In this document: positions 1 to 64,000 of the stretch, piece after piece
Numbering within the stretch: position 1 is the first letter of the stretch
Layout: the number at the start of each line of letters is the position of its first letter
Assembly (NCBI RefSeq): GCF_003060865.1
Contig: NZ_CP028918.1
Span: 1,124,001 to 1,188,000, forward strand
Direction of reading: 5' to 3'
Origin: Gemmobacter aquarius
GTDB lineage: Bacteria; Pseudomonadota; Alphaproteobacteria; Rhodobacterales; Rhodobacteraceae
Length of the DNA stretch: 64,000 nucleotides
The notes under the pieces: generated by a model
Database searches by the model: none
What the model saw: only the letters and a program-made list of their open reading frames with translations
What the model was told of the DNA's origin: nothing
Translations under genes and position numbers: made by a program

Positions 1-244
1 TGCCGCAAGGATCGCCTGCACGGTCATGGCGATGGCGCAGGTTCTGGTGGTGGCGCTGCTGCTGGTCTGGGGCAAGCCGTGGCAGGGGCTGGCGGTGACG
101 CTGCTGATCGTGGCGCAATTTGCCGCGATGCGGGTCTTGTTCCGCGACCCCAAGGGCAAGGCGCCGTGGTATAACGGCACGGGCGTGGTGCTTTACGTCA
201 CCGGCATGATGATTTCGGCCTTTGCGCTGCGGGGGCTGGCATGA
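1..244 (+). CDS. bchG: Bacteriochlorophyll synthase BchG, 3' end only
   Basis: This is the C-terminal part of a UbiA-type membrane prenyltransferase that esterifies bacteriochlorophyllide a with geranylgeranyl-PP. The reading frame is open from the window edge (codons in phase with base 2), so the gene starts outside. The visible residues form hydrophobic segments separated by the loop FRDPKGKAPWYNGTG, typical of the BchG C-terminus. The stop TGA (242-244) overlaps the ATG of the next gene (ATGA), so the two are translationally coupled. Identification leans on gene order (bchG - pucC-like - bchP - idi, as in Rhodobacter) as well as the sequence. Confidence 0.88.
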   Translation, partial: AARIACTVMAMAQVLVVALLLVWGKPWQGLAVTLLIVAQFAAMRVLFRDPKGKAPWYNGTGVVLYVTGMMISAFALRGLA

Positions 245-1524
245 AGCTGTCATGGGTGCAGATCTTCCGGTTGGGTCTGGTGCAGATGTGCCTTGGCGCG
301 GTGGTTGTGCTGACCACCTCGACGCTGAACCGGCTGATGGTGGTGGAACTGTCGCTGCCCGCCGTGCTGCCCGGTCTTCTGGTGGCGTTGCATTACGGCA
401 TCCAGATCACGCGGCCGAACTGGGGATACCGCTCCGACACGCGGGGCAACCGCACGGCCTTTATCATCGGTGGCATGGCGGCCTTGGCGGCTGGCGGTTT
501 CCTTGCGGCGGCGGGTGTCGTGGTGATGGGCTTTGCGCCGTTTGCGGGTCTGGCGCTGTCGATCCTTGCTTATGCGCTGATCGGGGTCGGGGTGGGGGCT
601 TCGGGCACCTCGCTTCTGGCGCTGCTGGCCACAGCGACCGCACCGCGCCGGCGGGCGGCGGCGGCGACGATCACATGGTTGATGATGATTTTGGGGATCG
701 CGGTGACGGCGGGCACGGTGGGTGCCTTGCTTGACCCCTATACGCCCGCGCTTTTGCTAGAGATCGTCGGCTGCGTCACGGCGGGGGCGGTGGTTCTGAC
801 CACGCTTGCGGTTTGGGGTATCGAACGCAGGGTCATCGCCGAGCGCGAGGCGGAGGCCACTCCGTTTCGCCAAGGCATGGCCGAGGTCTGGGCCGAGCCG
901 CAGGCGCGGGCCTTCACGCTGTTCATCTTTCTGTCGATGACCGCTTATTTCCTGCAGGAACTGATCCTCGAACCCTACGCGGGGCTGGTCTTTGCCATGA
1001 GCCCCGGTGAAAGCACGCAGCTTTCGGGCGCGCAGAACGGCGGGGTTTTCGTGGGGATGGCTCTGGTCGGCATTGCCGCCACGGGGCTGCGGATCGGGTC
1101 GCTGCGGATGTGGGTGATGGGCGGTTGCCTCGGGTCGGCGGCCTCGTTGGTGGCGATAGCCGCCTTGGGGCAGGGCGGAACGGGGCTTGTTCCCGCGGTC
1201 GTGGCGCTGGGGCTGTTCAACGGCATGTTCGCGGTGGCGGCCATCGGGTCGATGATGGCGCTGGCAGGACGCGGGCGCGATGCGCGGGAAGGCACGCGGA
1301 TGGGGCTTTGGGGGGCCGCGCAGGCGCTGGCTGCCGGTTTCGGCGGCTTGCTGGGTGCGGCTTCGGTCGATGCGCTGCGGCTGGTGGTTCCGGCACCGCA
1401 GGCCTTTGGCATGGTGTTTCTGGCCGAGGCCGGATTGTTCGTACTGGCGGCGCTTATGGCCGCAAAGATCATCGAGGGGCGGCAGGTGCCTGCCCCCGAC
1501 GCGCAACTCGTTCCGGGAGAATGA
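241..1524 (+). CDS. PucC/LhaA-family MFS protein (ORF428 type)
   Basis: A 427-residue, strongly hydrophobic protein of the PucC/LhaA branch of the major facilitator superfamily, with about 12 predicted membrane segments. The loop near residues 55-75 (ITRPNWGYRSDTRGNRT) is the family signature between helices 2 and 3. Relatives assist light-harvesting complex assembly or move bacteriochlorophyll to the apoproteins; the member between bchG and bchP is called ORF428 in Rhodobacter. The start is fixed by the ATGA overlap with bchG, and bchP begins 3 bases after the stop, so all three should be co-translated. The exact substrate is not shown by the sequence. Confidence 0.85.
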   Translation: MKLSWVQIFRLGLVQMCLGAVVVLTTSTLNRLMVVELSLPAVLPGLLVALHYGIQITRPNWGYRSDTRGNRTAFIIGGMAALAAGGFLAAAGVVVMGFAPFAGLALSILAYALIGVGVGASGTSLLALLATATAPRRRAAAATITWLMMILGIAVTAGTVGALLDPYTPALLLEIVGCVTAGAVVLTTLAVWGIERRVIAEREAEATPFRQGMAEVWAEPQARAFTLFIFLSMTAYFLQELILEPYAGLVFAMSPGESTQLSGAQNGGVFVGMALVGIAATGLRIGSLRMWVMGGCLGSAASLVAIAALGQGGTGLVPAVVALGLFNGMFAVAAIGSMMALAGRGRDAREGTRMGLWGAAQALAAGFGGLLGAASVDALRLVVPAPQAFGMVFLAEAGLFVLAALMAAKIIEGRQVPAPDAQLVPGE

Positions 1525-1527
1525 CCG

Positions 1528-2709
1528 ATGGGATATGACGTATTCGTGGTCGGCGGCGGTCCTTCGGGGGCGATTGCGGCAGAAGACCTTGCGCGGGCGG
1601 GGCGGCGTGTGGCGATGCTCGACCGTGCGGGGCGGATCAAGCCCTGCGGCGGCGCGATCCCGCCGCGCGCGATCCGCGATTTCCAGATCGACGGCGGGAT
1701 GCTGGTGGCAAAGATTACCACGGCGCGGATGATCTCGCCCACGGGGCGGCAGGTCGATATTCCGATCGAGAACGGCTATGTCGGCATGGTCGACCGCGAG
1801 CATTTCGACGAATATCTTCGCAAGCGCGCCGACGAGGCGGGGGCCGAGCGGCTGACCGGCACCTTCCTGCGAATCGAGCGCGACAAGGATGGCACCCAAG
1901 TCGTCTGGCGCGACAAGGCATCGGGCGAGGAGCGCCGCAGCGCGACGCGGCTGGTGATCGGGGCCGATGGCGCACGGTCAGCCGTGGCGCGGGCCGAGGT
2001 GCCGGGGGGTGACCGTATTCCCTATGTCATCGCCTATCACGAGATCATCAAGGCACCACCCGCATCGGCCAATTACGATCCGAAACGCTGTGACGTGATC
2101 TATGACGGGCGGATCAGCCCCGATTTCTACGGCTGGATCTTTCCGCATGGCGATAATGCCAGCGTGGGCATGGGCACGGAAGTGGACGGGGTCGATCTGA
2201 AACAGGCGACTGCCGCCTTGCGCGAAAGCGCGGGGCTTGCAGGCTGCGAGACGATTCGCAAAGAGGGCGCGCCGATTCCGCTGAAGCCGCTTGACCGTTG
2301 GGACAACGGGCGCGACGTGGTGCTGGCGGGCGATGCGGCGGGGGTGGTGGCGCCTTCGTCGGGCGAGGGGATCTATTACGCCATGGTCGGGGGCCGTGTG
2401 GCCGCGACTGCGGCGCAGGCCATGCTGGCCTCGGGTCGGGTGCGCGATCTGAAACTGGCGCGCAAGATGTTCATGAAGGAACATGGCACGGTGTTCCGCG
2501 TGCTGCGGTCGATGCAGGACGCCTATTACAAGTCGGACGAGCGGCGCGAGCGGTTCGTCAGCCTGTGCCACGATGTCGATGTTCAAAAGCTGACCTTCGA
2601 GGCCTATATGAACAAGAAACTGGTATCGGCGCGCCCCTTGGCGCATCTGAAGATCGGGGTGAAGAACATGGCGCATCTGTTGCGGCTGGTTTCTCCAAGC
2701 TGGGTTTGA
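1528..2709 (+). CDS. bchP: Geranylgeranyl reductase BchP
   Basis: BchP (393 aa) reduces three double bonds of the geranylgeranyl tail to phytyl in the last step of bacteriochlorophyll a synthesis. The N-terminal Rossmann motif VVGGGPSG (residues 6-13) binds FAD and is followed by the family signature KPCGGAIPP near residue 38. The second FAD-binding stretch GDAAGVVAPSSGEG lies near residue 266. Length matches the family (about 390-395). An alkaline C-terminal end leads straight into idi, whose TTG start overlaps the bchP stop. Confidence 0.95.
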   Translation: MGYDVFVVGGGPSGAIAAEDLARAGRRVAMLDRAGRIKPCGGAIPPRAIRDFQIDGGMLVAKITTARMISPTGRQVDIPIENGYVGMVDREHFDEYLRKRADEAGAERLTGTFLRIERDKDGTQVVWRDKASGEERRSATRLVIGADGARSAVARAEVPGGDRIPYVIAYHEIIKAPPASANYDPKRCDVIYDGRISPDFYGWIFPHGDNASVGMGTEVDGVDLKQATAALRESAGLAGCETIRKEGAPIPLKPLDRWDNGRDVVLAGDAAGVVAPSSGEGIYYAMVGGRVAATAAQAMLASGRVRDLKLARKMFMKEHGTVFRVLRSMQDAYYKSDERRERFVSLCHDVDVQKLTFEAYMNKKLVSARPLAHLKIGVKNMAHLLRLVSPSWV

Positions 2710-3257
2710 ACGACGTGGACGTATTGACCGAAGAGATGATTCCGGCATGGGTCGAGGGCAAGCTGGTGCCGGTGGGCAAGCTTGACGTGCACAAGCGCGG
2801 GCTGCGGCACAAGGCGGTGTCGGTCTTCGTGATGGACGGGGGCCGCGTGCTGTTGCAGCAACGGGCGCTGGGCAAATACCACACGCCGGGGCTGTGGGCC
2901 AACACCTGCTGCACCCATCCGCGCTGGGACGAGGCAGCACTCGATTGCGCGGTGCGGCGGCTGCGCGAGGAGTTGGGGATCACCGGGCTGGTGCCGGTCT
3001 TTGCCGACCGTCTGGAATATCGCGCCGATGTGGGCAACGGGCTGGTCGAGCACGAATTGGTCGATGTCTTCACCGCCAAGGCCGGCCCAGGCCTGCGGCT
3101 TGCGCCTGACACCGACGAGGTGATGGCGACCGAATGGGTCGAACTGGACCATTTGTCGGCCGAAGTGCAGCGCACACCCGCGCGCTTCACCCCGTGGCTG
3201 CGGATCTACATGACCGAACACATGTCGCGCATCTTCGGCGACCGTTCCGCCCCCTGA
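2706..3257 (+). CDS. idi: Isopentenyl-diphosphate delta-isomerase (type I)
   Basis: Nudix-fold isomerase converting IPP to DMAPP, feeding the carotenoid and phytyl chain pathways. Visible signatures are YHTPGLWANTCCTHPRW with the catalytic Cys, and the Nudix-like RRLREELGI; the C-terminus FTPWLRIYM is also typical. The start is not certain: TTG at 2706 overlaps the bchP stop (TTGA), GTG at 2715 and ATG at 2736 are alternatives, and relatives begin close to the MIPAWVEGKL encoded from 2736. Last gene of the bchG operon; the following gap holds two copies of an intergenic repeat. Confidence 0.88.
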   Translation: MNDVDVLTEEMIPAWVEGKLVPVGKLDVHKRGLRHKAVSVFVMDGGRVLLQQRALGKYHTPGLWANTCCTHPRWDEAALDCAVRRLREELGITGLVPVFADRLEYRADVGNGLVEHELVDVFTAKAGPGLRLAPDTDEVMATEWVELDHLSAEVQRTPARFTPWLRIYMTEHMSRIFGDRSAP

Positions 3258-3319
3258 CCAAACGGAGCGCGGCAAAGGGGCCGCGCAAGCCATCTCTCGC
3301 GCGTGCCGCGCTCGGGCGT

Positions 3320-3370
3320 GGGGGCTGCCGCCCCCGTCGCGCAAGATGCGCGCCTCCCCCGCGGATATTT
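3320..3370 (-). repeat. Composite intergenic element, copy A
   Basis: Read on the minus strand: AAATATCC (3370-3363), CGCGGGGG, a small variable hairpin, then GGGGGC-GGCA-GCCCCC (3335-3320). It shares this order with copies B to F. It faces copy B across 47 bases, so this convergent idi/bchO gap contains two divergently oriented copies. It lacks the TTC-GCA-GAA hairpin that ends copies B, E and F. Confidence 0.7.
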
Positions 3371-3417
3371 GGACCGAAGAGAAGGACTTGACGTTCTTTC
3401 CACCTTCTTCTTGGTGC

Positions 3418-3488
3418 AAATATCCTCGGGGGTGAGGCCGCAGGCCGAGGGGGCGGAAAGCCCCCTGAAATTATTCGCAGAATAATTT
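3418..3488 (+). repeat. Composite intergenic element, copy B, ending in a TTC-GCA-GAA hairpin
   Basis: AAATATCC (3418-3425), TCGGGGG, a variable part with GGCC-GCA-GGCC, hairpin GGGGGC-GGAAA-GCCCCC (3449-3465), then hairpin AAATTATTC-GCA-GAATAATTT (3468-3488, 9 perfect pairs). The same order of parts is found at 38182-38257 and 47794-47867. The last hairpin contains the stop codon and final codons of bchO on the other strand. Confidence 0.8.
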
Positions 3489-4349
3489 TTCTTGCTGGCC
3501 AAGCCAGGGCAATGCGGTTTCGGCGACTGTTTCGGCGGCTTCTTCGTGCAGCAGGTGTCCGTAGCCCGGAATTTCCGAGTACAGGGCGTTCGGCATTTGT
3601 CGTGCGGCTTCGGCCGAGACGCGCGCGGGCACTGCCTTGTCGCCGGTCGATGCGATGAGGAGGGTCGGCGTTTGCAGCCGTGGCAGGGCTGCCATCAACC
3701 CGTCGAGCCGCCATTGCGCCATCATGCCGAGCGTGCCTTCGACATGCGCGGAGTCGCGGACGAGGGCGAGGTATTGGCGCTGGCCTGTGGCGTCGAGCGG
3801 AGAGCCGGTCGAAGCGAGCAGGCGTCCGACGCTTTGCGGGTTGCCCCAGAGTTTCGACACCAGATGCGGCACGAAGGGGGCTGCGGCAAGGGCGCGGGCG
3901 AGCAGCGGGAACATGACGCCTGCCGCGCCTTCGAAGCTGCCAAGCGCCGCGTTTATGCCGATGACGGCCCTGACGGCCGCGCTTTGCGCCATGCGTAGCG
4001 CGATTGCGGCACCCGCCGAATGGCCGAGAATAAATGTCGGGGTCAGACCCATCGTCGCGCATAGCGTTGCGATGTCTTCGGCCATCGCATCCAGCCCGTA
4101 GCGGCTGCGGCTGCCGGGGCGGGTGAAGCCCTGACCGGGCAGGTCGGGCACGATCAGGTGGTAATGCGGGGCGAGCAGCGGGATGAGCGCGCGAAAGCTG
4201 TGGCCCGATCCGCCCGCGCCGTGCAGCATCAGCAGCGTCGGGCGGTCCTTGGGGCCTGTGTCGATGACGCACCAGTCATGCGGGCGGCTTTGCACGCGGC
4301 GGATGCTGTCCCGTCGGGGCCAGTCGGGGGGCATCCGAGACAGGTCCAT
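3471..4349 (-). CDS. bchO: Alpha/beta hydrolase BchO (Mg-chelatase operon)
   Basis: BchO-type alpha/beta hydrolase of 292 aa, encoded after bchI and bchD in phototrophic alphaproteobacteria and linked to Mg chelatase; its reaction is not established. The oxyanion HGAGGSGHS and the nucleophile elbow GHSAGA are visible, as is a late GYGHLLHEE with the likely catalytic His. ATG at 4349 begins MDLSRMPPDW one base after the bchD stop, so the genes are coupled; the frame is open further upstream only because it runs over bchD. The last residues KLFCE and the stop are encoded inside an intergenic hairpin repeat (3468-3488). Confidence 0.9.
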   Translation of the reverse strand: MDLSRMPPDWPRRDSIRRVQSRPHDWCVIDTGPKDRPTLLMLHGAGGSGHSFRALIPLLAPHYHLIVPDLPGQGFTRPGSRSRYGLDAMAEDIATLCATMGLTPTFILGHSAGAAIALRMAQSAAVRAVIGINAALGSFEGAAGVMFPLLARALAAAPFVPHLVSKLWGNPQSVGRLLASTGSPLDATGQRQYLALVRDSAHVEGTLGMMAQWRLDGLMAALPRLQTPTLLIASTGDKAVPARVSAEAARQMPNALYSEIPGYGHLLHEEAAETVAETALPWLGQQEKLFCE

Positions 4350-4350
4350 C

Positions 4351-6030
4351 CTAGCCGTCCAGCGCCGCGCCGAGGGCCGCGCTGAGCCGCCGGGCATCGG
4401 CGCGGGGCAGCGCGAGGTAGGGCGCGTCCATGGTTTGCGCGAGCAGGCGCAGGCCAGGTTGCGGGCGGTTTGCCACGTCGATCACCAGCGCAGGCGTACC
4501 TGTTGCACGGATCTGGCGGGCAAGGCGGCTGGCCTCGTCTTCCGCCTTGGCGCGGTCGGCGGTGCCGTCGAGCGCGATATTGCCGCGACCGTCGGTCAGG
4601 ATGGCGATGGTCGGTGTCAGCCCTCGCGCCTTGGCCTGTGCGGCCGTTGCCAGCGCCAGTTGCAGGGCCGAGGCGAGTGGTGTGCCGCCGCCGCCGGGAA
4701 CGCCTGCAAGGCGGCGCTTGGTTTGGACCAGCGAACGGGTGGGCGGCAGGATCAGTTCCGCTTGCGCGCCGCGAAAGGCCAGCAGGGCCACATGGTCGCG
4801 GCGGGCATAGGCGGCGGCGAGGAGGAGCTCGATGGCACCTTTGGCTTCGGCCAGACGGGCGAAGGCGGCGGAACCCGAGGCGTCGACCGCGAAGATCAAT
4901 ACGCGGTCCGAGGTTTCGCGGAAGCGTTTGACGCGCAGGTCGGACGCGCGGACGAGAAGCGTGGCATCGGGCCGATCGGTCTGGCGGCGGCGGAGCGGTT
5001 GCCACGGGGCCGCGGCGCGCAGCGTTGCAACAAGGTCGATGCGGGCACCCTGGGCCAGGCGGCCGGGGCGCGAGGGAAGCGGGCGACCGCGGCGGTTGCC
5101 GCTGTGGGCGGCACCGGAGCCTGTGGCCGATTTGGCGCTGCGGGCGGCGCGGCCTGCAGCGAGGGCTTCGAGCAGGTCTTGCGGTAGGGCGGCGAGCGCG
5201 GCTTCGACCATCATCTCGGTGGGCAGGGTGGCGGTGTCGGGCTGCGTTTCGCCCTGTGCGCTGTCGGGTTGGTCAGGGGTGGGGGGCGGCGGCGTCGCGT
5301 CTTGCGGCTGTCGGTCGGGCATGGGTGCCGCGCGGTGGGCGTAGACGAGTTCGGCGGCGGCGATCAGGTCTGCATCTGTCACTTCGCTGTGGCCTTGCCA
5401 TGCCGCATGGGCGCGGGCGGCTTTGGCGGCGAGGAGCGGCGCGCGAAGCGAGGCGATGCCGAGTTCGGCGGCGGCGCGGGTGAGTTGTTCGAGCGCTGCG
5501 GGCGGCACGATGAGTGCCGGCAAGGCGGCACGGGCGGCTGCCAGCCGTGCGGGGTCGGGTGTCGGGTCGGGGCTGTCGGACCACAGGTCGTCAGAAAGGT
5601 CGAGGAAGAGACCGAGGCGGTCGGTAAGCGCGGGAGGCAGGGCTTCGTCGGGTTCGGCCCCTTCGTCGACGGCGATCAGCGCATGGCCGGGGGTATCGAG
5701 CGCAGCCGCAAGGCGTGCCGACAGGCCTGCGGGGCAGCGCTCGGCCATGGTCAGGATCAGCGCGGAGGGGCGGGAAAGCAGCCCGCTTGTCAGGATTTGA
5801 CGGCCCGTGGCCAAGGTCGCCGCAAGGTCGAGGCCGCCATAAAGTGCGTCGTCGGCGATGGTCGGGTGCAGGCGGACAAGCGGGAGGGGCAGGGCGGTCA
5901 GCGCCGCAGTCACACGGTCGCGCAGGGGGCCGGAGCGGGCGCGGAGCCAGAGACCGCGCAAACCTGCGGGGTCGACGGCCAGCAGCGCCAGCGCGGTCTG
6001 TGAGCGTGTAGGGGCGGGTACTTCGGTCAG
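4351..6030 (-). CDS. bchD: Magnesium chelatase subunit D
   Basis: BchD (about 559 aa from 6030) forms the AAA+/integrin-I motor of Mg chelatase with BchI. Visible parts are a degenerate AAA+ N-terminal half, a proline/acidic linker around PPPPTPDQPD, and a C-terminal von Willebrand A domain with the MIDAS motif DASGS. The conserved N-terminus (ALLAVDPAGLRGLWLRARSGP) is in frame upstream of the first allowed start (TTG, 5961), but no ATG, GTG or TTG precedes it. The codon at 6030 is CTG, overlapping the bchI stop (CTGA), with a GAGGTG Shine-Dalgarno five bases upstream. I infer a CTG start or a base error there. Length then fits the family. Confidence 0.9.
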   Translation of the reverse strand: MTEVPAPTRSQTALALLAVDPAGLRGLWLRARSGPLRDRVTAALTALPLPLVRLHPTIADDALYGGLDLAATLATGRQILTSGLLSRPSALILTMAERCPAGLSARLAAALDTPGHALIAVDEGAEPDEALPPALTDRLGLFLDLSDDLWSDSPDPTPDPARLAAARAALPALIVPPAALEQLTRAAAELGIASLRAPLLAAKAARAHAAWQGHSEVTDADLIAAAELVYAHRAAPMPDRQPQDATPPPPTPDQPDSAQGETQPDTATLPTEMMVEAALAALPQDLLEALAAGRAARSAKSATGSGAAHSGNRRGRPLPSRPGRLAQGARIDLVATLRAAAPWQPLRRRQTDRPDATLLVRASDLRVKRFRETSDRVLIFAVDASGSAAFARLAEAKGAIELLLAAAYARRDHVALLAFRGAQAELILPPTRSLVQTKRRLAGVPGGGGTPLASALQLALATAAQAKARGLTPTIAILTDGRGNIALDGTADRAKAEDEASRLARQIRATGTPALVIDVANRPQPGLRLLAQTMDAPYLALPRADARRLSAALGAALDG

Positions 6031-7031
6031 GGCAGCACCTCGGTCACGGCGCGGATGACGCGGGCGGTCGATCCTGCCTCGTCCAGGGGGTCGCGGCGCA
6101 GGCGGTGCGACAGCGCCATGGGGGCCACGGATTTCAGGTGGATGCGGCCCACGGACTCGTCGCCCTCGAAGGCGGCGATGGCGCGGGCGGCGCGCAGAAG
6201 GGTAAGTTCACCGCGCAAGCCGTCGGACCCGATGGCGATACACAGGGCCGCGCAATCGTGCAGCACCGTGTTGGGGGTGTGCAGCGCGGGCAAGGCGGCG
6301 CGGGCGGCAAGGATGCGGTCGCGCAAGGCCATGTCTTGCGGGCGCCAAGTCTCGATGAAGGCGCCGTAATTCGTCTCATAGGCGTCGCGGCGGCGGATCA
6401 CCTCGACCCGCGTTTCGATGTCGCGCGGGCTGGTGACTTCAACCGACAGGCCGAAACGGTCGAGAAGTTGCGGGCGCAGCTCGCCTTCCTCGGGGTTGCC
6501 GGACCCGACGAGCACGAAGCGGGCGGGGTGGCGGATGGAAAGCCCCTCGCGTTCCACCACGTTCTCGCCCGATTGGGCCACGTCGAGCAGCAGGTCGACG
6601 ATGTGGTCTTCGAGCAGGTTCACCTCGTCTATGTAGAGATAGCCGCGGTTGGCGCGGGCAAGCAGGCCCGGCTCGAAGGCTTTCTCGCCGCGGGTCAGGG
6701 CGCGTTCGATGTCGAGCGCACCCACGACGCGGTCTTCGGTTACGCCGAGCGGCAGGTCGACGACGGGGGTTGGTTTGCGAATGATGCGGTCGGTCGTGCC
6801 CTGCGCCCAGTCGGGCACATCGGCGGGGCGGGCCGAATTGACGGGGCAGCCTTCGACGGCCTCGATTTCGGGCAGCAGGGCCGCGAGGGCGCGCACGGCG
6901 GTGGATTTGCCGGTGCCGCGGTCGCCAAAGACAAGGACGCCGCCGATGGCGGGATCGACCGCGGTCAGGATCATCGCCTGTTTCATGGCCTCTTGGCCGA
7001 CGATGGCGGAAAAGGGGAAGGGTTGTTTCAT
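6027..7031 (-). CDS. bchI: Magnesium chelatase ATPase subunit I
   Basis: BchI (334 aa) is the AAA+ ATPase that drives Mg insertion into protoporphyrin IX with BchD and BchH. The Walker A motif GDRGTGKS is at residues 36-43 and the Walker B segment GYLYIDEVNLL lies near residue 140. ATG at 7031 gives MKQPFPFSAIVGQE, the standard N-terminus. It sits second in the crtA-bchI-bchD-bchO operon; 133 bases separate it from crtA and contain four TTC-GAA hairpins, unlike the tight bchI/bchD and bchD/bchO junctions. No clear Shine-Dalgarno precedes the start. Confidence 0.95.
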   Translation of the reverse strand: MKQPFPFSAIVGQEAMKQAMILTAVDPAIGGVLVFGDRGTGKSTAVRALAALLPEIEAVEGCPVNSARPADVPDWAQGTTDRIIRKPTPVVDLPLGVTEDRVVGALDIERALTRGEKAFEPGLLARANRGYLYIDEVNLLEDHIVDLLLDVAQSGENVVEREGLSIRHPARFVLVGSGNPEEGELRPQLLDRFGLSVEVTSPRDIETRVEVIRRRDAYETNYGAFIETWRPQDMALRDRILAARAALPALHTPNTVLHDCAALCIAIGSDGLRGELTLLRAARAIAAFEGDESVGRIHLKSVAPMALSHRLRRDPLDEAGSTARVIRAVTEVLP

Positions 7032-7049
7032 GTCGACCGTCCGGCTGGC

Positions 7050-7159
7050 AGGATTATCTGCGAAAATCCTGTGGGGCGAATTTTCTGCGAAAATTCGGGA
7101 TGGGGCGTTTGATGATCCTTCGCAGAAGGATCGTTGACGTGATTTTTCGCAGAAAAATC
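7050..7159. repeat. Tandem array of four TTC-(TGC/GCA)-GAA hairpins between crtA and bchI
   Basis: Four hairpins lie in 110 bases: 7050-7070 (AGGATTATC/GAAAATCCT, one mismatch), 7077-7097 (CGAATTTTC/GAAAATTCG, perfect), 7114-7132 (GATCCTTC/GAAGGATC, perfect) and 7141-7159 (GATTTTTC/GAAAAATC, perfect). All keep the core TTC or ATC, a TGC or GCA triloop, and GAA. The arm sequences differ but pairing is kept, so structure rather than sequence seems to be conserved. They would be present in the crtA-bchI mRNA and could affect its processing or stability. Confidence 0.85.
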
Positions 7160-7164
7160 GTGCG

Positions 7165-7842
7165 TCATGCGGCGCGCTCCTGCATCAGCGGGGCGAGCGG
7201 GTCCTGGCCGTTCCAGGTTCCGGTGGCGCCGAGCAGGCGGAAGCGGGCGTAAAGCTCTTCGCGGAACCACTGGCCTTCGCGCACGGCGGCGATGGCGCGG
7301 CCATGCGGGCCGTCGCCACGGGCGAAATTGGCCATGCTCGCGGCATCGGGCCAGATCGAGAAGGTGACCTGATGCAAAAGCGGCAACTCCCCGATGCCGA
7401 TCTTGAAGGTGACGTTGGGGTCGCTGCCGATGGTGGCCGAAATCGAGGGGACACGGTTCCAGAAGCGCAGGGCGCGTGCCGGTTTGACCGTAGCGCGGGT
7501 CAGGGCGGCGAGGGGGCCGGTCGGGGCCGTTACGGGCGTGTCGGGAAGGAAGGGGTTGACCCCCGCCCATGCGCCGCGTGCCGAGACAGGGTCGAGGAAC
7601 ACGGTCCAGCTTTCGCGGGCCTTGCCGCGCCATGCCTGCCAGACGGGGCCGTTCGTGGTGCGGTCGCGGGCGGTCGCCTCGTCCGGCCAGACCGACAGGA
7701 TGGCCCAGACGCCCCAGTTCGGACGCGGGGTAAAGCCTTCGCCGGTGCCCGAGCCGCAGAGTTTCCAGAACAGGGCGCGTGATTCGCGGCGCAGCGCCAG
7801 ACGCGCCAAAGCCATCTGTCCGATGACCCACAGGCGGGGCAT
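7165..7842 (-). CDS. crtA: Spheroidene monooxygenase CrtA
   Basis: CrtA (225 aa from the first ATG) oxidises spheroidene to spheroidenone, a ketocarotenoid made under oxygen. Conserved stretches LWVIGQMALAR, GSGTGEGFTP, ESWTVFLDPV and HQVTFSIWPD are present. The family N-terminus (CLSLFRFDG) is encoded in frame upstream, to about 7890, but that frame has no ATG, GTG or TTG. An AAGGGG Shine-Dalgarno lies six bases before an ATC at 7884, so the true start may be non-canonical or the sequence may be wrong there. First gene of the crtA-bchIDO operon, divergent from crtI with two PpsR-type sites between them. Confidence 0.92.
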   Translation of the reverse strand: MPRLWVIGQMALARLALRRESRALFWKLCGSGTGEGFTPRPNWGVWAILSVWPDEATARDRTTNGPVWQAWRGKARESWTVFLDPVSARGAWAGVNPFLPDTPVTAPTGPLAALTRATVKPARALRFWNRVPSISATIGSDPNVTFKIGIGELPLLHQVTFSIWPDAASMANFARGDGPHGRAIAAVREGQWFREELYARFRLLGATGTWNGQDPLAPLMQERAA

Positions 7843-7918
7843 CAGGCCGTCGAAGCGGAAAAGGCTAAGGCAGACGGTCGGGATGATATGCCCCTTTTTG
7901 CGCGGCTGGGTGGCAATA

Positions 7919-7936
7919 TGTAAACCTAGTCTGACA
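7919..7936. promoter_or_regulatory. PpsR/CrtJ-type site 1, crtA-crtI intergenic region
   Basis: TGT-N12-ACA (TGT 7919-7921, ACA 7934-7936) matches the consensus bound by the redox/light repressor PpsR (CrtJ). A second site lies 57 bases further toward crtI, so both divergent genes are probably repressed aerobically. Confidence 0.8.
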
Positions 7937-7993
7937 TTTCCTTGCAGGCGAGGAAAGGAAAATCCGGTGATTTGCCGCCGTTAACGTCGCTAT

Positions 7994-8011
7994 TGTCAAT
8001 CAAACTAGACA
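7994..8011. promoter_or_regulatory. PpsR/CrtJ-type site 2, crtA-crtI intergenic region
   Basis: TGT (7994-7996), N12, ACA (8009-8011). It ends 15 bases before the crtI ATG, close enough to block transcription or initiation of crtI directly. PpsR tetramers typically use two such sites. Confidence 0.8.
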
Positions 8012-8026
8012 GTCTATCATCGGGGC

Positions 8027-9592
8027 ATGACCCATGCTCGCCCCACCCCGCCCGAGACAGACGCAAACCATGCCATCGTGATCGGCGCAGGACTTGGCGG
8101 CCTTGCCTCGGCCATGCGGCTCGGGGCCAAGGGGTGGCGGGTGACGGTGATCGACCGGCTTGACCTGCCGGGCGGGCGCGGGTCGTCAATCACGCAAGGC
8201 GGGCACCGCTTCGACCTTGGCCCGACCATCGTGACGGTGCCGCAGGGCTTGCGCGAGCTTTGGGCGACCTGCGGGCGGGATTTCGACCGCGACGTGAACC
8301 TGAAACCGATGGAGCCGTTCTACGAGATCCGCTTTCCCGATGGCGAGACCTTCACCGCGCGGCAGGATGATGCCGCGATGCGGGCCGAGGTTGCACGGAT
8401 TTCGCCACGTGACGTGGCGGGATATGACAAGTTCCTGAAGGACAGCGAGGCGCGGTACTGGTTCGGCTTCGAGGACCTTGGCCGCCGGTCGATGCACCGC
8501 CTTGTCGATCTGATCAAGGTCTTGCCGACATTCGTGAAGATGCGGGCGGACCGGTCGGTCTATGCCCATGCGGCGGGGCGTGTGAAGGACGAGCGGTTGC
8601 GCTTTGCGCTGTCGTTCCATCCGCTGTTCATCGGCGGCGATCCGTTCAACGTGACCTCGATGTATATCCTTGTCAGCCATCTCGAAAAGGCTTTCGGCGT
8701 GCATTACGCCATGGGTGGCGTGCAGGCGATTGCCGCCGCCATGGCGCGGGTGGTCGAGGCGCAGGGCGGCGAGGTGCTGCAAGGCGTCGAGGTGGACGAG
8801 ATATTGACCGAGGGGGGCCGTGCGTCCGGCGTGCGGCTGGCATCGGGCGAGGTGCTGCGGGCGGCGGTCGTGGTCAGCAATGCCGATGCGGGCCATACCT
8901 ATACGCGGCTTTTGCGGAACATGCCGAGGAAGCGCTGGACCGATGCCAAGGTGAAGCGGCAGCGCTGGTCGATGGGGCTTTACGTCTGGTATTTCGGCAC
9001 GCAGGGCACAAAAGACATGTGGCGCGACGTGGGGCACCATTCCATCGTGGTGGGGCCGCGCTACCGCGACCATATCAAGGACATCTTCATCCGCGGCAAA
9101 CTGGCCGACGACATGAGCCTTTATGTCCACCGCCCCAGCGTCACCGACCCTTCGGTGGCGCCAGAGGGCGGGGATACGTTCTATGCGCTGTCGCCCGTGC
9201 CGCATCTGGGCTTTGGCGGGGTGGACTGGGCCGAGGAAGAGCCGCGTTACCGCGAAAAAATGGCGCGGATGCTGGACGAGCGGCTGATCCCCGGCTTTCG
9301 CGACCACATCACCGAATCGCTGGTCTTCACGCCCGAGACGTTCCGCGACCGCTATCTCTCGCCCAACGGATCGGGCTTTTCGATCGAGCCGCGTATCCTC
9401 CAATCGGCCTATTTCCGGCCGCATAATGTGAGCGAGGAATTGCCGGGGCTTTATCTTTGCGGGGCTGGCACCCATCCGGGCGCTGGATTGCCGGGCGTGG
9501 TGGGCACGGCCGAGGTGCTGGGCACGCTGGTGCAGGATGCGCCGCTGCGCCGGGCAGAACCTTTGCCCGATCTGCCGATGGCTGCGGAATGA
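8027..9592 (+). CDS. crtI: Phytoene desaturase CrtI
   Basis: CrtI (521 aa) carries out the desaturations from phytoene to neurosporene in the spheroidene pathway. The N-terminal FAD motif VIGAGLGGLASAMRL (from about residue 14), the substrate-binding RFDLGPTIVTVP and the C-terminal signature LCGAGTHPGAGLPGVVG are visible. Length matches Rhodobacter CrtI (about 518-524). The stop overlaps the crtB start (ATGA), so the pair is coupled. PpsR-type sites lie directly upstream. Confidence 0.96.
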   Translation: MTHARPTPPETDANHAIVIGAGLGGLASAMRLGAKGWRVTVIDRLDLPGGRGSSITQGGHRFDLGPTIVTVPQGLRELWATCGRDFDRDVNLKPMEPFYEIRFPDGETFTARQDDAAMRAEVARISPRDVAGYDKFLKDSEARYWFGFEDLGRRSMHRLVDLIKVLPTFVKMRADRSVYAHAAGRVKDERLRFALSFHPLFIGGDPFNVTSMYILVSHLEKAFGVHYAMGGVQAIAAAMARVVEAQGGEVLQGVEVDEILTEGGRASGVRLASGEVLRAAVVVSNADAGHTYTRLLRNMPRKRWTDAKVKRQRWSMGLYVWYFGTQGTKDMWRDVGHHSIVVGPRYRDHIKDIFIRGKLADDMSLYVHRPSVTDPSVAPEGGDTFYALSPVPHLGFGGVDWAEEEPRYREKMARMLDERLIPGFRDHITESLVFTPETFRDRYLSPNGSGFSIEPRILQSAYFRPHNVSEELPGLYLCGAGTHPGAGLPGVVGTAEVLGTLVQDAPLRRAEPLPDLPMAAE

Positions 9593-10635
9593 CGATCTCG
9601 ATGGATCATTTCACGCCCGATCTGCGGGGCGATGCCTTGGCCGTGCAGGACATGGCGGCTTGTCGCGAGGCGATCAGGACGGGGTCTTTGTCGTTTCATG
9701 CGGCATCAAGGCTGTTGCCCGCCAAGGTGCGCGATCCGTCGCTGGCGCTTTATGCCTTTTGCCGCTTGGCAGACGATGCGGTAGACGAAGGCGACGACAA
9801 GGTGGGGGCGGTCTTGCAGTTGCGCGACCGGCTGGACCTTGTCTATCGCGGACGGCCACGCGATGCGGCGGCCGACCGTGCCTTTGCGCGGGTGGTCGAG
9901 ACCTTCGAGATGCCGCGCGCGCTGCCCGAGGCCTTGCTTGAAGGCTTTGCATGGGATGCTGTCGGGCGGCGTTACGACACGCTGTCGGGGGTCTTGGATT
10001 ATTCCGCGCGGGTCGCTGCGGCAGTCGGTGCCATGATGTGCGTGCTGATGCGCGTGCGCGAGGCCGATGCGCTGGCGCGGGCCTGCGATCTGGGGCTGGC
10101 GATGCAACTGACCAACATCGCCCGCGATGTGGGCGAGGATGCGCTCGCGGGGCGGATTTACCTGCCCTTGGACTGGCTGGCCGAGGAGGGTGTGGATGTG
10201 GCGGCGTTTCTTGCTGCGCCCGCGCCTTGTGACGGGGTCAGGCGGGTGACGCGGCGGTTGCTGGACCATGCCGACCGGCTGTATCGGCGGTCCGAAGCGG
10301 GGGTGCCGAAGCTGCCGCTGGCCTGCCGTCCGGCGATTCTGGCGGCGCGGCATGTCTATGCGGGCATTGGTGGGCGGGTCAGGGCGGCGGGCTACGATTC
10401 GGTCACGCAGCGGGCGCGCACGGGGCGGGGGGCCAAGCTGGGCTGGCTGGCGCTGTCGGTGCTGCGGGCGGGGACCATGTCGGTCGGGCCGGTGCCATCG
10501 GTGCTGCATGCGGGCCCTGCGACCGAGGTGGAATTTCTGGTTCAGGCGGCGCGGGGCGCGGCCCGAAAGGGGCGGTCCGAGGCGCTTTTGTCGGTTCTGG
10601 CGCAGCTTGAGGCGCGGGATCGCGGGCTGGCCTGA
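9589..10635 (+). CDS. crtB: Phytoene synthase CrtB
   Basis: CrtB (348 aa) condenses two geranylgeranyl-PP to phytoene. The two Asp-rich, Mg-binding motifs are visible: CRLADDAVDEG (DDAVDE at residues 62-67) and NIARDVGEDA in the second half, followed by GRIYLPLDWL. ATG at 9589 overlaps the crtI stop; the open frame further upstream is only the shadow of crtI. Alternative start MDHFTPD is four codons on. Confidence 0.96.
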   Translation: MTISMDHFTPDLRGDALAVQDMAACREAIRTGSLSFHAASRLLPAKVRDPSLALYAFCRLADDAVDEGDDKVGAVLQLRDRLDLVYRGRPRDAAADRAFARVVETFEMPRALPEALLEGFAWDAVGRRYDTLSGVLDYSARVAAAVGAMMCVLMRVREADALARACDLGLAMQLTNIARDVGEDALAGRIYLPLDWLAEEGVDVAAFLAAPAPCDGVRRVTRRLLDHADRLYRRSEAGVPKLPLACRPAILAARHVYAGIGGRVRAAGYDSVTQRARTGRGAKLGWLALSVLRAGTMSVGPVPSVLHAGPATEVEFLVQAARGAARKGRSEALLSVLAQLEARDRGLA

Positions 10636-10718
10636 CCCTTGCGGGCGGCAAATTGCGCGCTTGGACGGAACCCTGATCGGGGCTATGTCGCTGGGTCTGA
10701 CCAGAACGGAGCGGCCCG

Positions 10719-11195
10719 ATGGACTATGTGCTTTTCTTCACCTTTCTTGCCGCCTGCGGGGCTGCCGCCACGACGGGGGCGCTGTTTTCGCCGGGGCCGT
10801 GGTATCGCGCGCTTCGCAAACCGGTCTGGACGCCGCCCGACTGGCTGTTTCCAGTGGCATGGACCACGCTTTACCTGTGCATGAGTGCGGCAGGCGCGCG
10901 GGTCGCCAATCTGCCGGACTCGGGGCAGGCGCTGGCGCTGTGGTCGGTGCAGATCGGCTTCAACGCGCTTTGGACGCCGGTGTTCTTTGGGCTGAAGCGC
11001 ATGGGGGCGGGGCTGGCCGTGGTGCTTTTGCTCTGGGTCTCGGTCGCGCTGACGATGCTGGCGCTGTGGCAGCTCGACACGGTCGCGGGGCTTTTGTTCG
11101 CGCCCTATCTGGTTTGGGTCACGGTGGCTTCGGCCTTGAACTTTACCGTTTGGCGGATGAACCCCGAGGCACGGGTGGCATCGCCGGCGGAGTGA
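10719..11195 (+). CDS. tspO: TspO/MBR tryptophan-rich sensory protein
   Basis: TspO (CrtK) is a five-helix outer-membrane tetrapyrrole-binding protein that in Rhodobacter sphaeroides modulates expression of photosynthesis genes in response to oxygen. The 158 residues carry the family pattern: SPGPWYRALRKPVWTPPDW near residues 24-42, FPVAWTTLY, then NALWTPVFFGL and LNFTVWRMN at the end. It follows crtB by 83 bases on the same strand, the position known in Rhodobacter. Downstream it converges with crtC across a gap that holds repeat copy C. Confidence 0.94.
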   Translation: MDYVLFFTFLAACGAAATTGALFSPGPWYRALRKPVWTPPDWLFPVAWTTLYLCMSAAGARVANLPDSGQALALWSVQIGFNALWTPVFFGLKRMGAGLAVVLLLWVSVALTMLALWQLDTVAGLLFAPYLVWVTVASALNFTVWRMNPEARVASPAE

Positions 11196-11211
11196 AGGTT
11201 TGACTGGCGGA

Positions 11212-11244
11212 GCGGGGGCCAGCCCCCGCACCCCCGGGATATTT
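11212..11244 (-). repeat. Composite intergenic element, copy C (short form)
   Basis: Minus-strand reading: AAATATCC (11244-11237), CGGGGG, then GCGGGGGC-TG-GCCCCCGC (11229-11212). It lacks the variable hairpin and the TTC-GAA hairpin. It lies between the convergent genes tspO and crtC and may work as a bidirectional terminator, although no T-run follows. Confidence 0.65.
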
Positions 11245-11262
11245 GAGGGCAGAAAATGCGGG

Positions 11263-12195
11263 TCAGGCGTTGGTCTTGAAGGACCATGCGCTGCGGCGCG
11301 GGACGCGGACGGCCAGCATCGATTTAACGATGGGCGAGCGGAAGCGGCCAAGGTCGAGGGCTTCGTGGACGCCTGTCGTGGGTTCGCCGTTCAACCGTGT
11401 GGTGACGAGGCTGCGCGAATAGAAGGGGGCGTCGAGCAGGTTCATCGCCTGTTTCGGCGTGGTCCCCGCATCGGCGCGGGTGTCGCGGGCCACCTGCCAG
11501 AGCGAGCGTTTGAAGCGGGTCAGCGGCGGCGGGGTGATTTCGCGCACTGCCCCCCTGCGGTCGATTTCCAGACCCAAGGCGAGGGTCGTGCCGTCGCGGC
11601 GGGTGGCATCGTAAAAGCACTGCGCGCCGGTGGCGGTGGGGTAGCGGCCCCATGTCCAGAAGTCGAAATCGGCCTCGAGCGCCGCCGTTCCGAAATTGGC
11701 GTCGAAATAGCCATGGCCTTGCCAGCGGTGGCCTTGGGTCAGGTTCACCTCAATACGGGCGATGGGCGCGAAGGGGCGCCAGACGTGATTGGGGTGGAGT
11801 GCGACCTCGACTGCGGTGACGGCCTGGGGCGTCAGGATGATCTGGCCCTTGACCGGCGTGACGAGGGGGAGGGAGCCGATTTCATCGATGTCGATGATAA
11901 GCTGGCTTCCGGTCCAGTGCATGCGGCTGGGGCCGATGGTCAGCGTGTCGGATGATTGGCGAAGCGCGCTGCGGCCACGGTCGGTCATGGTGAAGCGCCC
12001 GCCGGGGCCGTAGGTGGCGACGTTGAGGCAGACGTGGTTCTGCGGGTCGCGGCGGCCGGATGCGGCATACCACGGCGAGAAGACCGAGCCGATGAACCCT
12101 ATGACCGAGACCGCGCGCGTCCCGTCGTCGGAGACGCCGTCGACATACCACCACGCGTAGCCGTCGGGGGCGACGTGGAGGCTGAAATCCGGTCC
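11263..12195 (-). CDS. crtC: Hydroxyneurosporene synthase (carotenoid 1,2-hydratase) CrtC
   Basis: CrtC adds water across the 1,2 double bond of neurosporene and related carotenes. The family N-terminus DGYAWWYVDGVSDDG, then GFIGSVFSPWY, MTDRGRSALRQS and the C-terminal FYSRSLVTTRL and EALDLGRF are all recognised. Homology begins with GPDFSLHVAP at 12195. No ATG, GTG or TTG occurs in this frame for over 60 codons upstream; the only earlier start (12480) would overlap crtD by about 380 bases. An ATG at 12200 is in the crtD frame. The true start is therefore unresolved. About 95 bases overlap the end of crtD. Confidence 0.88.
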   Translation of the reverse strand, partial: GPDFSLHVAPDGYAWWYVDGVSDDGTRAVSVIGFIGSVFSPWYAASGRRDPQNHVCLNVATYGPGGRFTMTDRGRSALRQSSDTLTIGPSRMHWTGSQLIIDIDEIGSLPLVTPVKGQIILTPQAVTAVEVALHPNHVWRPFAPIARIEVNLTQGHRWQGHGYFDANFGTAALEADFDFWTWGRYPTATGAQCFYDATRRDGTTLALGLEIDRRGAVREITPPPLTRFKRSLWQVARDTRADAGTTPKQAMNLLDAPFYSRSLVTTRLNGEPTTGVHEALDLGRFRSPIVKSMLAVRVPRRSAWSFKTNA

Positions 12196-13718
12196 TGCAT
12201 GATCGCCGCGACCGCGTGCCGGGCCGAGAGGGCTGCCATCGGCACCCCCGCCCCCGGATGGGTGCCGCCCCCCGCCAGATACAGCCCCGCCAGCGCCGTC
12301 CGCGCCGTGGGGCGGGTAAAGGTCGCCATCGTTCCCTCGGGTGTCGCGCCGTAAAGCGCCCCCTGCGACGCCGGAAAGGCCGTCGCGAAATCGCTCGGGG
12401 TGGTCAGGCTTGACAGCGGGGGAAGCGCATCGAAGGTCAGGCCCATCGCTTGCAACTGCTGAAAGGTGCGTGTCCGGCATAGGTCTTTGTCCTCGGTCGA
12501 TTGGCGCAGGGCGGGGGATGTCAGCGCGGGGGCGTTCAGGATGATCTCGAACCGCTCGGGTCCGGTTCCCCGCGCGGGGGTCAGCCGGTCTTCGGCACAG
12601 ATGTAGAGGGTTTGCGCCTTTGGCGTCTCGCCCCGCCCTATGGGGCCGAATTCGGTGGCGGGGTCGGCGGTGAAGAACAGGTTGTGGTGCAAAAGCGCAT
12701 CGGCGGCAGGGCCGCCGGGCGTGGCGGCAAAGGCCCAGACCTGTGCGGAGAGGCTGGGTTTGGCGGGGGCCACGCGGGGCAGGGCGTCGCCCAGAAGGCC
12801 GGTGGTCAGTGCCGCGGGGTCGCCGTTGAAGATGCAGACCGCACAGGGCAGGCTGCGTCCGGTATCGGTTTGCACGGCGCTGACGCGGTCGTTCTGGCGC
12901 AGGATGCGCCGGGCGGCGGTGGCGTAATGGAAGGTCACGCCCATGCGTTCGCCAAGGGCCGCGAGGGCGGCGGCGAGGCTGTGCATGCCGCCCTGCACCC
13001 CCCAGACGCCCTGCGCTTCGGCCCGCCAGACCAGTGACAGGACGGCGGGGGAATGGGCGGGGCGACCGCCGACATAGGTGGCGTAGCGGCCGAAAAGCTG
13101 GATCAGGCGCGGGTCGCGGAAGTAAAAGCGGAGCAGGCGGTCGAGGCTAACCCCGGGCAAAAGCGCCGGCCAGAGGCGCGGTTGGCGCAGTGCGGCGCGG
13201 GCGATGGCGGCAAGGTCGGGGCGTGGCGACTGGATGACGGGGCCGCGGAACGCTTCGTAAAGCGATTGCGCGAGTGTGTCGAAGCGCAGGAAGGCGGCGG
13301 CTTCGCGCGGGCCTGAGAGGGCGCGGATCGCTTCGGTGTTCGTGTCGCGGTCGGGCGTCAGGTCAAGCGTGCTGCCGTCGGGCCAGAAATGGCGGGCGAG
13401 GACGGGTTGGGGAACGAGCGTCACGTGGTCATCGAGCCTTTCGCCGTTCAGGGCGAAGAGATCGTCGAATACGGCGCGCAGGGTCAGGACCGTGGGGCCA
13501 GCATCGACTGGGCCAGCATCGACTGGGCCAGCATCGACTGGGCCAGCATCGATTGGGCCTCCAGCCGTGGGAAAGGCGCGGGCCTTGCCGCCGGGGGCTG
13601 CGCCGCGTTCCAGCACGGTGACCCCGTAGCCTGCGGCGGCAAGGCGGATGGCCGAGGCAAGCCCGCCCATTCCTGCGCCGATCACGATGGCCTTGGTCTT
13701 GCCGCTGTCGCTGTCCAT
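12099..13718 (-). CDS. crtD: 1-hydroxyneurosporene desaturase (methoxyneurosporene dehydrogenase) CrtD
   Basis: CrtD (539 aa) is a CrtI-type FAD desaturase acting on C-3,4 of hydroxylated or methoxylated carotenoids. Visible are AIVIGAGMGGLASAIRL near residue 10 and YLAGGGTHPGAGVPMAALS near the C-terminus. The conserved dinucleotide/substrate motif DAGPTVLTLR is preceded by an expanded run of DAGPV units (residues about 55-74) produced by a 15-bp minisatellite, adding some 15 residues not found in the family. The tail after IMQDR overlaps crtC. Transcribed divergently from crtE with paired PpsR-type sites between. Confidence 0.92.
   Translation of the reverse strand: MDSDSGKTKAIVIGAGMGGLASAIRLAAAGYGVTVLERGAAPGGKARAFPTAGGPIDAGPVDAGPVDAGPVDAGPTVLTLRAVFDDLFALNGERLDDHVTLVPQPVLARHFWPDGSTLDLTPDRDTNTEAIRALSGPREAAAFLRFDTLAQSLYEAFRGPVIQSPRPDLAAIARAALRQPRLWPALLPGVSLDRLLRFYFRDPRLIQLFGRYATYVGGRPAHSPAVLSLVWRAEAQGVWGVQGGMHSLAAALAALGERMGVTFHYATAARRILRQNDRVSAVQTDTGRSLPCAVCIFNGDPAALTTGLLGDALPRVAPAKPSLSAQVWAFAATPGGPAADALLHHNLFFTADPATEFGPIGRGETPKAQTLYICAEDRLTPARGTGPERFEIILNAPALTSPALRQSTEDKDLCRTRTFQQLQAMGLTFDALPPLSSLTTPSDFATAFPASQGALYGATPEGTMATFTRPTARTALAGLYLAGGGTHPGAGVPMAALSARHAVAAIMQDRISASTSPPTATRGGMSTASPTTGRARSRS
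13495..13554. repeat. 15-bp minisatellite, four copies, inside crtD
   Basis: Units at 13495-13509, 13510-13524 and 13525-13539 are identical (GGGCCAGCATCGACT); the fourth, 13540-13554, differs by one base (GATT for GACT), and a partial GGGCC follows. On the crtD strand each unit encodes a DAGPV/DAGPI-like pentapeptide, so copy-number change keeps the reading frame. Confidence 0.95.
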
Positions 13719-13746
13719 CCGGCGAGATTAGCCCGCCGCGAAGGAT

Positions 13747-13764
13747 TGTCCAAGTTAGATTACA
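13747..13764. promoter_or_regulatory. PpsR/CrtJ-type site 1, crtD-crtE intergenic region
   Basis: TGT (13747-13749), N12, ACA (13762-13764). Its partner begins six bases downstream, so the two dyads are 24 bases centre to centre and on similar helix faces. Confidence 0.8.
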
Positions 13765-13770
13765 GTATGG

Positions 13771-13788
13771 TGTAAGATTTAGTTTACA
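13771..13788. promoter_or_regulatory. PpsR/CrtJ-type site 2, crtD-crtE intergenic region
   Basis: TGT (13771-13773), N12, ACA (13786-13788). Positioned 52 bases before the crtE ATG and 52 bases from the crtD start, so it can serve both divergent operons. Confidence 0.8.
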
Positions 13789-13840
13789 CCTTGGGCTGCC
13801 GGTGCGATGCTGGCCACAGGCTGGCGCGAAGGGAGCGATC

Positions 13841-14725
13841 ATGGCTTTGGACGGGCGGATCGAACAGGCGGTGGTGGGGGCTTTGGCCCTGACGCGTTCG
13901 GGCGAAGGCCCGCCGCGGCTGACGGCGGCGCTGGACCATGCGGTCTTTCCGGGCGGGGCGCGGATCAGGCCGACGATTCTTCTGTCGGTCGCGATGGCTT
14001 GTGGCGATGACCGGCCGGGGCTTTCGGATGCGGCGGCGTCAGCGCTGGAGTTGATCCATTGCGCGTCGCTCGTGCATGACGACCTGCCCTGTTTCGATGA
14101 TGCCGACATGCGGCGCGGCAAGGCTTCGGTGCATCGCGCTTACGGCGAGCCTTTGGCGGTTCTGGCGGGCGATTCGCTGATCGTGCTGGCCTTCGAGGTG
14201 CTGGCGCGGGCTGCGGCGGACCATCCGGCGCGGGCGGTGGAACTGATAAAGCTGCTGGCGCAGCGCACGGGGGCACCCGGCGGGATTTGCGCGGGGCAGG
14301 GCTGGGAAAGCGAGCCGGTGATCAACCTTGCGGCCTATCATCGGGCAAAGACCGGGGCCTTGTTCATGGCGGCAACGCAGATGGGCGCGGCGGCGGCGGG
14401 GCAGGATCCCGAGCCGTGGGAAGAACTGGGCGCACGGATCGGGGCAGCGTTCCAGGTTGCCGACGATCTGAAGGACGCGCTGCTGACGCCGGAACAGACC
14501 GGCAAGCCTGCGGGGCAGGATGCGGCGCACCAGCGCCCGTCGGCGGTGACCGAAATGGGCGTTGCGGGTGCTGCGCGCTATCTCAAGGACATTCTGGGCG
14601 GGGCGATCGCCTCGATCCCGTCTTGCCCGGGCGAGGCGAAATTGGCGGCACTGGTGCGTGCCTATGCTGAAAAGATGACGCCGGTTCATTTGTCGCCTTC
14701 GGCTGCAAGCGCCGTGCGCGGGTGA
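13841..14725 (+). CDS. crtE: Geranylgeranyl diphosphate synthase CrtE
   Basis: CrtE (294 aa) elongates farnesyl-PP to geranylgeranyl-PP, the shared precursor of phytoene and of the bacteriochlorophyll tail. The first Asp-rich motif DDLPCFDDADMRRG begins at residue 80, and the second is the FQVADDLKD segment. ATG at 13841 has a GAAGGGA Shine-Dalgarno at 13828-13834; the longer open frame from 13802 is rejected because homologs start at MALDGRIE. The stop overlaps the crtF ATG (TGATG). Preceded by paired PpsR-type sites. Confidence 0.95.
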   Translation: MALDGRIEQAVVGALALTRSGEGPPRLTAALDHAVFPGGARIRPTILLSVAMACGDDRPGLSDAAASALELIHCASLVHDDLPCFDDADMRRGKASVHRAYGEPLAVLAGDSLIVLAFEVLARAAADHPARAVELIKLLAQRTGAPGGICAGQGWESEPVINLAAYHRAKTGALFMAATQMGAAAAGQDPEPWEELGARIGAAFQVADDLKDALLTPEQTGKPAGQDAAHQRPSAVTEMGVAGAARYLKDILGGAIASIPSCPGEAKLAALVRAYAEKMTPVHLSPSAASAVRG

Positions 14726-15843
14726 TGCTGAAGGCTTCCGGACATATGCCGTCACGGCTGGGATTTGCGGCGCGGCTGGGACTGTCGCCGCGGTTTCATG
14801 CGTTTTGCGCGCGGGTGCTTGGGCTGAAGCATATCGCGCGGGCCGAGGGTCGGGCTCTGTTCGACGTGGTGTCGGGCTTTGTGCAATCGCAGGCGCTTTT
14901 GGCGCTGGTCGAATTTCGGGTGATGCACCGGCTGACGGACGGGCCTTTGTCATTGGGCGACATCGCGGCTTTCGCCCGCGTTCCGGCCGAGCGTATGGCC
15001 GTTCTGCTGCAGGCGGGCGCTGCGTTGCGGCTGATCAGGCGGCGGGGCGGGTTGTGGCATCTGACGACGCGGGGGGCCGCGTTCCTGACCGTGCCGGGAC
15101 TCGAGGCGATGGTGCGGCACCATCCGGTGCTGTACCGCGACCTGTCGGACCCCGTGGCCTTTTTCCGGGGCGAGACGCAGCCGGAGTTGGCGGGGTTCTG
15201 GCCCTATGTATTCGGTGCGGGGGGGGCTGCCGATCCGGCGCTTGCGGCGCGCTATTCGGAGTTGATGGCGGACAGTCAGGGTCTGGTGGCCGCCGATACG
15301 CTGGGGCTTGCCGATCTGTCCAAGGCGCGGCGCTTGATGGATGTGGGCGGCGGGACTGGCGCCTTTCTGGCGGCGGTCGGCGCGGCGCATCCGGCGGCAG
15401 AGCTGGTGTTGTTCGACCTGCCGGCGGTGGTTCCGGCGGCCAATGCGCGATTCGCGGCGGCGGGGCTGGCCGGGCGGGTAAAGATCGTTCCGGGATCGTT
15501 CCGGGACGGGGCGCTGCCTGCGGGGGCGGATACGATCACCCTTGTGCGCGTGCTTTACGACCATGCCGACAGCACCGTCGCGGCCTTGCTGCGTTCGGTA
15601 TTCGAGGCCTTGCCCATAGGCGGGCGGGTGGTGGTTTCCGAGCCTATGTCGGGGGGCGACAGGCCTGATCCGGCCACGGACGTGTACTTTTCGGTTTACA
15701 CCCTTGCCATGCAGACGGGGCGGACAAGGTCGGCTGCCGAGATCACGGCGATGCTGGCAGCTGCGGGCTTTGTAAACATGACGTTTTGCCACGGTTTCCG
15801 GCCCTATGTCACATCGGTCGTGACGGCTGAACGCCTGAAATAA
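14725..15843 (+). CDS. crtF: Demethylspheroidene O-methyltransferase CrtF
   Basis: CrtF (372 aa) methylates the tertiary hydroxyl of demethylspheroidene with S-adenosylmethionine. It has an N-terminal winged-helix dimerisation region and a C-terminal Rossmann methyltransferase domain with the SAM motif LMDVGGGTGAFL near residue 205 and the downstream VRVLYDH...VVVSEPM segments. ATG 14725 overlaps the crtE stop; a GTG one codon earlier (14722) is an alternative. Expression could continue into bchC, 138 bases downstream, but bchC has its own PpsR-controlled region. Confidence 0.94.
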   Translation: MLKASGHMPSRLGFAARLGLSPRFHAFCARVLGLKHIARAEGRALFDVVSGFVQSQALLALVEFRVMHRLTDGPLSLGDIAAFARVPAERMAVLLQAGAALRLIRRRGGLWHLTTRGAAFLTVPGLEAMVRHHPVLYRDLSDPVAFFRGETQPELAGFWPYVFGAGGAADPALAARYSELMADSQGLVAADTLGLADLSKARRLMDVGGGTGAFLAAVGAAHPAAELVLFDLPAVVPAANARFAAAGLAGRVKIVPGSFRDGALPAGADTITLVRVLYDHADSTVAALLRSVFEALPIGGRVVVSEPMSGGDRPDPATDVYFSVYTLAMQTGRTRSAAEITAMLAAAGFVNMTFCHGFRPYVTSVVTAERLK

Positions 15844-15863
15844 TGGCACGTGACGTAAATTAC

Positions 15864-15881
15864 TGTCTATTTAGTTTGACA
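15864..15881. promoter_or_regulatory. PpsR/CrtJ-type site 1, upstream of bchC
   Basis: TGT (15864-15866), N12, ACA (15879-15881). It begins 20 bases after the crtF stop and forms a pair with the next site, as expected for the known bchC promoter. Confidence 0.85.
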
Positions 15882-15889
15882 GTCTGGTG

Positions 15890-15907
15890 TGTAAGTTTAA
15901 ACTGACA
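15890..15907. promoter_or_regulatory. PpsR/CrtJ-type site 2, upstream of bchC
   Basis: TGT (15890-15892), N12, ACA (15905-15907), eight bases from site 1. The bchC start codon lies 75 bases downstream. In Rhodobacter the bchC promoter drives bchCXYZ and reads on into puf. Confidence 0.85.
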
Positions 15908-15981
15908 CATATAGCCGAAAGCCCGATCGGGGCAAAGGCAACGCCGCCGTCCCTTCTGGGCGCGGCAGGGGGAGTGAAGAA

Positions 15982-16926
15982 GTGCAGACCACCGCAGTCA
16001 TCTTGTCCGGACCGAGAGAGCTTTCGCTTTCGACGCTCGGCATCACGCCCCCGAGGGCGGATGATCTGGTGGTCGAAATCGCACATTCGGGCATTTCGAC
16101 GGGCACGGAAAAGCTGTTCTGGTCAGGCACGATGCCGCCCTTTCCGGGCATGGGCTATCCGCTTGTGCCGGGCTACGAGGCTGCGGGTGAGGTGGTCGAG
16201 GCCGGTCCGGAAAGCGGATTTGCGGTCGGGGATCATGTCTTCGTGCCCGGTGCCAATTGCTTTGAGGGCGATGTGCGCGGGTTATTCGGCGGTGCATCAC
16301 GGCACCTGACCACATCGGCGGCGCGTGTGGCGCGGATCGACCGTGGCATGGGGGCGACCGGTGCGCTTCTGGCGCTGGCGGCGACGGCGCGGCATGCGGT
16401 TGCGGGGTTCAACACCGCCCTTCCCGATCTGATCGTCGGTCACGGAACTTTGGGTCGTTTGCTGGCCCGCCTGACGGTGGCTGCGGGTGCACCCGCGCCG
16501 ACGGTCTGGGAAACGAATCCCGCGCGGCGGGGCGGGGCGGTCGGCTATGACTGCATCGATCCCGAAACCGATGCGCGGCGCGATTATCGCGCGATCTATG
16601 ATGCTTCCGGCGCTTCGGGCATGCTCGACAAGCTGGTGATGCGTCTGGCCAAGGGCGGCGAGATCGTGTTGGCGGGGTTCTATACCGAGCCCGTCGCCTT
16701 TGCCTTTCCGCCCGCTTTCATGAAGGAAGCGCGGTTCCGCATCGCGTCGGAATGGACGCCGGACGATCTGACCGCGACGCGGGCGCTGATCGAATCGGGC
16801 GCACTTTCACTTGACGGGCTGATCACGCATCGCCGTCCCGCGACCGATGCCACGGCGGCCTACGAGACTGCCTTTACCGACCCTGACTGCCTGAAAATGA
16901 TCCTCGATTGGAGCGGAAACGCATGA
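15982..16926 (+). CDS. bchC: Bacteriochlorophyllide a dehydrogenase BchC
   Basis: BchC (314 aa) oxidises the 3-hydroxyethyl group to 3-acetyl in bacteriochlorophyll a synthesis. It is a medium-chain dehydrogenase-like protein: [18 protein letters not shown] and [17 protein letters not shown] in the catalytic half, then [15 protein letters not shown] as nucleotide-binding motif near residue 150. The start is GTG, with GGGGGAGTGAAGA just upstream. The stop overlaps the bchX ATG (ATGA). Confidence 0.94.
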
Positions 16927-17927
16927 CGCTGGATATTCCGAACCTCAAGGATTTCGACACCCGCCTGCGCGACGAGGCGCATGAGGAGCCGACGCTCGAA
17001 GTGCCCTCGGCACCCCCAACGAAAAAGACGCAGATCATCGCGATCTATGGCAAGGGCGGGATCGGCAAGTCCTTCACGCTGGCCAACCTGAGCCACATGA
17101 TGGCCGAAAACGGCAAGCGCGTGCTGCTTATCGGCTGCGATCCGAAATCGGATACCACAAGCTTGCTGTTCGGCGGCAAGGCCTGCCCCACGATCATCGA
17201 AACCTCGACCCGCAAGAAACTGGCGGGGGAAGAGGTCAAGATCGGTGACGTATGCTTCAAGCGCGGCGGCGTCTTTGCGATGGAGCTGGGCGGGCCAGAA
17301 GTCGGCCGTGGTTGCGGCGGGCGCGGGATCATCCACGGGTTCGAGTTGCTGGAGAAACTCGGGTTCCACGACTGGGACTTCGACTATGTGCTCCTGGATT
17401 TCCTTGGTGACGTGGTCTGCGGCGGCTTCGGTCTGCCGATTGCCCGCGACATGGCGCAAAAGGTCATCGTGGTTGCCAGCAACGACCTGCAATCGCTTTA
17501 TGTGGCGAACAACGTCTGCTCGGCGGTGGAGTACTTCCGCAAGCTGGGCGGCAATGTCGGTGTGGCCGGCATGGTCATCAACAAGGATGACGGCACCGGC
17601 GAAGCTGCGGCTTTCGCCAAGGTGGTGGGGATTCCGGTTCTGGCAAGCATTCCTGCCGATGACGACCTGCGCCGCAAGTCGGCCAATTACCAGATCGTCG
17701 GCACCCATGCGACGCAATGGGGCGGGCTGTTCACCGAACTGGCCGAGAATGTCGCCGATGCGCCGCCGCTGCGGCCCAAGCCTTTGACGCAAGACGGTCT
17801 TTTGGGCCTGTTCGATGCCGAAACCACGGGGGCGGATTTCGTGCTGGTCCCCGCGACAGACACCGACATGCGCGGCAAGTTCGCCGGCGTCGTGAAATCG
17901 CTGGAAGTGGTCTATGACAATGTTTGA
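16923..17927 (+). CDS. bchX: Chlorophyllide reductase iron-sulfur subunit BchX
   Basis: BchX (334 aa) is the NifH-like ATP-dependent reductase component of chlorophyllide a oxidoreductase (COR), feeding electrons to BchYZ. The P-loop GKGGIGKS is at residues 43-50; the two cluster-ligand cysteines sit in GRGCGGRG and GDVVCGGFG, matching NifH Cys97 and Cys132. ATG 16923 overlaps the bchC stop; the five extra codons of the longer frame are not conserved. Eight bases of its 3' end overlap a small ORF that bridges to bchY. Confidence 0.96.
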
Positions 17928-17994
17928 CCTTGGCGCACTGGAAAAACTCGAAGCGGCGCTGCGCGCCCTTGCCGGCAAAGGGGCCAAGGCATGA
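17920..17994 (+). CDS. Possible 24-residue peptide bridging bchX and bchY
   Basis: An ATG at 17920 inside the end of bchX (ATGTTTGA) opens a 24-codon frame whose TGA (17992-17994) overlaps the bchY ATG (ATGA). The peptide starts [10 protein letters not shown] and ends LAGKGAKA, and could be a short amphipathic helix rich in Ala, Leu and Lys. It occupies the whole gap between the two genes, so ribosomes could pass from bchX to bchY through it. I do not recognise it; it may be only a translational coupler, or chance. Confidence 0.4.
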   Translation: MFDLGALEKLEAALRALAGKGAKA

Positions 17995-19571
17995 CCGGCG
18001 AAACCCGCTATGATCTGGCCGACCAGACCCCTGTCACCCAAGGGGTGACCGAGGCTGCGCCCGATCTGGCGGGGCAGACGGTTGAAGGCCAAACGGTCGA
18101 CGGCATGGGTTGCCATTCCGGTGCGACGATGAAGGAAGCGGCGCGGGCTGCGGGCAATTCGGAAATGCTCGACCAGTTCGCCGCCGACTATCCGCAAGGG
18201 CCGCATGACAAGCCGCAATCGATGTGTCCGGCCTTCGGCTCGCTTCGGGTGGGCCTGCGGATGCGGCGGGTAGCGACGGTGCTTTCGGGTTCTGCCTGCT
18301 GCGTTTACGGGCTGACCTTCGTGTCGCATTTCTACGGCGCGCGGCGGTCGGTGGGTTACGTTCCGTTCAATTCGGAAACGCTGGTGACGGGCAAGCTGTT
18401 CGAGGATATCCGCGACGCGGTGCATGAATTGGCCGATCCTGAACGCTATGATGCGGTGGTGATCACCAACCTTTGCGTGCCGACGGCTTCGGGTGTGCCG
18501 CTCAAGCTGTTGCCCAAGGAAATCAACGGTGTGCGGATCGTGGGCATCGACGTGCCGGGGTTCGGTGTGCCGACCCATGCCGAGGCCAAGGACGTGCTGG
18601 CCGGTGCGATGCTGAATTATGCCCGCCGCGAGATCGAGGCTGGTCCCGTGCAGGCGCCCGAACGCGGGCGGTCCGACCGTCCGACCGTGGCGCTGCTGGG
18701 CGAGATGTTCCCCGCCGATCCTATGATGATCGGCGCAATGCTGGCACCGCTGGGTCTGGCGGCCGGTCCGGTCGTGCCCTGCCGCGAATGGCGCGAGCTT
18801 TATGCCGCCCTCGATTGCGGTGTGGTGGCGGCGATCCACCCGTTTTACACCGCCTCGATCCGCGAGTTTCAGGCGGCAGGTCGCAAGATCGTTGGCTCTG
18901 CCCCCGTCGGCCATGATGGCACGATGGATTGGCTTGCCGCGATTGGTGACGCATACGGCGTGGCCGCCGACCGCGTGGCCGCAGCGCAGAACGGCTTTGG
19001 CGAGGCGATCAAACAGGCCTTGGCCGACAATCCCGTCAAGGGGCGGATCACGCTGTCGGGCTATGAAGGGTCCGAACTGCTGGTCGCGCGTCTGCTGATC
19101 GAAAGCGGGGCGGATGTGGCCTATGTCGGCACCGCCTGCGCCAGGAACGAATGGTCCGAACCAGACCGCGCATGGCTGGAAGCCAAGGGCGTGGCGGTGA
19201 AATACCGCGCGTCGCTGGAAGACGATTGCGCCGCGATGGAGGCGTTCCGGCCTGATCTGGCGATCGGGACGACTCCGGTCGTGCAAAAGGCGAAAGAGCT
19301 CGCGATTCCGGGGCTTTACTTCACCAACCTCATCTCGGCGCGGCCCCTGATGGGTCCGGCGGGGGCGGGGTCTTTGGCACAGGTCGTCAATGCGGCGATT
19401 GCCAACAAGGCCCGTATGGACGGGATGAAGGATTTCTTCGAAGGTGTCGGCACCGGCGATACCAGCGGTATCTGGGAAGGCGCGCCGAACCTGCGGCCCG
19501 ACTTCCGCGTGGCGCATCAGAAAAAGCTCGACAAGATGGCGAAAGCCGCCAAAGCCGAGGAGATGATCTGA
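17991..19571 (+). CDS. bchY: Chlorophyllide reductase subunit BchY
   Basis: BchY (526 aa) with BchZ forms the NifDK-like catalytic component of COR, reducing ring B of chlorophyllide a. Conserved cysteines occur in [10 protein letters not shown] and [12 protein letters not shown] near residues 75-105, and the N-terminal [15 protein letters not shown] and [10 protein letters not shown] are typical. It is longer than the roughly 500-residue family norm because of an N-terminal extension of about 35 residues that includes a short internal repeat ([10 protein letters not shown]). The stop overlaps the bchZ ATG (TGATG). Confidence 0.95.
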
Positions 19572-21043
19572 TGCTTGTGCAGGATCATGATCGCGCGGGC
19601 GGCTACTGGGGTGCGGTTTACGCCTTTTGTGCCGTCAAGGGTTTGCAGGTGGTGATCGACGGCCCCGTGGGCTGCGAGAACCTGCCGGTTACATCCGTGT
19701 TGCATTACACCGACGGCTTGCCTCCGCATGAATTGCCCATCGTGGTGACGGGCTTGGGCGAGGACGAGATGACCTCGGGCACCGAGGCTTCGATGGCGCG
19801 GGCGTGGAAAACGCTCGATCCGGCGCTGCCTGCCGTGGTGGTGACGGGGTCGATTTCCGAAATGATCGGCGGCGGGGTCACGCCGCAAGGGACGAATATC
19901 CAGCGGTTCCTGCCGCGCACAATCGATGAAGACCAATGGCAGGCCGCCGACCGTGCGATGACGTGGATCTTTACCGAGTTCGGCCAGACCAAGGGCCGCA
20001 TGCCGGTGGAAAAGAAGCGCGAGCCGGGCGACAAGCCGCGGGTCAATATCCTTGGTCCGATGTATGGCGTGTTCAACATGGCCTCGGACCTGCACGAAAT
20101 CCGCCGTCTGGTCGAAGGGATCGGGGCCGAGGTCAACATGGTGCTGCCTTTGGGCGCGCATCTGGCCGAGATGCGGAATCTGGTGAATTCCGATGTGAAT
20201 ATCGTGATGTATCGCGAATTCGGCCGCGGATTGGCGCAGGTGTTGGGCAAGCCCTATCTGCAAGCGCCCATGGGGCTGGATTCGACGACCAAGTTCCTGC
20301 GGAAACTGGGCGAGTTGCTGGGGTTGGACCCCGAGCCGTTCATCGCGCAGGAAAAGCATTCGACGCTGAAGCCGGTGTGGGATCTGTGGCGGTCGGTGAC
20401 GCAGGATTTCTTTGGCACGGCCAGCTTTGCCGTGGTGGCCAACGAGACCTATGCGCGTGGCATCCGGCATTATCTGGAAACCGATCTGGGTCTGCCTTGC
20501 GCCTTTGCGGTCGCCCGCATGCCGGGGCAGAAGACCAACAACGAACAGGTGCGTTCGATGCTGCGCCAGCACCGCCCGCTGGTGGTGATGGGGTCGATCA
20601 ACGAGAAGATGTATCTGGCCGAGATGAAGGCCGGGCACGGGCCTGCGCCGCATTTCATCGCGGCGTCTTTCCCCGGTGCCGCCATCCGCCGCCATACCGG
20701 CACGCCCTTCATGGGCTACGCCGGATGCGTCTGGATGCTGCAAGAGGTGTGCAACGGCCTGTTCGAGGCGCTGTTCCACATCCTGCCGCTTGGCACCGAC
20801 ATGGACAGTGCGGCGGCCACGCCCACTACCTTGCGGCGCGACTTCCCCTGGGATGTCGACGCGCAGGCAGAGCTTGACCGGATCGTTTCCGAACATCCGA
20901 TCCTGACCCGGATTTCCGCCGCCCGCACCTTGCGCGACGCGGCAGAGAAGGCGGCACTGGACCAAGGCGCGGAACGCGTCGTCCGGGAGACCGTCGAGGC
21001 CCTTCGCGGGCCGAAAGCAACAACCAAGGGAGCACCAGCATGA
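19571..21043 (+). CDS. bchZ: Chlorophyllide reductase subunit BchZ
   Basis: BchZ (490 aa) is the NifK-like partner of BchY. The N-terminal [16 protein letters not shown] and [16 protein letters not shown], with the cluster-ligand Cys, and the later [12 protein letters not shown] and [10 protein letters not shown] are family signatures. Length matches Rhodobacter BchZ (about 490). Its stop overlaps the pufQ ATG, joining the bch and puf operons; the main puf promoter in Rhodobacter lies inside the end of bchZ, but I cannot place it here by eye. Confidence 0.96.
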
Positions 21044-21258
21044 GCGACTACACCTCCGGGAGCGGGCACCATGCCCACCGCGCTCCGCGTGCCGAGTTCT
21101 ATGTGTATTTCGCCTTGATCTTCCTTGTGGCGATCCCCTTCGCCCTTGCAGCCTGGGTCGTCCAGGTCGCGGTCAACCGGGCCTTGCCCGTGCATGGTCC
21201 GCTGGCCCGCGCCTGGCGCGAGGCGGGGACGATCACGCCCAACATATTCCGGCCGTAA
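21040..21258 (+). CDS. pufQ: PufQ, puf operon regulatory protein
   Basis: PufQ (72 aa) is a small one-helix membrane protein needed for normal bacteriochlorophyll levels during complex assembly. An N-terminal His-rich stretch ([15 protein letters not shown]) is followed by a hydrophobic helix around residues 20-45, then a basic tail ending TPNIFRP. ATG overlaps the bchZ stop. Confidence 0.93.
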
Positions 21259-21373
21259 CCGGCCCGAACGACTTTTCTGAGGGTTGCGCCCAACCCGTCA
21301 AACCATTCGCCGCCCCCCAGACCAACGGGGGACGGTGGAAACTCGGAACGGCACTCAGCCCGACCGTGAACCC

Positions 21374-21392
21374 CGCCGCAGGGAATGCGGCG
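21374..21392 (+). promoter_or_regulatory. Stem-loop 5' of pufB
   Basis: CGCCGCA (21374-21380), loop GGGAA, TGCGGCG (21386-21392): seven perfect pairs, ending 16 bases before the GGAGGA Shine-Dalgarno of pufB. In Rhodobacter, mRNA structures between pufQ and pufB protect the pufBA segment; this is the matching position. The rest of the 160-base pufQ-pufB gap holds no gene. Confidence 0.6.
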
Positions 21393-21418
21393 TCAGTCTG
21401 TCCATCCGGAGGATAGTT

Positions 21419-21568
21419 ATGGCTGATAAATCCGACCTGAGCTTCACAGGTCTTACCGACGAGCAGGCGCAGGAACTGCACTCGGTGTACATGAGCGGTC
21501 TCTGGCTCTTCACGGCTATTGCCGTTGTAGCCCACATCGCCACGTACATCTGGCGCCCTTGGTTCTGA
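21419..21568 (+). CDS. pufB: Light-harvesting 1 beta subunit PufB
   Basis: LH1 beta polypeptide of 49 residues. It has the typical polar N-terminus ([19 protein letters not shown]), a single membrane helix, the bacteriochlorophyll-ligand His39 in [11 protein letters not shown], and the C-terminal RPWF. A strong GGAGGA lies six bases before the ATG. It is followed by pufA after 12 bases with another AGGAGG. Confidence 0.97.
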
Positions 21569-21580
21569 GGAGGATCAAAC

Positions 21581-21754
21581 ATGTCGAAATTCTATAAAAT
21601 CTGGCTGATCTTCGATCCCCGCCGCGTCTTCGTGGCACAGGGCGTGTTCCTGTTCCTGCTGGCCGCAATGATCCACCTCGTGGTTCTGAGCAACGGCATC
21701 AACTGGTTCCAGACCGCTGCTGCCGCTGGCGGCGCTGTCGTGGCGACCCAGTAA
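21581..21754 (+). CDS. pufA: Light-harvesting 1 alpha subunit PufA
   Basis: LH1 alpha polypeptide of 57 residues starting [18 protein letters not shown], with His32 ([13 protein letters not shown]) as bacteriochlorophyll ligand and NWFQ just after the helix. AGGAGG lies about ten bases upstream of the ATG. The C-terminus is a flexible Ala/Gly-rich stretch ending VATQ. Together with PufB it forms the ring around the reaction centre. Confidence 0.97.
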
Positions 21755-21781
21755 CTACTGCCGCAAGGCACTTGCTGCGGG

Positions 21782-21817
21782 CGGGGGCTGGTCCCCCGGC
21801 CGTGGCGACCCCCACGG
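21782..21817 (+). promoter_or_regulatory. Paired stem-loops between pufA and pufL
   Basis: CGGGGG-CTGGT-CCCCCG (21782-21798) and CCGTGG-CGACCC-CCACGG (21800-21817). The pufA-pufL intercistronic hairpins in Rhodobacter stop 3'-5' decay so that pufBA mRNA outlasts pufLMX, giving many LH1 subunits per reaction centre; these sit in the same place. The remaining bases of the 123-base gap carry no gene. Confidence 0.75.
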
Positions 21818-21877
21818 GCGCAACTCGACGGCTATCGGACAACCTGACCGCCGGTCGCAACAAGCGGAGAGGGAAGC

Positions 21878-22725
21878 ATGGCACTGCTCAGCTTCGAACG
21901 AAAATACCGCGTGCCGGGTGGCACGCTGATCGGGGGAACCTGTTCGACTTCTGGGTCGGGCCGTTCTTCGTCGGTTTCTTTGGCGTCACGACATTCTTCT
22001 TTGCGGCGCTCGGCACCATCCTCATCTTTTACGGAACGGCGATGCAGGGGGTGTGGAACCCCTGGCTGATCTCGATCGATCCGCCGGCAATCGAAAACGG
22101 TCTTGCCTTTGCGCCGCTGATGCAGGGCGGGCTTTGGCAGCTTATCACCATCTGCGCCATCGGGGCCTTCGTGTCCTGGGCGCTGCGCGAGGTCGAGATC
22201 TGCCGCAAGCTGGGCATGGGGTATCACGTGCCCTTCGCCTTTGGCGTCGCGATCTTCGCCTATGTCACGCTGGTCGTGATCCGGCCGATCCTGATGGGAA
22301 GCTGGGGCTATGCCTTTCCTTACGGCATCTTCAGCCACCTCGATTGGGTGTCGAACACCGGCTACACCTATGGCAACTTTCACTACAATCCGGCGCATAT
22401 GATCGCGGTGAGCTTCTTTTTCACCACCGCGCTTGCGCTGTCCCTGCACGGAGCCCTGATCCTGTCGGCAGCCAACCCTGAAAAGGGCAAGGAAATGCGG
22501 ACGCCCGATCATGAAGACACCTATTTCCGCGACCTGATCGGCTATTCGGTCGGCACGCTTGGCATCCACCGCGTGGGCCTGTTGCTCGCGCTGAATGCCG
22601 GGTTCTGGAGTGCCGTCTGTATCGTCATCTCGGGCACCATCTGGTTCGACCAGTGGGTCGTCTGGTGGGATTGGTGGCTGCAACTTCCGTGGTGGGTCGA
22701 TATCGCAGGAGGCGTAAATGGCTGA
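21878..22725 (+). CDS. pufL: Reaction centre L subunit PufL, one-base frameshift near the 5' end
   Basis: PufL binds the special pair, accessory pigments and QA-side elements of the reaction centre with PufM. The ATG at 21878 (GGAGAGGGA upstream) gives [20 protein letters not shown], then the frame breaks; the rest ([17 protein letters not shown] onward) continues in the next frame. The break is at a run of five G (21932-21936) where six would restore GG-N-L-F. Corrected length is 282 aa, exactly the Rhodobacter size, and everything downstream is intact, including [22 protein letters not shown] and the His-containing [11 protein letters not shown] read it as a sequencing error. Confidence 0.95.
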
Positions 22726-23641
22726 GTATCAGAACATCTTTACCCAGGTGCAGGTTCGCGCTGCACCCGAGATGGGAATGGTCGAAGGCGTCGAATTGTC
22801 CAACCGCGGAAGCGGCGCAGGCTTCTCGACGCTGGCGGGCTGGCTTGGCAACGCGCAACTCGGGCCGATCTACCTTGGCGCGATGGGTGTCTTGTCGCTG
22901 ATGTCGGGCGCGGTCTGGTTCATGCTGTGCGGTGCATGGTTCTGGTATCAGGCCGGGTTCAACCCCGCGGTCTTCATGCGTGACCTGTTCTGGTTCTCGC
23001 TCGAGCCGCCCTCGTCGGAGTATGGCCTCGGCTTCGCGCCGATCGCCGAAGGGGGGCTGTGGCTGATCGCCTCGTTCTTCCTGTTGATCTCGGTCTGTGC
23101 GTGGTGGGTGCGAACCTACCTGCGGGCGCAGGCCCTGGGCATGGGCAAGCATGTGAGCTGGGCTTTCGCCTCTGCCATCTGGTTGTTCCTTGTGCTTGGC
23201 CTGATCCGGCCGGTGCTGATGGGGTCCTGGTCGGAAGCGGTGCCTTACGGTATCTTCAGCCACCTCGACTGGACCAACAACTTCTCGCTGTCCTACGGCA
23301 ACCTGTTCTACAACCCGTTCCACGCGCTGAGCATCGCCTTCCTTTACGGATCGGCCCTGCTGTTTGCGATGCACGGGGCGACCATCCTTGCGGTTTCGCG
23401 CTTCGGCGGCGACCGCGAGCTGGAGCAGATCGCCGACCGTGGCACGGCTTCGGAACGGGCTGCCCTGTTCTGGCGCTGGACCATGGGGTTCAACGCCACG
23501 ATGGAAGGTATCCACCGTTGGGCCTGGTGGTTTGCGGTGCTGGTGACGCTTACGGGCGGTATCGGTATCCTTCTGACCGGCACAGTGGTCGACAACTGGT
23601 TCGTCTGGGCACAAGACCACGGCTACGCGCCGCTTAACTGA
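22718..23641 (+). CDS. pufM: Reaction centre M subunit PufM
   Basis: PufM (307 aa) starts [13 protein letters not shown], eight bases before the pufL stop. Five membrane helices are evident; the pigment and iron ligands lie in [46 protein letters not shown] and [13 protein letters not shown]. The length and C-terminus ([11 protein letters not shown]) match Rhodobacter PufM. Confidence 0.97.
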
Positions 23642-23654
23642 GGGATGAAAGCCA

Positions 23655-23879
23655 ATGTCTGACGGATATTTCAACGAAAAGCCGGGTCGCGCGCTGCGGT
23701 CCTGGGCACTCTACCAGATGCTTGCCGGAGCGGGTTGGGGGCTGGTCTTCACGGTCGCCATCGCAGCCTTCGGGCTGGCGCTGTGGGGGGTAAGCCTGCT
23801 TCTGCCGGAAGAAAGCAAGCAGGCACCGTCGCCCTACAACTCGTCCATCGAGATCGTGCAACACGTCGCTACGGTCTGA
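23655..23879 (+). CDS. pufX: PufX
   Basis: PufX (74 aa) breaks the LH1 ring to allow quinone exchange and is restricted to Rhodobacter-related bacteria. It has a short N-terminal domain (SDGYFNEKPGRALRSWALYQML), one membrane helix with small residues GAGWG, and a C-terminal tail. Sequence similarity is weak in this family, so the call rests on size, one-helix topology, the N-terminal pattern and its place directly after pufM. Confidence 0.9.
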   Translation: MSDGYFNEKPGRALRSWALYQMLAGAGWGLVFTVAIAAFGLALWGVSLLLPEESKQAPSPYNSSIEIVQHVATV

Positions 23880-23885
23880 CCTTCG

Positions 23886-23911
23886 GGCGGGGCGGCCTGT
23901 GTCGCCCCGCC
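23886..23911 (+). terminator. Hairpin after pufX
   Basis: GGCGGGGCG (23886-23894), an eight-base loop, CGCCCCGCC (23903-23911), followed only by TTT. It ends the pufLMX message or protects its 3' end. A weaker hairpin CGGGCC/GGCCCG follows at 23922-23941. Confidence 0.75.
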
Positions 23912-23994
23912 TTTCATAATTCGGGCCAGGATGCCGGCCCGGATCCGGGGCGCAACCACAGCCCGGTTCCCTTCCTGTTGGCGACAGGGACCTG

Positions 23995-24027
23995 GTGCCG
24001 TGTGGTCCGTCCGCACGGCACTTTTTT
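23995..24027 (+). terminator. Intrinsic terminator in the dxs leader
   Basis: GTGCCGTG (23995-24002), 11-base loop, CACGGCAC (24014-24021), then six T (24022-24027). All eight pairs are perfect. The dxs ATG is only 18 bases after the T-run, so any transcript of dxs must pass through it. It can be the final puf terminator with read-through, or an attenuator controlling dxs. Confidence 0.8.
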
Positions 24028-24045
24028 ATCTCGAAAGGCCAAGCC

Positions 24046-25953
24046 ATGACTCCGATCCTTGACCGCGTATCCGGCCCTGCCGACCTCAAGGCCTTGACCG
24101 ATGGCGAGTTGGGCCGATTGGCGGGCGAGGTCAGGAACGAGGTGATACAGGTCGTGTCCGAAACCGGCGGGCATCTTGGGTCGTCGCTGGGGGTGGTCGA
24201 GTTGACCGTGGCGATCCATGCGGTCTTCGACACGCCGCGCGACAAGCTGATCTGGGATGTGGGCCACCAGTGCTATCCGCACAAGATATTGACCGGACGG
24301 CGCGAACGGATGCGGTCCTTGCGCCAGTCGGGCGGGGTTTCGGGCTTTACCAAGCGGGCCGAGTCGGAGTTCGACCCGTTCGGCGCGGCGCATAGCTCGA
24401 CCTCGATTTCCGCGGCCCTGGGCTTTGCGATGGGGCGCGAGATGGGGCAACCCGTGGGCGATACCATTGCGGTGATCGGCGACGGCGCGATCACGGCAGG
24501 CATGGCCTATGAGGCGATGAACCACGCAGGCCATCTGGGCAAGCGGCTGTTTGTTATCCTGAACGACAACGACATGTCGATTGCGCCGCCCGTGGGTGCC
24601 TTGTCGAAATACCTCAACGAGATTGCGGCCAAGGGGCCGTTGTCTCTGCTGAAAGCGGCGGCCGAGGAATTCGAGACGCGCCTGCCCGGACCCATGCGCG
24701 ACGGTGCGCGGCGGGCGCGGGCGCTGGTGACCGGCATGCCCGGCGGCGGCACACTGTTCGAGGAGCTTGGGTTTTCATATATCGGGCCGATCGACGGGCA
24801 TGATATGGGGCAGGTGCTGGCCACGCTGCGGGCGGCGCGGGCGCGGGCGACGGGGCCGGTCTTGATCCATGCCGTGACGGTCAAGGGCAAGGGCTTTGCG
24901 CCTGCCGAAAGCGCTGCGGACAAATACCACGGCGTGTCCAGGTTCAACCCGCTGACGGGCGAGCAGGCCAAGTCGAAGTCGAATGCGCCGGCCTATACCA
25001 CGGTCTTCGGCAATGCGCTGAGGGATGAAGCCGCGCGCGATCCGCGCGTGGTGGCGATCACGGCGGCGATGCCTTCGGGAACAGGGCTGGACATCATGGC
25101 GCGGCGCTTTGCGGCGCGGGTGTTCGACGTGGGGATTGCGGAACAACATGGCGTTACATTCGCCGCCGGAATGGCTGCGGCGGGGCTGAAGCCGTTCTGC
25201 GCGATCTATTCGACCTTCCTGCAGCGTGGCTATGACCAGATCGTGCATGACGTGGCGCTGCAAGGTCTGCCTGTGCGCTTTGCCATCGACCGCGCGGGGC
25301 TGGTGGGCCAAGACGGGGCGACCCATGCGGGGGCTTTCGACATCGGCTTTCTGGCCAACCTGCCCGGCTTTACCGTGATGGCGGCAGGAGACGAGGCAGA
25401 TCTTGTCCACATGGTTGCCACCGCCGTGGCGCATGACGGCGGGCCTATCGCATTCCGCTATCCGCGGGGCGAGGGGATGGGGCTTGACCTGCCCGAGCGC
25501 GGTGTTGCTTTGCCGCTGGGCAAGGGGCGTGTGCTGCGCGAGGGGACGGACGCGGCGATCCTGTCGTACGGGGCGCATCTATCCGAGGCGCTGGCCGCGG
25601 CCGAGGCGCTGGCGGGCGAGGGGATTTCGGTGACCGTGGCCGATGCGCGTTTCGCCAAGCCGCTGGATACCGCGCTGATCGACCAGTTGATCGCGCATCA
25701 CGGGGCTTTGGTGACGTTGGAAACAGGGGCCACTGGGGGATTCGGGGCGCTGGTGCTGCACCACCTCGCCAACTCCGGCGGGCTGGAGCGGGGCCGCGCG
25801 ATCCGCACGATGACGCTGCCCGACCGCTTCATCGACCAGGCGTCACCGGCGCAGATGTATGACTGGGCGGGGCTTTCGGCCAAGGATATTGTTCGGGTGG
25901 TGCGGCAGGCGCTGGGGCGTGAGGCGGCTAAATCGGGCTTGCGGGTCGTGTGA
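24046..25953 (+). CDS. dxs: 1-deoxy-D-xylulose-5-phosphate synthase
   Basis: Dxs (635 aa) condenses pyruvate and glyceraldehyde-3-phosphate with thiamine diphosphate, the first step of the MEP pathway that supplies IPP/DMAPP for carotenoids and the phytyl tail. The TPP-binding [18 protein letters not shown] lies near residue 145, [13 protein letters not shown] in the N-terminal domain, and [19 protein letters not shown] in the transketolase pyrimidine domain. The start [15 protein letters not shown] is standard. The position after pufX matches Rhodobacter. An intrinsic terminator lies in its leader. Confidence 0.96.
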
Positions 25954-25962
25954 GCCGCCAAC

Positions 25963-25981
25963 GATTTTTCTGCGAAAAATC
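25963..25981. repeat. TTC-TGC-GAA hairpin, dxs 3' side
   Basis: GATTTTTC-TGC-GAAAAATC, eight perfect pairs with a three-base loop, ten bases after the dxs stop. Same arm sequence as copies at 7141 and 40213. Confidence 0.85.
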
Positions 25982-25990
25982 AGTCGGTGG

Positions 25991-26032
25991 AGCGGTCCCT
26001 GAATTTTCGCGAGAAAATTCGTTGGGACCGCT
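25991..26032. repeat. Two-stage hairpin between dxs and the FAH-family gene
   Basis: Outer stem AGCGGTCCC (25991-25999) with GGGACCGCT (26024-26032), inner hairpin GAATTTTC-GCGA-GAAAATTC (26001-26020). The inner part is a variant of the TTC-GAA family with a four-base loop. It lies between convergent genes, seven bases from the stop of the minus-strand gene, and may terminate both. Confidence 0.75.
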
Positions 26033-26038
26033 GTGCCG

Positions 26039-26880
26039 TCAGGCGCGGCCGACAGTCTGGCGCTGCTCGCCCAGACCTTCGATACCCAGACGCATGACCT
26101 CGCCGCCCTTCAGGTAGATCGGGTCTGGCTTTTGGCCCATGCCCACGCCGGGGGGCGTGCCGGTCGAGATCACGTCGCCGGGGTTGAGCGACATGAACTG
26201 GCTGACGTAATGCACCAGATGCCGGACGCCGAAGACCATCGTTTTCGTGCTGCCGTTCTGGTAGCGCTTGCCGTCGACTTCCAGCCACATCGACAGGGCC
26301 TGCGGATCGGGCACTTCATCCGCCGTGACCAGCCAGGGGCCGATCGGGCCAAAGGTGTCGCAGCCCTTGCCCTTGTCCCAGGTGCCGCCGCGTTCGATCT
26401 GGAATTCGCGTTCGGACACATCGTTGATCACGCAATAGCCGGCCACATGTTCCATCGCCTCGGCTTCCGACACGTAAGAGGCGCGTTTGCCGATGACCAC
26501 GCCAAGCTCGACCTCCCAGTCGGTCTTGACCGAGTTGCGCGGTATCAGCACGTCGTCATTCGGGCCGACGATGGCCGAATTGGCCTTCAGGAAGATCACC
26601 GGTTCTTTCGGCACCGGCAGGTTCGATTCCGCGGCGTGGTCGGCATAGTTCAGGCCGATGCAGATGAATTTGCCGACCGACCCGACACAGGGCCCGATGC
26701 GTGAAGGGGCAAGTTCGGGCAAGCTCGACGGATCGATGCCGCGCAGTTTGGCAAGGCCCTCGGGGGCCAGCACAGAACCAGCGATATCGGGGACGATGCC
26801 GGCAAGGCTGCGGATCTTGCCCGAGGCGTCCATCATCGCCGGCACTTCGGCCCCGCCTCGCCCACACGCATGAGTTTCAT
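26039..26880 (-). CDS. Fumarylacetoacetate hydrolase-family protein, one-base frameshift near the 5' end
   Basis: FAH-fold hydrolase of 280 aa after correction; relatives include ureidoglycolate lyase, fumarylpyruvate hydrolase and hydroxyhepta-dienedioate isomerase, and the sequence does not decide between them. [36 protein letters not shown] (metal-ligand Glu) and [15 protein letters not shown] are visible. ATG at 26880 follows a GGGAGA Shine-Dalgarno and gives [10 protein letters not shown], then breaks; a fifth G in the four-G run within the ninth to tenth codons (about 26851-26854) would join it to [12 protein letters not shown] read this as a sequencing error. A 12-bp palindrome (26950-26961) lies upstream. 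Confidence 0.85.
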
Positions 26881-26949
26881 CCGGTCGTCTCCCTTATTGC
26901 CGCATAAATCCGTGGCAGGGGAACAGCGAACGGCGGGCTTTGGCAAGGG

Positions 26950-26961
26950 CTAACATGTTAG
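26950..26961. promoter_or_regulatory. Perfect 12-bp palindrome in a divergent promoter region
   Basis: CTAACATGTTAG lies in the 220-base gap between the FAH-family gene and the PCMT-family gene. It could be an operator for a dimeric regulator. No second copy was seen, so the call is weak. Confidence 0.3.
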
Positions 26962-27101
26962 TGGCGCCAAGTTTCGCCGCGAGCGTAGGCAAGCGACAGG
27001 AAAGCGCAGGCGCAGCGGGCCGTATGACCTTATCTTGCGTTGCCGAGGCGCGTCTTATGTGGCAAGACATTCTAAGGATATCTAAACTGATGAGTTCAGG
27101 C

Positions 27102-27755
27102 ATGAGCGACTTTTCGACCCGCCGCGTGATGATGGTCGACACGCAGGTTCGTCCGTCGGACGTCACCAAGTTTCCGATCATCGAGGCGATGCTGGCGATC
27201 CCGCGCGAGGTCTATGTTCCCGACGCGATGCGCGAGGCGGCCTATATGGGCGAGAACGTCGAAATCGCCCAAGGCCGTGTCGTGCTCGAAGCGCGCACCT
27301 TTGCCAAGATGCTCGACGCGCTCGACATCCAGCCGGGCGAGCTGGTGCTCGATCTGGGCTGCGGGCTTGGCTATTCGACCGCCGTCATCGCGCGTCTGGC
27401 CGATGCGGTGGTCGCGGTCGAGGAGAACGAGGCGCTGGCGTCCGAGGCGCAGCGCACGCTGTCTGCCGAAGGGGTGGACAATGCCGCCGTCGTCGTGGGC
27501 ACCTTGTGCGAGGGCGATGCCAAGCACGCGCCCTATGACGTGATCACCATCCAGGGCGGGGTCGAAGCCGTGCCAGCCGGGTTGCTGGCCCAACTGCGCG
27601 AAGGCGGGCGGATCGGTGCGATCTTCATCGAGGGTGCCTTGGGCATTGCCCGCGTCGGCTACAAGATCGACGGCGCCGTGACATGGCGTTACGCCTTTAA
27701 CGCCGCTGCCCCTTTGCTGTCCGGCTTTGCGGCCAAGCGCGCCTTCACGTTGTGA
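27102..27755 (+). CDS. Protein-L-isoaspartate O-methyltransferase family protein
   Basis: SAM-dependent methyltransferase of the PCMT family, 217 aa from [14 protein letters not shown] motif [20 protein letters not shown] lies near residue 82, and the upstream [10 protein letters not shown] with [10 protein letters not shown] is family-typical. True PCMTs repair isoaspartyl residues; alphaproteobacterial members beside tolC are often annotated so but lack proof. Starts at 27090 (MSSGMSDF) and 27102 are both possible. It precedes tolC by 85 bases, and the pair is probably co-transcribed. Confidence 0.82.
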
Positions 27756-27840
27756 TATTGCCGGCCCGTCGACCGGGGGGCTTCGGGATGCTTTTTGATT
27801 GGCACAGGGCGGACAGGCCGGTGCGAAATGGACAGGGGCG

Positions 27841-29199
27841 ATGATGCGGGCTTTTTTCAAAGCGGCGGCTGTTTCGGTATTCGCGCTTGCGGCGGCGCTT
27901 CCTGCGGGGGCCGAAAGCCTCGCCGATGCGTTGGTTGCTGCTTACAAGACGTCCAAGGTTCTTGACCAGAACGAGGCGCTATTGCGCGCCGCCGACGAGG
28001 ATGTTGCCGGATCGGTCGCGGCGCTGCGGCCTGTGATTTCCTTTGTTGCACGCTCGCAATACAACGACCCGCAGGTATCCACCGCAGGCAACCTGCAGCG
28101 CAGCTATTCGCTGGTGGCGCAATGGACGCTGCTCGATTTCGGACGGCGCAAGCTGGGCGTCGAGATCGCCAAGGAAACCGTGCTTGCCACGCGTGAGGCG
28201 TTGCGCGGGCTGGAAAGCCGCGTGTTGCTGCAAGCGGTCGATGCCTATGTCAACGTGCGGCTCCAGTCCGAGATCGTGGCGCTGCGGCAGTCGAACGTGC
28301 GGCTGATCGGCGAAGAGTTGAAAGCCGCCAAGGACCGTTTCGATGTGGGCGAGGTGACGCGGACCGATGTGGCGCTGGCCGAGGCGCGGCTGGCTTCGGC
28401 CCAATCGGGGCTGGTTGCGGCGCAGGGTGACCTGACCACCGCGCGCGAACGCTACAAGGCGATGACCGGGGCCTATCCGGGCCGTTTGTCGACCCTGCCA
28501 AAGCTGCCGGCCACCGCCAGAACGCTGGATGCGGCACGCACGCAGGCCTTGGCCAGCCATCCGCAGATCGCACAGGCGCAGCGGCAGGTGACGGTGGCCG
28601 ACCTTGGGCTGCAGATCGCCCGTGCCAGCCGTATGCCCACCCTGACCGCCGAAGCCGGCCTGTCGCGGACCGCTAACGCCGACGATACCGGCAAGTCGCT
28701 GTCGCTGACGCTGAACCAGCCGCTTTACACCGGCGGGGCGATTGCATCGGGCGAGCGGGCGGCGCTGGCCAACAAGGAAGCGGCGCAGGCGGCGCTGGCG
28801 CAAGTCGGGATCGATGTGGCCGAGAATGTCGGCAATGCGTGGTCTGCCGTCGATGTCGCCTCGGCGTCGATCACGGCGGGGTCGCAGCAGGTGGCAGCCG
28901 CACAGGCCGCTTTCGACGGGGTGCGGGAAGAGGCCGATCTTGGCGCGCGCACCACGCTCGATGTGCTCGATGCCGAGCAGGAATTGCTCGACGCCCGCGC
29001 GCAGAAGCTGACCGCCGAGGCGCAACGCTATGTGGGCGTCTATAACCTGCTGTCGGCGATGGGTCTTTTGTCGGTCGAGCATCTGGGGCTGGATGTGCCG
29101 GTTTATGACCCGGCGGCCTATTACAACGCGGTCAAATCGGCCCCGATCAGCGCGCAGGGCAAGGCTCTGGACCGGATCATGGGACGGACCGGCAACTGA
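27841..29199 (+). CDS. tolC: TolC family outer membrane efflux protein
   Basis: TolC-type outer membrane channel of 452 aa. A signal peptide (MMRAFFKAAAVSVFALAAAL, cleaved after AGAES region) is followed by two repeats of long alpha-helical coiled coils, with the motifs DRFDVGEVTRTDVALAEARL and EADLGARTTLDVLDAEQELLD at equivalent places in each half. Such channels serve type I secretion and RND or MFS efflux. Start at 27841 chosen because the signal peptide begins there. Confidence 0.93.
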   Translation: MMRAFFKAAAVSVFALAAALPAGAESLADALVAAYKTSKVLDQNEALLRAADEDVAGSVAALRPVISFVARSQYNDPQVSTAGNLQRSYSLVAQWTLLDFGRRKLGVEIAKETVLATREALRGLESRVLLQAVDAYVNVRLQSEIVALRQSNVRLIGEELKAAKDRFDVGEVTRTDVALAEARLASAQSGLVAAQGDLTTARERYKAMTGAYPGRLSTLPKLPATARTLDAARTQALASHPQIAQAQRQVTVADLGLQIARASRMPTLTAEAGLSRTANADDTGKSLSLTLNQPLYTGGAIASGERAALANKEAAQAALAQVGIDVAENVGNAWSAVDVASASITAGSQQVAAAQAAFDGVREEADLGARTTLDVLDAEQELLDARAQKLTAEAQRYVGVYNLLSAMGLLSVEHLGLDVPVYDPAAYYNAVKSAPISAQGKALDRIMGRTGN

Positions 29200-29298
29200 C
29201 ACCAAGATTGACCGCGATGGTCACGCCATTTTCTTGAAGTGGCCGCGGTTGTGCGGCTATCATGCTGCACAACGTCTGTCAAACAAGGACCGTGGCGC

Positions 29299-30033
29299 AT
29301 GTCCGAACCCATGAGCAATGTCGAGATCGAGGATGTGCTTTCGTCCATCCGCCGTCTCGTTTCGGATGACCTGCGCCCGCAGGCGCGGGCGACGCGGGTC
29401 GAACCGGCATCATGGCCTGTGTCTGACAAGCTGGTGCTGACGCCTGCGCTGCGGATCGTGCCCGAGCCGGCACCGGAGCCTGAGCCTGCGCCCGAGGCCA
29501 AGGTTGAACCTGATGCCGGACCGGATGCCGGGCCTGTGTTCCATACCGTACGGGGCAGCGTTGCCGAAGAAGCCGGTTTCATCGCCATCGATGACGAGGA
29601 GCCGGAAGCCGTGCTGGCGCGCGACATGCCCGCCGTCGAGGCCTATGATGACGATGGCGCCGCCGCACCTGTCGATATGCCGGTGTCGATCCCCGAGGCG
29701 GTTTTCGCTGCGCAAGAAGCCGAAGTGGCCCCTTCTGCTGCGGCGGACCAATGGGCGCATCCGGCGTCCGGGACCGCCGATGATGGCTGGGCGGAAGCCG
29801 CCGAAGCCGCCGTCCGAGCCGAACTGGAGCAAGATGTCGGGCAATCGGCCTTTGCCCGTTTCGTGGACGAGGACGAAGACCCTGCCTTTGACGAGGCCGC
29901 GATGCGCGATCTGGTGCGCGATATCATCCGCGAGGAATTGCAGGGCACCTTGGGCGAGCGCATCACGCGCAACGTCCGCAAACTGGTGCGGGCCGAAGTC
30001 GCGCGCGCGCTGGCTGTGCGGGATTTCGAATAA
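29299..30033 (+). CDS. DUF2497/PopZ-like protein
   Basis: A 244-residue protein with a conserved N-terminal segment (MSNVEIEDVLSSIRRLVSDD), a long acidic, proline- and alanine-rich middle (about residues 45-190, probably disordered) and a conserved C-terminal helix (MRDLVRDIIREELQGTLGER onward). This layout matches the DUF2497 family to which the polar-organising protein PopZ belongs. It follows tolC, as in other Rhodobacterales. A clear intrinsic terminator follows the gene. Confidence 0.8.
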   Translation: MSEPMSNVEIEDVLSSIRRLVSDDLRPQARATRVEPASWPVSDKLVLTPALRIVPEPAPEPEPAPEAKVEPDAGPDAGPVFHTVRGSVAEEAGFIAIDDEEPEAVLARDMPAVEAYDDDGAAAPVDMPVSIPEAVFAAQEAEVAPSAAADQWAHPASGTADDGWAEAAEAAVRAELEQDVGQSAFARFVDEDEDPAFDEAAMRDLVRDIIREELQGTLGERITRNVRKLVRAEVARALAVRDFE

Positions 30034-30056
30034 ACCGATCCTGATCGCCAAAATGG

Positions 30057-30083
30057 AAAACGCGCCCCTGCGGGCGCGTTTTT
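30057..30083 (+). terminator. Rho-independent terminator after the DUF2497 gene
   Basis: AAAA, CGCGCCC (30061-30067), loop CTGC, GGGCGCG (30072-30078), TTTTT. The A-run before and T-run after make it bidirectional, serving also the minus-strand gene that ends at 30103. Confidence 0.92.
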
Positions 30084-30102
30084 CAGTGCAGGCCGAGAGC
30101 GT

Positions 30103-30429
30103 TCAGGCGGCTTCTGCCTGATCGGCTTCGAGTGCATGGCGGCGTTCGGATTCTTCGCGCGACAGCGCGACCGAGGTGCGGATGCCCTTGGCCACGAAAT
30201 CCATCAGACCCTTTACGACACGCTCGTTCGGGTCGATCCCCGCGCAGGACAGCACTTCGCGTCCATCGCGAGACCGCGCCCAGCGGGCGATCTGTTCGGG
30301 GCCATTGCCATATTTTTTGTCGTCGGCAATTGCATCGTCAAGTGCCGCCAATACGACGGCCGCGAAGAGCTTGCGGGCGCGTTGCCCCTGCTCGTAGTTG
30401 AAGGCGGTACCGTCAACGAAATCGACCAT
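30103..30429 (-). CDS. Conserved small protein of unknown function (DUF6280-like)
   Basis: A 108-residue soluble, mainly helical protein with an acidic-basic mix: VDFVDGTAFNYEQGQRARKL at the N-terminus and SREESERRHALEAD at the C-terminus. It resembles a conserved Rhodobacterales family that I believe is catalogued as DUF6280; no function is known to me. Transcribed divergently from efp; the two share a 216-base gap with a 12-bp inverted repeat. Confidence 0.7.
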   Translation of the reverse strand: MVDFVDGTAFNYEQGQRARKLFAAVVLAALDDAIADDKKYGNGPEQIARWARSRDGREVLSCAGIDPNERVVKGLMDFVAKGIRTSVALSREESERRHALEADQAEAA

Positions 30430-30516
30430 CTCGTCGTTCCTTATTCTTGCTCTTGTCTTTTCTGGCGTCGGGCGAATATGACGATTTAGTCACGATTCGG
30501 TATTGCGTTCTTGGAA

Positions 30517-30547
30517 TGATAGCTATGCAATTGGCGCATGGCTATCA
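30517..30547. promoter_or_regulatory. 12-bp inverted repeat upstream of efp
   Basis: TGATAGCTATGC (30517-30528), loop AATTGGC, GCATGGCTATCA (30536-30547); eleven Watson-Crick pairs and one G-T. It is 98 bases before the efp ATG and 87 bases from the divergent gene. No T-run follows, so an operator or mRNA leader structure is more likely than a terminator. Confidence 0.5.
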
Positions 30548-30645
30548 CAGTTGCGCTACCGTATCTAGTCGTCTTGTCCGCCGGGGATGGACGAGATATA
30601 GGCAGCGCCACTTCGTCTTCAACCTCTCGACAAGGTTTTGTCATC

Positions 30646-31209
30646 ATGGCCAAGATCAACGGCAACGAAATCAAGCCCGGCATGGTGCTGGAACATGACG
30701 GCGGGCTTTGGGCCGCGGTCAAGGTCAACCATGTCAAACCCGGCAAGGGCGGGGCTTTCGCTCAGGCCGAGCTGAAAAACCTGCGCGACGGGCGCAAGCT
30801 GAACGAACGTTTCCGGTCGGAAGACAAGGTCGACGAGGTCCGGCTGGAGAACAAGGACCAGCAGTTCCTGTATGAAACCGACGGGCGTCTGGTGTTCATG
30901 GATTCGGAAACCTACGAGCAGATCGAACTTGATGCCGAATTGCTGGGCGACCGCCGCCCCTTCCTGCAAGACGGCATGACCGCCACGATCCGCTATTACG
31001 GCGATGAGGCGCTGGCGGTGACGCTGCCGCAAAAGGTCAAGTGCCGCATCGTCGAGACCGAGCCGGTGCAAAAGGGCCAGACGGCGGCCAACAGCTTCAA
31101 GCCCGCGATCCTCGACAATGGCGTTCGGATCATGATCCCGCCGTTCATCGGACCGGATGAAGATATCATCGTGCATACCGAACTGATGGAATATTCCGAA
31201 CGCGCCTGA
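30646..31209 (+). CDS. efp: Translation elongation factor P
   Basis: EF-P (187 aa) relieves ribosome stalling at polyproline. The KOW-like domain I carries the loop [10 protein letters not shown] with Lys34 at the position lysylated by EpmA or otherwise modified; domains II and III (OB folds) follow, and the signature near the C-terminus is the stretch around [21 protein letters not shown] 30646 (GTCATC before it) chosen by homology; the upstream open frame from 30538 is not conserved. Confidence 0.96.
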
Positions 31210-31265
31210 GGCTTGCCAAGTGGCCCCGGCCTGCCGCAAGCTGGCGGCAGGCGCGGGGGTGCGAT

Positions 31266-32039
31266 TTGGATGTGGATGTTTGCCTGACGACGATTTCGGG
31301 ACGCATCGGGCAGGTGCATCTGGTGATCGGGTCGATACTGGCCCAGAACCCGCCGCCTGCGCGGGTTTTTCTTTATCTGTCGCATGCGCCGTGGCTGCTT
31401 GATCGTGGCGTGCGAGACATGCCCGAGGCGCTGCGCGATCTGGCGGCGGCGGATGGCAGGCTGCACATCGGCTTTGTCGAAAACACCGGACCTTACCGCA
31501 AGATACTGCCCTGGCTTGCCGAACACGGGCAGAGCGGGCGGATGGTGGTGACGGCGGATGACGATACGGTCTATCCGCAGGGCTGGCTGGAGGGGCTGCT
31601 GGCGGCGTGGAAGCCGGGTCTGGCAGTGGCCCATAGCGCGCATCCGGTGGTCGTGCGGAACGGGCGGGTGGCGCCCTACCGTCAATGGCTGAAGGCCTCG
31701 TTTGTGTCGCCCGCGCTGCTGGCTTTGCCCATCGGCAAGGATGGGGTGCTGTATCGGGCTGCCGATTTCCCGCCCGAGGTGCTGGAGGTTGCCGAGGCGC
31801 TGCGGATCGCGCCCACGGGGGATGATCTGTGGCTGCGCTGGCATCTTGCGCGGGTCGGCATCACGGTGGCGGTTTCCGGACAAGCCAAGCTGCGCGACGC
31901 GGGACAAAGCGACAGCCTGTGGCAAAGCTATAACCGTGGCGGCGGCAATGATGCGATGGTCGCGGCGCTGGAAACGTGGTCGAGCGGGCGTTTCGGCTTT
32001 ACGATGGCGGCGCTTGGGGCTGGTCCGGATCAAGCGTGA
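31266..32039 (+). CDS. GT-A-fold glycosyltransferase-like protein
   Basis: A protein of about 257 aa with the GT-A layout: an N-terminal DVCLTTISGRIGQVHLVIGS nucleotide-binding region, the DxD motif as VVTADDDTVYPQGWLEGL near residue 98, and a late PTGDDLWLRWHL. It resembles domain-type glycosyltransferases acting on cell-surface glycans; the substrate is unknown. The start is TTG at 31266 or GTG at 31272; no ATG is available. Its 3' end overlaps the convergent ygfZ-like gene by 41 bases. Confidence 0.7.
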   Translation: MDVDVCLTTISGRIGQVHLVIGSILAQNPPPARVFLYLSHAPWLLDRGVRDMPEALRDLAAADGRLHIGFVENTGPYRKILPWLAEHGQSGRMVVTADDDTVYPQGWLEGLLAAWKPGLAVAHSAHPVVVRNGRVAPYRQWLKASFVSPALLALPIGKDGVLYRAADFPPEVLEVAEALRIAPTGDDLWLRWHLARVGITVAVSGQAKLRDAGQSDSLWQSYNRGGGNDAMVAALETWSSGRFGFTMAALGAGPDQA

Positions 32040-32787
32040 CACGGGCCGCCCCAGCGGCCAGTGGCCCATCGGCGCGGTCAAGCCTCAGGTAAGCGATGGC
32101 GCGGTCGCCCGAACGGGTGAACAGCGTGCCGGCTGGCTTGCCCTCGGCGGTGGTGATCTCGGGCGATGTGGCCTCGCCCTCGACCCGAACGCGGACCAGA
32201 CCCTTTTTCAGCTCGGTCTTGTGCTTCATGCGGGCGGTGACTTCCTGCCCGACATAGCAGCCCTTGCGGAAATCGACGCCGTGCAGGCGTTCGAACCCGT
32301 GTTCGAGCAGATAGCTGTCATCGGGGATCAGCTCGATCCCGCTTTCGGGAATGGCATGGGCGACGCGGATCGCGGCCCAGTCGATTGCGGGGGCGCTGCC
32401 TGCCGTGGCGGTATAGGCGCGCCAGCCAAGCGCGGGGTGGCGCGGGTCGGGCAGGGCGTTTGCCGGAGTGTCGCCAAGCCCGCGCTGAACATGAAGCGGC
32501 GAGGGGGCGATCTGAACGTCGGCCCGCAAGCGATACATCGTCAGCCGCCGCAGTGTGGCGGGGGCGAGCGGTTCGGCAATGTCGATCAGCAACGGGCCAT
32601 CGGGGAGCTTGACCACGAAGAAATCGGCCAGATATTTGCCCTGCGGTGTGAGCAGCGCCGCCCAGACGATGCCCGGCGCCTTGGCCAGCGGCAACAGGTC
32701 GTTCGATACCATGCCTTGCAGAAAGGTCAGCGCATCTGCCCCCGTTACCGTCCAGACCACGCGCCCTTGTGTTGCTTCGCCTTGCAT
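31999..32787 (-). CDS. ygfZ: YgfZ/GcvT-family folate-binding protein
   Basis: YgfZ (IbaG-pathway, GcvT-like) proteins bind folate and help maintain iron-sulfur enzymes such as MiaB. The signature KGCYVGQEVTARM lies near residue 175 of 262, and the N-terminal domain has the GcvT-like LTFLQGMVSNDL. Its start codon (32787) lies one codon inside the end of the upstream ABC transporter gene (ATGA-type overlap), so the two are co-translated. The 3' end overlaps the convergent glycosyltransferase. Confidence 0.88.
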   Translation of the reverse strand: MQGEATQGRVVWTVTGADALTFLQGMVSNDLLPLAKAPGIVWAALLTPQGKYLADFFVVKLPDGPLLIDIAEPLAPATLRRLTMYRLRADVQIAPSPLHVQRGLGDTPANALPDPRHPALGWRAYTATAGSAPAIDWAAIRVAHAIPESGIELIPDDSYLLEHGFERLHGVDFRKGCYVGQEVTARMKHKTELKKGLVRVRVEGEATSPEITTAEGKPAGTLFTRSGDRAIAYLRLDRADGPLAAGAARVTLDPDQPQAPPS

Positions 32788-34568
32788 CAGTCTTCCTTGA
32801 ATTGCAGCCGGTAAAGGCTGGCGTAAAGCCCGCCCTGTGCCAGAAGATCGTCATGCTTGCCCTGTTCGACAACCCTGCCGCGGTTCATCACCACGATCTT
32901 GTCGGCATCGCGCACGGTCGACAGGCGGTGCGCGATCACCAGCGTGGTGCGCCCCGTGGCAAGCGTGGCGAGTGCTTCCGCCACCACCGCTTCGGATTGG
33001 GCATCGAGCGCACTCGTCGCCTCATCCAGCAGCAGGACAGGCGCATCGGCCACAAGGGCGCGGGCGATGGCGACGCGCTGGCGCTGCCCTCCCGACAGGC
33101 CCGATCCGCGCGGCCCTGCCGGCGTGTCGAGTCCGAGCGGCAGGCCGGCGACGAAATCGGCCAGATGGGCAGCGCCGAGGATGCTGCCAAGGCGGTTGGA
33201 CGTGACATCGTCGCGCCCCATCAGGATATTCTCGCGCAGGGTCTCGTCGAACAGGGCGGTGTCCTGGCTGACCGAGGCGAAAAGCCCGCGCTGGTCGGGC
33301 AGGCTGAAGCCGCCGATCTCTTGCCCGCCGATCCGGATGCTGCCGCTGTCGGGTTCGGCAAGGGCAGTCAGCATGTGAAAGACCGTGGTCTTGCCCGCGC
33401 CCGAAGGGCCGACGATCGCGGTCATCTTGCCCGCTTCGGCGGCGAAGGTCAGCCCGTCCAGAACCGGCACTCCGGGGTAGGAAAAGCGCACGTCGCGGAA
33501 TTCGACGCCGGGGATGCCCACCGGCAAAGGGGCGGTGCTGGTGACGGGGCGGGTCATCGCAGGTTCGACATCGAACAGCCGGAAGATCCGCTCGAGGCTG
33601 GCAGCCGCGACTTGCCATGATCCGAACAATTCGCCCAGGCGGCGGATCGGCTGGAAGGTCAGCGCCATTGCGGTGAAGAACGACATGAATTCGCCCACGG
33701 TGCGGGTGCCTTGCGCGACCTCGCGCCCGCCAAGCAGCAGGACGGCAAAGAACCCGATGCCGGTCACCACGTCGATCATCGCGGGCATGACCGACTGTGC
33801 CACGGTCGCCTTGGTCTGGGCGCGGTTCAGCTTGGCGATGATCGCCCCGAACCGGCCGGTCTGGTAGCTTTCCTGACGGTTCAGCTTGATCGCCTGGATG
33901 CCGTGGAAAATCTCGTCCAGACGGGTCGAGCGTTGGCCTGCCTCGGCGCGCAATTGCTTGGACTTGCGGCGCAGGTAGCGTTGCAAAATCGCGGTCGGCA
34001 GGATCAGGAGCGGCGCGCCGATCAGTGCGGCCAGCGTCCAGCGCAGATCGATGCCCACGGCCACGACCATAAGCCCCGTCAGCGCCACGGTATCGCGGCC
34101 AGCCGCTACGATCACCGTCATCCAGATCGACTGCACGGCGGCGGTGTCGCCCTGCACCCTCTCCATCAGCGTGCCGGGCGGGTTGGTCTGGAAAAAGGTG
34201 CCGTCCTGCCGCAGGATATGGCCCAGAAGGTCAAGCTGCATCGCCGCCGCCGTCCGCAGCGACACGGTGGTGAGAAGCACACGCGACAGGATCGAGGTCA
34301 CCGCGCGGATCAGGAACAGCGACAGGATGCCGGTTCCGACCAGCAAAAGCGATGTGGTACCGCCGCTTGTGAAGACCTGGTCGAACAACGGCTTGAGCGA
34401 ATAGCTGAGCAGGCCGAGCGTGCTGCCCTCGACCGTCATGACCACGAAGGCCAGCGCCATCAGCCAGCGGTGCGGGCGCAGATAGCCGTGCCAGAGCCGT
34501 CCGAACAACGCTCCCGACGCATAGCGCGGGTCTTTGTCGTCGATGTGGTCAGGGTCTGGATGCGACAC
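32787..34568 (-). CDS. ABC transporter, MsbA-like lipid exporter (membrane plus ATPase)
   Basis: Fused half-transporter of about 593 aa with six membrane helices and a C-terminal ATPase. Walker A GPSGAGKTT, signature LSGGQRQR, Walker B VLLLDEATSALD and the H-loop IAHRLSTV are visible. It belongs with MsbA-like lipid A or glycolipid exporters. GTG at 34568 (VSHPDPDHIDD) is chosen; the longer frame from 34691 has proline-rich, non-conserved residues. Confidence 0.9.
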   Translation of the reverse strand: MSHPDPDHIDDKDPRYASGALFGRLWHGYLRPHRWLMALAFVVMTVEGSTLGLLSYSLKPLFDQVFTSGGTTSLLLVGTGILSLFLIRAVTSILSRVLLTTVSLRTAAAMQLDLLGHILRQDGTFFQTNPPGTLMERVQGDTAAVQSIWMTVIVAAGRDTVALTGLMVVAVGIDLRWTLAALIGAPLLILPTAILQRYLRRKSKQLRAEAGQRSTRLDEIFHGIQAIKLNRQESYQTGRFGAIIAKLNRAQTKATVAQSVMPAMIDVVTGIGFFAVLLLGGREVAQGTRTVGEFMSFFTAMALTFQPIRRLGELFGSWQVAAASLERIFRLFDVEPAMTRPVTSTAPLPVGIPGVEFRDVRFSYPGVPVLDGLTFAAEAGKMTAIVGPSGAGKTTVFHMLTALAEPDSGSIRIGGQEIGGFSLPDQRGLFASVSQDTALFDETLRENILMGRDDVTSNRLGSILGAAHLADFVAGLPLGLDTPAGPRGSGLSGGQRQRVAIARALVADAPVLLLDEATSALDAQSEAVVAEALATLATGRTTLVIAHRLSTVRDADKIVVMNRGRVVEQGKHDDLLAQGGLYASLYRLQFKED

Positions 34569-34737
34569 GAGATGCCTTTGGCTTGGCAATGGGCCCAGGG
34601 GGGTTGCGGGAGGCCTGTCGCACGGCTCTAGCCCGAAAGCCGCATCAGGGCAAGGCGGGGGCCAAGGCGGAGGATGCCCGCGGTTGACCATTCCCCCGCG
34701 CTCCCCTAGCCATGTCGCACGAGCATTGGAGAGCCAG

Positions 34738-35937
34738 ATGAGCCTTGCCCACGGACGCCCCTATCTTGCCATTCCCGGCCCTTCGGTCATGCCCGACAGG
34801 GTGCTGGCGGCGATGCATCGTGCGGCGCCGAACATCTATGAAGGCAAGCTGCCCGACATGGTCGAGACGCTGTGGCCCGACTTGCGGCGCGTGGCAGGCA
34901 CGACCCAGAACGTGGCGCTTTACATCGCCAACGGGCATGGCGTCTGGGAAGCGGCCAACATGAACCTTTTCTCGCGCGGCGACCGTGCGCTGGTGCTGGC
35001 GACGGGGCGTTTCGGTCTGTCATGGGCCGAAAGCGTGCGCGCCTTGGGCGTGACGGTCGATGTGCTCGATTTCGGCAAATCCTCGCCGGTCGATTTCGAC
35101 AGGGTGGAAACGGCGCTGCGGGCCGATGGCGGGGCCTACAAGGCGGTCTTGTGCACCCATGTCGATACGGCAAGCACGGTGCGGACCGATGTTCCGCGCC
35201 TGCGGGAGGTGATGGATGCCGTGGGGCATCCGGCGCTGCTGGCGGTGGATTGCATCGCGTCGATGGCCTGCGACGAATTCCACATGGATGCATGGGGCGT
35301 CGATGTGGTGGTCGCCGCCAGCCAGAAGGGGCTGATGGTGCCGCCGGGCATCGGCTTCGTGTGGTTTTCGCAAAAAGCGCGCGAGCGGTGCCGCACGTCT
35401 GACCTTCGCACGCCCTATTGGGACTGGGCGCCCCGCGCCGATGCGACCGAGTTCTGGCAATACTGGAACGGCACCGCCCCCACGCATCACCTGTTCGGCC
35501 TGCGCGAAAGCCTCGACATGCTGGCCGAAGAGGGGATGCCCGCAGTCTGGAAGCGGCACGAGGTGCTGGCACGCACAGTCTGGGCGGCCTTTGACGCATG
35601 GGGTGCGGGCAGTCCCGACATCGCGCTGAACGTGGCCGATCCGGCGCATCGCGGGCGGTCGGTCACGGCGGCCCGCATGGGTGCCCCGCACGCCACCCGC
35701 CTGCGCGAATGGACCGAGCACAAGGGCGGCGTGACGCTGGGCATCGGGCTTGGCATGGCCGCCCCGTCCGAGCCCGCCTATCACGGGTTCCTGCGGGTGG
35801 CGCATATGGGCCATGTGAACGCCCATATGACGCTGGGCGCGCTGGCGGTGATGGAGGCGGGGATGGTCAGCCTGAACATCCCGCACGGGCAGGGGGCACT
35901 TGCCGCCGCTGCCCGCGTGGTCGGTTCGGCTGTCTGA
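34738..35937 (+). CDS. Class V aminotransferase (serine-glyoxylate type)
   Basis: A 399-residue PLP enzyme of the alanine/serine-glyoxylate aminotransferase group. GPSVMPDRVLAAM at the N-terminus, TGRFGLSWAE, the aspartate in VDCIASMACDEFHMD and the PLP lysine in VAASQKGLMVPPGIGFV (about residue 200) fit the family. Methylotrophs and phototrophs use such enzymes in the serine cycle or photorespiration; role here unknown. A GGAGAG Shine-Dalgarno precedes the ATG. Confidence 0.85.
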   Translation: MSLAHGRPYLAIPGPSVMPDRVLAAMHRAAPNIYEGKLPDMVETLWPDLRRVAGTTQNVALYIANGHGVWEAANMNLFSRGDRALVLATGRFGLSWAESVRALGVTVDVLDFGKSSPVDFDRVETALRADGGAYKAVLCTHVDTASTVRTDVPRLREVMDAVGHPALLAVDCIASMACDEFHMDAWGVDVVVAASQKGLMVPPGIGFVWFSQKARERCRTSDLRTPYWDWAPRADATEFWQYWNGTAPTHHLFGLRESLDMLAEEGMPAVWKRHEVLARTVWAAFDAWGAGSPDIALNVADPAHRGRSVTAARMGAPHATRLREWTEHKGGVTLGIGLGMAAPSEPAYHGFLRVAHMGHVNAHMTLGALAVMEAGMVSLNIPHGQGALAAAARVVGSAV

Positions 35938-35940
35938 GCC

Positions 35941-36303
35941 TTACTGACCGTTCTTTGCCAGCCAGTCGCGCATGAAGGCGATCTCGCTTTCCTGCGCGGC
36001 GACGATTCCTTCGGCGAGTTTCCTGATCTCGGGGTCGGACCCGTGTTCCAGTACGATCCTGGCCATGTCGATGGCGCCTTGGTGATGGGCGATCATGCCG
36101 GTGACGAAATCGATATCCGCATCGCCGGTGTATTCGATGTCCATGCCCTGATGCATGGCCATATTGGCATCGCGGTAGGCCTGCGTGGCCGCATCTCCCG
36201 CCATCATGTGGCCGGAATGGTCGGTCGAATGGGTCATCGTCTCGGCCCGGGCGGCAGGTGCGGCGAGCATCAGCGTGGCGACAAGAAGAGCGGTCTTTTT
36301 CAT
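35941..36303 (-). CDS. DUF305 family secreted protein
   Basis: A 120-residue protein with a signal peptide (MKKTALLVATLMLAAPAARA, then AETM) and the DUF305 signature FVTGMIAHHQGAIDMARIVL near residue 67, with many His and Met residues that suggest copper binding, as found in related proteins. Short tail DWLAKNGQ. The stop lies only three bases from that of the preceding plus-strand aminotransferase. Confidence 0.88.
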   Translation of the reverse strand: MKKTALLVATLMLAAPAARAETMTHSTDHSGHMMAGDAATQAYRDANMAMHQGMDIEYTGDADIDFVTGMIAHHQGAIDMARIVLEHGSDPEIRKLAEGIVAAQESEIAFMRDWLAKNGQ

Positions 36304-36458
36304 GGGTCAGCCTGTTCGTGGGTGAGTCTCCCTTTCTTTTGCGCCCTTCCAGTGGCTGGAACGCAAGTCGCAACTGCGTGACCATGCAGCGCACTTCTCC
36401 GCCTCCTTCGGGGCTGCTGCATAAAGAGCGGGCAGGTCGTGCGGTGCTGCACAGCGAA

Positions 36459-36478
36459 GTGAAGGGTTTTCCCTTCAC
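36459..36478. promoter_or_regulatory. Hairpin upstream of the GATase gene
   Basis: GTGAAGGG-TTTT-CCCTTCAC, eight perfect pairs, 51 bases before the GATase start. No other structure or gene is seen in the 225-base gap between DUF305 and the GATase. Confidence 0.4.
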
Positions 36479-36528
36479 GACAGCGCAGGTTCTGCCTATT
36501 CTTTGCGTAACAGGTGGATGAACGCGCC

Positions 36529-37344
36529 ATGACCAGCCCAAGCCCTTGCCGCAGCCATGACCGCAGACCGGTCGTCGGCATCATTGGCAACATGAGCCTT
36601 CTGAATTCGGAATATGCCGTGCATGCAGGCGGCGTGATGAATTCCGAAGCGGTCGCGCAGGTCTCGGGCTGCCTGCCGCTGATCATCCCGTCTGACCCGC
36701 GCTTCGTGTCGGTCGCCGAACTCCTCGACCTTTGCGACGGCTTTTTGCTGACGGGGGGGCGCCCGAACGTGCACCCCAGCGAATACGGCGAGGAAGAGAC
36801 CCCCGCGCATGGCTGCTTTGACCGCTGCCGCGATGCGGTCACCCTGCCGCTGATCCGCGCCTGCGTCGAACGGGGCCAGCCCTTTCTCGGCATTTGCCGC
36901 GGCTTTCAAGAGGTGAACGTGGCCCTTGGCGGCACGCTGCACCCCGAAATCCGCGATCTGCCGGGACGGATGAACCACCGCATGCCACCCGATGGCACGA
37001 TCGAGGAAAAGTTCGCCCTGCGTCACCCCGTGCGCTTCGTCGAAGGCGGGGTCTTCCACCGCCTGATGGGCGCGCCCGAGGTGATGACCAACACACTGCA
37101 CGGCCAAGGCATAGCCCGTCCGGGGGGGCGCATCGTGATCGATGGCCACGCGCCCGACGGCACGCCCGAAGCGATCTATGTCAAGGATGCGCCGGGGTTC
37201 ACGCTTTCGGTGCAGTGGCACCCCGAATGGAACGCGATCGGAGATCCGGTGTCACGCCCGCTCTTCACGGCCTTCGGCGCGGCTGTCGCGGCTTGGGCGC
37301 AGGGCGTCCGGCCCGTGGTGCCTGCCATTCCGGTCTCTGCCTGA
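36529..37344 (+). CDS. Class I glutamine amidotransferase-like, gamma-glutamyl-GABA hydrolase family
   Basis: PuuD-type peptidase of 271 aa hydrolysing gamma-glutamyl isopeptide bonds, e.g. gamma-glutamyl-GABA in putrescine breakdown. The nucleophile elbow PFLGICRGFQEVNV (Cys about residue 121) and the HPEW with catalytic His and Glu in SVQWHPEWNA are visible; GGRPNVHPS is a family motif. ATG 36529 chosen; GTG at 36514 is possible. The other puu genes are not present, so the in-vivo substrate is unclear. Confidence 0.85.
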   Translation: MTSPSPCRSHDRRPVVGIIGNMSLLNSEYAVHAGGVMNSEAVAQVSGCLPLIIPSDPRFVSVAELLDLCDGFLLTGGRPNVHPSEYGEEETPAHGCFDRCRDAVTLPLIRACVERGQPFLGICRGFQEVNVALGGTLHPEIRDLPGRMNHRMPPDGTIEEKFALRHPVRFVEGGVFHRLMGAPEVMTNTLHGQGIARPGGRIVIDGHAPDGTPEAIYVKDAPGFTLSVQWHPEWNAIGDPVSRPLFTAFGAAVAAWAQGVRPVVPAIPVSA

Positions 37345-37365
37345 CTGCCCCTTTCACGCTGGTGC

Positions 37366-37409
37366 AAATATCCTCGGGATGGGTCCGGGAAGGGCAGACG
37401 GCCCTTTCC
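37366..37409 (+). repeat. Composite intergenic element, copy D
   Basis: AAATATCC (37366-37373), TCGGGATGGGTCC, hairpin GGGAAGGGC-AGACG-GCCCTTTCC (37387-37409, one G-T pair). It lacks the TTC-GAA hairpin. It lies 22 bases after the GATase stop and may act as its 3' end. Confidence 0.65.
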
Positions 37410-37489
37410 GGGGTCACGGCACAGAGCGCCTTGTCGAGGCTTGCGAAAACGTTTTACCATACGCCAAAGACCGGCTTGGGAGGCCCTGA

Positions 37490-38179
37490 ATGAAACGCTC
37501 GCGCATCAATGACATCATGGCGGCGGCGGACGAGATGATCCGCCACTACGGCTTCGTGCTGCCGCCCTTTGCCTATTGGACGCCGGACGAGTTCAAGGCC
37601 AAGGCAGCACAGGCGGGGCGGATCATCGATGCCCGCATGGGCTGGGACATCACCGATTTCGGGGCCGAGAAGTTCGACGAGATGGGGCTGTTCCTCTTCA
37701 CCCTGCGCAATGGCCAATTGGCTGATCTCAAGCGCGGCGGGGGCATGTGCTATGCCGAAAAGCTGCTGATCTCGCGGCAGGACCAATTGTCGCCCACGCA
37801 CACGCACTTTCTAAAGGCCGAAGATATCATCAACCGGGGCGGGGCCACGCTGGTGATCGAGCTTTACGGATCGGACGACAAAGGCAATTTCGCGCCGGAT
37901 CGTGGCGGCATGGTGCGCTGTGACGGGCTCGATGTGCCCTATACGCCGGGGATGAAGCTGAAACTCGCGCCGGGCGAAAGCGTCACGCTGATGCCCGGCG
38001 ACTGGCACGCCTTTTGGGGCGAGGGCGGCGATGTGCTGATCGGCGAGGTCTCGACCGTGAACGACGACCTGATCGACAATATCTATGTCCAGCCCATCGG
38101 CCGCTTCGCCGAGATCGAGGAAGACGTGGCGCCGACGCATCTGCTCGTCAGCGATTACGACAGCTGGCTGCCCCGCTGA
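37490..38179 (+). CDS. D-lyxose ketol-isomerase family cupin
   Basis: A 229-residue cupin matching D-lyxose isomerases (YdaE/EcSI branch), which interconvert D-lyxose and D-xylulose or D-mannose and D-fructose with a metal. The metal-ligand pattern is in LSPTHTHFLKAEDI (HTH plus Glu) and LMPGDWHAFWG; KLLISRQDQLS precedes it. Start MKRSRINDIMAAADEMI is standard. Co-orientation with the GATase is probably coincidental; no sugar transport genes are adjacent. Confidence 0.85.
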   Translation: MKRSRINDIMAAADEMIRHYGFVLPPFAYWTPDEFKAKAAQAGRIIDARMGWDITDFGAEKFDEMGLFLFTLRNGQLADLKRGGGMCYAEKLLISRQDQLSPTHTHFLKAEDIINRGGATLVIELYGSDDKGNFAPDRGGMVRCDGLDVPYTPGMKLKLAPGESVTLMPGDWHAFWGEGGDVLIGEVSTVNDDLIDNIYVQPIGRFAEIEEDVAPTHLLVSDYDSWLPR

Positions 38180-38181
38180 CC

Positions 38182-38257
38182 GGTTTTTCTGCGAAAAATC
38201 GTGGGGAGCTTTCCGCCCCCCCCCACGGCGTTGCGCGCCTTCCCCCCGAGGATATTT
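38182..38257 (-). repeat. Composite intergenic element, copy E, with TTC-GCA-GAA hairpin
   Basis: Minus-strand reading: AAATATCC (38257-38250), TCGGGGGG, a GGCGCGC-AAC-GCC part, a G-run/CGGAAAG/CCCC hairpin, then GATTTTTC-GCA-GAAAAACC (38200-38182, one G-T pair). Same order of parts as copies B and F. Confidence 0.78.
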
Positions 38258-38283
38258 GAGAGGGGGCGATGTCCATTGTCCGA

Positions 38284-39102
38284 TCAGTTGGTGGTTGCGG
38301 GCGGCGGCACGATCAGGGCCGGTGGCACGCCGGTCAGACCCGGTTTAAAGGCGGGCATGGCGGCGGGGACAGGGGCCGGTGTCGCGGCAGGCTTGGGCTT
38401 TTTCGGCGCTGGCGGCGGCAGGGTCAGCTTGGTCGGGATCGAGCCGTCGCGGTTGAGCACGATCACCTTGGCGCCGTCCTGCACGCGGGCGTAAAGGTCG
38501 ATCACGTCCTGGTTGATCATGCGGATGCAGCCGGACGAGGCATTGCGCCCGATCGAGAACCATTCCGGCGTGCCGTGGATGCGGTAGCCATAGTCGATCC
38601 CGTTCGTCGTCAGGTACAGTGCCCGCGCGCCCAGCGGGTTTTCCAGACCGCCGGGTTGGCCGTCCTTCCACTTTTCAAGCTCGGGCTTGCGGTCGATCAT
38701 TTCCGGCGGCGGCGTCCAGGTCGGCCATTCCTTGCGGTTGGTGATCAGCGCCTCGCCGGACCATTCGAAACCGGCCTTGCCGACCGATATGCCATAGCGC
38801 AACGCCATGTTCTTGCCGGTCACCAGATAGAGGTGCCGCGCAGCGGTGTCGATGATGATCGTGCCGGGGGCCTGATCGGTCGGGTAATAGACGGTCTGGC
38901 GCTGGAATTCGGGCGGAACCTTCTCGACCGGAACGGCGGGCAGGGTAAAGCGGCCATCCATCGACGAGACATAGACGCCCTGTTCGATCTTTGGCTCGGG
39001 CGGTTTGGCAAGCCCTGCATCGATCATCGCCTGATCGGGCACGCAGCCGCTCAGGAACAGGGCGGCGAGGGCCGCCGTCGCAAGACGAAAGGAAGGGCGC
39101 AT
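38284..39102 (-). CDS. L,D-transpeptidase (YkuD) lipoprotein
   Basis: A 272-residue ErfK/YbiS/YcfS/YkuD-family enzyme that makes 3-3 peptidoglycan cross-links or attaches lipoproteins. A lipoprotein signal ends in the lipobox LFLSGC. The catalytic motif is RIHGTPEWFSIGRNASSGC-IRM, with His and Cys, near residue 190. The C-terminus is Pro/Ala-rich (PPPAPKKPKPAATPAPVPAA) and probably disordered. ATG at 39102 chosen because the signal peptide starts there. Confidence 0.9.
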   Translation of the reverse strand: MRPSFRLATAALAALFLSGCVPDQAMIDAGLAKPPEPKIEQGVYVSSMDGRFTLPAVPVEKVPPEFQRQTVYYPTDQAPGTIIIDTAARHLYLVTGKNMALRYGISVGKAGFEWSGEALITNRKEWPTWTPPPEMIDRKPELEKWKDGQPGGLENPLGARALYLTTNGIDYGYRIHGTPEWFSIGRNASSGCIRMINQDVIDLYARVQDGAKVIVLNRDGSIPTKLTLPPPAPKKPKPAATPAPVPAAMPAFKPGLTGVPPALIVPPPATTN

Positions 39103-39199
39103 GGGTCTTATCCTGCCATTTCCGGTTTTGCGCCGCGCAAAATGGCACGACGTTCTCTTTGTGCGAATCCTAGCCTTCCTCCCCGGCGCCGTCAAAGCC

Positions 39200-40062
39200 C
39201 TAAAGGCGGGTTCTGACCTCCCAAAGTTCGGGGAAAAGCCGCACCTCGAGCATCCGGCGCAGATATGCCACCCCCGAGGTGCCACCGGTGCCGCGTTTGA
39301 ACCCAATCACCCGCTCGACCGTGGTGACGTGGTTGAAACGCCAGCGGCGGAAGTAATCCTCCAGATCGACCAACTTTTCGGCCAATTCATAGGCTTCCCA
39401 ATGCGCGGCCGGATCACGGTAGACGGTTTCCCAGATTTCGCGCAGGCCTTCGTGCATCTGCCACGGGGCCGAAAGGTCACGGCTTAGCAGGTCTTGCGGC
39501 ACGGGCAGGCCCGCGCGGGCAAGATGGCGCAGCGCCTCGTCGTAAAGCGAGGGGCGGGCGAGTTCTGCTTGCAGCTTTGCCATCAGGTCGGGGCGGTGGG
39601 CGTGGGGGCCAGCATCGCCGTGTTGCGGTTTCCCAGCGCATATTCGATCAGCCGGTATTGCCACGACTGGAAGCCCGACGACTGGCCGAGATCGTCGCGA
39701 AAGCGCGTGTAATCGGCGGGGGTCATGGTGCGAAGCACGTCCCATGCGTTGTTGAGCTGCTCGAAGATGCGACTGACGCGCGCCAGCATCTTGAACGCCT
39801 CGCGCACGCGGTCGGCGGCGATCATCGCGCGTGCGGCGTCAAGTTCGTGCAGTGCAAGGCGCATCCAAAGCTCCGAGGTCTGGTGCTGGATGATGAACAG
39901 CATCTCGTCATGCGCGGGCGTCAGGCAATGTTGCGCGGTCAGGATGCGGTCGATCTGCAGATAGTCGCCATAGGACATCCGGGCGTCGAAATCGGTTTGC
40001 GCCCCGTCATCGGCGGGGTTGAACGGGCAGCCTGTGGCAGTATCGGTCGGTTCGGTGGTCAT
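39200..40062 (-). CDS. kynA: Tryptophan 2,3-dioxygenase, one-base frameshift in the middle
   Basis: Heme dioxygenase that opens the indole ring of tryptophan to N-formylkynurenine; 287 aa when corrected. N-terminal [34 protein letters not shown] (proximal region) and [19 protein letters not shown] are in the first frame; [21 protein letters not shown] to [17 protein letters not shown] in the second. The break is at a five-base G run (about 39604-39608, plus strand) where six would restore it. Both halves are intact, so I treat it as a sequencing error. Kynureninase lies 185 bases upstream. Confidence 0.9.
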
Positions 40063-40212
40063 TCGCGTTTTCTCCTGAAAGGGATGGGGTCAGAGAAAAG
40101 CAACTCCCTTGCAGTCGAGCACGCAGAGCGCGCCGATGCGCCGCCACTGGGCGATCCAGCCCGCGGGGCGGCACAGCGGCGGCAAGGGGCGCCGCGGCGG
40201 GGGGGTGGGCGT

Positions 40213-40231
40213 GATTTTTCGCAGAAAAATC
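40213..40231. repeat. TTC-GCA-GAA hairpin between kynureninase and tryptophan dioxygenase
   Basis: GATTTTTC-GCA-GAAAAATC, perfect, 17 bases downstream of the kynureninase stop on its strand. It would be in a shared transcript of the two genes, as between crtA and bchI. Otherwise the 185-base gap carries no gene. Confidence 0.85.
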
Positions 40232-40247
40232 GTGCGCCTGCGGGTCA

Positions 40248-41444
40248 TCAGGTCACCTTGGCTCGTGCCTTGAATTCGGGCCGGTCCCAAAGGCGGTTCT
40301 GCATGATGTCGGACAGGATGGTTACCGCTGCCTGAACCTCGGCCTCGCCGATGTAAAGCGGGGTGAAGCCGAAGCGCAAAATGTCGGGGGCGCGGAAGTC
40401 GCCGATCACGCCGCGCGAGATCAGGGCCTGCATGATGGCGTAGCCTTCGGCGTGGCGGAAGCTGACCTGTGATCCGCGCATGTCATGGGCGCGGGGCGTG
40501 GCAAGCGTCAGGTCGGGGCATGCGGCCTCGACCCCTGCGATGAACAGATCGCCGAGTTCCAGCGAGCGGGCGCGCAAGTCGCTCATGTCGACATGGTCCC
40601 AGACATCGAGCGCAGCCTCCAATGCGGCCAGTTGGAGCACCGGTGGAGTACCCACGCGCATCCGTTCCGACCCGCGACCGGGGCGGTAGCCAAGGTCGAA
40701 GGCGAAAGGAGATTCGTGGCCCAACCAGCCCGAAAGCGCAGGGCGGGCGGTTTCGGCGTGGCGCGGGGCGACGTAGATGAAGGCCGGGCCGCCGGGGCCC
40801 GAGTTGAGGTATTTGTAGCTGCATCCGACCGCGAAATCGGCACCGACCCGCGCCAGATGCACGGGCAGCGCGCCTGCGGAATGTGCAAGGTCCCAGATCG
40901 TCAGCGCGCCCATGGCATGGGCCTTGGCGGTGATCGCCGCCATGTCATGCTTGCGGCCGGTGCGGTAATCGACCTCGGTTATCAGGGTGACTGCGACGGT
41001 TTCGTCGATCGCGTCCATCACCTCGTCGGGCGTGACGGTCTTGAGCGCATAGCCATTGCCCAAGGTCCGCACGAGGCCATCGGCCATGTAAAGATCGGAG
41101 GGGAAGTTGCCGGTATCAGACAGGATCACGCGGCGGGTGGGGTTCATTTCAAGCGCCGAGGCGAGGGCTTGGTAGACCTTGATCGACAGCGTGTCGCCCA
41201 TCACCACCGTGCCGGATTCCGCCCCGATCAGTTTCGCGATCCTGTCACCGACCCGCGCGGGTTGGTCCATCCATCCGGCCTTGTTCCAGCCGGTGATCAG
41301 CATCTGGCCCCATTCCGCCTGCACCGTCTGCGCGACCCGTGCCGCCGCCGCGACCGGCAGCGGCCCGAGCGAATTGCCGTCGAGGTAAATGATCCCCTGC
41401 GGCAGGTCGAACATGGCACGGGTGGCGGTAAAGTCGGTGGTCAT
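40248..41444 (-). CDS. kynU: Kynureninase
   Basis: Kynureninase (398 aa) splits kynurenine to anthranilate and alanine with PLP. The N-terminal IYLDGNSLGPLP and the PLP-region ADFAVGCSYKYLNSGPGGPAF (Lys about residue 230) are diagnostic, with DLAHSAGALPVHL before it. ATG 41444 chosen by homology; the open frame upstream to 41912 is not conserved. With the dioxygenase downstream it gives two of the three steps from tryptophan to anthranilate; a formamidase is not nearby. Confidence 0.95.
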   Translation of the reverse strand: MTTDFTATRAMFDLPQGIIYLDGNSLGPLPVAAAARVAQTVQAEWGQMLITGWNKAGWMDQPARVGDRIAKLIGAESGTVVMGDTLSIKVYQALASALEMNPTRRVILSDTGNFPSDLYMADGLVRTLGNGYALKTVTPDEVMDAIDETVAVTLITEVDYRTGRKHDMAAITAKAHAMGALTIWDLAHSAGALPVHLARVGADFAVGCSYKYLNSGPGGPAFIYVAPRHAETARPALSGWLGHESPFAFDLGYRPGRGSERMRVGTPPVLQLAALEAALDVWDHVDMSDLRARSLELGDLFIAGVEAACPDLTLATPRAHDMRGSQVSFRHAEGYAIMQALISRGVIGDFRAPDILRFGFTPLYIGEAEVQAAVTILSDIMQNRLWDRPEFKARAKVT

Positions 41445-41664
41445 TGCAGGCTCCAGATCGTCACAGATCGTTATTTGCCGCGCAGGGTGCCCGTTCGCGG
41501 CAGCGGGCACAACGGGCAGATTGCGGCGCAAATGGCGAAAATGTCGTGCGATATGTCGGATTCTCGCGGGAAGGTCTTGCCAATCGCCGCGTTGGGCTGA
41601 ACAAGAAACACCCGCGCGAAGCGGGACGCAGCACAGAGATGCCATGCAAGGGGGACGCAAAGCT

Positions 41665-42108
41665 ATGATGACGCTCGACTTGCCGCCGGTTTGGCTCGGG
41701 CTGTTTCTGGGCGTCGTCTGGCTGATGGCGCAGGCGCTGTCGGTCACGGTGTTCGGTGCGCTGGGCGATGCGCTGGCGGCGGGCTTGCTGGTCTTTGGTC
41801 TTGGTCTTATGGGCCTTGCACTGCGCGAGATGGCGCGGGCGCGGACCACGGTTCTTCCACATCGGGCAGCATCGGCGCTGGTGGTCACGGGTGTCTTCCG
41901 CCTGTCGCGCAATCCGATCTATCTGGGCGATGTGGCGGTTTTGCTTGCGGCGATCCTGTGGTGGGATGTTCCGCTGGCGTTGCCGCTTGTGCCGGTGTTC
42001 ATGGTGGTGATCCGCGAGCGGTTCATCCGGGCCGAAGAGGCCGGTCTGCGGCTTGCGTTCAATGGTGCGTTCGACGAATGGTCTACTCGGGTGCGGCGGT
42101 GGTTGTGA
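41665..42108 (+). CDS. Isoprenylcysteine/phospholipid methyltransferase-like membrane protein
   Basis: A 147-residue membrane protein with four hydrophobic segments and the C-terminal signature of the ICMT/PEMT group: VTGVFRLSRNPIYLGDVAVL, then RERFIRAEEAGL and EWSTRVRRWL. Such bacterial proteins methylate small or lipid substrates with SAM. The start follows a GGGGGA Shine-Dalgarno; MM at 41665/41668 leaves one residue of doubt. It stands alone on the plus strand between kynU and pntA. Confidence 0.75.
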   Translation: MMTLDLPPVWLGLFLGVVWLMAQALSVTVFGALGDALAAGLLVFGLGLMGLALREMARARTTVLPHRAASALVVTGVFRLSRNPIYLGDVAVLLAAILWWDVPLALPLVPVFMVVIRERFIRAEEAGLRLAFNGAFDEWSTRVRRWL

Positions 42109-42184
42109 GCTGTGACTGAAAGTCTTTGAAATATTGTTGCGCGATGCTAAGTCGCGTCTGGCAGAATCTTACGGGGGAGACAGC

Positions 42185-43762
42185 GTGAAGATCGGGGCAC
42201 CGAAAGAGATATTCGAGGGCGAGAACCGCGTCGCGATGACGCCGGATTCAGCCGTTGCGCTGGCCAAGCTGGGGCACACTTGCGTCATTGAAAGCGGCGC
42301 GGGGCTGAAGGCGGGCTTTTCCGACGCAACCTATGAGGCGGCAGGGGTCGAGGTGGTGAAAACCGCTGCGGCGCTGTTCAAGGCTGCCGATGTGGTGGTC
42401 AAGGTGCGCGGACCCGAGCCCAAGGAAGCCAAGATGCTTCGTCAGGGCCAGACGCTTATCAGCTTTTTCTGGCCTGCCCAGAATGCCGAACTGCTGGAAA
42501 CCTGCAAGGCGCAGGGGGCCACCGTCATCGCCATGGACATGGTGCCGCGCATTTCCCGCGCCCAGAAGATGGACGCGCTGTCCTCGATGGCCAATATCGC
42601 CGGCTACCGCGCCGTGATCGAGGCGGGGTCCAACTTTGGCCGCTTCTTTACCGGTCAGGTGACGGCGGCGGGCAAGGTGCCGCCTGCCAAGGTGCTGATC
42701 GTCGGTGCCGGCGTGGCCGGTCTGGCTGCTATCGGCACGTCGGTGTCCTTGGGTGCGATCGTGCACGCCTTCGACGTGCGGCCCGAAGTGGCCGAGCAGA
42801 TCGAATCGATGGGCGCTTCCTTCGTCTATCTCGAATTCGACGCCAGCGAATTGCCCGATGGCGCGGCGACGGGTGGCTATGCCGCCCCGTCCAGCCCCGC
42901 TTTCGCGGCAAAGCAATTGGCCAAGTTCCGCGAGCTTGCGCCCGATATGGACATCGTGATCACCACCGCTCTGATCCCCGGCCGGCCCGCGCCGAAGCTG
43001 TGGACTGCCGACATGGTGGCGATGATGAAGCCCGGCTCGGTCGTGGTCGATTTGGCCGCCGAGCGGGGCGGCAACTGCGACCTGACGGTGGCAGACCAGA
43101 AGATCGTCAGCGACAATGGCGTGACCATCGTCGGCTACACCGATTTCCCCAGCCGGATGGCAGCACAGGCCAGCACGCTCTATTCCACCAACATCCGCCA
43201 CATGCTGACCGACCTTACGCCCAAGAAGGACGGCGTGATCTTCCATAACATGGAGGATGACGTGATCCGCGGCGCCACCGTCACCCATGACGGCGCGGTC
43301 ACCTTCCCGCCACCGCCGCCGAAGATCGCGGCGATTGCGGCTGCCAAGCCCAAGGAAAAGGTCAAGGAACTGACGCCCGAGGAAAAGCGGGCCAAGGAAA
43401 CCGCCGCCTTCAAGGCACAGACCCGCAATCAGGTGGGGATGCTGCTGGGCGGCGGCGCGCTGATCCTGCTGGCGGGGCTTTACGCTCCGGCATCGTTCAT
43501 GAGCCACTTCATCGTCTTCGTCCTGTCTGTCTATGTCGGCGTTCAGGTGATCTGGAACGTGTCGCACAGCCTGCACACGCCGCTGATGGCGGTGACCAAC
43601 GCGATCTCGTCGATCATCATCCTTGGTGCGCTGATGCAGATCGGGTCGGGCAACTGGCTTGTGGTGATCCTTGCCGCCTTGTCGGTCTTCATGGCCGGCA
43701 TCAACATTTTCGGTGGCTTCATGGTGACGCGTCGCATGCTCGCCATGTTCCAGAAGTCTTAA
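42185..43762 (+). CDS. pntA: NAD(P) transhydrogenase alpha subunit
   Basis: PntA (525 aa) carries the NAD(H)-binding domain I and part of the membrane domain of the proton-pumping transhydrogenase. It starts with GTG ([20 protein letters not shown]) after GGGGGAGACA. The nucleotide fold has [23 protein letters not shown] near residue 170, and RQD-loop related features follow. The C-terminal part has membrane helices after a charged linker ([16 protein letters not shown]). The unsplit form with a fused membrane segment fits this length; pntB begins ten bases after the stop. Confidence 0.95.
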
Positions 43763-43772
43763 GGGGCGCGGA

Positions 43773-45221
43773 ATGGAATACGGATTTACAACCGCTGCCT
43801 ATGTCGTTGCGGCAGTTCTTTTCATCCAGTCGCTGGGCGGCCTTTCGGGGCAGGAAAGCGCCAAGCGGGCCGTCTGGTACGGCATCGTGGGCATGGCGCT
43901 GGCCGTTGCCGCCACGGTTTACGGACCCGGTGCGGGCAACTGGCTGATCTCTCTCGTCATGATCGCCGCGGGCGGTGTGATCGGCTGGTATGTGGCGCAA
44001 AAGGTCCAGATGACCGAGATGCCGCAACTTGTGGCGGCGATGCACAGCCTTGTGGGCCTTGCAGCTGTGTTCATCGGCTACAATACGCATATCGAACTCG
44101 CTGTCGTCCAAGGCATGGACGCGGCGGCGCAAGCGGCGGCGACGGGCTTTGCCGCGACGCTGGTGCACAAGCTGCATGACCCGATGGCGGGCGCACTGGT
44201 CTCGATCCTGCGTGTGGAAACCTTCCTTGGCGTGTTCATCGGGGCTGTCACCTTTACCGGATCGGTCATTGCCTTCGGCAAGCTGGCGGGCAAGGTCGAC
44301 GGCAAAGCGAAAAAGCTGCCGGGCGGGCATGTGCTGAACGCGGGTGCTGCGATCGTTTCGCTGGTGCTGCTGTTCGTCTATCTCTCGACCGGCTCGACAC
44401 TGGCGCTTGTGGTCATGACGCTGGCCGCTCTGTTCATCGGCTATCATCTGATCATGGGCATCGGTGGTGCCGACATGCCCGTGGTCGTGTCGATGCTGAA
44501 CAGCTATTCCGGCTGGGCAGCGGCGGCGATCGGCTTTTCGCTGTCGAACGATTTGCTGATCGTGGTGGGCGCGCTGGTCGGGTCTTCCGGTGCGATCCTG
44601 TCTTACATCATGTGCAAGGCGATGAACCGGTCCTTCGTTTCGGTCATCCTTGGCGGTTTCGGTGGCACCACCGGCCCTGCGATGGAAGTGACCGGCGAAC
44701 AGATCGCCATCGACGCCGAAGGTGTAGCGGCCGCGCTGAACGATGCGGATTCGATCATCATCATTCCGGGCTACGGCATGGCGGTGGCACAGGCGCAGCA
44801 ATCGGTGTCGGAACTGACGCGCAAGCTGCGCGCCAAGGGCAAGACCGTGCGTTTCGCCATCCACCCCGTTGCAGGGCGCTTGCCGGGGCACATGAACGTG
44901 CTGCTGGCCGAGGCGAAGGTGCCCTACGACATCGTGCTGGAAATGGACGAGATCAACGACGATTTCCCCACGACCGATGTGGCGATCGTCATCGGCTCGA
45001 ACGACATCGTGAACCCCGCCGCACAGGAAGACCCCAACAGCCCCATTGCCGGCATGCCGGTTCTGGAATGCTGGAAGGCCAAGCAGGTCTTCGTGTCGAA
45101 GCGCGGGCAGGGCACCGGCTATTCGGGCATCGAGAACCCGCTGTTCTTCAAGGAGAACACGCGCATGTTCTACGGCGACGCGAAAAAGTCGCTCGACGCG
45201 CTGTTGCCGATGATCGACTGA
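43773..45221 (+). CDS. pntB: NAD(P) transhydrogenase beta subunit
   Basis: PntB (482 aa) has about nine membrane helices and the C-terminal NADP(H)-binding domain [22 protein letters not shown] and [20 protein letters not shown] are domain III signatures, and [20 protein letters not shown] completes it. A perfect hairpin follows the stop by eight bases. Confidence 0.95.
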
Positions 45222-45229
45222 GAAATGAC

Positions 45230-45250
45230 GGGCGGCCCCTAGGGCCGCCC
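45230..45250 (+). terminator. Hairpin after pntB
   Basis: GGGCGGCCC (45230-45238), loop CTA, GGGCCGCCC (45242-45250): nine perfect G/C pairs. No T-run follows, so termination may need Rho or it may protect the message. Confidence 0.65.
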
Positions 45251-45277
45251 CGAACTGTTCCGTTTCCTTGGTGCCCG

Positions 45278-46330
45278 ATGTTTAAATGGTTTGTCCGGAT
45301 CGCGGTGGCTTGCGCAGCGTTGGTGGCAGCCTTGCTGGGTCTTGTCGCGCTGATCGACACCCGCGTGGGTGATATCCCGTCCGAAGCGCCCGCTTACCGC
45401 GTAACCCACATCGCTGCCGCGCATCGACCAGACGGTTTGGACCTGCACCTGTGGTATCCGGCCTCCGCAGGGCAGATTACTCTGATCGGACAGAACGCCC
45501 TGTTCTATGGCTTCCACGCAAGACGTGACGCAGTCGGCGATGGCATTTCCCATCCACTCGTCCTTTTGTCCCATGGTTCCGGTGGCAACGCCGAGCGTCT
45601 TGGCTGGATCGGTTCCGCCCTCGCGTCAAAGGGCATCATCGTCGCCGCAGTCAATCATCCCGGAACGACATCGGGGGATAGCCAGCCAAGCAGGACGGTC
45701 ATGCCTTGGGAGCGGACCGAGGACTTGTCGACCATTCTTGATTATCTTCAAGCGGATGCACCCCAAGGCATGGTGCCCGATATGAACCGTGTCGGAGCAT
45801 TGGGCTTTTCTTTGGGTGGCGCATCGGTCCTTTTGTCCGCGGGCGCGCGACTGTCAAAGGATGATTTCATCCAGTATTGCGCTGCGAATGCCGGCCAAGA
45901 CGATTGCGGATGGTTGGCCGAAGGCGGTGTCGATTTCAGCCAGATAGACGCGCCGAAGTATGAAAGAGACAATCGCGATCAAAGGATCAAAGCTGTCGTG
46001 GCGATCGATCCCGCGTTGACCCGTGCCATGCGCAAACACAGCCTGACCCGCCTTCCGCCGTCCCTCGTCATCAACCTGGGTTCGGATGGGGAAATACCGC
46101 TCGCGATGCAAGCCGACGGACTCGCTGCCGTAAATCCGGCTATCGAATACCGGACGGTTCCGGGGGCGCGCCACTTCAGTTTTCTCGCGCGGTGCAGTCT
46201 GCTTGGTGTCGTGATGATTGCCCTGGCAGGCGATGATAACATCTGCTCGGACCGTGGGCTCCGCGACCGGGGCGAGATACAGGCCGAACTTGTGCAGATG
46301 ATCGGAACGTTTCTGACGGACAGGTTGTAG
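45278..46330 (+). CDS. Alpha/beta hydrolase with N-terminal membrane anchor (dienelactone hydrolase-like)
   Basis: A 350-residue hydrolase. The N-terminus is one hydrophobic helix (about residues 5-27, WFVRIAVACAALVAALLGLV), so it should be anchored and face the periplasm. LVLLSHGSGGNAE is the oxyanion stretch and VGALGFSLGGASVLL the nucleophile elbow; SFLARC near the end holds a likely late His. Base composition is slightly less GC-biased at third positions than neighbours, with TTA/ATC-rich patches, so it may be a more recent arrival. No Shine-Dalgarno is clear. Confidence 0.75.
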   Translation: MFKWFVRIAVACAALVAALLGLVALIDTRVGDIPSEAPAYRVTHIAAAHRPDGLDLHLWYPASAGQITLIGQNALFYGFHARRDAVGDGISHPLVLLSHGSGGNAERLGWIGSALASKGIIVAAVNHPGTTSGDSQPSRTVMPWERTEDLSTILDYLQADAPQGMVPDMNRVGALGFSLGGASVLLSAGARLSKDDFIQYCAANAGQDDCGWLAEGGVDFSQIDAPKYERDNRDQRIKAVVAIDPALTRAMRKHSLTRLPPSLVINLGSDGEIPLAMQADGLAAVNPAIEYRTVPGARHFSFLARCSLLGVVMIALAGDDNICSDRGLRDRGEIQAELVQMIGTFLTDRL

Positions 46331-46496
46331 GCGCGGGCAAACCGGAAAACTGCAAAAGCAATGTGCATCGGGCCTTTCCGTACGGCGGGGCCTTTGCTTT
46401 TCTGCAACAACCCCATTGCATACCCGCGTATTCCTGCAATTTCATGGAGATGAAGCGCAGCCCGCCCTATCTGACAGGAAACGCCACAGGACCTCC

Positions 46497-47780
46497 ATGC
46501 CAAGCATTTCAGATCACCCGCTGCGCTACGCCCTTGTGAACGAGTTGCACGCGCGGCCTTTCCCGTCGCTCGAAGCGCCGTGCCATGCGGTCTATGTTGC
46601 GATCAAGGAACCGGTTGCTGCCGCGAACCGTGACCGTGGTCTAGACCGCGCCCATCTTCTGGCGCTTCTGGACCGCAACGGATCGGCCCATCCGCAGCCC
46701 GATGCCACGCATTTTTCGGGCAGCATCGGGCGGGCCGAACTGAAGTGGGAAAGCCACACCGAATTCGTGACCTATTCCGCCTTTGTCAAAGGCGTCTCCG
46801 ACCGCCCCTTTGCCCCCGCGGAAGCCGAGGTGTTCCCCGAAGACTGGCTTGCCGCAGCGCCCGGAAAGCGCGTCTGTTCGGTGCTGATCCGGGTCGAGAA
46901 CCTGCCCGATGACGAAGCGGGCATCATGAACAAGCTCGAGGACTGGTTCGTTCCCGAAAGCCTTGCGGTCAGCCGCGTGGTCGATGGCGCGGCAATCGTC
47001 GCGGGTGATTTCCGCATCGATCCGGCGGGGCACATGCGTTTCGCGGTCTTTGTGCGCCCGGGCACGGGTGAGCGCCGCATCGGGCGCATCGTGCAGCGCC
47101 TGTGCGAGATCGAGACTTACCGTTCGGTGTCGATGCTGGGGCTGATGCGGGCGCGGCAGCTGACCACGCGGCTCAATGCGCTTGATCCGCAGCTTTCGGG
47201 GCTGGTCTCGGCGCTCGATACGACCGAGCGGTCACCCGAAGCGGCGCTGCACGAGTTGTTGACCATCTCGTCGGAACTCGAAAGCCTTGCGGTCAACTAC
47301 ACCTTCCGCTTTGGCGCGACCGCCGCCTATGAAGCCATCGTGACCCAACGCATCAGCGCCCTGCGCGAAGAGCGGATTCAAGGCCGCCAGACCTTTGGCG
47401 AATTCATGATGCGCCGCTATGATCCTGCCATGCGGACCGTGAAATCGGCCGAGGCGCGGCTTCGCAGCATGGCGGAACGGGCGCAGCGCGCTGCCGAATT
47501 GCTTCGGACGCGGGTCGATGTCGAACGCTCGGCGCAGAACCAGAAACTGCTGGAAAGCATGGATCGCCGCGCCGACCTGCAACTGCGCCTGCAGCGCACG
47601 GTCGAGGGGTTGTCCACCGTGGCGATCAGCTATTATGCGGTGAACCTTGCCGCCTATGCGCTGGAACCCTTGGCGCACCCGTTCCACATCAGCCACGGCG
47701 TGCTGATGGCGATGCTGACGCCGCTCGTGCTTTTGGGCGTCTGGCTGATGGTGCGTCGCATCCGCAACCACTTCGACTGA
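46497..47780 (+). CDS. DUF3422 family protein
   Basis: A 427-residue protein with the N-terminal signature HPLRYALVNELHARPFPSL and two C-terminal membrane helices (about residues 370-420, ending VRRIRNHFD). The C-terminal third before them is coiled-coil-like with a long Arg/Ala-rich helix. DUF3422 proteins are widespread in alphaproteobacteria; no function is known to me. The ATG at 46497 follows CAGGACCTCC. An intergenic repeat starts 14 bases after its stop. Confidence 0.85.
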   Translation: MPSISDHPLRYALVNELHARPFPSLEAPCHAVYVAIKEPVAAANRDRGLDRAHLLALLDRNGSAHPQPDATHFSGSIGRAELKWESHTEFVTYSAFVKGVSDRPFAPAEAEVFPEDWLAAAPGKRVCSVLIRVENLPDDEAGIMNKLEDWFVPESLAVSRVVDGAAIVAGDFRIDPAGHMRFAVFVRPGTGERRIGRIVQRLCEIETYRSVSMLGLMRARQLTTRLNALDPQLSGLVSALDTTERSPEAALHELLTISSELESLAVNYTFRFGATAAYEAIVTQRISALREERIQGRQTFGEFMMRRYDPAMRTVKSAEARLRSMAERAQRAAELLRTRVDVERSAQNQKLLESMDRRADLQLRLQRTVEGLSTVAISYYAVNLAAYALEPLAHPFHISHGVLMAMLTPLVLLGVWLMVRRIRNHFD

Positions 47781-47793
47781 TGTCACGCTGGAA

Positions 47794-47867
47794 AAATATC
47801 CTCGGGGGGTGAGCCCCGCAGGGGCGAGGGGGCGGAAAGCCCCCCTCGATTTTTCGCAGAAAAATCG
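47794..47867 (+). repeat. Composite intergenic element, copy F, with TTC-GCA-GAA hairpin
   Basis: AAATATCC (47794-47801), TCGGGGGG, TGAGCCCCGCAGGGGCGA variable hairpin, GGGGGC-GGAAA-GCCCCC (47828-47844), hairpin CGATTTTTC-GCA-GAAAAATCG (47847-47867, nine pairs). It lies between convergent genes and ends one base before the permease stop codon. Confidence 0.8.
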
Positions 47868-48788
47868 TTACCGCCCGCGGATGCGGGGGTCCAAAGCGTC
47901 GCGCAGGCCGTCGCCGATGTAGTTCACCGACAGCACCGTCAGCGAGATGGCAAGTCCCGGCCAGACCACCCGCTCGGGCGAGGTGCGGATATCGGCGATG
48001 CCGTCGAACAGCAGCCTGCCCCATGTCGGAAAATCCGGCGGAAAGCCGAGGCCTAGAAACGACAGCACGCTTTCGGTGATGATCGCGGCGGCAATGCCCA
48101 AGGTTGCCGCGACCAGCACGGGCGAGAGCACATTGGGCAGGATATGGCGCGTGATGATGCGGCGGTCGGGTGTGCCGATGGACCGCGCAGCGAGCACGAA
48201 TTCGCGCTCTTTCAGCGCCAGCACCTCGCCCCGCACCACGCGGGCGGCCTGCATCCAGCTTGTCACCCCGATGGCGACCACGATCAGCAGGAACGTCCCC
48301 AGCCGCGGCCCGAGGATGCCCGCGATCGAGTCGCGGAACAGGAAGATCATCACCAAGAGCAGGGGCAGCAGCGGAAGCGCCAGAAACAGGTCGGTCAGGC
48401 GCATCAGCCAGCCGTCCAGCTTGCGGAAGTAGCCCGCCAGAACCCCGACGGTCGTGCCGATGAATATGGCGACCAGCATGGCCACCAGCCCTACCGCAAG
48501 CGAGATGCGCCCGCCGAACATCAGCCGCGCCAGCATGTCGCGGCCAAGTTGGTCAGTTCCGAGCGGGTGGCCAAGGCTGGGGGCAAGGTTGCGGAGTTTC
48601 AGCATCTTGACCGCGTCCTTCTCGATGAAGTTCGGGTCGATCCGCCACAAGAACGGTCCGATGAAGACAAAGCCCGCAAGCAGGCCCATCAGCACCAGTG
48701 CCGCCATCGCACCCCGATGCCTGCGGAACTGTGACCAGACGGCGGCCCATGGCCCGCGCGCGCGTTGCACCATGGTGGCCTCAGTCAT
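47868..48788 (-). CDS. Peptide ABC transporter permease (DppC/OppC type)
   Basis: Inner-membrane permease of 306 aa. After an N-terminal domain (FRRHRGAMAALVLMGLLAG), it has about six helices and the EAA-type loop SIGTPDRRIITRHILPNVLSP near residue 200. LGTDQLGRDMLARLMFGGRISL is the OppC signature. The start (48788) overlaps the stop of the partner permease. Last gene of the five-gene transporter operon. Confidence 0.9.
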   Translation of the reverse strand: MTEATMVQRARGPWAAVWSQFRRHRGAMAALVLMGLLAGFVFIGPFLWRIDPNFIEKDAVKMLKLRNLAPSLGHPLGTDQLGRDMLARLMFGGRISLAVGLVAMLVAIFIGTTVGVLAGYFRKLDGWLMRLTDLFLALPLLPLLLVMIFLFRDSIAGILGPRLGTFLLIVVAIGVTSWMQAARVVRGEVLALKEREFVLAARSIGTPDRRIITRHILPNVLSPVLVAATLGIAAAIITESVLSFLGLGFPPDFPTWGRLLFDGIADIRTSPERVVWPGLAISLTVLSVNYIGDGLRDALDPRIRGR

Positions 48789-49788
48789 AGCGGATCCTCG
48801 GATCGAGAATACCATACAGGATGTCCGCAATCAGGTTGAAGGCGACGATCAGCACGGCGAAGATAAAGGTGATGGTCTGCACGGTCGGCAGATCACTGAC
48901 ATGGATGGCCCCGATCAGCGCGGCGCCTATGCCGTTGATCTTGAAGATCTGCTCGGTGACGATTGCCCCGCCAAAGACCGTGGGCAGGCCGAGGGCGATG
49001 ACGGTAACGACCGGGATCAGCGAATTCCGCAGTACGTGGCGCAGCAGCACCGGCGCTTCGCGCACCCCCTTGGCCCGCGCCGTGCGCACATAATCCTGCC
49101 CGAGGTTTTCCAGCACCGATGACCGGGTGTAGCGGCTGATCTCGGCGGCATTGAACAGGGCCAGAACCGTGACGGGCAGCGCCATTTGCATGACCATCTT
49201 GTAAAAGCTTTCCCAGTCGGTCACGGCAAGGTTGGTGTCGAAGATGGTGGGAAACCAGCCCAGCTTGACCGAGAAGATCAGGATCAGCACGTTGCCGGTA
49301 AAGAAGGTCGGCACCGAAAAACCGACCATGGCAAAGAAGGTGCCCGCCTGATCGAACCACGAATACTGCCGGTAGGCCGAATAGATGCCGATGGGCAGGG
49401 CAATCAGCACGCCGATCACATAGGCCGACCCCACGACCGTCAGGGTCTGGGGCAGGCGCTCGCCGATGATCTGGAACACCGGGACCTTCGACTGCCACGA
49501 GATGATGCGCTGCGCCCCCCCCGCGAAATCGGTGCCGAAAATCCCGTCGAGCAGATACATCGGCTCGATCCAGAAGAACTGTTTCAGCCACAGGACATAG
49601 CGCACAAAGACCGGTTGGTCGGCCCCCATCGCCTTGATCATCTTGGCGCGCACCTCTGGCGGGACAGTCAGCGGGATTTCCGACAAGGGGCTGCCGGGGG
49701 CCAGATCGACCAAAAGGAAGATCACGAGGCTGATCATCAGAAGCGTCGGGATCGCGGTCAGCAATCGCCTGAGCGTATAGGCAAACAT
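48781..49788 (-). CDS. Peptide ABC transporter permease (DppB/OppB type)
   Basis: Permease of 335 aa starting MFAYTLRRLLTAIPTLLMIS, the DppB N-terminus, with six helices and the EAA loop TARAKGVREAPVLLRHVLRNS. Overlaps its OppC partner by eight bases. The 96-base gap upstream separates it from the binding protein gene, which usually must be made in excess. The alternative longer frame to 49866 is not conserved. Confidence 0.9.
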   Translation of the reverse strand: MFAYTLRRLLTAIPTLLMISLVIFLLVDLAPGSPLSEIPLTVPPEVRAKMIKAMGADQPVFVRYVLWLKQFFWIEPMYLLDGIFGTDFAGGAQRIISWQSKVPVFQIIGERLPQTLTVVGSAYVIGVLIALPIGIYSAYRQYSWFDQAGTFFAMVGFSVPTFFTGNVLILIFSVKLGWFPTIFDTNLAVTDWESFYKMVMQMALPVTVLALFNAAEISRYTRSSVLENLGQDYVRTARAKGVREAPVLLRHVLRNSLIPVVTVIALGLPTVFGGAIVTEQIFKINGIGAALIGAIHVSDLPTVQTITFIFAVLIVAFNLIADILYGILDPRIRYD

Positions 49789-49884
49789 GCGCGGGTTTCC
49801 GATCCACTGAACCTGTCGGGCCGCTGCCCGATGACTGGAAGAAAGGCGCGGCGGTGCTTGCTTCACCGCCGCGCCCCATCGAGA

Positions 49885-51588
49885 TTACTTCACGCGGAAC
49901 CAGTCTTGCGCGTTCCACAGTTCGGCGTCCCACGCGTTCATGACGAAACCGCCAAGCGTGTTGGACTGTGCCGAAAAGCGCCCGCGGTCGACGAGCGGGA
50001 TGATCGCGTTGCTTTCCTTGGTCAGCATGTCGTTCATCTTCTTGACCAGATCGCCGCGCTTGGTCGGATCGCCGGTCGTGGACAGTTCCTTGAGCATGGC
50101 GTCATAGGCCGGATCGCAGAAACGGTTGATGTTTTCGCCCTGCCATTGGGTGTCCGGTCCGGGTATCTTGTCGCAGAGATATTGCGCCATGTAGGGCTCG
50201 GGGTCGGTGCCGTCGAAGTTGTTGGCGTACATCTCGACGTCGGCGTAGAACTTCTGGAACGTGTCGGGGGATGCCGCGTCACCGCCGAAGAAGACGCCCG
50301 GGTCGATGGATTTCAGCTCGACTTCGATGCCGGCCTCGTTCCACCAGCCCTTGATCAGCGCCTGGAAATCCTGACGCACGGGGTTTACGGTCGATTGGTA
50401 GACGATGGACAGTTTCTTGCCGTCCTTTTCACGGACGCCGTCACCGTCGGTGTCGACCCAGCCCGCCGCTTCGAGCAGGGCCTTTGCGCCTTCCATGTCC
50501 TGCGTCAGACAGCCGGTGTTGTCCGAGGCATAGGCGGCAGGGGCGGGAACGAGGTTGCAGGTCGGGCGACCCGCGCCGCCGTAGCCGACATCGACCAGAG
50601 TCTGGCGGTCGATGGCCATCGACAGGGCCTTGCGAACATTGGCGTCCGAGAAGATCGGGTGCGGGTGCTTGACGGTCGAACGCTCGCCTTCTGGCAGGTC
50701 GGCCGAGGGATCGGTCAGGTTGACTTCGATGCGTTCGACGAGGGTGCCGAAGGCGTTGACGAATTTACCCTTGCCGCCGGCCTCCATCTGGGCCTGCTGG
50801 TCGGGGTTGATCTGGGTGTTCCAGGCGTAGTCGAATTCGCCGGTTTCCATGACTGCCGAGGCTGCAGCCAGCGCGTCGCCGCCGCCTTTCAGGGTGACCT
50901 TGGCGAAGGCGGGTTTCGCCGGATCGCGGTAGTTCGGGTTCGCTTCCAGCGTCACCACGTCATTGACCTTGAAGTCGGTGACAATGAAGGGGCCGGTGCC
51001 GATGGGTTTCGAATTCTGCTCGGTGCAGCTGGCCGCAGCCGCGCCAAGGCAGGCTTCGAACTGCGCCTTTTGCAGGATCGGCGCCGTACCGCCGGTAAAG
51101 GGCTGATAGGGATAGGGTTTGGGTGCTTCGAAGGTGATCACGACCGTCTTCGCGTCGGGCGTGTCGATCGCCTTGACGCCTTCGTATTTGGCAGCCTGAG
51201 CGCAGCCGCCATCGGGGTTGGTGCAGTATTCCCACGTGAATTTGACGTCGGCCGAGGTAAGCGGCGTTCCGTCTGACCACAGGATTCCGTCTTTCAGTTT
51301 CCATGTGATCTGGGTCTGGTCGGCCGAAATACCGCCGTTTTCGGCGGTCGGGATGTCATCGACCAGACGGGGGTAAAGGTTGCCGTCCTGATCGAAGCCG
51401 GCAAGCGGTTCGAGAACCAGCGAACCGGCTTCCACGTCCTTGGTGCCCGCCGAGAGATAGGCGTTCAGGACCGAAACGGCCTGATAGTAAAAGATTTTCA
51501 CTTCGCCGTCGCTTCCGCGTTCGGCATGTGCAGCCGGTGCCAGCGCAAACGCGGCCACCGCGCCCAGAAGGGCGGTCTTGAGTTTCAT
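49885..51588 (-). CDS. Peptide ABC transporter substrate-binding protein
   Basis: Periplasmic binding protein of 567 aa (SBP family 5, as DppA/OppA). Signal peptide [20 protein letters not shown] with cleavage after AHA. The family features [18 protein letters not shown] and the C-terminal lobes are visible. Length exceeds typical DppA (about 535). The start overlaps the stop of the upstream ATPase (ATGA) and follows AGGAGAGG. Confidence 0.9.
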
Positions 51589-52658
51589 GTTACCTCTCCT
51601 TGTTGTTCGTGCTCGGCTCTCTCTTGCCTTGCCGCCTCGGCGCCTGCGGGTCGTTGCCCGCCGGTCATTCTGTCGGTCACAAGATGGCAGGCGACAAAGC
51701 GCCCCGGTTCCACCTCGGTCAGGACGGGTTCGTCCACGCGGCACCGGTCAAAGACCTTGGGGCAGCGGGTGCAAAAGTTACATCCCTGCGGCGGATTGGC
51801 GGGCGAGGGCACATCGCCTTGCAGGATGATGCGCCGCCGCGTCGCCTCGCGCGCGGGGTCGGCCTCGGGGACGGCGGACAGCAGGGCCTGGGCATAGGGG
51901 TGCAGGGGGCGGGCATAAAGCGCATCACGCGGCGAAAGCTCGGCGATCTGGCCCAGATACATCACCGCAACACGGTCGGCGATATGGCGCACCATCGACA
52001 GGTCGTGGCTGATGAACAGGTAGGTCAGGCCAAGCCGCTCTTGCAAATCCTCGAGCAGATTGACCACCTGCGCTTGGATCGACACGTCGAGTGCGGCGAT
52101 GGGTTCGTCGCAGACGATGAATTTGGGGTTCAGTGCCAAAGCCCGCGCGATCCCTATGCGCTGGCGCTGCCCGCCGGAAAATTCGTGCGGGTAGCGGTTG
52201 GCAAAGGCGCGGTTCAGCCCGACCTGATCCATCAATTCATGCACGCGCGCCAGTTTTTCGGCGCTGGACAGGCTGGTGTGTTCTTCAAGCGGCTCGCCGA
52301 TGATGGCGGCCAGCGTCATGCGCGGGTTCAGGCTGGCTTGGGGGTCCTGAAACACCATTTGCATGCTCGGGCGCTTCTTTCGCAGCGCCTCGGGCGTAAG
52401 CGTTGCGACATCCTCGCCGTCGATCACCACCGACCCTGCCGTGGGCGCGTAAAGCCGCAAGAGAGCGCGGCCCACGGTAGACTTTCCGCAGCCGGATTCG
52501 CCGACCAATCCGAGGGTCTCGCCCGGCATGATGTCGAAGCTGATGCCGTCAACTGCCTTTACCTCGCCGGAACGGCGGCGCAGCAGGCCCGCGTAGATCG
52601 GGAAATGCATCTTCAGATCACGCACCTGCACAAGGGGCTGGGGGCCTTCGTCACGCAT
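51585..52658 (-). CDS. Peptide ABC transporter ATPase (DppF/OppF type)
   Basis: ATPase of 357 aa. Walker [13 protein letters not shown], signature [16 protein letters not shown], Walker [13 protein letters not shown] and the C-terminal Cys-rich OppF motif [15 protein letters not shown] are visible. ATG 52658 overlaps the upstream ATPase gene; the C-terminal Cys cluster may bind an iron-sulfur cluster in this family. Confidence 0.93.
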
Positions 52659-53661
52659 CCGCAGTCTCCGGCGTCCAGTGACAGGCCACGTCATGGCCAT
52701 GGCCCACCGCGCGGCCATCGACAGCGCGGCGGGCCGGGTTTTCGGCGTCGCAGCGGTCGAAGCGGTGCGCGCAACGGGCACGGAACGGGCAGGCCACAGG
52801 GTCGGCAGTCATGATCGGGGGCTGGCCTTCGATCACCTGCAACCGTGCGCCCCGTTCGCCTGAAAGCGAAGGGATCGTCTTTAGAAGCGCACGCGTATAG
52901 GGGTGGCGCGGGTTGGCGAACAGCTCGGCCACCGGGGCCTGTTCCACCACCTGGCCGCCATACATCACCATCACACGGTCGGCTATCCCCGCGATCACGC
53001 CAAGGTCATGCGTGATCCAGATGATGGCCATGCCGAGCTTCTGGCGCAGGTCTTTCACCAGTTCGATGATCTGCGCCTGAATCGTCACGTCCAAAGCGGT
53101 CGTGGGTTCGTCGGCAATCAGCACATCGGGGTCGCAGGCCAGCGCGATCGCAATCATCACGCGCTGTCGCATCCCGCCGGAAAACTGGTGCGGATAGGCC
53201 CTGAGCCGCTTTTTCGCATCGGGGATGCCGACAAGCGCCAGAAGTTCGGCCGCCCGCACCTCGGCTTGCGCGCGGGTCATGCCCATGTGCCGCATCAAGG
53301 GCTCCATGATCTGGCTGCCCACGTTGAACACGGGGTTCAGGCTGGTCATCGGGTCCTGGAACACGAAGCCCACCTTGGCCCCCCGCACATCCTGCAATTC
53401 GCGCGGCGCGATCTTGAGAAGGTCACGATCGCCAAGCAAAACCTGACCCGCCCGCACTTCGGCCGGAGGCGAGGGCAAAAGCCCGATCAGCGACATCATG
53501 GTCACAGATTTTCCAGACCCGCTTTCGCCCACCACGCCCAAAAGCTCGCCCGGTTTCAGCGTGAAGCTGACCGAGTTTACGGCATGGATCTCTCCGCTAC
53601 GGGTGCGGAAAACGGTCTTCAGCCCCCGTACATCAAGTACGGGCATGGCCCCATCGGGCAT
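52651..53661 (-). CDS. Peptide ABC transporter ATPase (DppD/OppD type)
   Basis: ATPase of 336 aa, first gene of the operon. Walker [18 protein letters not shown], signature [17 protein letters not shown], Walker [13 protein letters not shown], and the OppD C-terminal [19 protein letters not shown] 53661 or 53646 (MPVLDVRG). Divergent from the M20 peptidase gene across a 199-base gap with AT-rich stretches at 53681-53698 that suit a promoter. Confidence 0.93.
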
Positions 53662-53860
53662 GGATCGGACCCCCCAGGTCTTTATTCTTATTCATTAATG
53701 GCGCAGTCCCTTTGCAGTCCGGGCTGGCCTTGCTGCAGACTGTCACGAAAAAACCGTTGCCGCAACAGTCTTGTCACGCATGACCTAACGTCACTCTGGC
53801 CGGACTTGACGCTGCCCGATGCTGCGGCGAACCTGCCCGCAGACTGCACAGGACAAGAAC

Positions 53861-55027
53861 ATGACCCCGCCCGAGACTTTGTCACCGCGCCAGATACTTG
53901 ACCATCTCGTCACCTTTCCTACCGTCAGCCAAGACACCAACCTGCCGCTTGTCGATTGGGTCGAGGGCTATCTGCACAGCCACGGGATCACGGCGCACAG
54001 GCAGTACCATCCCGACGGCACAAAGGCTGCGATCTTTGCCCATGTCGGGCCATGGCAAGAGGGGGCGGTGGTGCTGTCGGGCCATACCGATGTCGTGCCG
54101 GTTGCAGGGCAGGCCTGGACATCGGACCCGTGGAGGGTGACAGAGCGCGACGGCCGGCTTTACGGGCGCGGCACCTGCGACATGAAGGGGTTTGATGCGC
54201 TGGCGATCTGGGCCTTGGTCGAGGCGCACAGACGCGGCGTCAAGCGCCCCCTGCAACTGGCGCTGTCATACGACGAGGAGGTCGGCTGTACCGGCGCGCC
54301 GCCGATGATAGAGGCGATGCGCGCGGTCTTGCCCAAGGGCGCTGTTGCCGTGATCGGCGAGCCGTCGCGCATGAAGCTGATCGAAGGGCACAAGGGGGGC
54401 ACCGGATTTCACGTGCATGTGCGGGGCCATGAAGTGCATTCCTCGCTTCTGCCCTACGGTGTGTCGGCCATCATGGAAGGCGCGCGGCTGATCGCTTGGG
54501 TCAATGACCGCAATGCCGAGACGATGGCGCGCGAACGCAGCGCCTTGGCAGCCGTTTTCGATCCTCCCTTCACCACGCTCCATGTCGGCATGATCTCGGG
54601 CGGCACCGCGCATAACATCACGGCAGGCGACTGCCGCTTTGCGGTCGAGATGCGTGTCGTGCCAGGCGAGGCGATGGAAGACTGGGCCGATGCTTTCGAG
54701 TCCGAGGCGTTGCGGCTGGATGCGGCGATCAAGGCCGTGCATCCTGACGCGGGCGTTCACGTCGAACGCTTTTTCGGTGTTCCCCCTTTGCAGCCGGAAG
54801 CGCAGGGCGAGGCTGCGGCGCTGGTGCGGCGGCTGACCGGAGACAACGCTTCTGGCGTGGTGTCCTATGGCACCGAGGCGGGGCAGTTCAAGGAGGCGGG
54901 CTATTCCGCCGTGGTTTGCGGCCCCGGTGACATCGCGCAGGCGCATCAGGCCGACGAATATATCGAACTGTCCGAATTCGCGGCAGGACAGGCCTTTATG
55001 GAGCGGCTTCTGGCCGAGGTGGCGTGA
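53861..55027 (+). CDS. Acetylornithine deacetylase / M20 peptidase family
   Basis: Zn-dependent M20 amidohydrolase of 388 aa, ArgE-like. Metal ligands are visible in VVLSGHTDVVPVAGQAW (His, Asp), GTCDMKGFDALAIW and LSYDEEVGCTGAPPMIE; the dimerisation domain follows, and a late His lies near AGQFKEAGYSAVV. It is probably divergently co-regulated with the peptide transporter, cleaving imported acyl-amino acids or peptides; true ArgE activity is not shown. The stop overlaps the FAD oxidase start. Confidence 0.85.
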   Translation: MTPPETLSPRQILDHLVTFPTVSQDTNLPLVDWVEGYLHSHGITAHRQYHPDGTKAAIFAHVGPWQEGAVVLSGHTDVVPVAGQAWTSDPWRVTERDGRLYGRGTCDMKGFDALAIWALVEAHRRGVKRPLQLALSYDEEVGCTGAPPMIEAMRAVLPKGAVAVIGEPSRMKLIEGHKGGTGFHVHVRGHEVHSSLLPYGVSAIMEGARLIAWVNDRNAETMARERSALAAVFDPPFTTLHVGMISGGTAHNITAGDCRFAVEMRVVPGEAMEDWADAFESEALRLDAAIKAVHPDAGVHVERFFGVPPLQPEAQGEAAALVRRLTGDNASGVVSYGTEAGQFKEAGYSAVVCGPGDIAQAHQADEYIELSEFAAGQAFMERLLAEVA

Positions 55028-56370
55028 TGCGGTTCCCGATCAACGAAACAGCACCCGTGCGGTTTTCCGGTCCGATGCCTGCGGCTTGCGATGTGGTAAT
55101 CATCGGCGGCGGTGTCATGGGGGTGATGACCGCATGGTTTCTGGCCGAACAGGGTCTGCGGGTTACCCTGTGCGAAAAGGGGCGCGTGGCGGGCGAACAG
55201 TCCAGCCGCAACTGGGGCTGGATCCGGCAGCAGGGTCGCGACTTTGCCGAATTGCCGATCATGATGGAAAGCCTTCGCCTCTGGAAATCGCTGGCGCAGG
55301 AATTCGGCGACGGCTTGGGGTTCCGGCAGGAAGGGGTGCTCTACCTTGCCAAGACCGAAGCCGAGGTGGCGGGCTTCGAGGCATGGCGCAAGACCGCGAC
55401 CGCGATGGGGCTGGAGTTGGACATGCTGGGTGCCGATGCGGTGGCGGGCAAACTGCAAGGGTCGGTCAAGCCGTGGCGGGCGGGGCTGTTCACCCCGTCC
55501 GATGCGCGGGCCGAGCCTTGGGTCGCGGTGCCGATGCTGGCCGAAGGGGCCGTCCGGCGCGGGGCGGTGATCATCGAGAATTGTGCGGTCAGGACGCTCG
55601 ATCTGGCGGCGGGTCGTGTGGCGGGGGTGGTGACCGAACAGGGCCGCATCGCCTGTGACCGCGTGGTCGTGGCGGCGGGGGCGTGGTCTTCGGTGTTTTT
55701 GCGTGCATCGGGTGTGCATATCCCGCAACTCGCCGTGCTGGCCTCGGTCGCGGCGACAGAACCGATGGCCGAGGTCTTTGCGGGCAATGCCTGCGACGAC
55801 GATTTCGCCTTTCGGCGCCGCGCCGATGGCGGCTATTCGATTGCTCCGGGCAGCGGGCATGACTTCTTCATCGGCCCCGATGCGTTCCGTAACCTGTTGG
55901 ATTACCTGCCTGTCTCGCGAAAGGATTTTCGGTCGACCCGCTTTCGCCCCGCCGCGCCGCGCGGATTTCCGGACGCATGGACAACCCGCCGGCGCTGGTC
56001 CGCCGATGAAGTCACACCCTTCGAGCAGACCCGCATCCTAAACCCCGCCCCGAACATGGAAACGATCGGCGCCGTCCAACGTCATTTCGCCCAAGCCTTC
56101 CCCACCCTCGGCAGGCCATTGTTACGCAAGGCATGGGCAGGAATGATCGACACCATGCCAGATGTTGTGCCGGTGATCGACCATGCCGCAACCATTCCGG
56201 GCCTGACCATCGCCACAGGGCTGTCTGGCCACGGCTTCGGCATAGGCCCCGGCATGGGCCGCGTGGTCGCCGATCTGGTCGCGGGGCGCGATCCCGGCCA
56301 TGACCTTTCGCGGCTCCGTCTGTCGCGCTTTTCCGACGGAACGAAACTTGCGCCCGGTCCGTCGCTGTAA
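55027..56370 (+). CDS. FAD-dependent amino-acid oxidase/dehydrogenase (DadA-like)
   Basis: FAD enzyme of 447 aa with N-terminal CDVVIIGGGVMGVMTAWFLAEQG (GxGxxG about residue 20) and the DAO-type SSRNWGWIRQQGRD. The C-terminal LSGHGFGIGPGMGRVVADLV closes the FAD-binding fold. Relatives oxidise glycine, D-amino acids or opines. TGATG overlap with the M20 gene (ATG 55027) makes a two-gene operon. Specificity cannot be read from the sequence. Confidence 0.85.
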   Translation: MRFPINETAPVRFSGPMPAACDVVIIGGGVMGVMTAWFLAEQGLRVTLCEKGRVAGEQSSRNWGWIRQQGRDFAELPIMMESLRLWKSLAQEFGDGLGFRQEGVLYLAKTEAEVAGFEAWRKTATAMGLELDMLGADAVAGKLQGSVKPWRAGLFTPSDARAEPWVAVPMLAEGAVRRGAVIIENCAVRTLDLAAGRVAGVVTEQGRIACDRVVVAAGAWSSVFLRASGVHIPQLAVLASVAATEPMAEVFAGNACDDDFAFRRRADGGYSIAPGSGHDFFIGPDAFRNLLDYLPVSRKDFRSTRFRPAAPRGFPDAWTTRRRWSADEVTPFEQTRILNPAPNMETIGAVQRHFAQAFPTLGRPLLRKAWAGMIDTMPDVVPVIDHAATIPGLTIATGLSGHGFGIGPGMGRVVADLVAGRDPGHDLSRLRLSRFSDGTKLAPGPSL

Positions 56371-56485
56371 CTTGCATATGGGGGGCTATCCGCTCCTCCT
56401 CGGACGTGCGGCCTTGGTTTCTTTCCCGGGTTTACAGCAGGCGTGGCGCAGGTTAGGTCGCGCCCTTTGCTAGCAGGGGTGCCGC

Positions 56486-57739
56486 ATGGCTGGGGTGTTC
56501 GCCGGACTGGATTTTGGCACGTCGAATTCGACCGTGGGTCTGGCCGATGCGAACGGCGCACGGCTGGTCGCACTTGAGGATCAGCATGTAACCCTGCCGT
56601 CCGCCGTGTTTTTCGAAGCTGACGGGGCGCCTGCGTCCTTTGGTCGGGCCGCGATGGCGGCCTATCTGGGCGGGGATGAGGGACGGTTGATGCGGGGGCT
56701 GAAAAGCACGCTCGGGTCTGCGCTTTTGGGTGAGCGGACGGTGGTGGGGAACCGTGCGGTGACATTCCGCGATGTGCTGCAACGGTTTATCGGCCATTTG
56801 CGGTTGCGGCTGGATCAGGCGCATCCGGGTCTGCGGCAAGCGGTATTCGGGCGGCCGGTGCATTTCGTCGACGACGATCCGGCAGGGGATATGGCGGCAC
56901 AGGAGTCGCTTGCGCTGATCGCCAAGGCTTGCGGGTTCGACGAGGTAGAGTTCCAGTATGAACCTGTCGCCGCCGCGCTGCATTACGAGCAGGGGTTGAC
57001 GGCCGAGGAGGTGGTGCTGGTCTTCGACATCGGGGGTGGCACGTCGGACATCTCGATTTTGCGCCTGTCGCCCCAGCGGGCGCGGGCCGCCCACCGGATG
57101 GGCGATATCCTTGCCAATGGGGGCATCAGGGTGGGCGGGACGGATTTCGACCGCCTGCTATCTCTGGCCGAGGCGATGCCGCATCTGGGGTATCTGTCGC
57201 CCACCAAAGGCGGTTCGGGGACCATGCCGCGGCACTACTACCTCGATCTTGCCACGTGGCACCGCATCAACGCGCTTTACACGGCGCGCACGGAAAGCGA
57301 CCTCAAGGCGCTGCGGCATGAGGCCGACCGGCCCGAGTTGATCGACCGGATGATGCGGGTGATCGCGGGGCGGCATGGCCATGCGGTCGCGATGGAGGTC
57401 GAGCGGGTCAAGATCGAGTTGTCAGAGGCTGACGCCTCGCGCCTGATGCTGGCGCCGATGTCGGGCGGGCCGAACCCTGTGGCGCGGCGCGACCGTTTCG
57501 AGGCGGCGGTCGAGGCTCCGGTCGCGCGGATCGCAGGGCTGATCCACGAGACGGTGGCCGATGCGGGGCTGACGGCGGACCAGATCGCCACAGTGTTCCT
57601 GACCGGCGGGTCATCGCAACTGCCCATTCTGCGGGCAACCGTTGCCGCTGCCTTGCCGCAGGCGCGGATGGCGACGGGTGATATGCTGGGGTCGGTCGGG
57701 ACGGGCCTTGCGCTCGATGCCCGCCGGCGGTTTGGCTGA
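56486..57739 (+). CDS. Hsp70 family protein (YegD-like)
   Basis: Actin-fold ATPase of 417 aa, shorter than DnaK because the substrate-binding domain is missing. FAGLDFGTSNSTVGLAD is phosphate 1, VLVFDIGGGTSDISIL phosphate 2 near residue 177, and TVFLTGGSSQLPILRATV the adenosine motif near residue 370. Matches the YegD-type 'Hsp70 family' group whose role is unknown. A 115-base gap upstream has no gene. Confidence 0.88.
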   Translation: MAGVFAGLDFGTSNSTVGLADANGARLVALEDQHVTLPSAVFFEADGAPASFGRAAMAAYLGGDEGRLMRGLKSTLGSALLGERTVVGNRAVTFRDVLQRFIGHLRLRLDQAHPGLRQAVFGRPVHFVDDDPAGDMAAQESLALIAKACGFDEVEFQYEPVAAALHYEQGLTAEEVVLVFDIGGGTSDISILRLSPQRARAAHRMGDILANGGIRVGGTDFDRLLSLAEAMPHLGYLSPTKGGSGTMPRHYYLDLATWHRINALYTARTESDLKALRHEADRPELIDRMMRVIAGRHGHAVAMEVERVKIELSEADASRLMLAPMSGGPNPVARRDRFEAAVEAPVARIAGLIHETVADAGLTADQIATVFLTGGSSQLPILRATVAAALPQARMATGDMLGSVGTGLALDARRRFG

Positions 57740-57794
57740 GGGCTTGAAGGCAGGGCGACTTTGACGCAGCATCGGGCGGTCAAGGAGAGCGACC

Positions 57795-58961
57795 ATGCCC
57801 GTCAAGAACCGTTTCGCCGAACTGCTGCCCGAAATCACCGCATGGCGGCGCGATTTCCACGAGCATCCCGAACTGCTGTTCGACGTGCATCGCACCGCGG
57901 GGCGGGTGGCCGAACTGCTGCGCTCGTTCGGCTGCGACGAGGTGGTGACGGGCATCGGGCGCACCGGTGTGGTGGGAGTGATCAAAGGGCGGACCGACAG
58001 TGCAGGGCGCGTGGTGGGTTTGCGGGCCGATATGGACGCCTTGCCGATCCGCGAACAGACGGGGGTGCCCTATGCCAGCAAGGTCGAGGGCAAAATGCAC
58101 GCCTGCGGGCATGACGGGCATACGGCGATGCTGCTGGGGGCTGCGAAGTATCTGGCCGAGACGCGGAATTTCGACGGGACCACGGTGGTGATCTTCCAGC
58201 CCGCCGAGGAGGGCGGCGGGGGAGGGCGCGAGATGGTGGCCGACGGCATGATGGAGCGTTGGCGCATCCACGAGGTTTACGGGATGCATAACATGCCCGG
58301 CATCCCGGTGGGCCATTTCGCGATCCGCCCCGGGGCGCTGATGGCAGCGGCCGACCAGATCGAGATCACGGTCACAGGCAAGGGCGGGCATGCCGCCAAG
58401 CCGCATGACTGCATCGACACGACGCTGGTCGCGGCGCAGATCATCGTGGCGCTGCAGTCGATAGCCAGCCGGAATGTCGACCCCTTGAAGCAGGTGGTGG
58501 TATCGGTTTGCACGGTGGCTACGGATTCCACCGCGCATAACGTGATCCCGCAGGTGGTGAAGATGAAGGGCACGGTCCGCACCATGGACCACAGCGTGCA
58601 GGATTTCGTCGAACGGCGTATTTCGGAACTGGTGGCGGGGGTTGCGATGGCATTCGGCGCAACCGCGCATGTCGATTATGCGCGGGGCTACCCGGTCACG
58701 CTGAACGCGCCCGAGAACACCGGTTATGCGGTCGAGGTGGCGCGGGCGGTTTCGGGGAATGTGGACCCCGATACGGCCCCGCTGATGGGGGCCGAGGATT
58801 TCAGCTTCATGCTGAACGAACGGCCCGGCGCCTATATCTTTGTCGGCAATGGCGACACCGCGATGGTGCATCATCCGGCTTATGATTTCGACGACGACGT
58901 GATCCCGTTCGGTGCGAGCTGGTATGCGGGGATGGTCGAGGCACGCATGCCGACCGCCTAG
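57795..58961 (+). CDS. M20 amidohydrolase (hippurate hydrolase / aminoacylase-like)
   Basis: A 388-residue M20D peptidase. WRRDFHEHPELLFDVHRTA and GLRADMDALPIREQTG are family motifs; metal sites are in ACGHDGHTAMLLGAAKYL and FQPAEEGGGGGREMV, with GAEDFSFMLNERPGAY late. Known members hydrolyse N-acyl amino acids such as hippurate or N-acetyl-diaminopimelate. Stop codon overlaps the convergent cydB stop by four bases. Confidence 0.88.
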   Translation: MPVKNRFAELLPEITAWRRDFHEHPELLFDVHRTAGRVAELLRSFGCDEVVTGIGRTGVVGVIKGRTDSAGRVVGLRADMDALPIREQTGVPYASKVEGKMHACGHDGHTAMLLGAAKYLAETRNFDGTTVVIFQPAEEGGGGGREMVADGMMERWRIHEVYGMHNMPGIPVGHFAIRPGALMAAADQIEITVTGKGGHAAKPHDCIDTTLVAAQIIVALQSIASRNVDPLKQVVVSVCTVATDSTAHNVIPQVVKMKGTVRTMDHSVQDFVERRISELVAGVAMAFGATAHVDYARGYPVTLNAPENTGYAVEVARAVSGNVDPDTAPLMGAEDFSFMLNERPGAYIFVGNGDTAMVHHPAYDFDDDVIPFGASWYAGMVEARMPTA

Positions 58962-59956
58962 TCGTAAGACAGCCGGGTCGCCTTGCCGCGGAAGATGAAG
59001 TAGGACAGCACGGTATAGCCAAGGATCACCGGCAACACGAAAAGCGTGCCGACAAGGATGATCGACAGGCTTTCGGTGCTGGACGCCGCTTCCCAGATCG
59101 TCAGCTTTTCCGGCACGATATAGGGGTAGAAGCTATAGGCCATGCCGAAGAAGCCGAGGACCATCAGCACCACGGCACCGGCAAAGGGAAACCATGCAAA
59201 GCTGTCGTCGCGGGTCGGCAGGCGGCGCAGCGACAGCCAGAGCAACACGACCAGCAGGCCCGACATCAGCGGCAAAGGGGCAAGGGTGACGATTTCGGGA
59301 AACCGGAACCATTTGTCGAAGATGCGCGGCGACACGAGCGGGGTGGCCATCGATACCGCCCCCATGCCCAGCACCACGCCCCAGATGCCGCCCCGCGCCC
59401 AAGACACGGCCTTGCGTTGCAAATCTCCGTCTGTCTTGAGGATGGTCCAGGCCGCGCCGATGAAGCTATAGGCGACCGCGAGGGCGCCTGCCGTGAGGGT
59501 GGCGAAGGCGACCTCGGCCCAGCCCCAGCGCAGGCCCATGACATACATGCCCAGCATGAAACCCTGTGACAGGGCGGTCATAAGGCTTCCGGCCCAGAAA
59601 GCCACATCCCACGGGCGCTTGTGGGCGACCGGCGCCTTGGCGCGGAATTCGAAGGCGACGCCGCGCAGGATCAGCCCGATCAGCATGACGGCGACGGGCA
59701 GGTAAAGCGCGGTCAGGATCGTGCCATGCGCGGCGGGAAAGGCCACGAGCAGGATGCCGATGGCCAGCACCAGCCATGTTTCGTTGGCATCCCAGAAGGG
59801 GCCGATCGAGGCGACCATGCGGTCGCGTTCATCGACATCGGCAAAGGGAAAAAGCAATCCGACGCCAAGGTCGAACCCGTCGAGCACGACATAGAGCAGG
59901 ATAGACAGGCCCATCAGCGCGGCAAAGATCAGGGGCAGGGCTTCGGCGGTGAACAT
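58958..59956 (-). CDS. cydB: Cytochrome bd-type quinol oxidase subunit II
   Basis: CydB (332 aa) is the second subunit of a bd-type terminal oxidase. It starts MFTAEALPLIFAALMGLSIL and has eight or nine membrane helices; LDGFDLGVGLLFPFAD and WDANETWLVLAIGILLVAFP are signatures. It follows cydA by four bases. Start 59956 chosen by homology; the open frame to 60082 overlaps cydA. Confidence 0.94.
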   Translation of the reverse strand: MFTAEALPLIFAALMGLSILLYVVLDGFDLGVGLLFPFADVDERDRMVASIGPFWDANETWLVLAIGILLVAFPAAHGTILTALYLPVAVMLIGLILRGVAFEFRAKAPVAHKRPWDVAFWAGSLMTALSQGFMLGMYVMGLRWGWAEVAFATLTAGALAVAYSFIGAAWTILKTDGDLQRKAVSWARGGIWGVVLGMGAVSMATPLVSPRIFDKWFRFPEIVTLAPLPLMSGLLVVLLWLSLRRLPTRDDSFAWFPFAGAVVLMVLGFFGMAYSFYPYIVPEKLTIWEAASSTESLSIILVGTLFVLPVILGYTVLSYFIFRGKATRLSYD

Positions 59957-59960
59957 TGGC

Positions 59961-61316
59961 CTACTCCGCCGGTTGCAGCGCGGGGGTGACTGCGGGCTGG
60001 AAGCCCGACCCTTTGCGCGCCAAGTGGAAGATCGCGCCGATATAGGCGGCCAGAAGCGCCACGTAGATCGCCATATAGGCAAGGAGCGACGACAGCACCA
60101 TGCCGCTTGCGATGTCGCCCACCGCGGCCTTGGTGGTCAGCACGCCCTGCACCAGCCACGGCTGGCGGCCGATTTCGGTCGTATACCAGCCCGCGAGAGT
60201 GGCGAGCCATCCGGCGAAGGTCATCGCGGTGAGCAGCATCAGATAGGGCCGGGGCAGCGCATCCGCACCGCGCCGCCAGATCAGCGCGACGCCAAGCCAC
60301 GACGCGGCGAGCATGGCAACACCAGTGCCGATCATCACGCGGAAGGACCAGAAGACGGGGGCGACCGGCGGATGCAGCGCCGTGCCGTCGGCGGCGACGA
60401 AATCGTTCAGGCCGGGGACGACACCTGCCGGATCGTGCTTGAGGATTACGGATGCCATCGAGGGGATCGAGATTTCATACCGGTTCTCGCGCAGGGTCTG
60501 ATCCGGCAGGGCGAAGAGGACGAGCGGCACGTTACCGCGGGTTTCCCAGTTGGCCTCCATCGCTGCGACCTTTTGCGGCTGGTGTTCCAGCGTGTTCAGC
60601 CCGTGCATGTCGCCTGCGATGATCTGCACGGGCATCAGCAGCGCGCCGAGGATCAGACCAAAGCGCAGGCCGCTGGCGACCGATGCATCACGCTCGCCCT
60701 TGAGGTGACGATAGGCCGAGACGCCCGCGATCAGGAAGGCCACCGTCAGGCCGCTGGCGAGCAGCATATGGACAAGGCGATAGGGCATCGACGGGTTGAA
60801 GATGATGGCCCACCAGTCGGTTGCAAAGACGATGCCATCGCGCAGTTCATAGCCTGCGGGGGTGTGCATCCATGAATTCAGCACGATGATCCAGAACGCG
60901 CTCATCGTGGTGCCGAAGGCGACGAGGAAAGTGGCGAGCGTATGCACCCAGACCGGTACGCGGCTGGCCCCGAAGAGCATGATGCCAAGGAATACGGCTT
61001 CGAGGAAGAAGGCGGTCAGCACCTCGTAGGCCAGAAGCGGGCCTGCGACATTGCCCACGGTTTCCATGAAACCGGGCCAGTTGGTGCCGAACTGGAAGGA
61101 CATGGTGATGCCCGAGACGACGCCGAGTGCAAAGGACAGGGCGAAGACCTTTACCCAGAACATGTAAAGGTCCATCCACTTGCGATCACGCGTGATCTGG
61201 AAGCGGAGTTTGAAGAAGAGCAGCACCCAGCCGAGGGCGATGGTTATGGTCGGGAACAGGATGTGGAACGAGATGTTCGCGCCGAACTGGATGCGCGAGA
61301 GCAAAAGAGTATCCAT
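59961..61316 (-). CDS. cydA: Cytochrome bd-type quinol oxidase subunit I (short Q-loop)
   Basis: CydA (451 aa) binds hemes b558, b595 and d. MDTLLLSRIQFGANISFHIL carries the His18 ligand; KVFALSFALGVVSGITMSFQ and the Q-loop region after HGLNTLEHQPQKVAAMEANW are present. The length indicates the short Q-loop (CIO/QxtA-like) class, which in other bacteria is often cyanide-resistant. Expression in a phototroph would protect against oxygen or balance the quinone pool. A 234-base gap lies upstream, with a tandem 13-bp repeat and a C/G hairpin. Confidence 0.93.
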   Translation of the reverse strand: MDTLLLSRIQFGANISFHILFPTITIALGWVLLFFKLRFQITRDRKWMDLYMFWVKVFALSFALGVVSGITMSFQFGTNWPGFMETVGNVAGPLLAYEVLTAFFLEAVFLGIMLFGASRVPVWVHTLATFLVAFGTTMSAFWIIVLNSWMHTPAGYELRDGIVFATDWWAIIFNPSMPYRLVHMLLASGLTVAFLIAGVSAYRHLKGERDASVASGLRFGLILGALLMPVQIIAGDMHGLNTLEHQPQKVAAMEANWETRGNVPLVLFALPDQTLRENRYEISIPSMASVILKHDPAGVVPGLNDFVAADGTALHPPVAPVFWSFRVMIGTGVAMLAASWLGVALIWRRGADALPRPYLMLLTAMTFAGWLATLAGWYTTEIGRQPWLVQGVLTTKAAVGDIASGMVLSSLLAYMAIYVALLAAYIGAIFHLARKGSGFQPAVTPALQPAE

Positions 61317-61391
61317 GGTGCACCTTTCCTGACCGTTGAAGCGCATATAGGCCGGTGCGCTTGGGTTGAAAGGTGCCTGCGACAGGCTGCC

Positions 61392-61417
61392 CTAGGGGCG
61401 CAAGCTAGGGGCGCAAG
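61392..61417. repeat. Tandem 13-bp duplication upstream of cydA
   Basis: CTAGGGGCGCAAG occurs twice head to tail (61392-61404, 61405-61417), about 75 bases before the cydA start. It may be a slippage product or affect promoter spacing. No gene is seen in this gap. Confidence 0.6.
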
Positions 61418-61506
61418 CCAGCCCGCGTAGCTGTGGTTCGGCGTTCCGCGGGGCAGGTTGGGGGAGCGGTAGGATAAGGTCTTGTCCCTATACCGTGCCG
61501 TAGCCC

Positions 61507-61526
61507 CCTCCCCCTGGAGGGGGAGG
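61507..61526. terminator. C/G hairpin downstream of moaA
   Basis: CCTCCCCC (61507-61514), loop TGGA, GGGGGAGG (61519-61526), 25 bases after the moaA stop on its strand. No T-run. Confidence 0.5.
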
Positions 61527-61550
61527 AGCAGCCTATAAAGGCGTGGTTGC

Positions 61551-62564
61551 TCAGCCGCCCGTATGGCTCATGTGGCGGGTCATCTGGCCGGTGACGGATT
61601 GGCGCGAATAGTCGAAGTCGTGGCCTTTGGGCTTGCGGCTGATCGCGTTGCGTATGGCCTGTTCGATCACGGCATCGTCGGGGCTGACGCGAAGCGGCGC
61701 GCGCAGGTCAGCCATGTCTTCCTGACCGAGGCACATGTAAAGTTCGCCCGTGCAGGTCAGGCGGACGCGATTGCAGGATTCGCAGAAGTTGTGGGTCAGC
61801 GGCGTGATGAAACCGACCTTTTGCCCGGTTTCGTCGATGCGGACATAGCGCGCGGGGCCGCCGGTACGGTCGTCAAGGTCGGTGAGGGCGAAGCGGTCGG
61901 CGATGCGGGCACGCAGGTCTTTGAGCGACCAGTATTGGTCGAGCCGGTCTTCGTTGCCGAGATCGCCCATCGGCATGACCTCGATGAAGGTCAGGTCGTG
62001 GCCTTCGCGGGCGCACCAGTCGAGCAGGGGGAAAAGCTCGTCCTCGTTGAAGCCTTTGAGCGCCACGGTGTTGATCTTGACACGCAGGCCTGCGGCCTTG
62101 GCGGCCTCGATCCCGTCGAGTACCTGACCAAGCCGCCCCCAGCGCGTGATGTCGGCGAATTTCTGCGCGTCGAGCGTGTCGAGCGAGACGTTGATGCGTT
62201 TGACCCCGCAGTCGGCCAGTTCGGCGGCATATTTGCGAAGCTGCGAGCCATTGGTGGTGACGGTCAGTTCGCGCAAGGCCCCGCTTTCCAGATGTCGCGA
62301 CATGGCGCGGAAGAAGGTCATGATGCCCTTGCGGACAAGGGGTTCGCCACCCGTGATCCGCAGTTTTTCGACGCCGAGGTTGACAAATGCCGAACAGAGC
62401 CGGTCGAGTTCCTCCAAGGTCAGCAGGTCGGCCTTGGGCAGGAAGGTCATGTTCTCGGACATGCAATAGACGCAGCGGAAATCGCAGCGGTCGGTGACCG
62501 AGACCCGCAGATAGGAAATCGGGCGGGCGAAAGGGTCGATCAGCGGTGCAGGGGTATGGGCCAT
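61551..62564 (-). CDS. moaA: GTP 3',8-cyclase MoaA (molybdenum cofactor)
   Basis: Radical-SAM enzyme (337 aa) converting GTP to 3',8-cH2GTP in Moco synthesis. The N-terminal cluster Cys27, Cys31, Cys34 sits in [16 protein letters not shown]; the C-terminal cluster motif [13 protein letters not shown] is present, and GGEPLVRKG is the SAM-binding stretch. No other Moco genes are adjacent. Confidence 0.95.
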
Positions 62565-62649
62565 GCATCATAGTTAGGAACTTGCCGATGGAACGGCAAG
62601 CGCGGAAGCGGCAGTTGAAGGCAAGGGGGCGTCAGACTATGGTCGGGGT

Positions 62650-63084
62650 ATGAAAAACCTTATCCTTTTCCCGCTGCTGTTTGCCCTTTCCGCCTGCGCG
62701 GTCGTTGACCGTGTCAGGGGGCGTCCTGCAGAAATTGCACCTGCCGTCACGGGTCGCCCTGGTCCAGCGCTTGCACAAAGTGCCGAGGCGATGGACCGGA
62801 CCAGCGCGGCAGACAAGGCTGCTGCACTGGCTGCGGGGGACGAGGGCGGGGCGAAGCTGGGCAGTTTCGTCGTATCGCTTGGCGATCCGACGGAGCAAGG
62901 TTTCTGGCTGCGGTCGTCATTGGTGACCGCCCCGGCAAGGGGGCGGGTGGTCACCGACGAGGGCGCGTCGATTGCGGTTGATCTTTTGCCCGGATCGGGG
63001 GCGGCGCAGCTTTCGCTTCCCGCCTTCCGCGCGCTGGGCCTGCCCTTGACGGGCCTGCCCGAGGTGACGGTCTATTCCGGCTAA
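62650..63084 (+). CDS. Small lipoprotein of unknown function
   Basis: A 144-residue protein with a lipoprotein signal (MKNLILFPLLFALSAC, lipobox LSAC), a low-complexity Ala-rich linker, and a C-terminal domain with GSFVVSLGDPTEQGFWLRSS and a KGRVV-like turn (ARGRVVTDEGASIAVDLLP). It is conserved in Rhodobacteraceae, sometimes mislabelled as galactarate dehydratase; no function known to me. Confidence 0.75.
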   Translation: MKNLILFPLLFALSACAVVDRVRGRPAEIAPAVTGRPGPALAQSAEAMDRTSAADKAAALAAGDEGGAKLGSFVVSLGDPTEQGFWLRSSLVTAPARGRVVTDEGASIAVDLLPGSGAAQLSLPAFRALGLPLTGLPEVTVYSG

Positions 63085-63091
63085 CGCGCCA

Positions 63092-64000
<909 letters not shown>

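Follow-up and report, generated by a model that had tools for sequence, protein, structure and literature searches.

What is the small hairpin that recurs at gene ends along a 64,000-nucleotide stretch (the window) of the genome of Gemmobacter aquarius, a member of the purple-bacteria family Rhodobacteraceae, and does it act as DNA or as RNA? To our knowledge, the definition of mRNA 3' ends in GC-rich bacteria with few U-tract terminators is poorly known. An earlier note listed ten such hairpins, all of which we recovered at the same coordinates, and left the choice between DNA and RNA undecided; the orientation of the element favors RNA, the wobble test being not decisive. Hairpins with a TGC loop and those with a GCA loop are one element read on opposite strands, and this identity goes beyond the first description, as do the orientation of the element relative to genes, a subclass with an outer stem and an AAC/A internal loop, a fixed tandem period, and an arrangement in facing sets.

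Hairpins of the window

Four hairpins form an array. The outer hairpin 1 (7050-7070, + strand), AGGATTATC-TGC-GAAAATCCT, and the inner hairpin 2 (7077-7097, + strand), CGAATTTTC-TGC-GAAAATTCG, have 8-bp core stems 8 nt apart; they lie upstream of the opposite-strand Mg-chelatase ChlI-type gene (6027-7031) and make up the facing half of the array. The TTC/GAA core, earlier described as constant, is kept in the window hairpins generally but not in hairpin 1, which has an ATC/GAA tip and an A-A mismatch; in the sister genome (G003, the present one being G000), the element at this place has a perfect stem, GGATTTTC/GAAAATCC. On the - strand, the inner hairpin 3 (7114-7132), GATCCTTC-TGC-GAAGGATC, and the outer hairpin 4 (7141-7159), GATTTTTC-TGC-GAAAAATC, lie 32 and 5 nt, respectively, behind the stop codon of the gene at 7165-7842 (-). 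Hairpin 4 is enclosed by a 5-bp outer stem, TGACG/CGTCA, with a CAC/A internal loop (7135-7167, -) that includes this stop codon.

The arms of hairpin 4 recur 9 nt past the dxs stop codon (gene 24046-25953, +), at 25963-25981 (+; GATTTTTC-TGC-GAAAAATC), and 16 nt past the end of the kynureninase gene (40248-41444, -), at 40213-40231 (-), there with a 4-bp outer stem, GGCG/CGCC. The hairpin at 26001-26020 (-), GAATTTTC-TCGC-GAAAATTC, has a 4-nt loop, as first reported, and follows the stop codon of an FAA-hydrolase gene (26039-26836, -) at 18 nt. Around it (25991-26032, -), AGCGGTCCC and GGGACCGCT pair over 9 bp to form an outer stem whose internal loop is AAC/A, and the predicted fold of the whole reaches -28.9 kcal/mol, with a z of -6.45.

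At three sites, a GAGGATATTT box follows on the same strand. The hairpin at 38182-38200 (+), GGTTTTTC-TGC-GAAAAATC with one G-T pair, follows the D-lyxose isomerase gene (37490-38179, +) at 1-2 nt, and the box (38248-38257, +) stands 47 nt 3' of it. The hairpin at 3468-3488 (-), AAATTATTC-TGC-GAATAATTT, overlaps the stop codon of an alpha/beta-hydrolase gene (3471-4295, -) and is followed immediately 3' in the sense direction by the GC-rich hairpin AGGGGGC-TTTCC-GCCCCCT (3448-3466, -) and, at 40 nt, by the box (3418-3427, -). Likewise, CGATTTTTC-TGC-GAAAAATCG (47847-47867, -) abuts the end of an ABC-permease gene (47868-48707, -) and is followed immediately 3' by a GC-rich hairpin (47825-47848, -) and, at 43 nt, by the box (47794-47803, -); its ortholog in G003 carries a compensated change of T-A to A-T. 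Among predicted folds in the window, z was -2.7 or lower in three of seven and lay between -0.27 and -1.60 in the remaining four.

Copy number and covariation

The tip with a flanking A or T on each side (WTTCTGCGAAW) occurs 122 times in the 4.2-Mb genome, 61 times on each strand, and the reversed pattern 1 and 0 times, a whole-genome contrast that speaks against the motif being no commoner than chance, which the earlier note had named as a refuting case. Perfect hairpins with 8-bp arms and a loop of 3-4 number 13 in the window, and the tip is TTC in 8; in 40 first-order Markov windows, perfect hairpins averaged 4.8 (maximum, 11) and TTC-tipped ones 0.025 (maximum, 1). A covariance model built from 39 copies gave 143 matches in the genome, all but 2 of them on the main contig, a count that includes some single palindromes scored on both strands and goes with rough E-values. 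The hairpins are mostly 19-21 nt long, with an AU-rich stem and, in nearly all G000 elements, a 3-nt loop. Their AT-rich sites are conspicuous against the 65% GC of the window.

Covariation of the arms had been taken to indicate selection on a DNA or RNA fold, and this is supported among copies as well as between orthologs: within the genome, double changes occur at 5 of the 8 stem pairs in the 39 copies, and in 25 orthologous element pairs compared with the sister genome, 8 of the 10 changed stem pairs are altered on both sides with pairing kept. An element is present beside matching DNA in the sister genome for 41 of 80 clusters versus 4 of 120 control gene ends. Elements up to 450 nt from the point where the best flank match ends were counted as adjacent; for 4 of the 41 clusters that point is over 250 nt away from the G000 element, several clusters differ in element number or orientation, and the control used one flank only and a stricter alignment rule. 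Between orthologous elements, identity is 95.5% in the arms and 50% and 44% in the 10-nt flanks; when these elements are paired at random, it is 90% in the arms and 37% and 33% in the flanks. The place of the element is thus kept while its flanks turn over.

Wobble pairs were counted by hand from the element lists after non-AT-type hairpins had been dropped. Among single deviations at stem positions 1-6, wobble fell 11 times on the UGC strand and once on the other (P 0.006), or 13 versus 3 when elements with two deviations were added. Over all stem positions the asymmetry vanishes (12 versus 10) because position 7 has C-A nine times and T-G once.

Position and orientation relative to genes

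The hairpins had been placed mostly at gene 3' ends, and indeed 8 of the 10 in the window follow a gene in sense orientation, 7 beginning 0-32 nt behind a stop codon and that at 3468-3488 overlapping one. Of 128 elements with stems of at least 7 bp, 124 lie outside genes as called by a home-made codon-model gene caller, in a search that was confined to stretches fetched around known matches, is not a blind survey of locations, and missed 7050-7070 owing to its mismatch. For the 90 elements that follow a gene in the sense direction (TGC on its coding strand), the median distance from the stop codon is 16 nt. Between convergent genes, 17 of 19 lone elements are closer to the sense stop codon; between tandem genes, lone elements are sense in 17 cases and antisense in 8 (P 0.11). 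Neighbors face each other in the order +- 25 times and -+ 4 times. Among the 124 extragenic elements, 51 lie between convergent genes, 30 are antisense between tandem genes, and 4 were classed as lying between divergent genes.

Outer stems, tandems, and facing sets

Two subtypes add to the basic hairpin: one has an outer GC stem, variable in sequence, whose internal loop is AAC/A, and the other stacks two hairpins with a 27-nt period. In 54 elements of the AC...A form, the outer stem averages 3.69 bp versus 1.31 bp after shuffling (maximum of 500 shuffles, 1.89); when all elements are tested, 2 of 200 shuffles reach the observed value in G000, a strong signal, and 133 of 200 do so in G003, where there is none. 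Same-strand neighbors within 60 nt are spaced 7-10 nt apart in 17 of 18 cases in G000 and in 7 of 7 in G003, and facing neighbors within 60 nt by anything from 1 to 40 nt. A same-strand period of 26-28 nt is also found in G127, a member of another genus, whose arrays (one between divergent genes, three two-sided between tandem genes) combine similar hairpins with variable spacers.

Shared arms were found in 4 of 25 tight facing pairs versus 17 of 24 distant ones (Fisher P, 1.5e-4). Against the arm pool alone, avoidance of identical arms in tight facing pairs was not significant (2 of 17 in G000, 3.9 expected; 2 of 8 in G003, 2.6 expected), and the distinctness of arms is a matter of the tight-versus-distant contrast only.

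Comparison with known elements

REPs in the broad sense, according to the available part of PMC12306157, are extragenic palindromes of 14-40 nt that share a common motif, occur in many copies, and are usually transcribed; the present elements are extragenic (124 of 128), are mostly 19-21 nt long, and number 122 against 1 for the reversed pattern, and their orientation behind stop codons hints only indirectly at transcription. The available part of PMC3733652 describes REPs as short, high-copy extragenic palindromes, mostly behind genes, in facing pairs and clusters, and the CGTC super-family as mainly alphaproteobacterial, with 8-9 bp stems, loops of 4-5, and no known transposase. Compared with the GTAG and CGTC super-families of REP/BIME elements in that source, our hairpins are alike in being palindromes of high copy number at extragenic sites in facing sets but differ in having no tag, a 3-nt loop, a variable outer-stem subclass, a 27-nt same-strand tandem, and places common to two species, with compensatory changes.

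Several candidates were rejected individually. For GTAG REPs or REPINs, GTAG abuts 0 and CTAC 2 of 224 stems, and there is no resident RAYT over the cut-off; for CGTC REPs, CGTC abuts 1 and GACG 2 of 224 stems, and the G000 loop is nearly always 3 nt. CCA follows 2 of the 224 stems, and TGG (CCA on the other strand) 14. Searches for the Y1_Tnp/RAYT transposase gave no match over the cut-off in 19 genus genomes, with one match below it in G008, and 5 of 14 control genomes were positive. Bidirectional intrinsic terminators lie between convergent genes and carry a U-tract; our hairpins resemble them in location and facing layout but have no U-tract, an AU-rich stem, and a conserved tip. The ordinary intrinsic terminator was rejected for the same AU-rich stem without a U-tract, its canonical form being found within 150 nt at 6 of the 69 gene ends that carry an element and at 11 of the 108 that do not; these are the 177 terminal gene ends of stretches chosen around hairpins, 17 of which have a canonical terminator in a simple scan.

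That no named family had been recognized agrees with Rfam 15, which has no match at the gathering threshold anywhere in the window; in the array region (6950-7250), three weak matches fall far below gathering, and nothing up to E = 1 matched three G127 array stretches. Across six loci of G000, the single match above gathering was RF02940 in L030 (1378-1431), adjoining an element. With the structured RNAs of Rfam the family shares a covarying, cis RNA-like structure and differs in having no gathering match in the window. No publication on the 19-mer was found, and the matches listed for TTCTGCGAAAA were, by title, mostly on Leishmania and other unrelated subjects. Publications on Rhodobacter/Rhodobacteraceae concerning Term-seq, REP, terminators, or stem-loops contained nothing, by title or abstract opening, that describes the family, which, within these searches, is not in print.

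Possible role and alternative explanations

Judged from sequence, the hairpins look like an unnamed repeat family that would mark or protect mRNA ends. Most likely they are RNA hairpins of a REP-like kind that lie at the 3' ends of mRNAs and have a tip read by a putative factor, the anatomy being observed directly and the function being what we infer from it. With somewhat less than even confidence, we propose that this high-copy, cis-acting family works as transcribed RNA. Each unit, just behind a stop codon, would present UUC-UGC-GAA at the end of an AU-rich stem of 8 bp. Reinforcement would come from an outer GC stem with its AAC/A internal loop, from a GC hairpin that follows, or from a partner hairpin spaced at the 27-nt period, and facing sets would serve both strands. 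The structure would make or protect the mRNA 3' end by blocking 3'-to-5' exonucleases and/or RNA polymerase from either side; a trans-acting RNA-binding factor would bind the tip, and the arms of closely set hairpins would be kept distinct, letting every hairpin fold on its own. In E. coli, REP-type hairpins behind stop codons stabilize mRNA 3' ends by stalling 3' exonucleases, and our hairpins would resemble these in the proposed mode of action. A more far-reaching version, which we consider rather unlikely, is a genome-wide 3'-end tip code in which the shared UUC-UGC-GAA at more than 100 mRNA ends would be read by a dedicated RNA-binding factor, loops (UGC, UGGC, and others) would drift per species with the factor, and orthogonal array arms would let two same-strand hairpins 27 nt apart be co-bound.

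A DNA repeat of the REP/BIME type, spread as single-stranded or cruciform hairpins by a trans-acting transposase, or homogenized by gene conversion, with insertion bias setting location and orientation, would also give high-copy, 19-21-bp extragenic palindromes in facing pairs and clusters, including the facing hetero-pairs that the available part of PMC3733652 calls typical of REPs. It agrees further with loops that vary by species (TGC in G000, TGC and TGGC in G006, others in G005 and G010) and with the other palindromes that occupy the dxs gene end in G002/G008/G010, G011, and G012. We nevertheless hold it possible rather than probable, given the lack of a Y1_Tnp/RAYT match over the cut-off in the 19 genus genomes, the near absence of abutting GTAG and CGTC (0 and 1 of 224 stems), the sites common with the sister genome (41 of 80 clusters), and the G127 spacers, which vary though the hairpins are alike, as would not be expected of a block copied recently. 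A palindromic site in double-stranded DNA, bound by a protein (of nucleoid, roadblock, or insulator type) that reads TTCTGCGAA, would account for a 9-bp tip found in several genera with different arms and for the prominence of AT-rich sites in a window of 65% GC, yet 9 bp would need neither compensated palindromic arms nor a covarying outer stem, and orientation by gene would not be required; we think it improbable. Slightly less probable still, in our view, are ordinary intrinsic transcription terminators, for which AU-rich stems without a U-tract and the equal rarity of canonical terminators with (6/69) and without (11/108) an element weigh against sites just behind stop codons and facing pairs between convergent genes. 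As for the RNA hairpins that we favor, the family offers about 120 natural replicates in which place and fold are kept while sequence and loop drift between species, and it represents REP-like repeats with ortholog-level compensatory evolution, not mere copying.

Distribution across genomes

The family is patchy, with 3 to 122 tips per genome among the 19 genus genomes, and at the dxs gene end the element is absent from 8 of the 17 genus genomes compared. Among 80 named dxs loci, a scan picked out 5 that carry a perfect AT-rich hairpin tipped by TC, none of them with TTC-TGC-GAA. The double unit with a 27-nt period was found in 6 of 394 family genomes, the present one included, each belonging to a different genus; G449 has two units in antisense orientation between tandem genes. 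In viral contigs, TTTTTCTGCGAAAAA occurs in at least 120 stretches, with one match each in the 80 stretches listed.

Results

The hairpins with a TTC-TGC-GAA tip form a real family: they are oriented with respect to genes, lie at gene ends, conserve their structure, are reinforced in several ways and recur in other genera. The earlier note had described ten hairpins with a TTC-(TGC/GCA)-GAA core and covarying arms between positions 3468 and 47867 of the window, and all ten are present; the TGC and GCA loops are a single element seen from opposite strands, of which we take the TGC strand as sense. The window (64.9% GC) contains 13 perfect hairpins with 8-bp arms and a loop of 3 to 4 nt, eight of them with a TTC tip, compared with at most one TTC-tip hairpin per window in 40 Markov windows. 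Across the source genome (4.2 Mb, four contigs), WTTCTGCGAAW occurs 122 times versus once for its reversed control, and a covariance model trained on 39 copies gives 143 matches, 141 of which are on the 3.69-Mb main contig.

Among those 39 copies, 98.7% of the stem cells are paired and five of the eight stem pairs show double changes, a level reached by none of 500 shuffles; among the 22 cells with a double change, 15 show the A-T/T-A swap at stem position 3. In the source genome and its sister (G003) together, 54 elements carry AC 5' and A 3' of the stem, and around these an outer stem with a 3x1 internal loop averages 3.69 bp, versus 1.31 bp in shuffled sequences (maximum of 1.89 in 500 shuffles). 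Its sequence varies between copies, and in this register 12 of the 54 lack any outer pair. Because the same test on all elements, whatever their flanks, was strong in the source genome (2 of 200 shuffles as high) and absent in the sister (133 of 200), the outer stem belongs to a subclass. In others, the element is flanked by C-rich sequence or is followed immediately by a GC hairpin.

We surveyed 74 stretches of the source genome (the window and 73 fetched around hits), in which genes were called with a home-made caller. The survey yielded 130 elements, 128 of them with a stem of at least 7 bp; by this caller, 124 of the 128 lie outside genes, and two of the four intragenic ones look like chance hairpins rather than family members. 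The extragenic elements occupy convergent gaps (51), tandem gaps in sense (39) or antisense (30) orientation and divergent gaps (4). Ninety elements follow a sense gene, at a median distance of 16 nt from its stop codon, and the sense stop codon is the nearer one for 17 of the 19 lone elements in convergent gaps; lone elements in tandem-gene gaps show a weak bias (17 sense versus 8 antisense, P 0.11).

Adjacent elements up to 350 nt apart are ordered +- in 25 cases, -+ in 4, ++ in 7 and -- in 8. Same-strand neighbours within 60 nt are separated by 7 to 10 nt in 17 of 18 cases in the source genome and 7 of 7 in its sister, the commonest gap of 8 nt giving a 27-nt period, and facing neighbours are 1 to 40 nt apart. 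Arms are identical in 2/17 and 2/8 of the tight facing pairs (source and sister genome, respectively) versus 9/12 and 8/12 of the pairs 61 to 320 nt apart (pooled Fisher P 1.5e-4).

A second dispersed sequence, the box, reads GAGGATATTT or GAGTATTT and has 55 copies in the source-genome stretches, 54 of them intergenic. The GAGTATTT form is mostly followed by g.gCAAaGGTGAA and, in the box family overall, a AAGGTGAA-like sequence often comes after either form. The window holds four GAGGATATTT boxes, at 3418-3427, 37366-37375 and 47794-47803 on the minus strand and at 38248-38257 on the plus strand, three of which lie 40 to 47 nt behind a same-strand hairpin. Within 160 nt of an element, boxes are downstream on the same strand in 25 cases, downstream on the opposite strand in 2 and upstream on the opposite strand in 16. 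Counted by arrangement, elements with a box behind them number 2 of 55 in tight sets, 13 of 23 among distant pairs and 12 of 46 among singles; for elements with an outer stem the count is 0 of 26. Since the box is nearly absent from outer-stem and tight-set elements, a compact design, with an outer stem or in a tight set, and an extended one (hairpin, mostly 40 to 85 nt, box) seem to be alternatives. A box-related pattern matched 10 times in 80 named dxs loci, and its reversed control 0 times.

Tip counts range from 3 to 122 across the 19 genus genomes. For 45 of 80 source-genome clusters, the flank was found in fetched stretches of the sister genome, and 41 of these have a sister element near the end of the match; the match ends more than 250 nt from the source element in 4 of the 41, and element number or orientation differs in some. 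Of 120 element-free control gene ends, 72 had a sister flank and 4 an adjacent sister element. In the 25 orthologous pairs drawn from clusters that agree in the number and order of their elements, 190 of the 200 stem pairs are the same in both genomes; of the other ten, eight changed on both sides with pairing kept, one became a wobble and one is broken. Identity is 95.5% in the arms and 50% and 44% in the 10-nt flanks, compared with 90%, 37% and 33% upon random pairing of elements.

The dxs gene end (window 25953-26039) could be compared in 17 of the 19 genomes. Nine (G000, the source, and G003, G013, G005, G006, G007, G017, G018 and G014) carry facing pairs or arrays of the family type. G002 (locus L224), G008 (L218) and G010 (L219) have, where relatives carry AT-rich hairpins, GGATGGGC..GCCCATCC palindromes in facing orientation, most of which adjoin a CTACG/CGTAGG. 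G011 has a GC hairpin, G012 a long C/G hairpin, and G009, G015 and G016 no element of the family type. The loops vary with the species: TGC in G000, TGC and TGGC among the sites listed for G006, and a mixture of other loops among those listed for G005 and G010.

The double unit TTCTGCGAA-N16-20-TTCTGCGAA occurs in 6 of 394 family genomes, from six different genera (14 copies in G000, 16 in G127, 22 in G449, 2 each in G114 and G363, and 1 in G412), and its reversed control in none of the 394. In eight of nine fetched TGC-tip stretches of G127, at least one double unit faces a hairpin or another double unit over a short gap; spacers differ among these arrays, and the eight stretches have convergent (4), tandem (3) or divergent (1) contexts. 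The G449 units (nine stretches) are mostly in convergent gaps, two being antisense in tandem gaps.

Discussion

Our working interpretation, held tentatively and at a little under an even chance, is that the hairpins act as structures at mRNA 3' ends, the tip of which may be recognised by a putative factor. A fold formed in RNA would accord with the orientation behind stop codons, the compensatory changes and the unlike arms of tight sets; hairpins in single-stranded DNA are also possible. The strand test by wobble pairs was split and is not decisive: by hand count, wobbles at stem positions 1 to 6 of single-deviation elements fall 11 times on the UGC strand and once on the other (13 versus 3 when two-deviation elements are included), position 7 takes the C-A form nine times and T-G once, and the counts pooled over positions are 12 versus 10. 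A site in double-stranded DNA appears improbable to us.

A REP-like DNA element is an unlikely but serious alternative. The family falls under the broad REP definition as quoted in PMC12306157, and it shares a downstream location and facing pairs with REP families described in PMC3733652. The tagged kind of REP was rejected: no Y1_Tnp gene scored over the cut-off in the 19 genus genomes, and of the tags abutting 224 stems, GTAG was found at none and CGTC at one. That the elements are ordinary terminators would agree with their place at gene ends, and we hold it to be the least probable reading. At a distance of up to 150 nt, a canonical GC stem with a U-tract accompanies 6 of the 69 gene ends that bear a sense element and 11 of the 108 terminal ends that do not; such structures being rare at both, the usual type of terminator was rejected.

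Several other structures were encountered. The 11-bp hairpin AAAACGCGCCC-CTGC-GGGCGCGTTTT at window 30057-30082 has A- and T-tracts at the base of its stem and resembles a canonical terminator of the bidirectional kind. At locus L030, 1378-1431 on the minus strand matches Rfam RF02940 (COG3860 RNA) with a score of 57.6 bits and precedes the central hairpin of the locus by about 65 nt. Genome G127 (e.g., L436 and L439) has many dispersed copies of a perfect palindrome, TTTTCACGCGTGAAAA, with a sequence unlike that of the TGC hairpins. In genome G161 (L465-L470, L437 and L446), intergenic gaps contain AT-rich tandem hairpins with a self-complementary GTAC loop (GTC/GAC in one stretch) and a period of ∼26 bp; these GTAC-loop hairpins are a sister design with a different tip.
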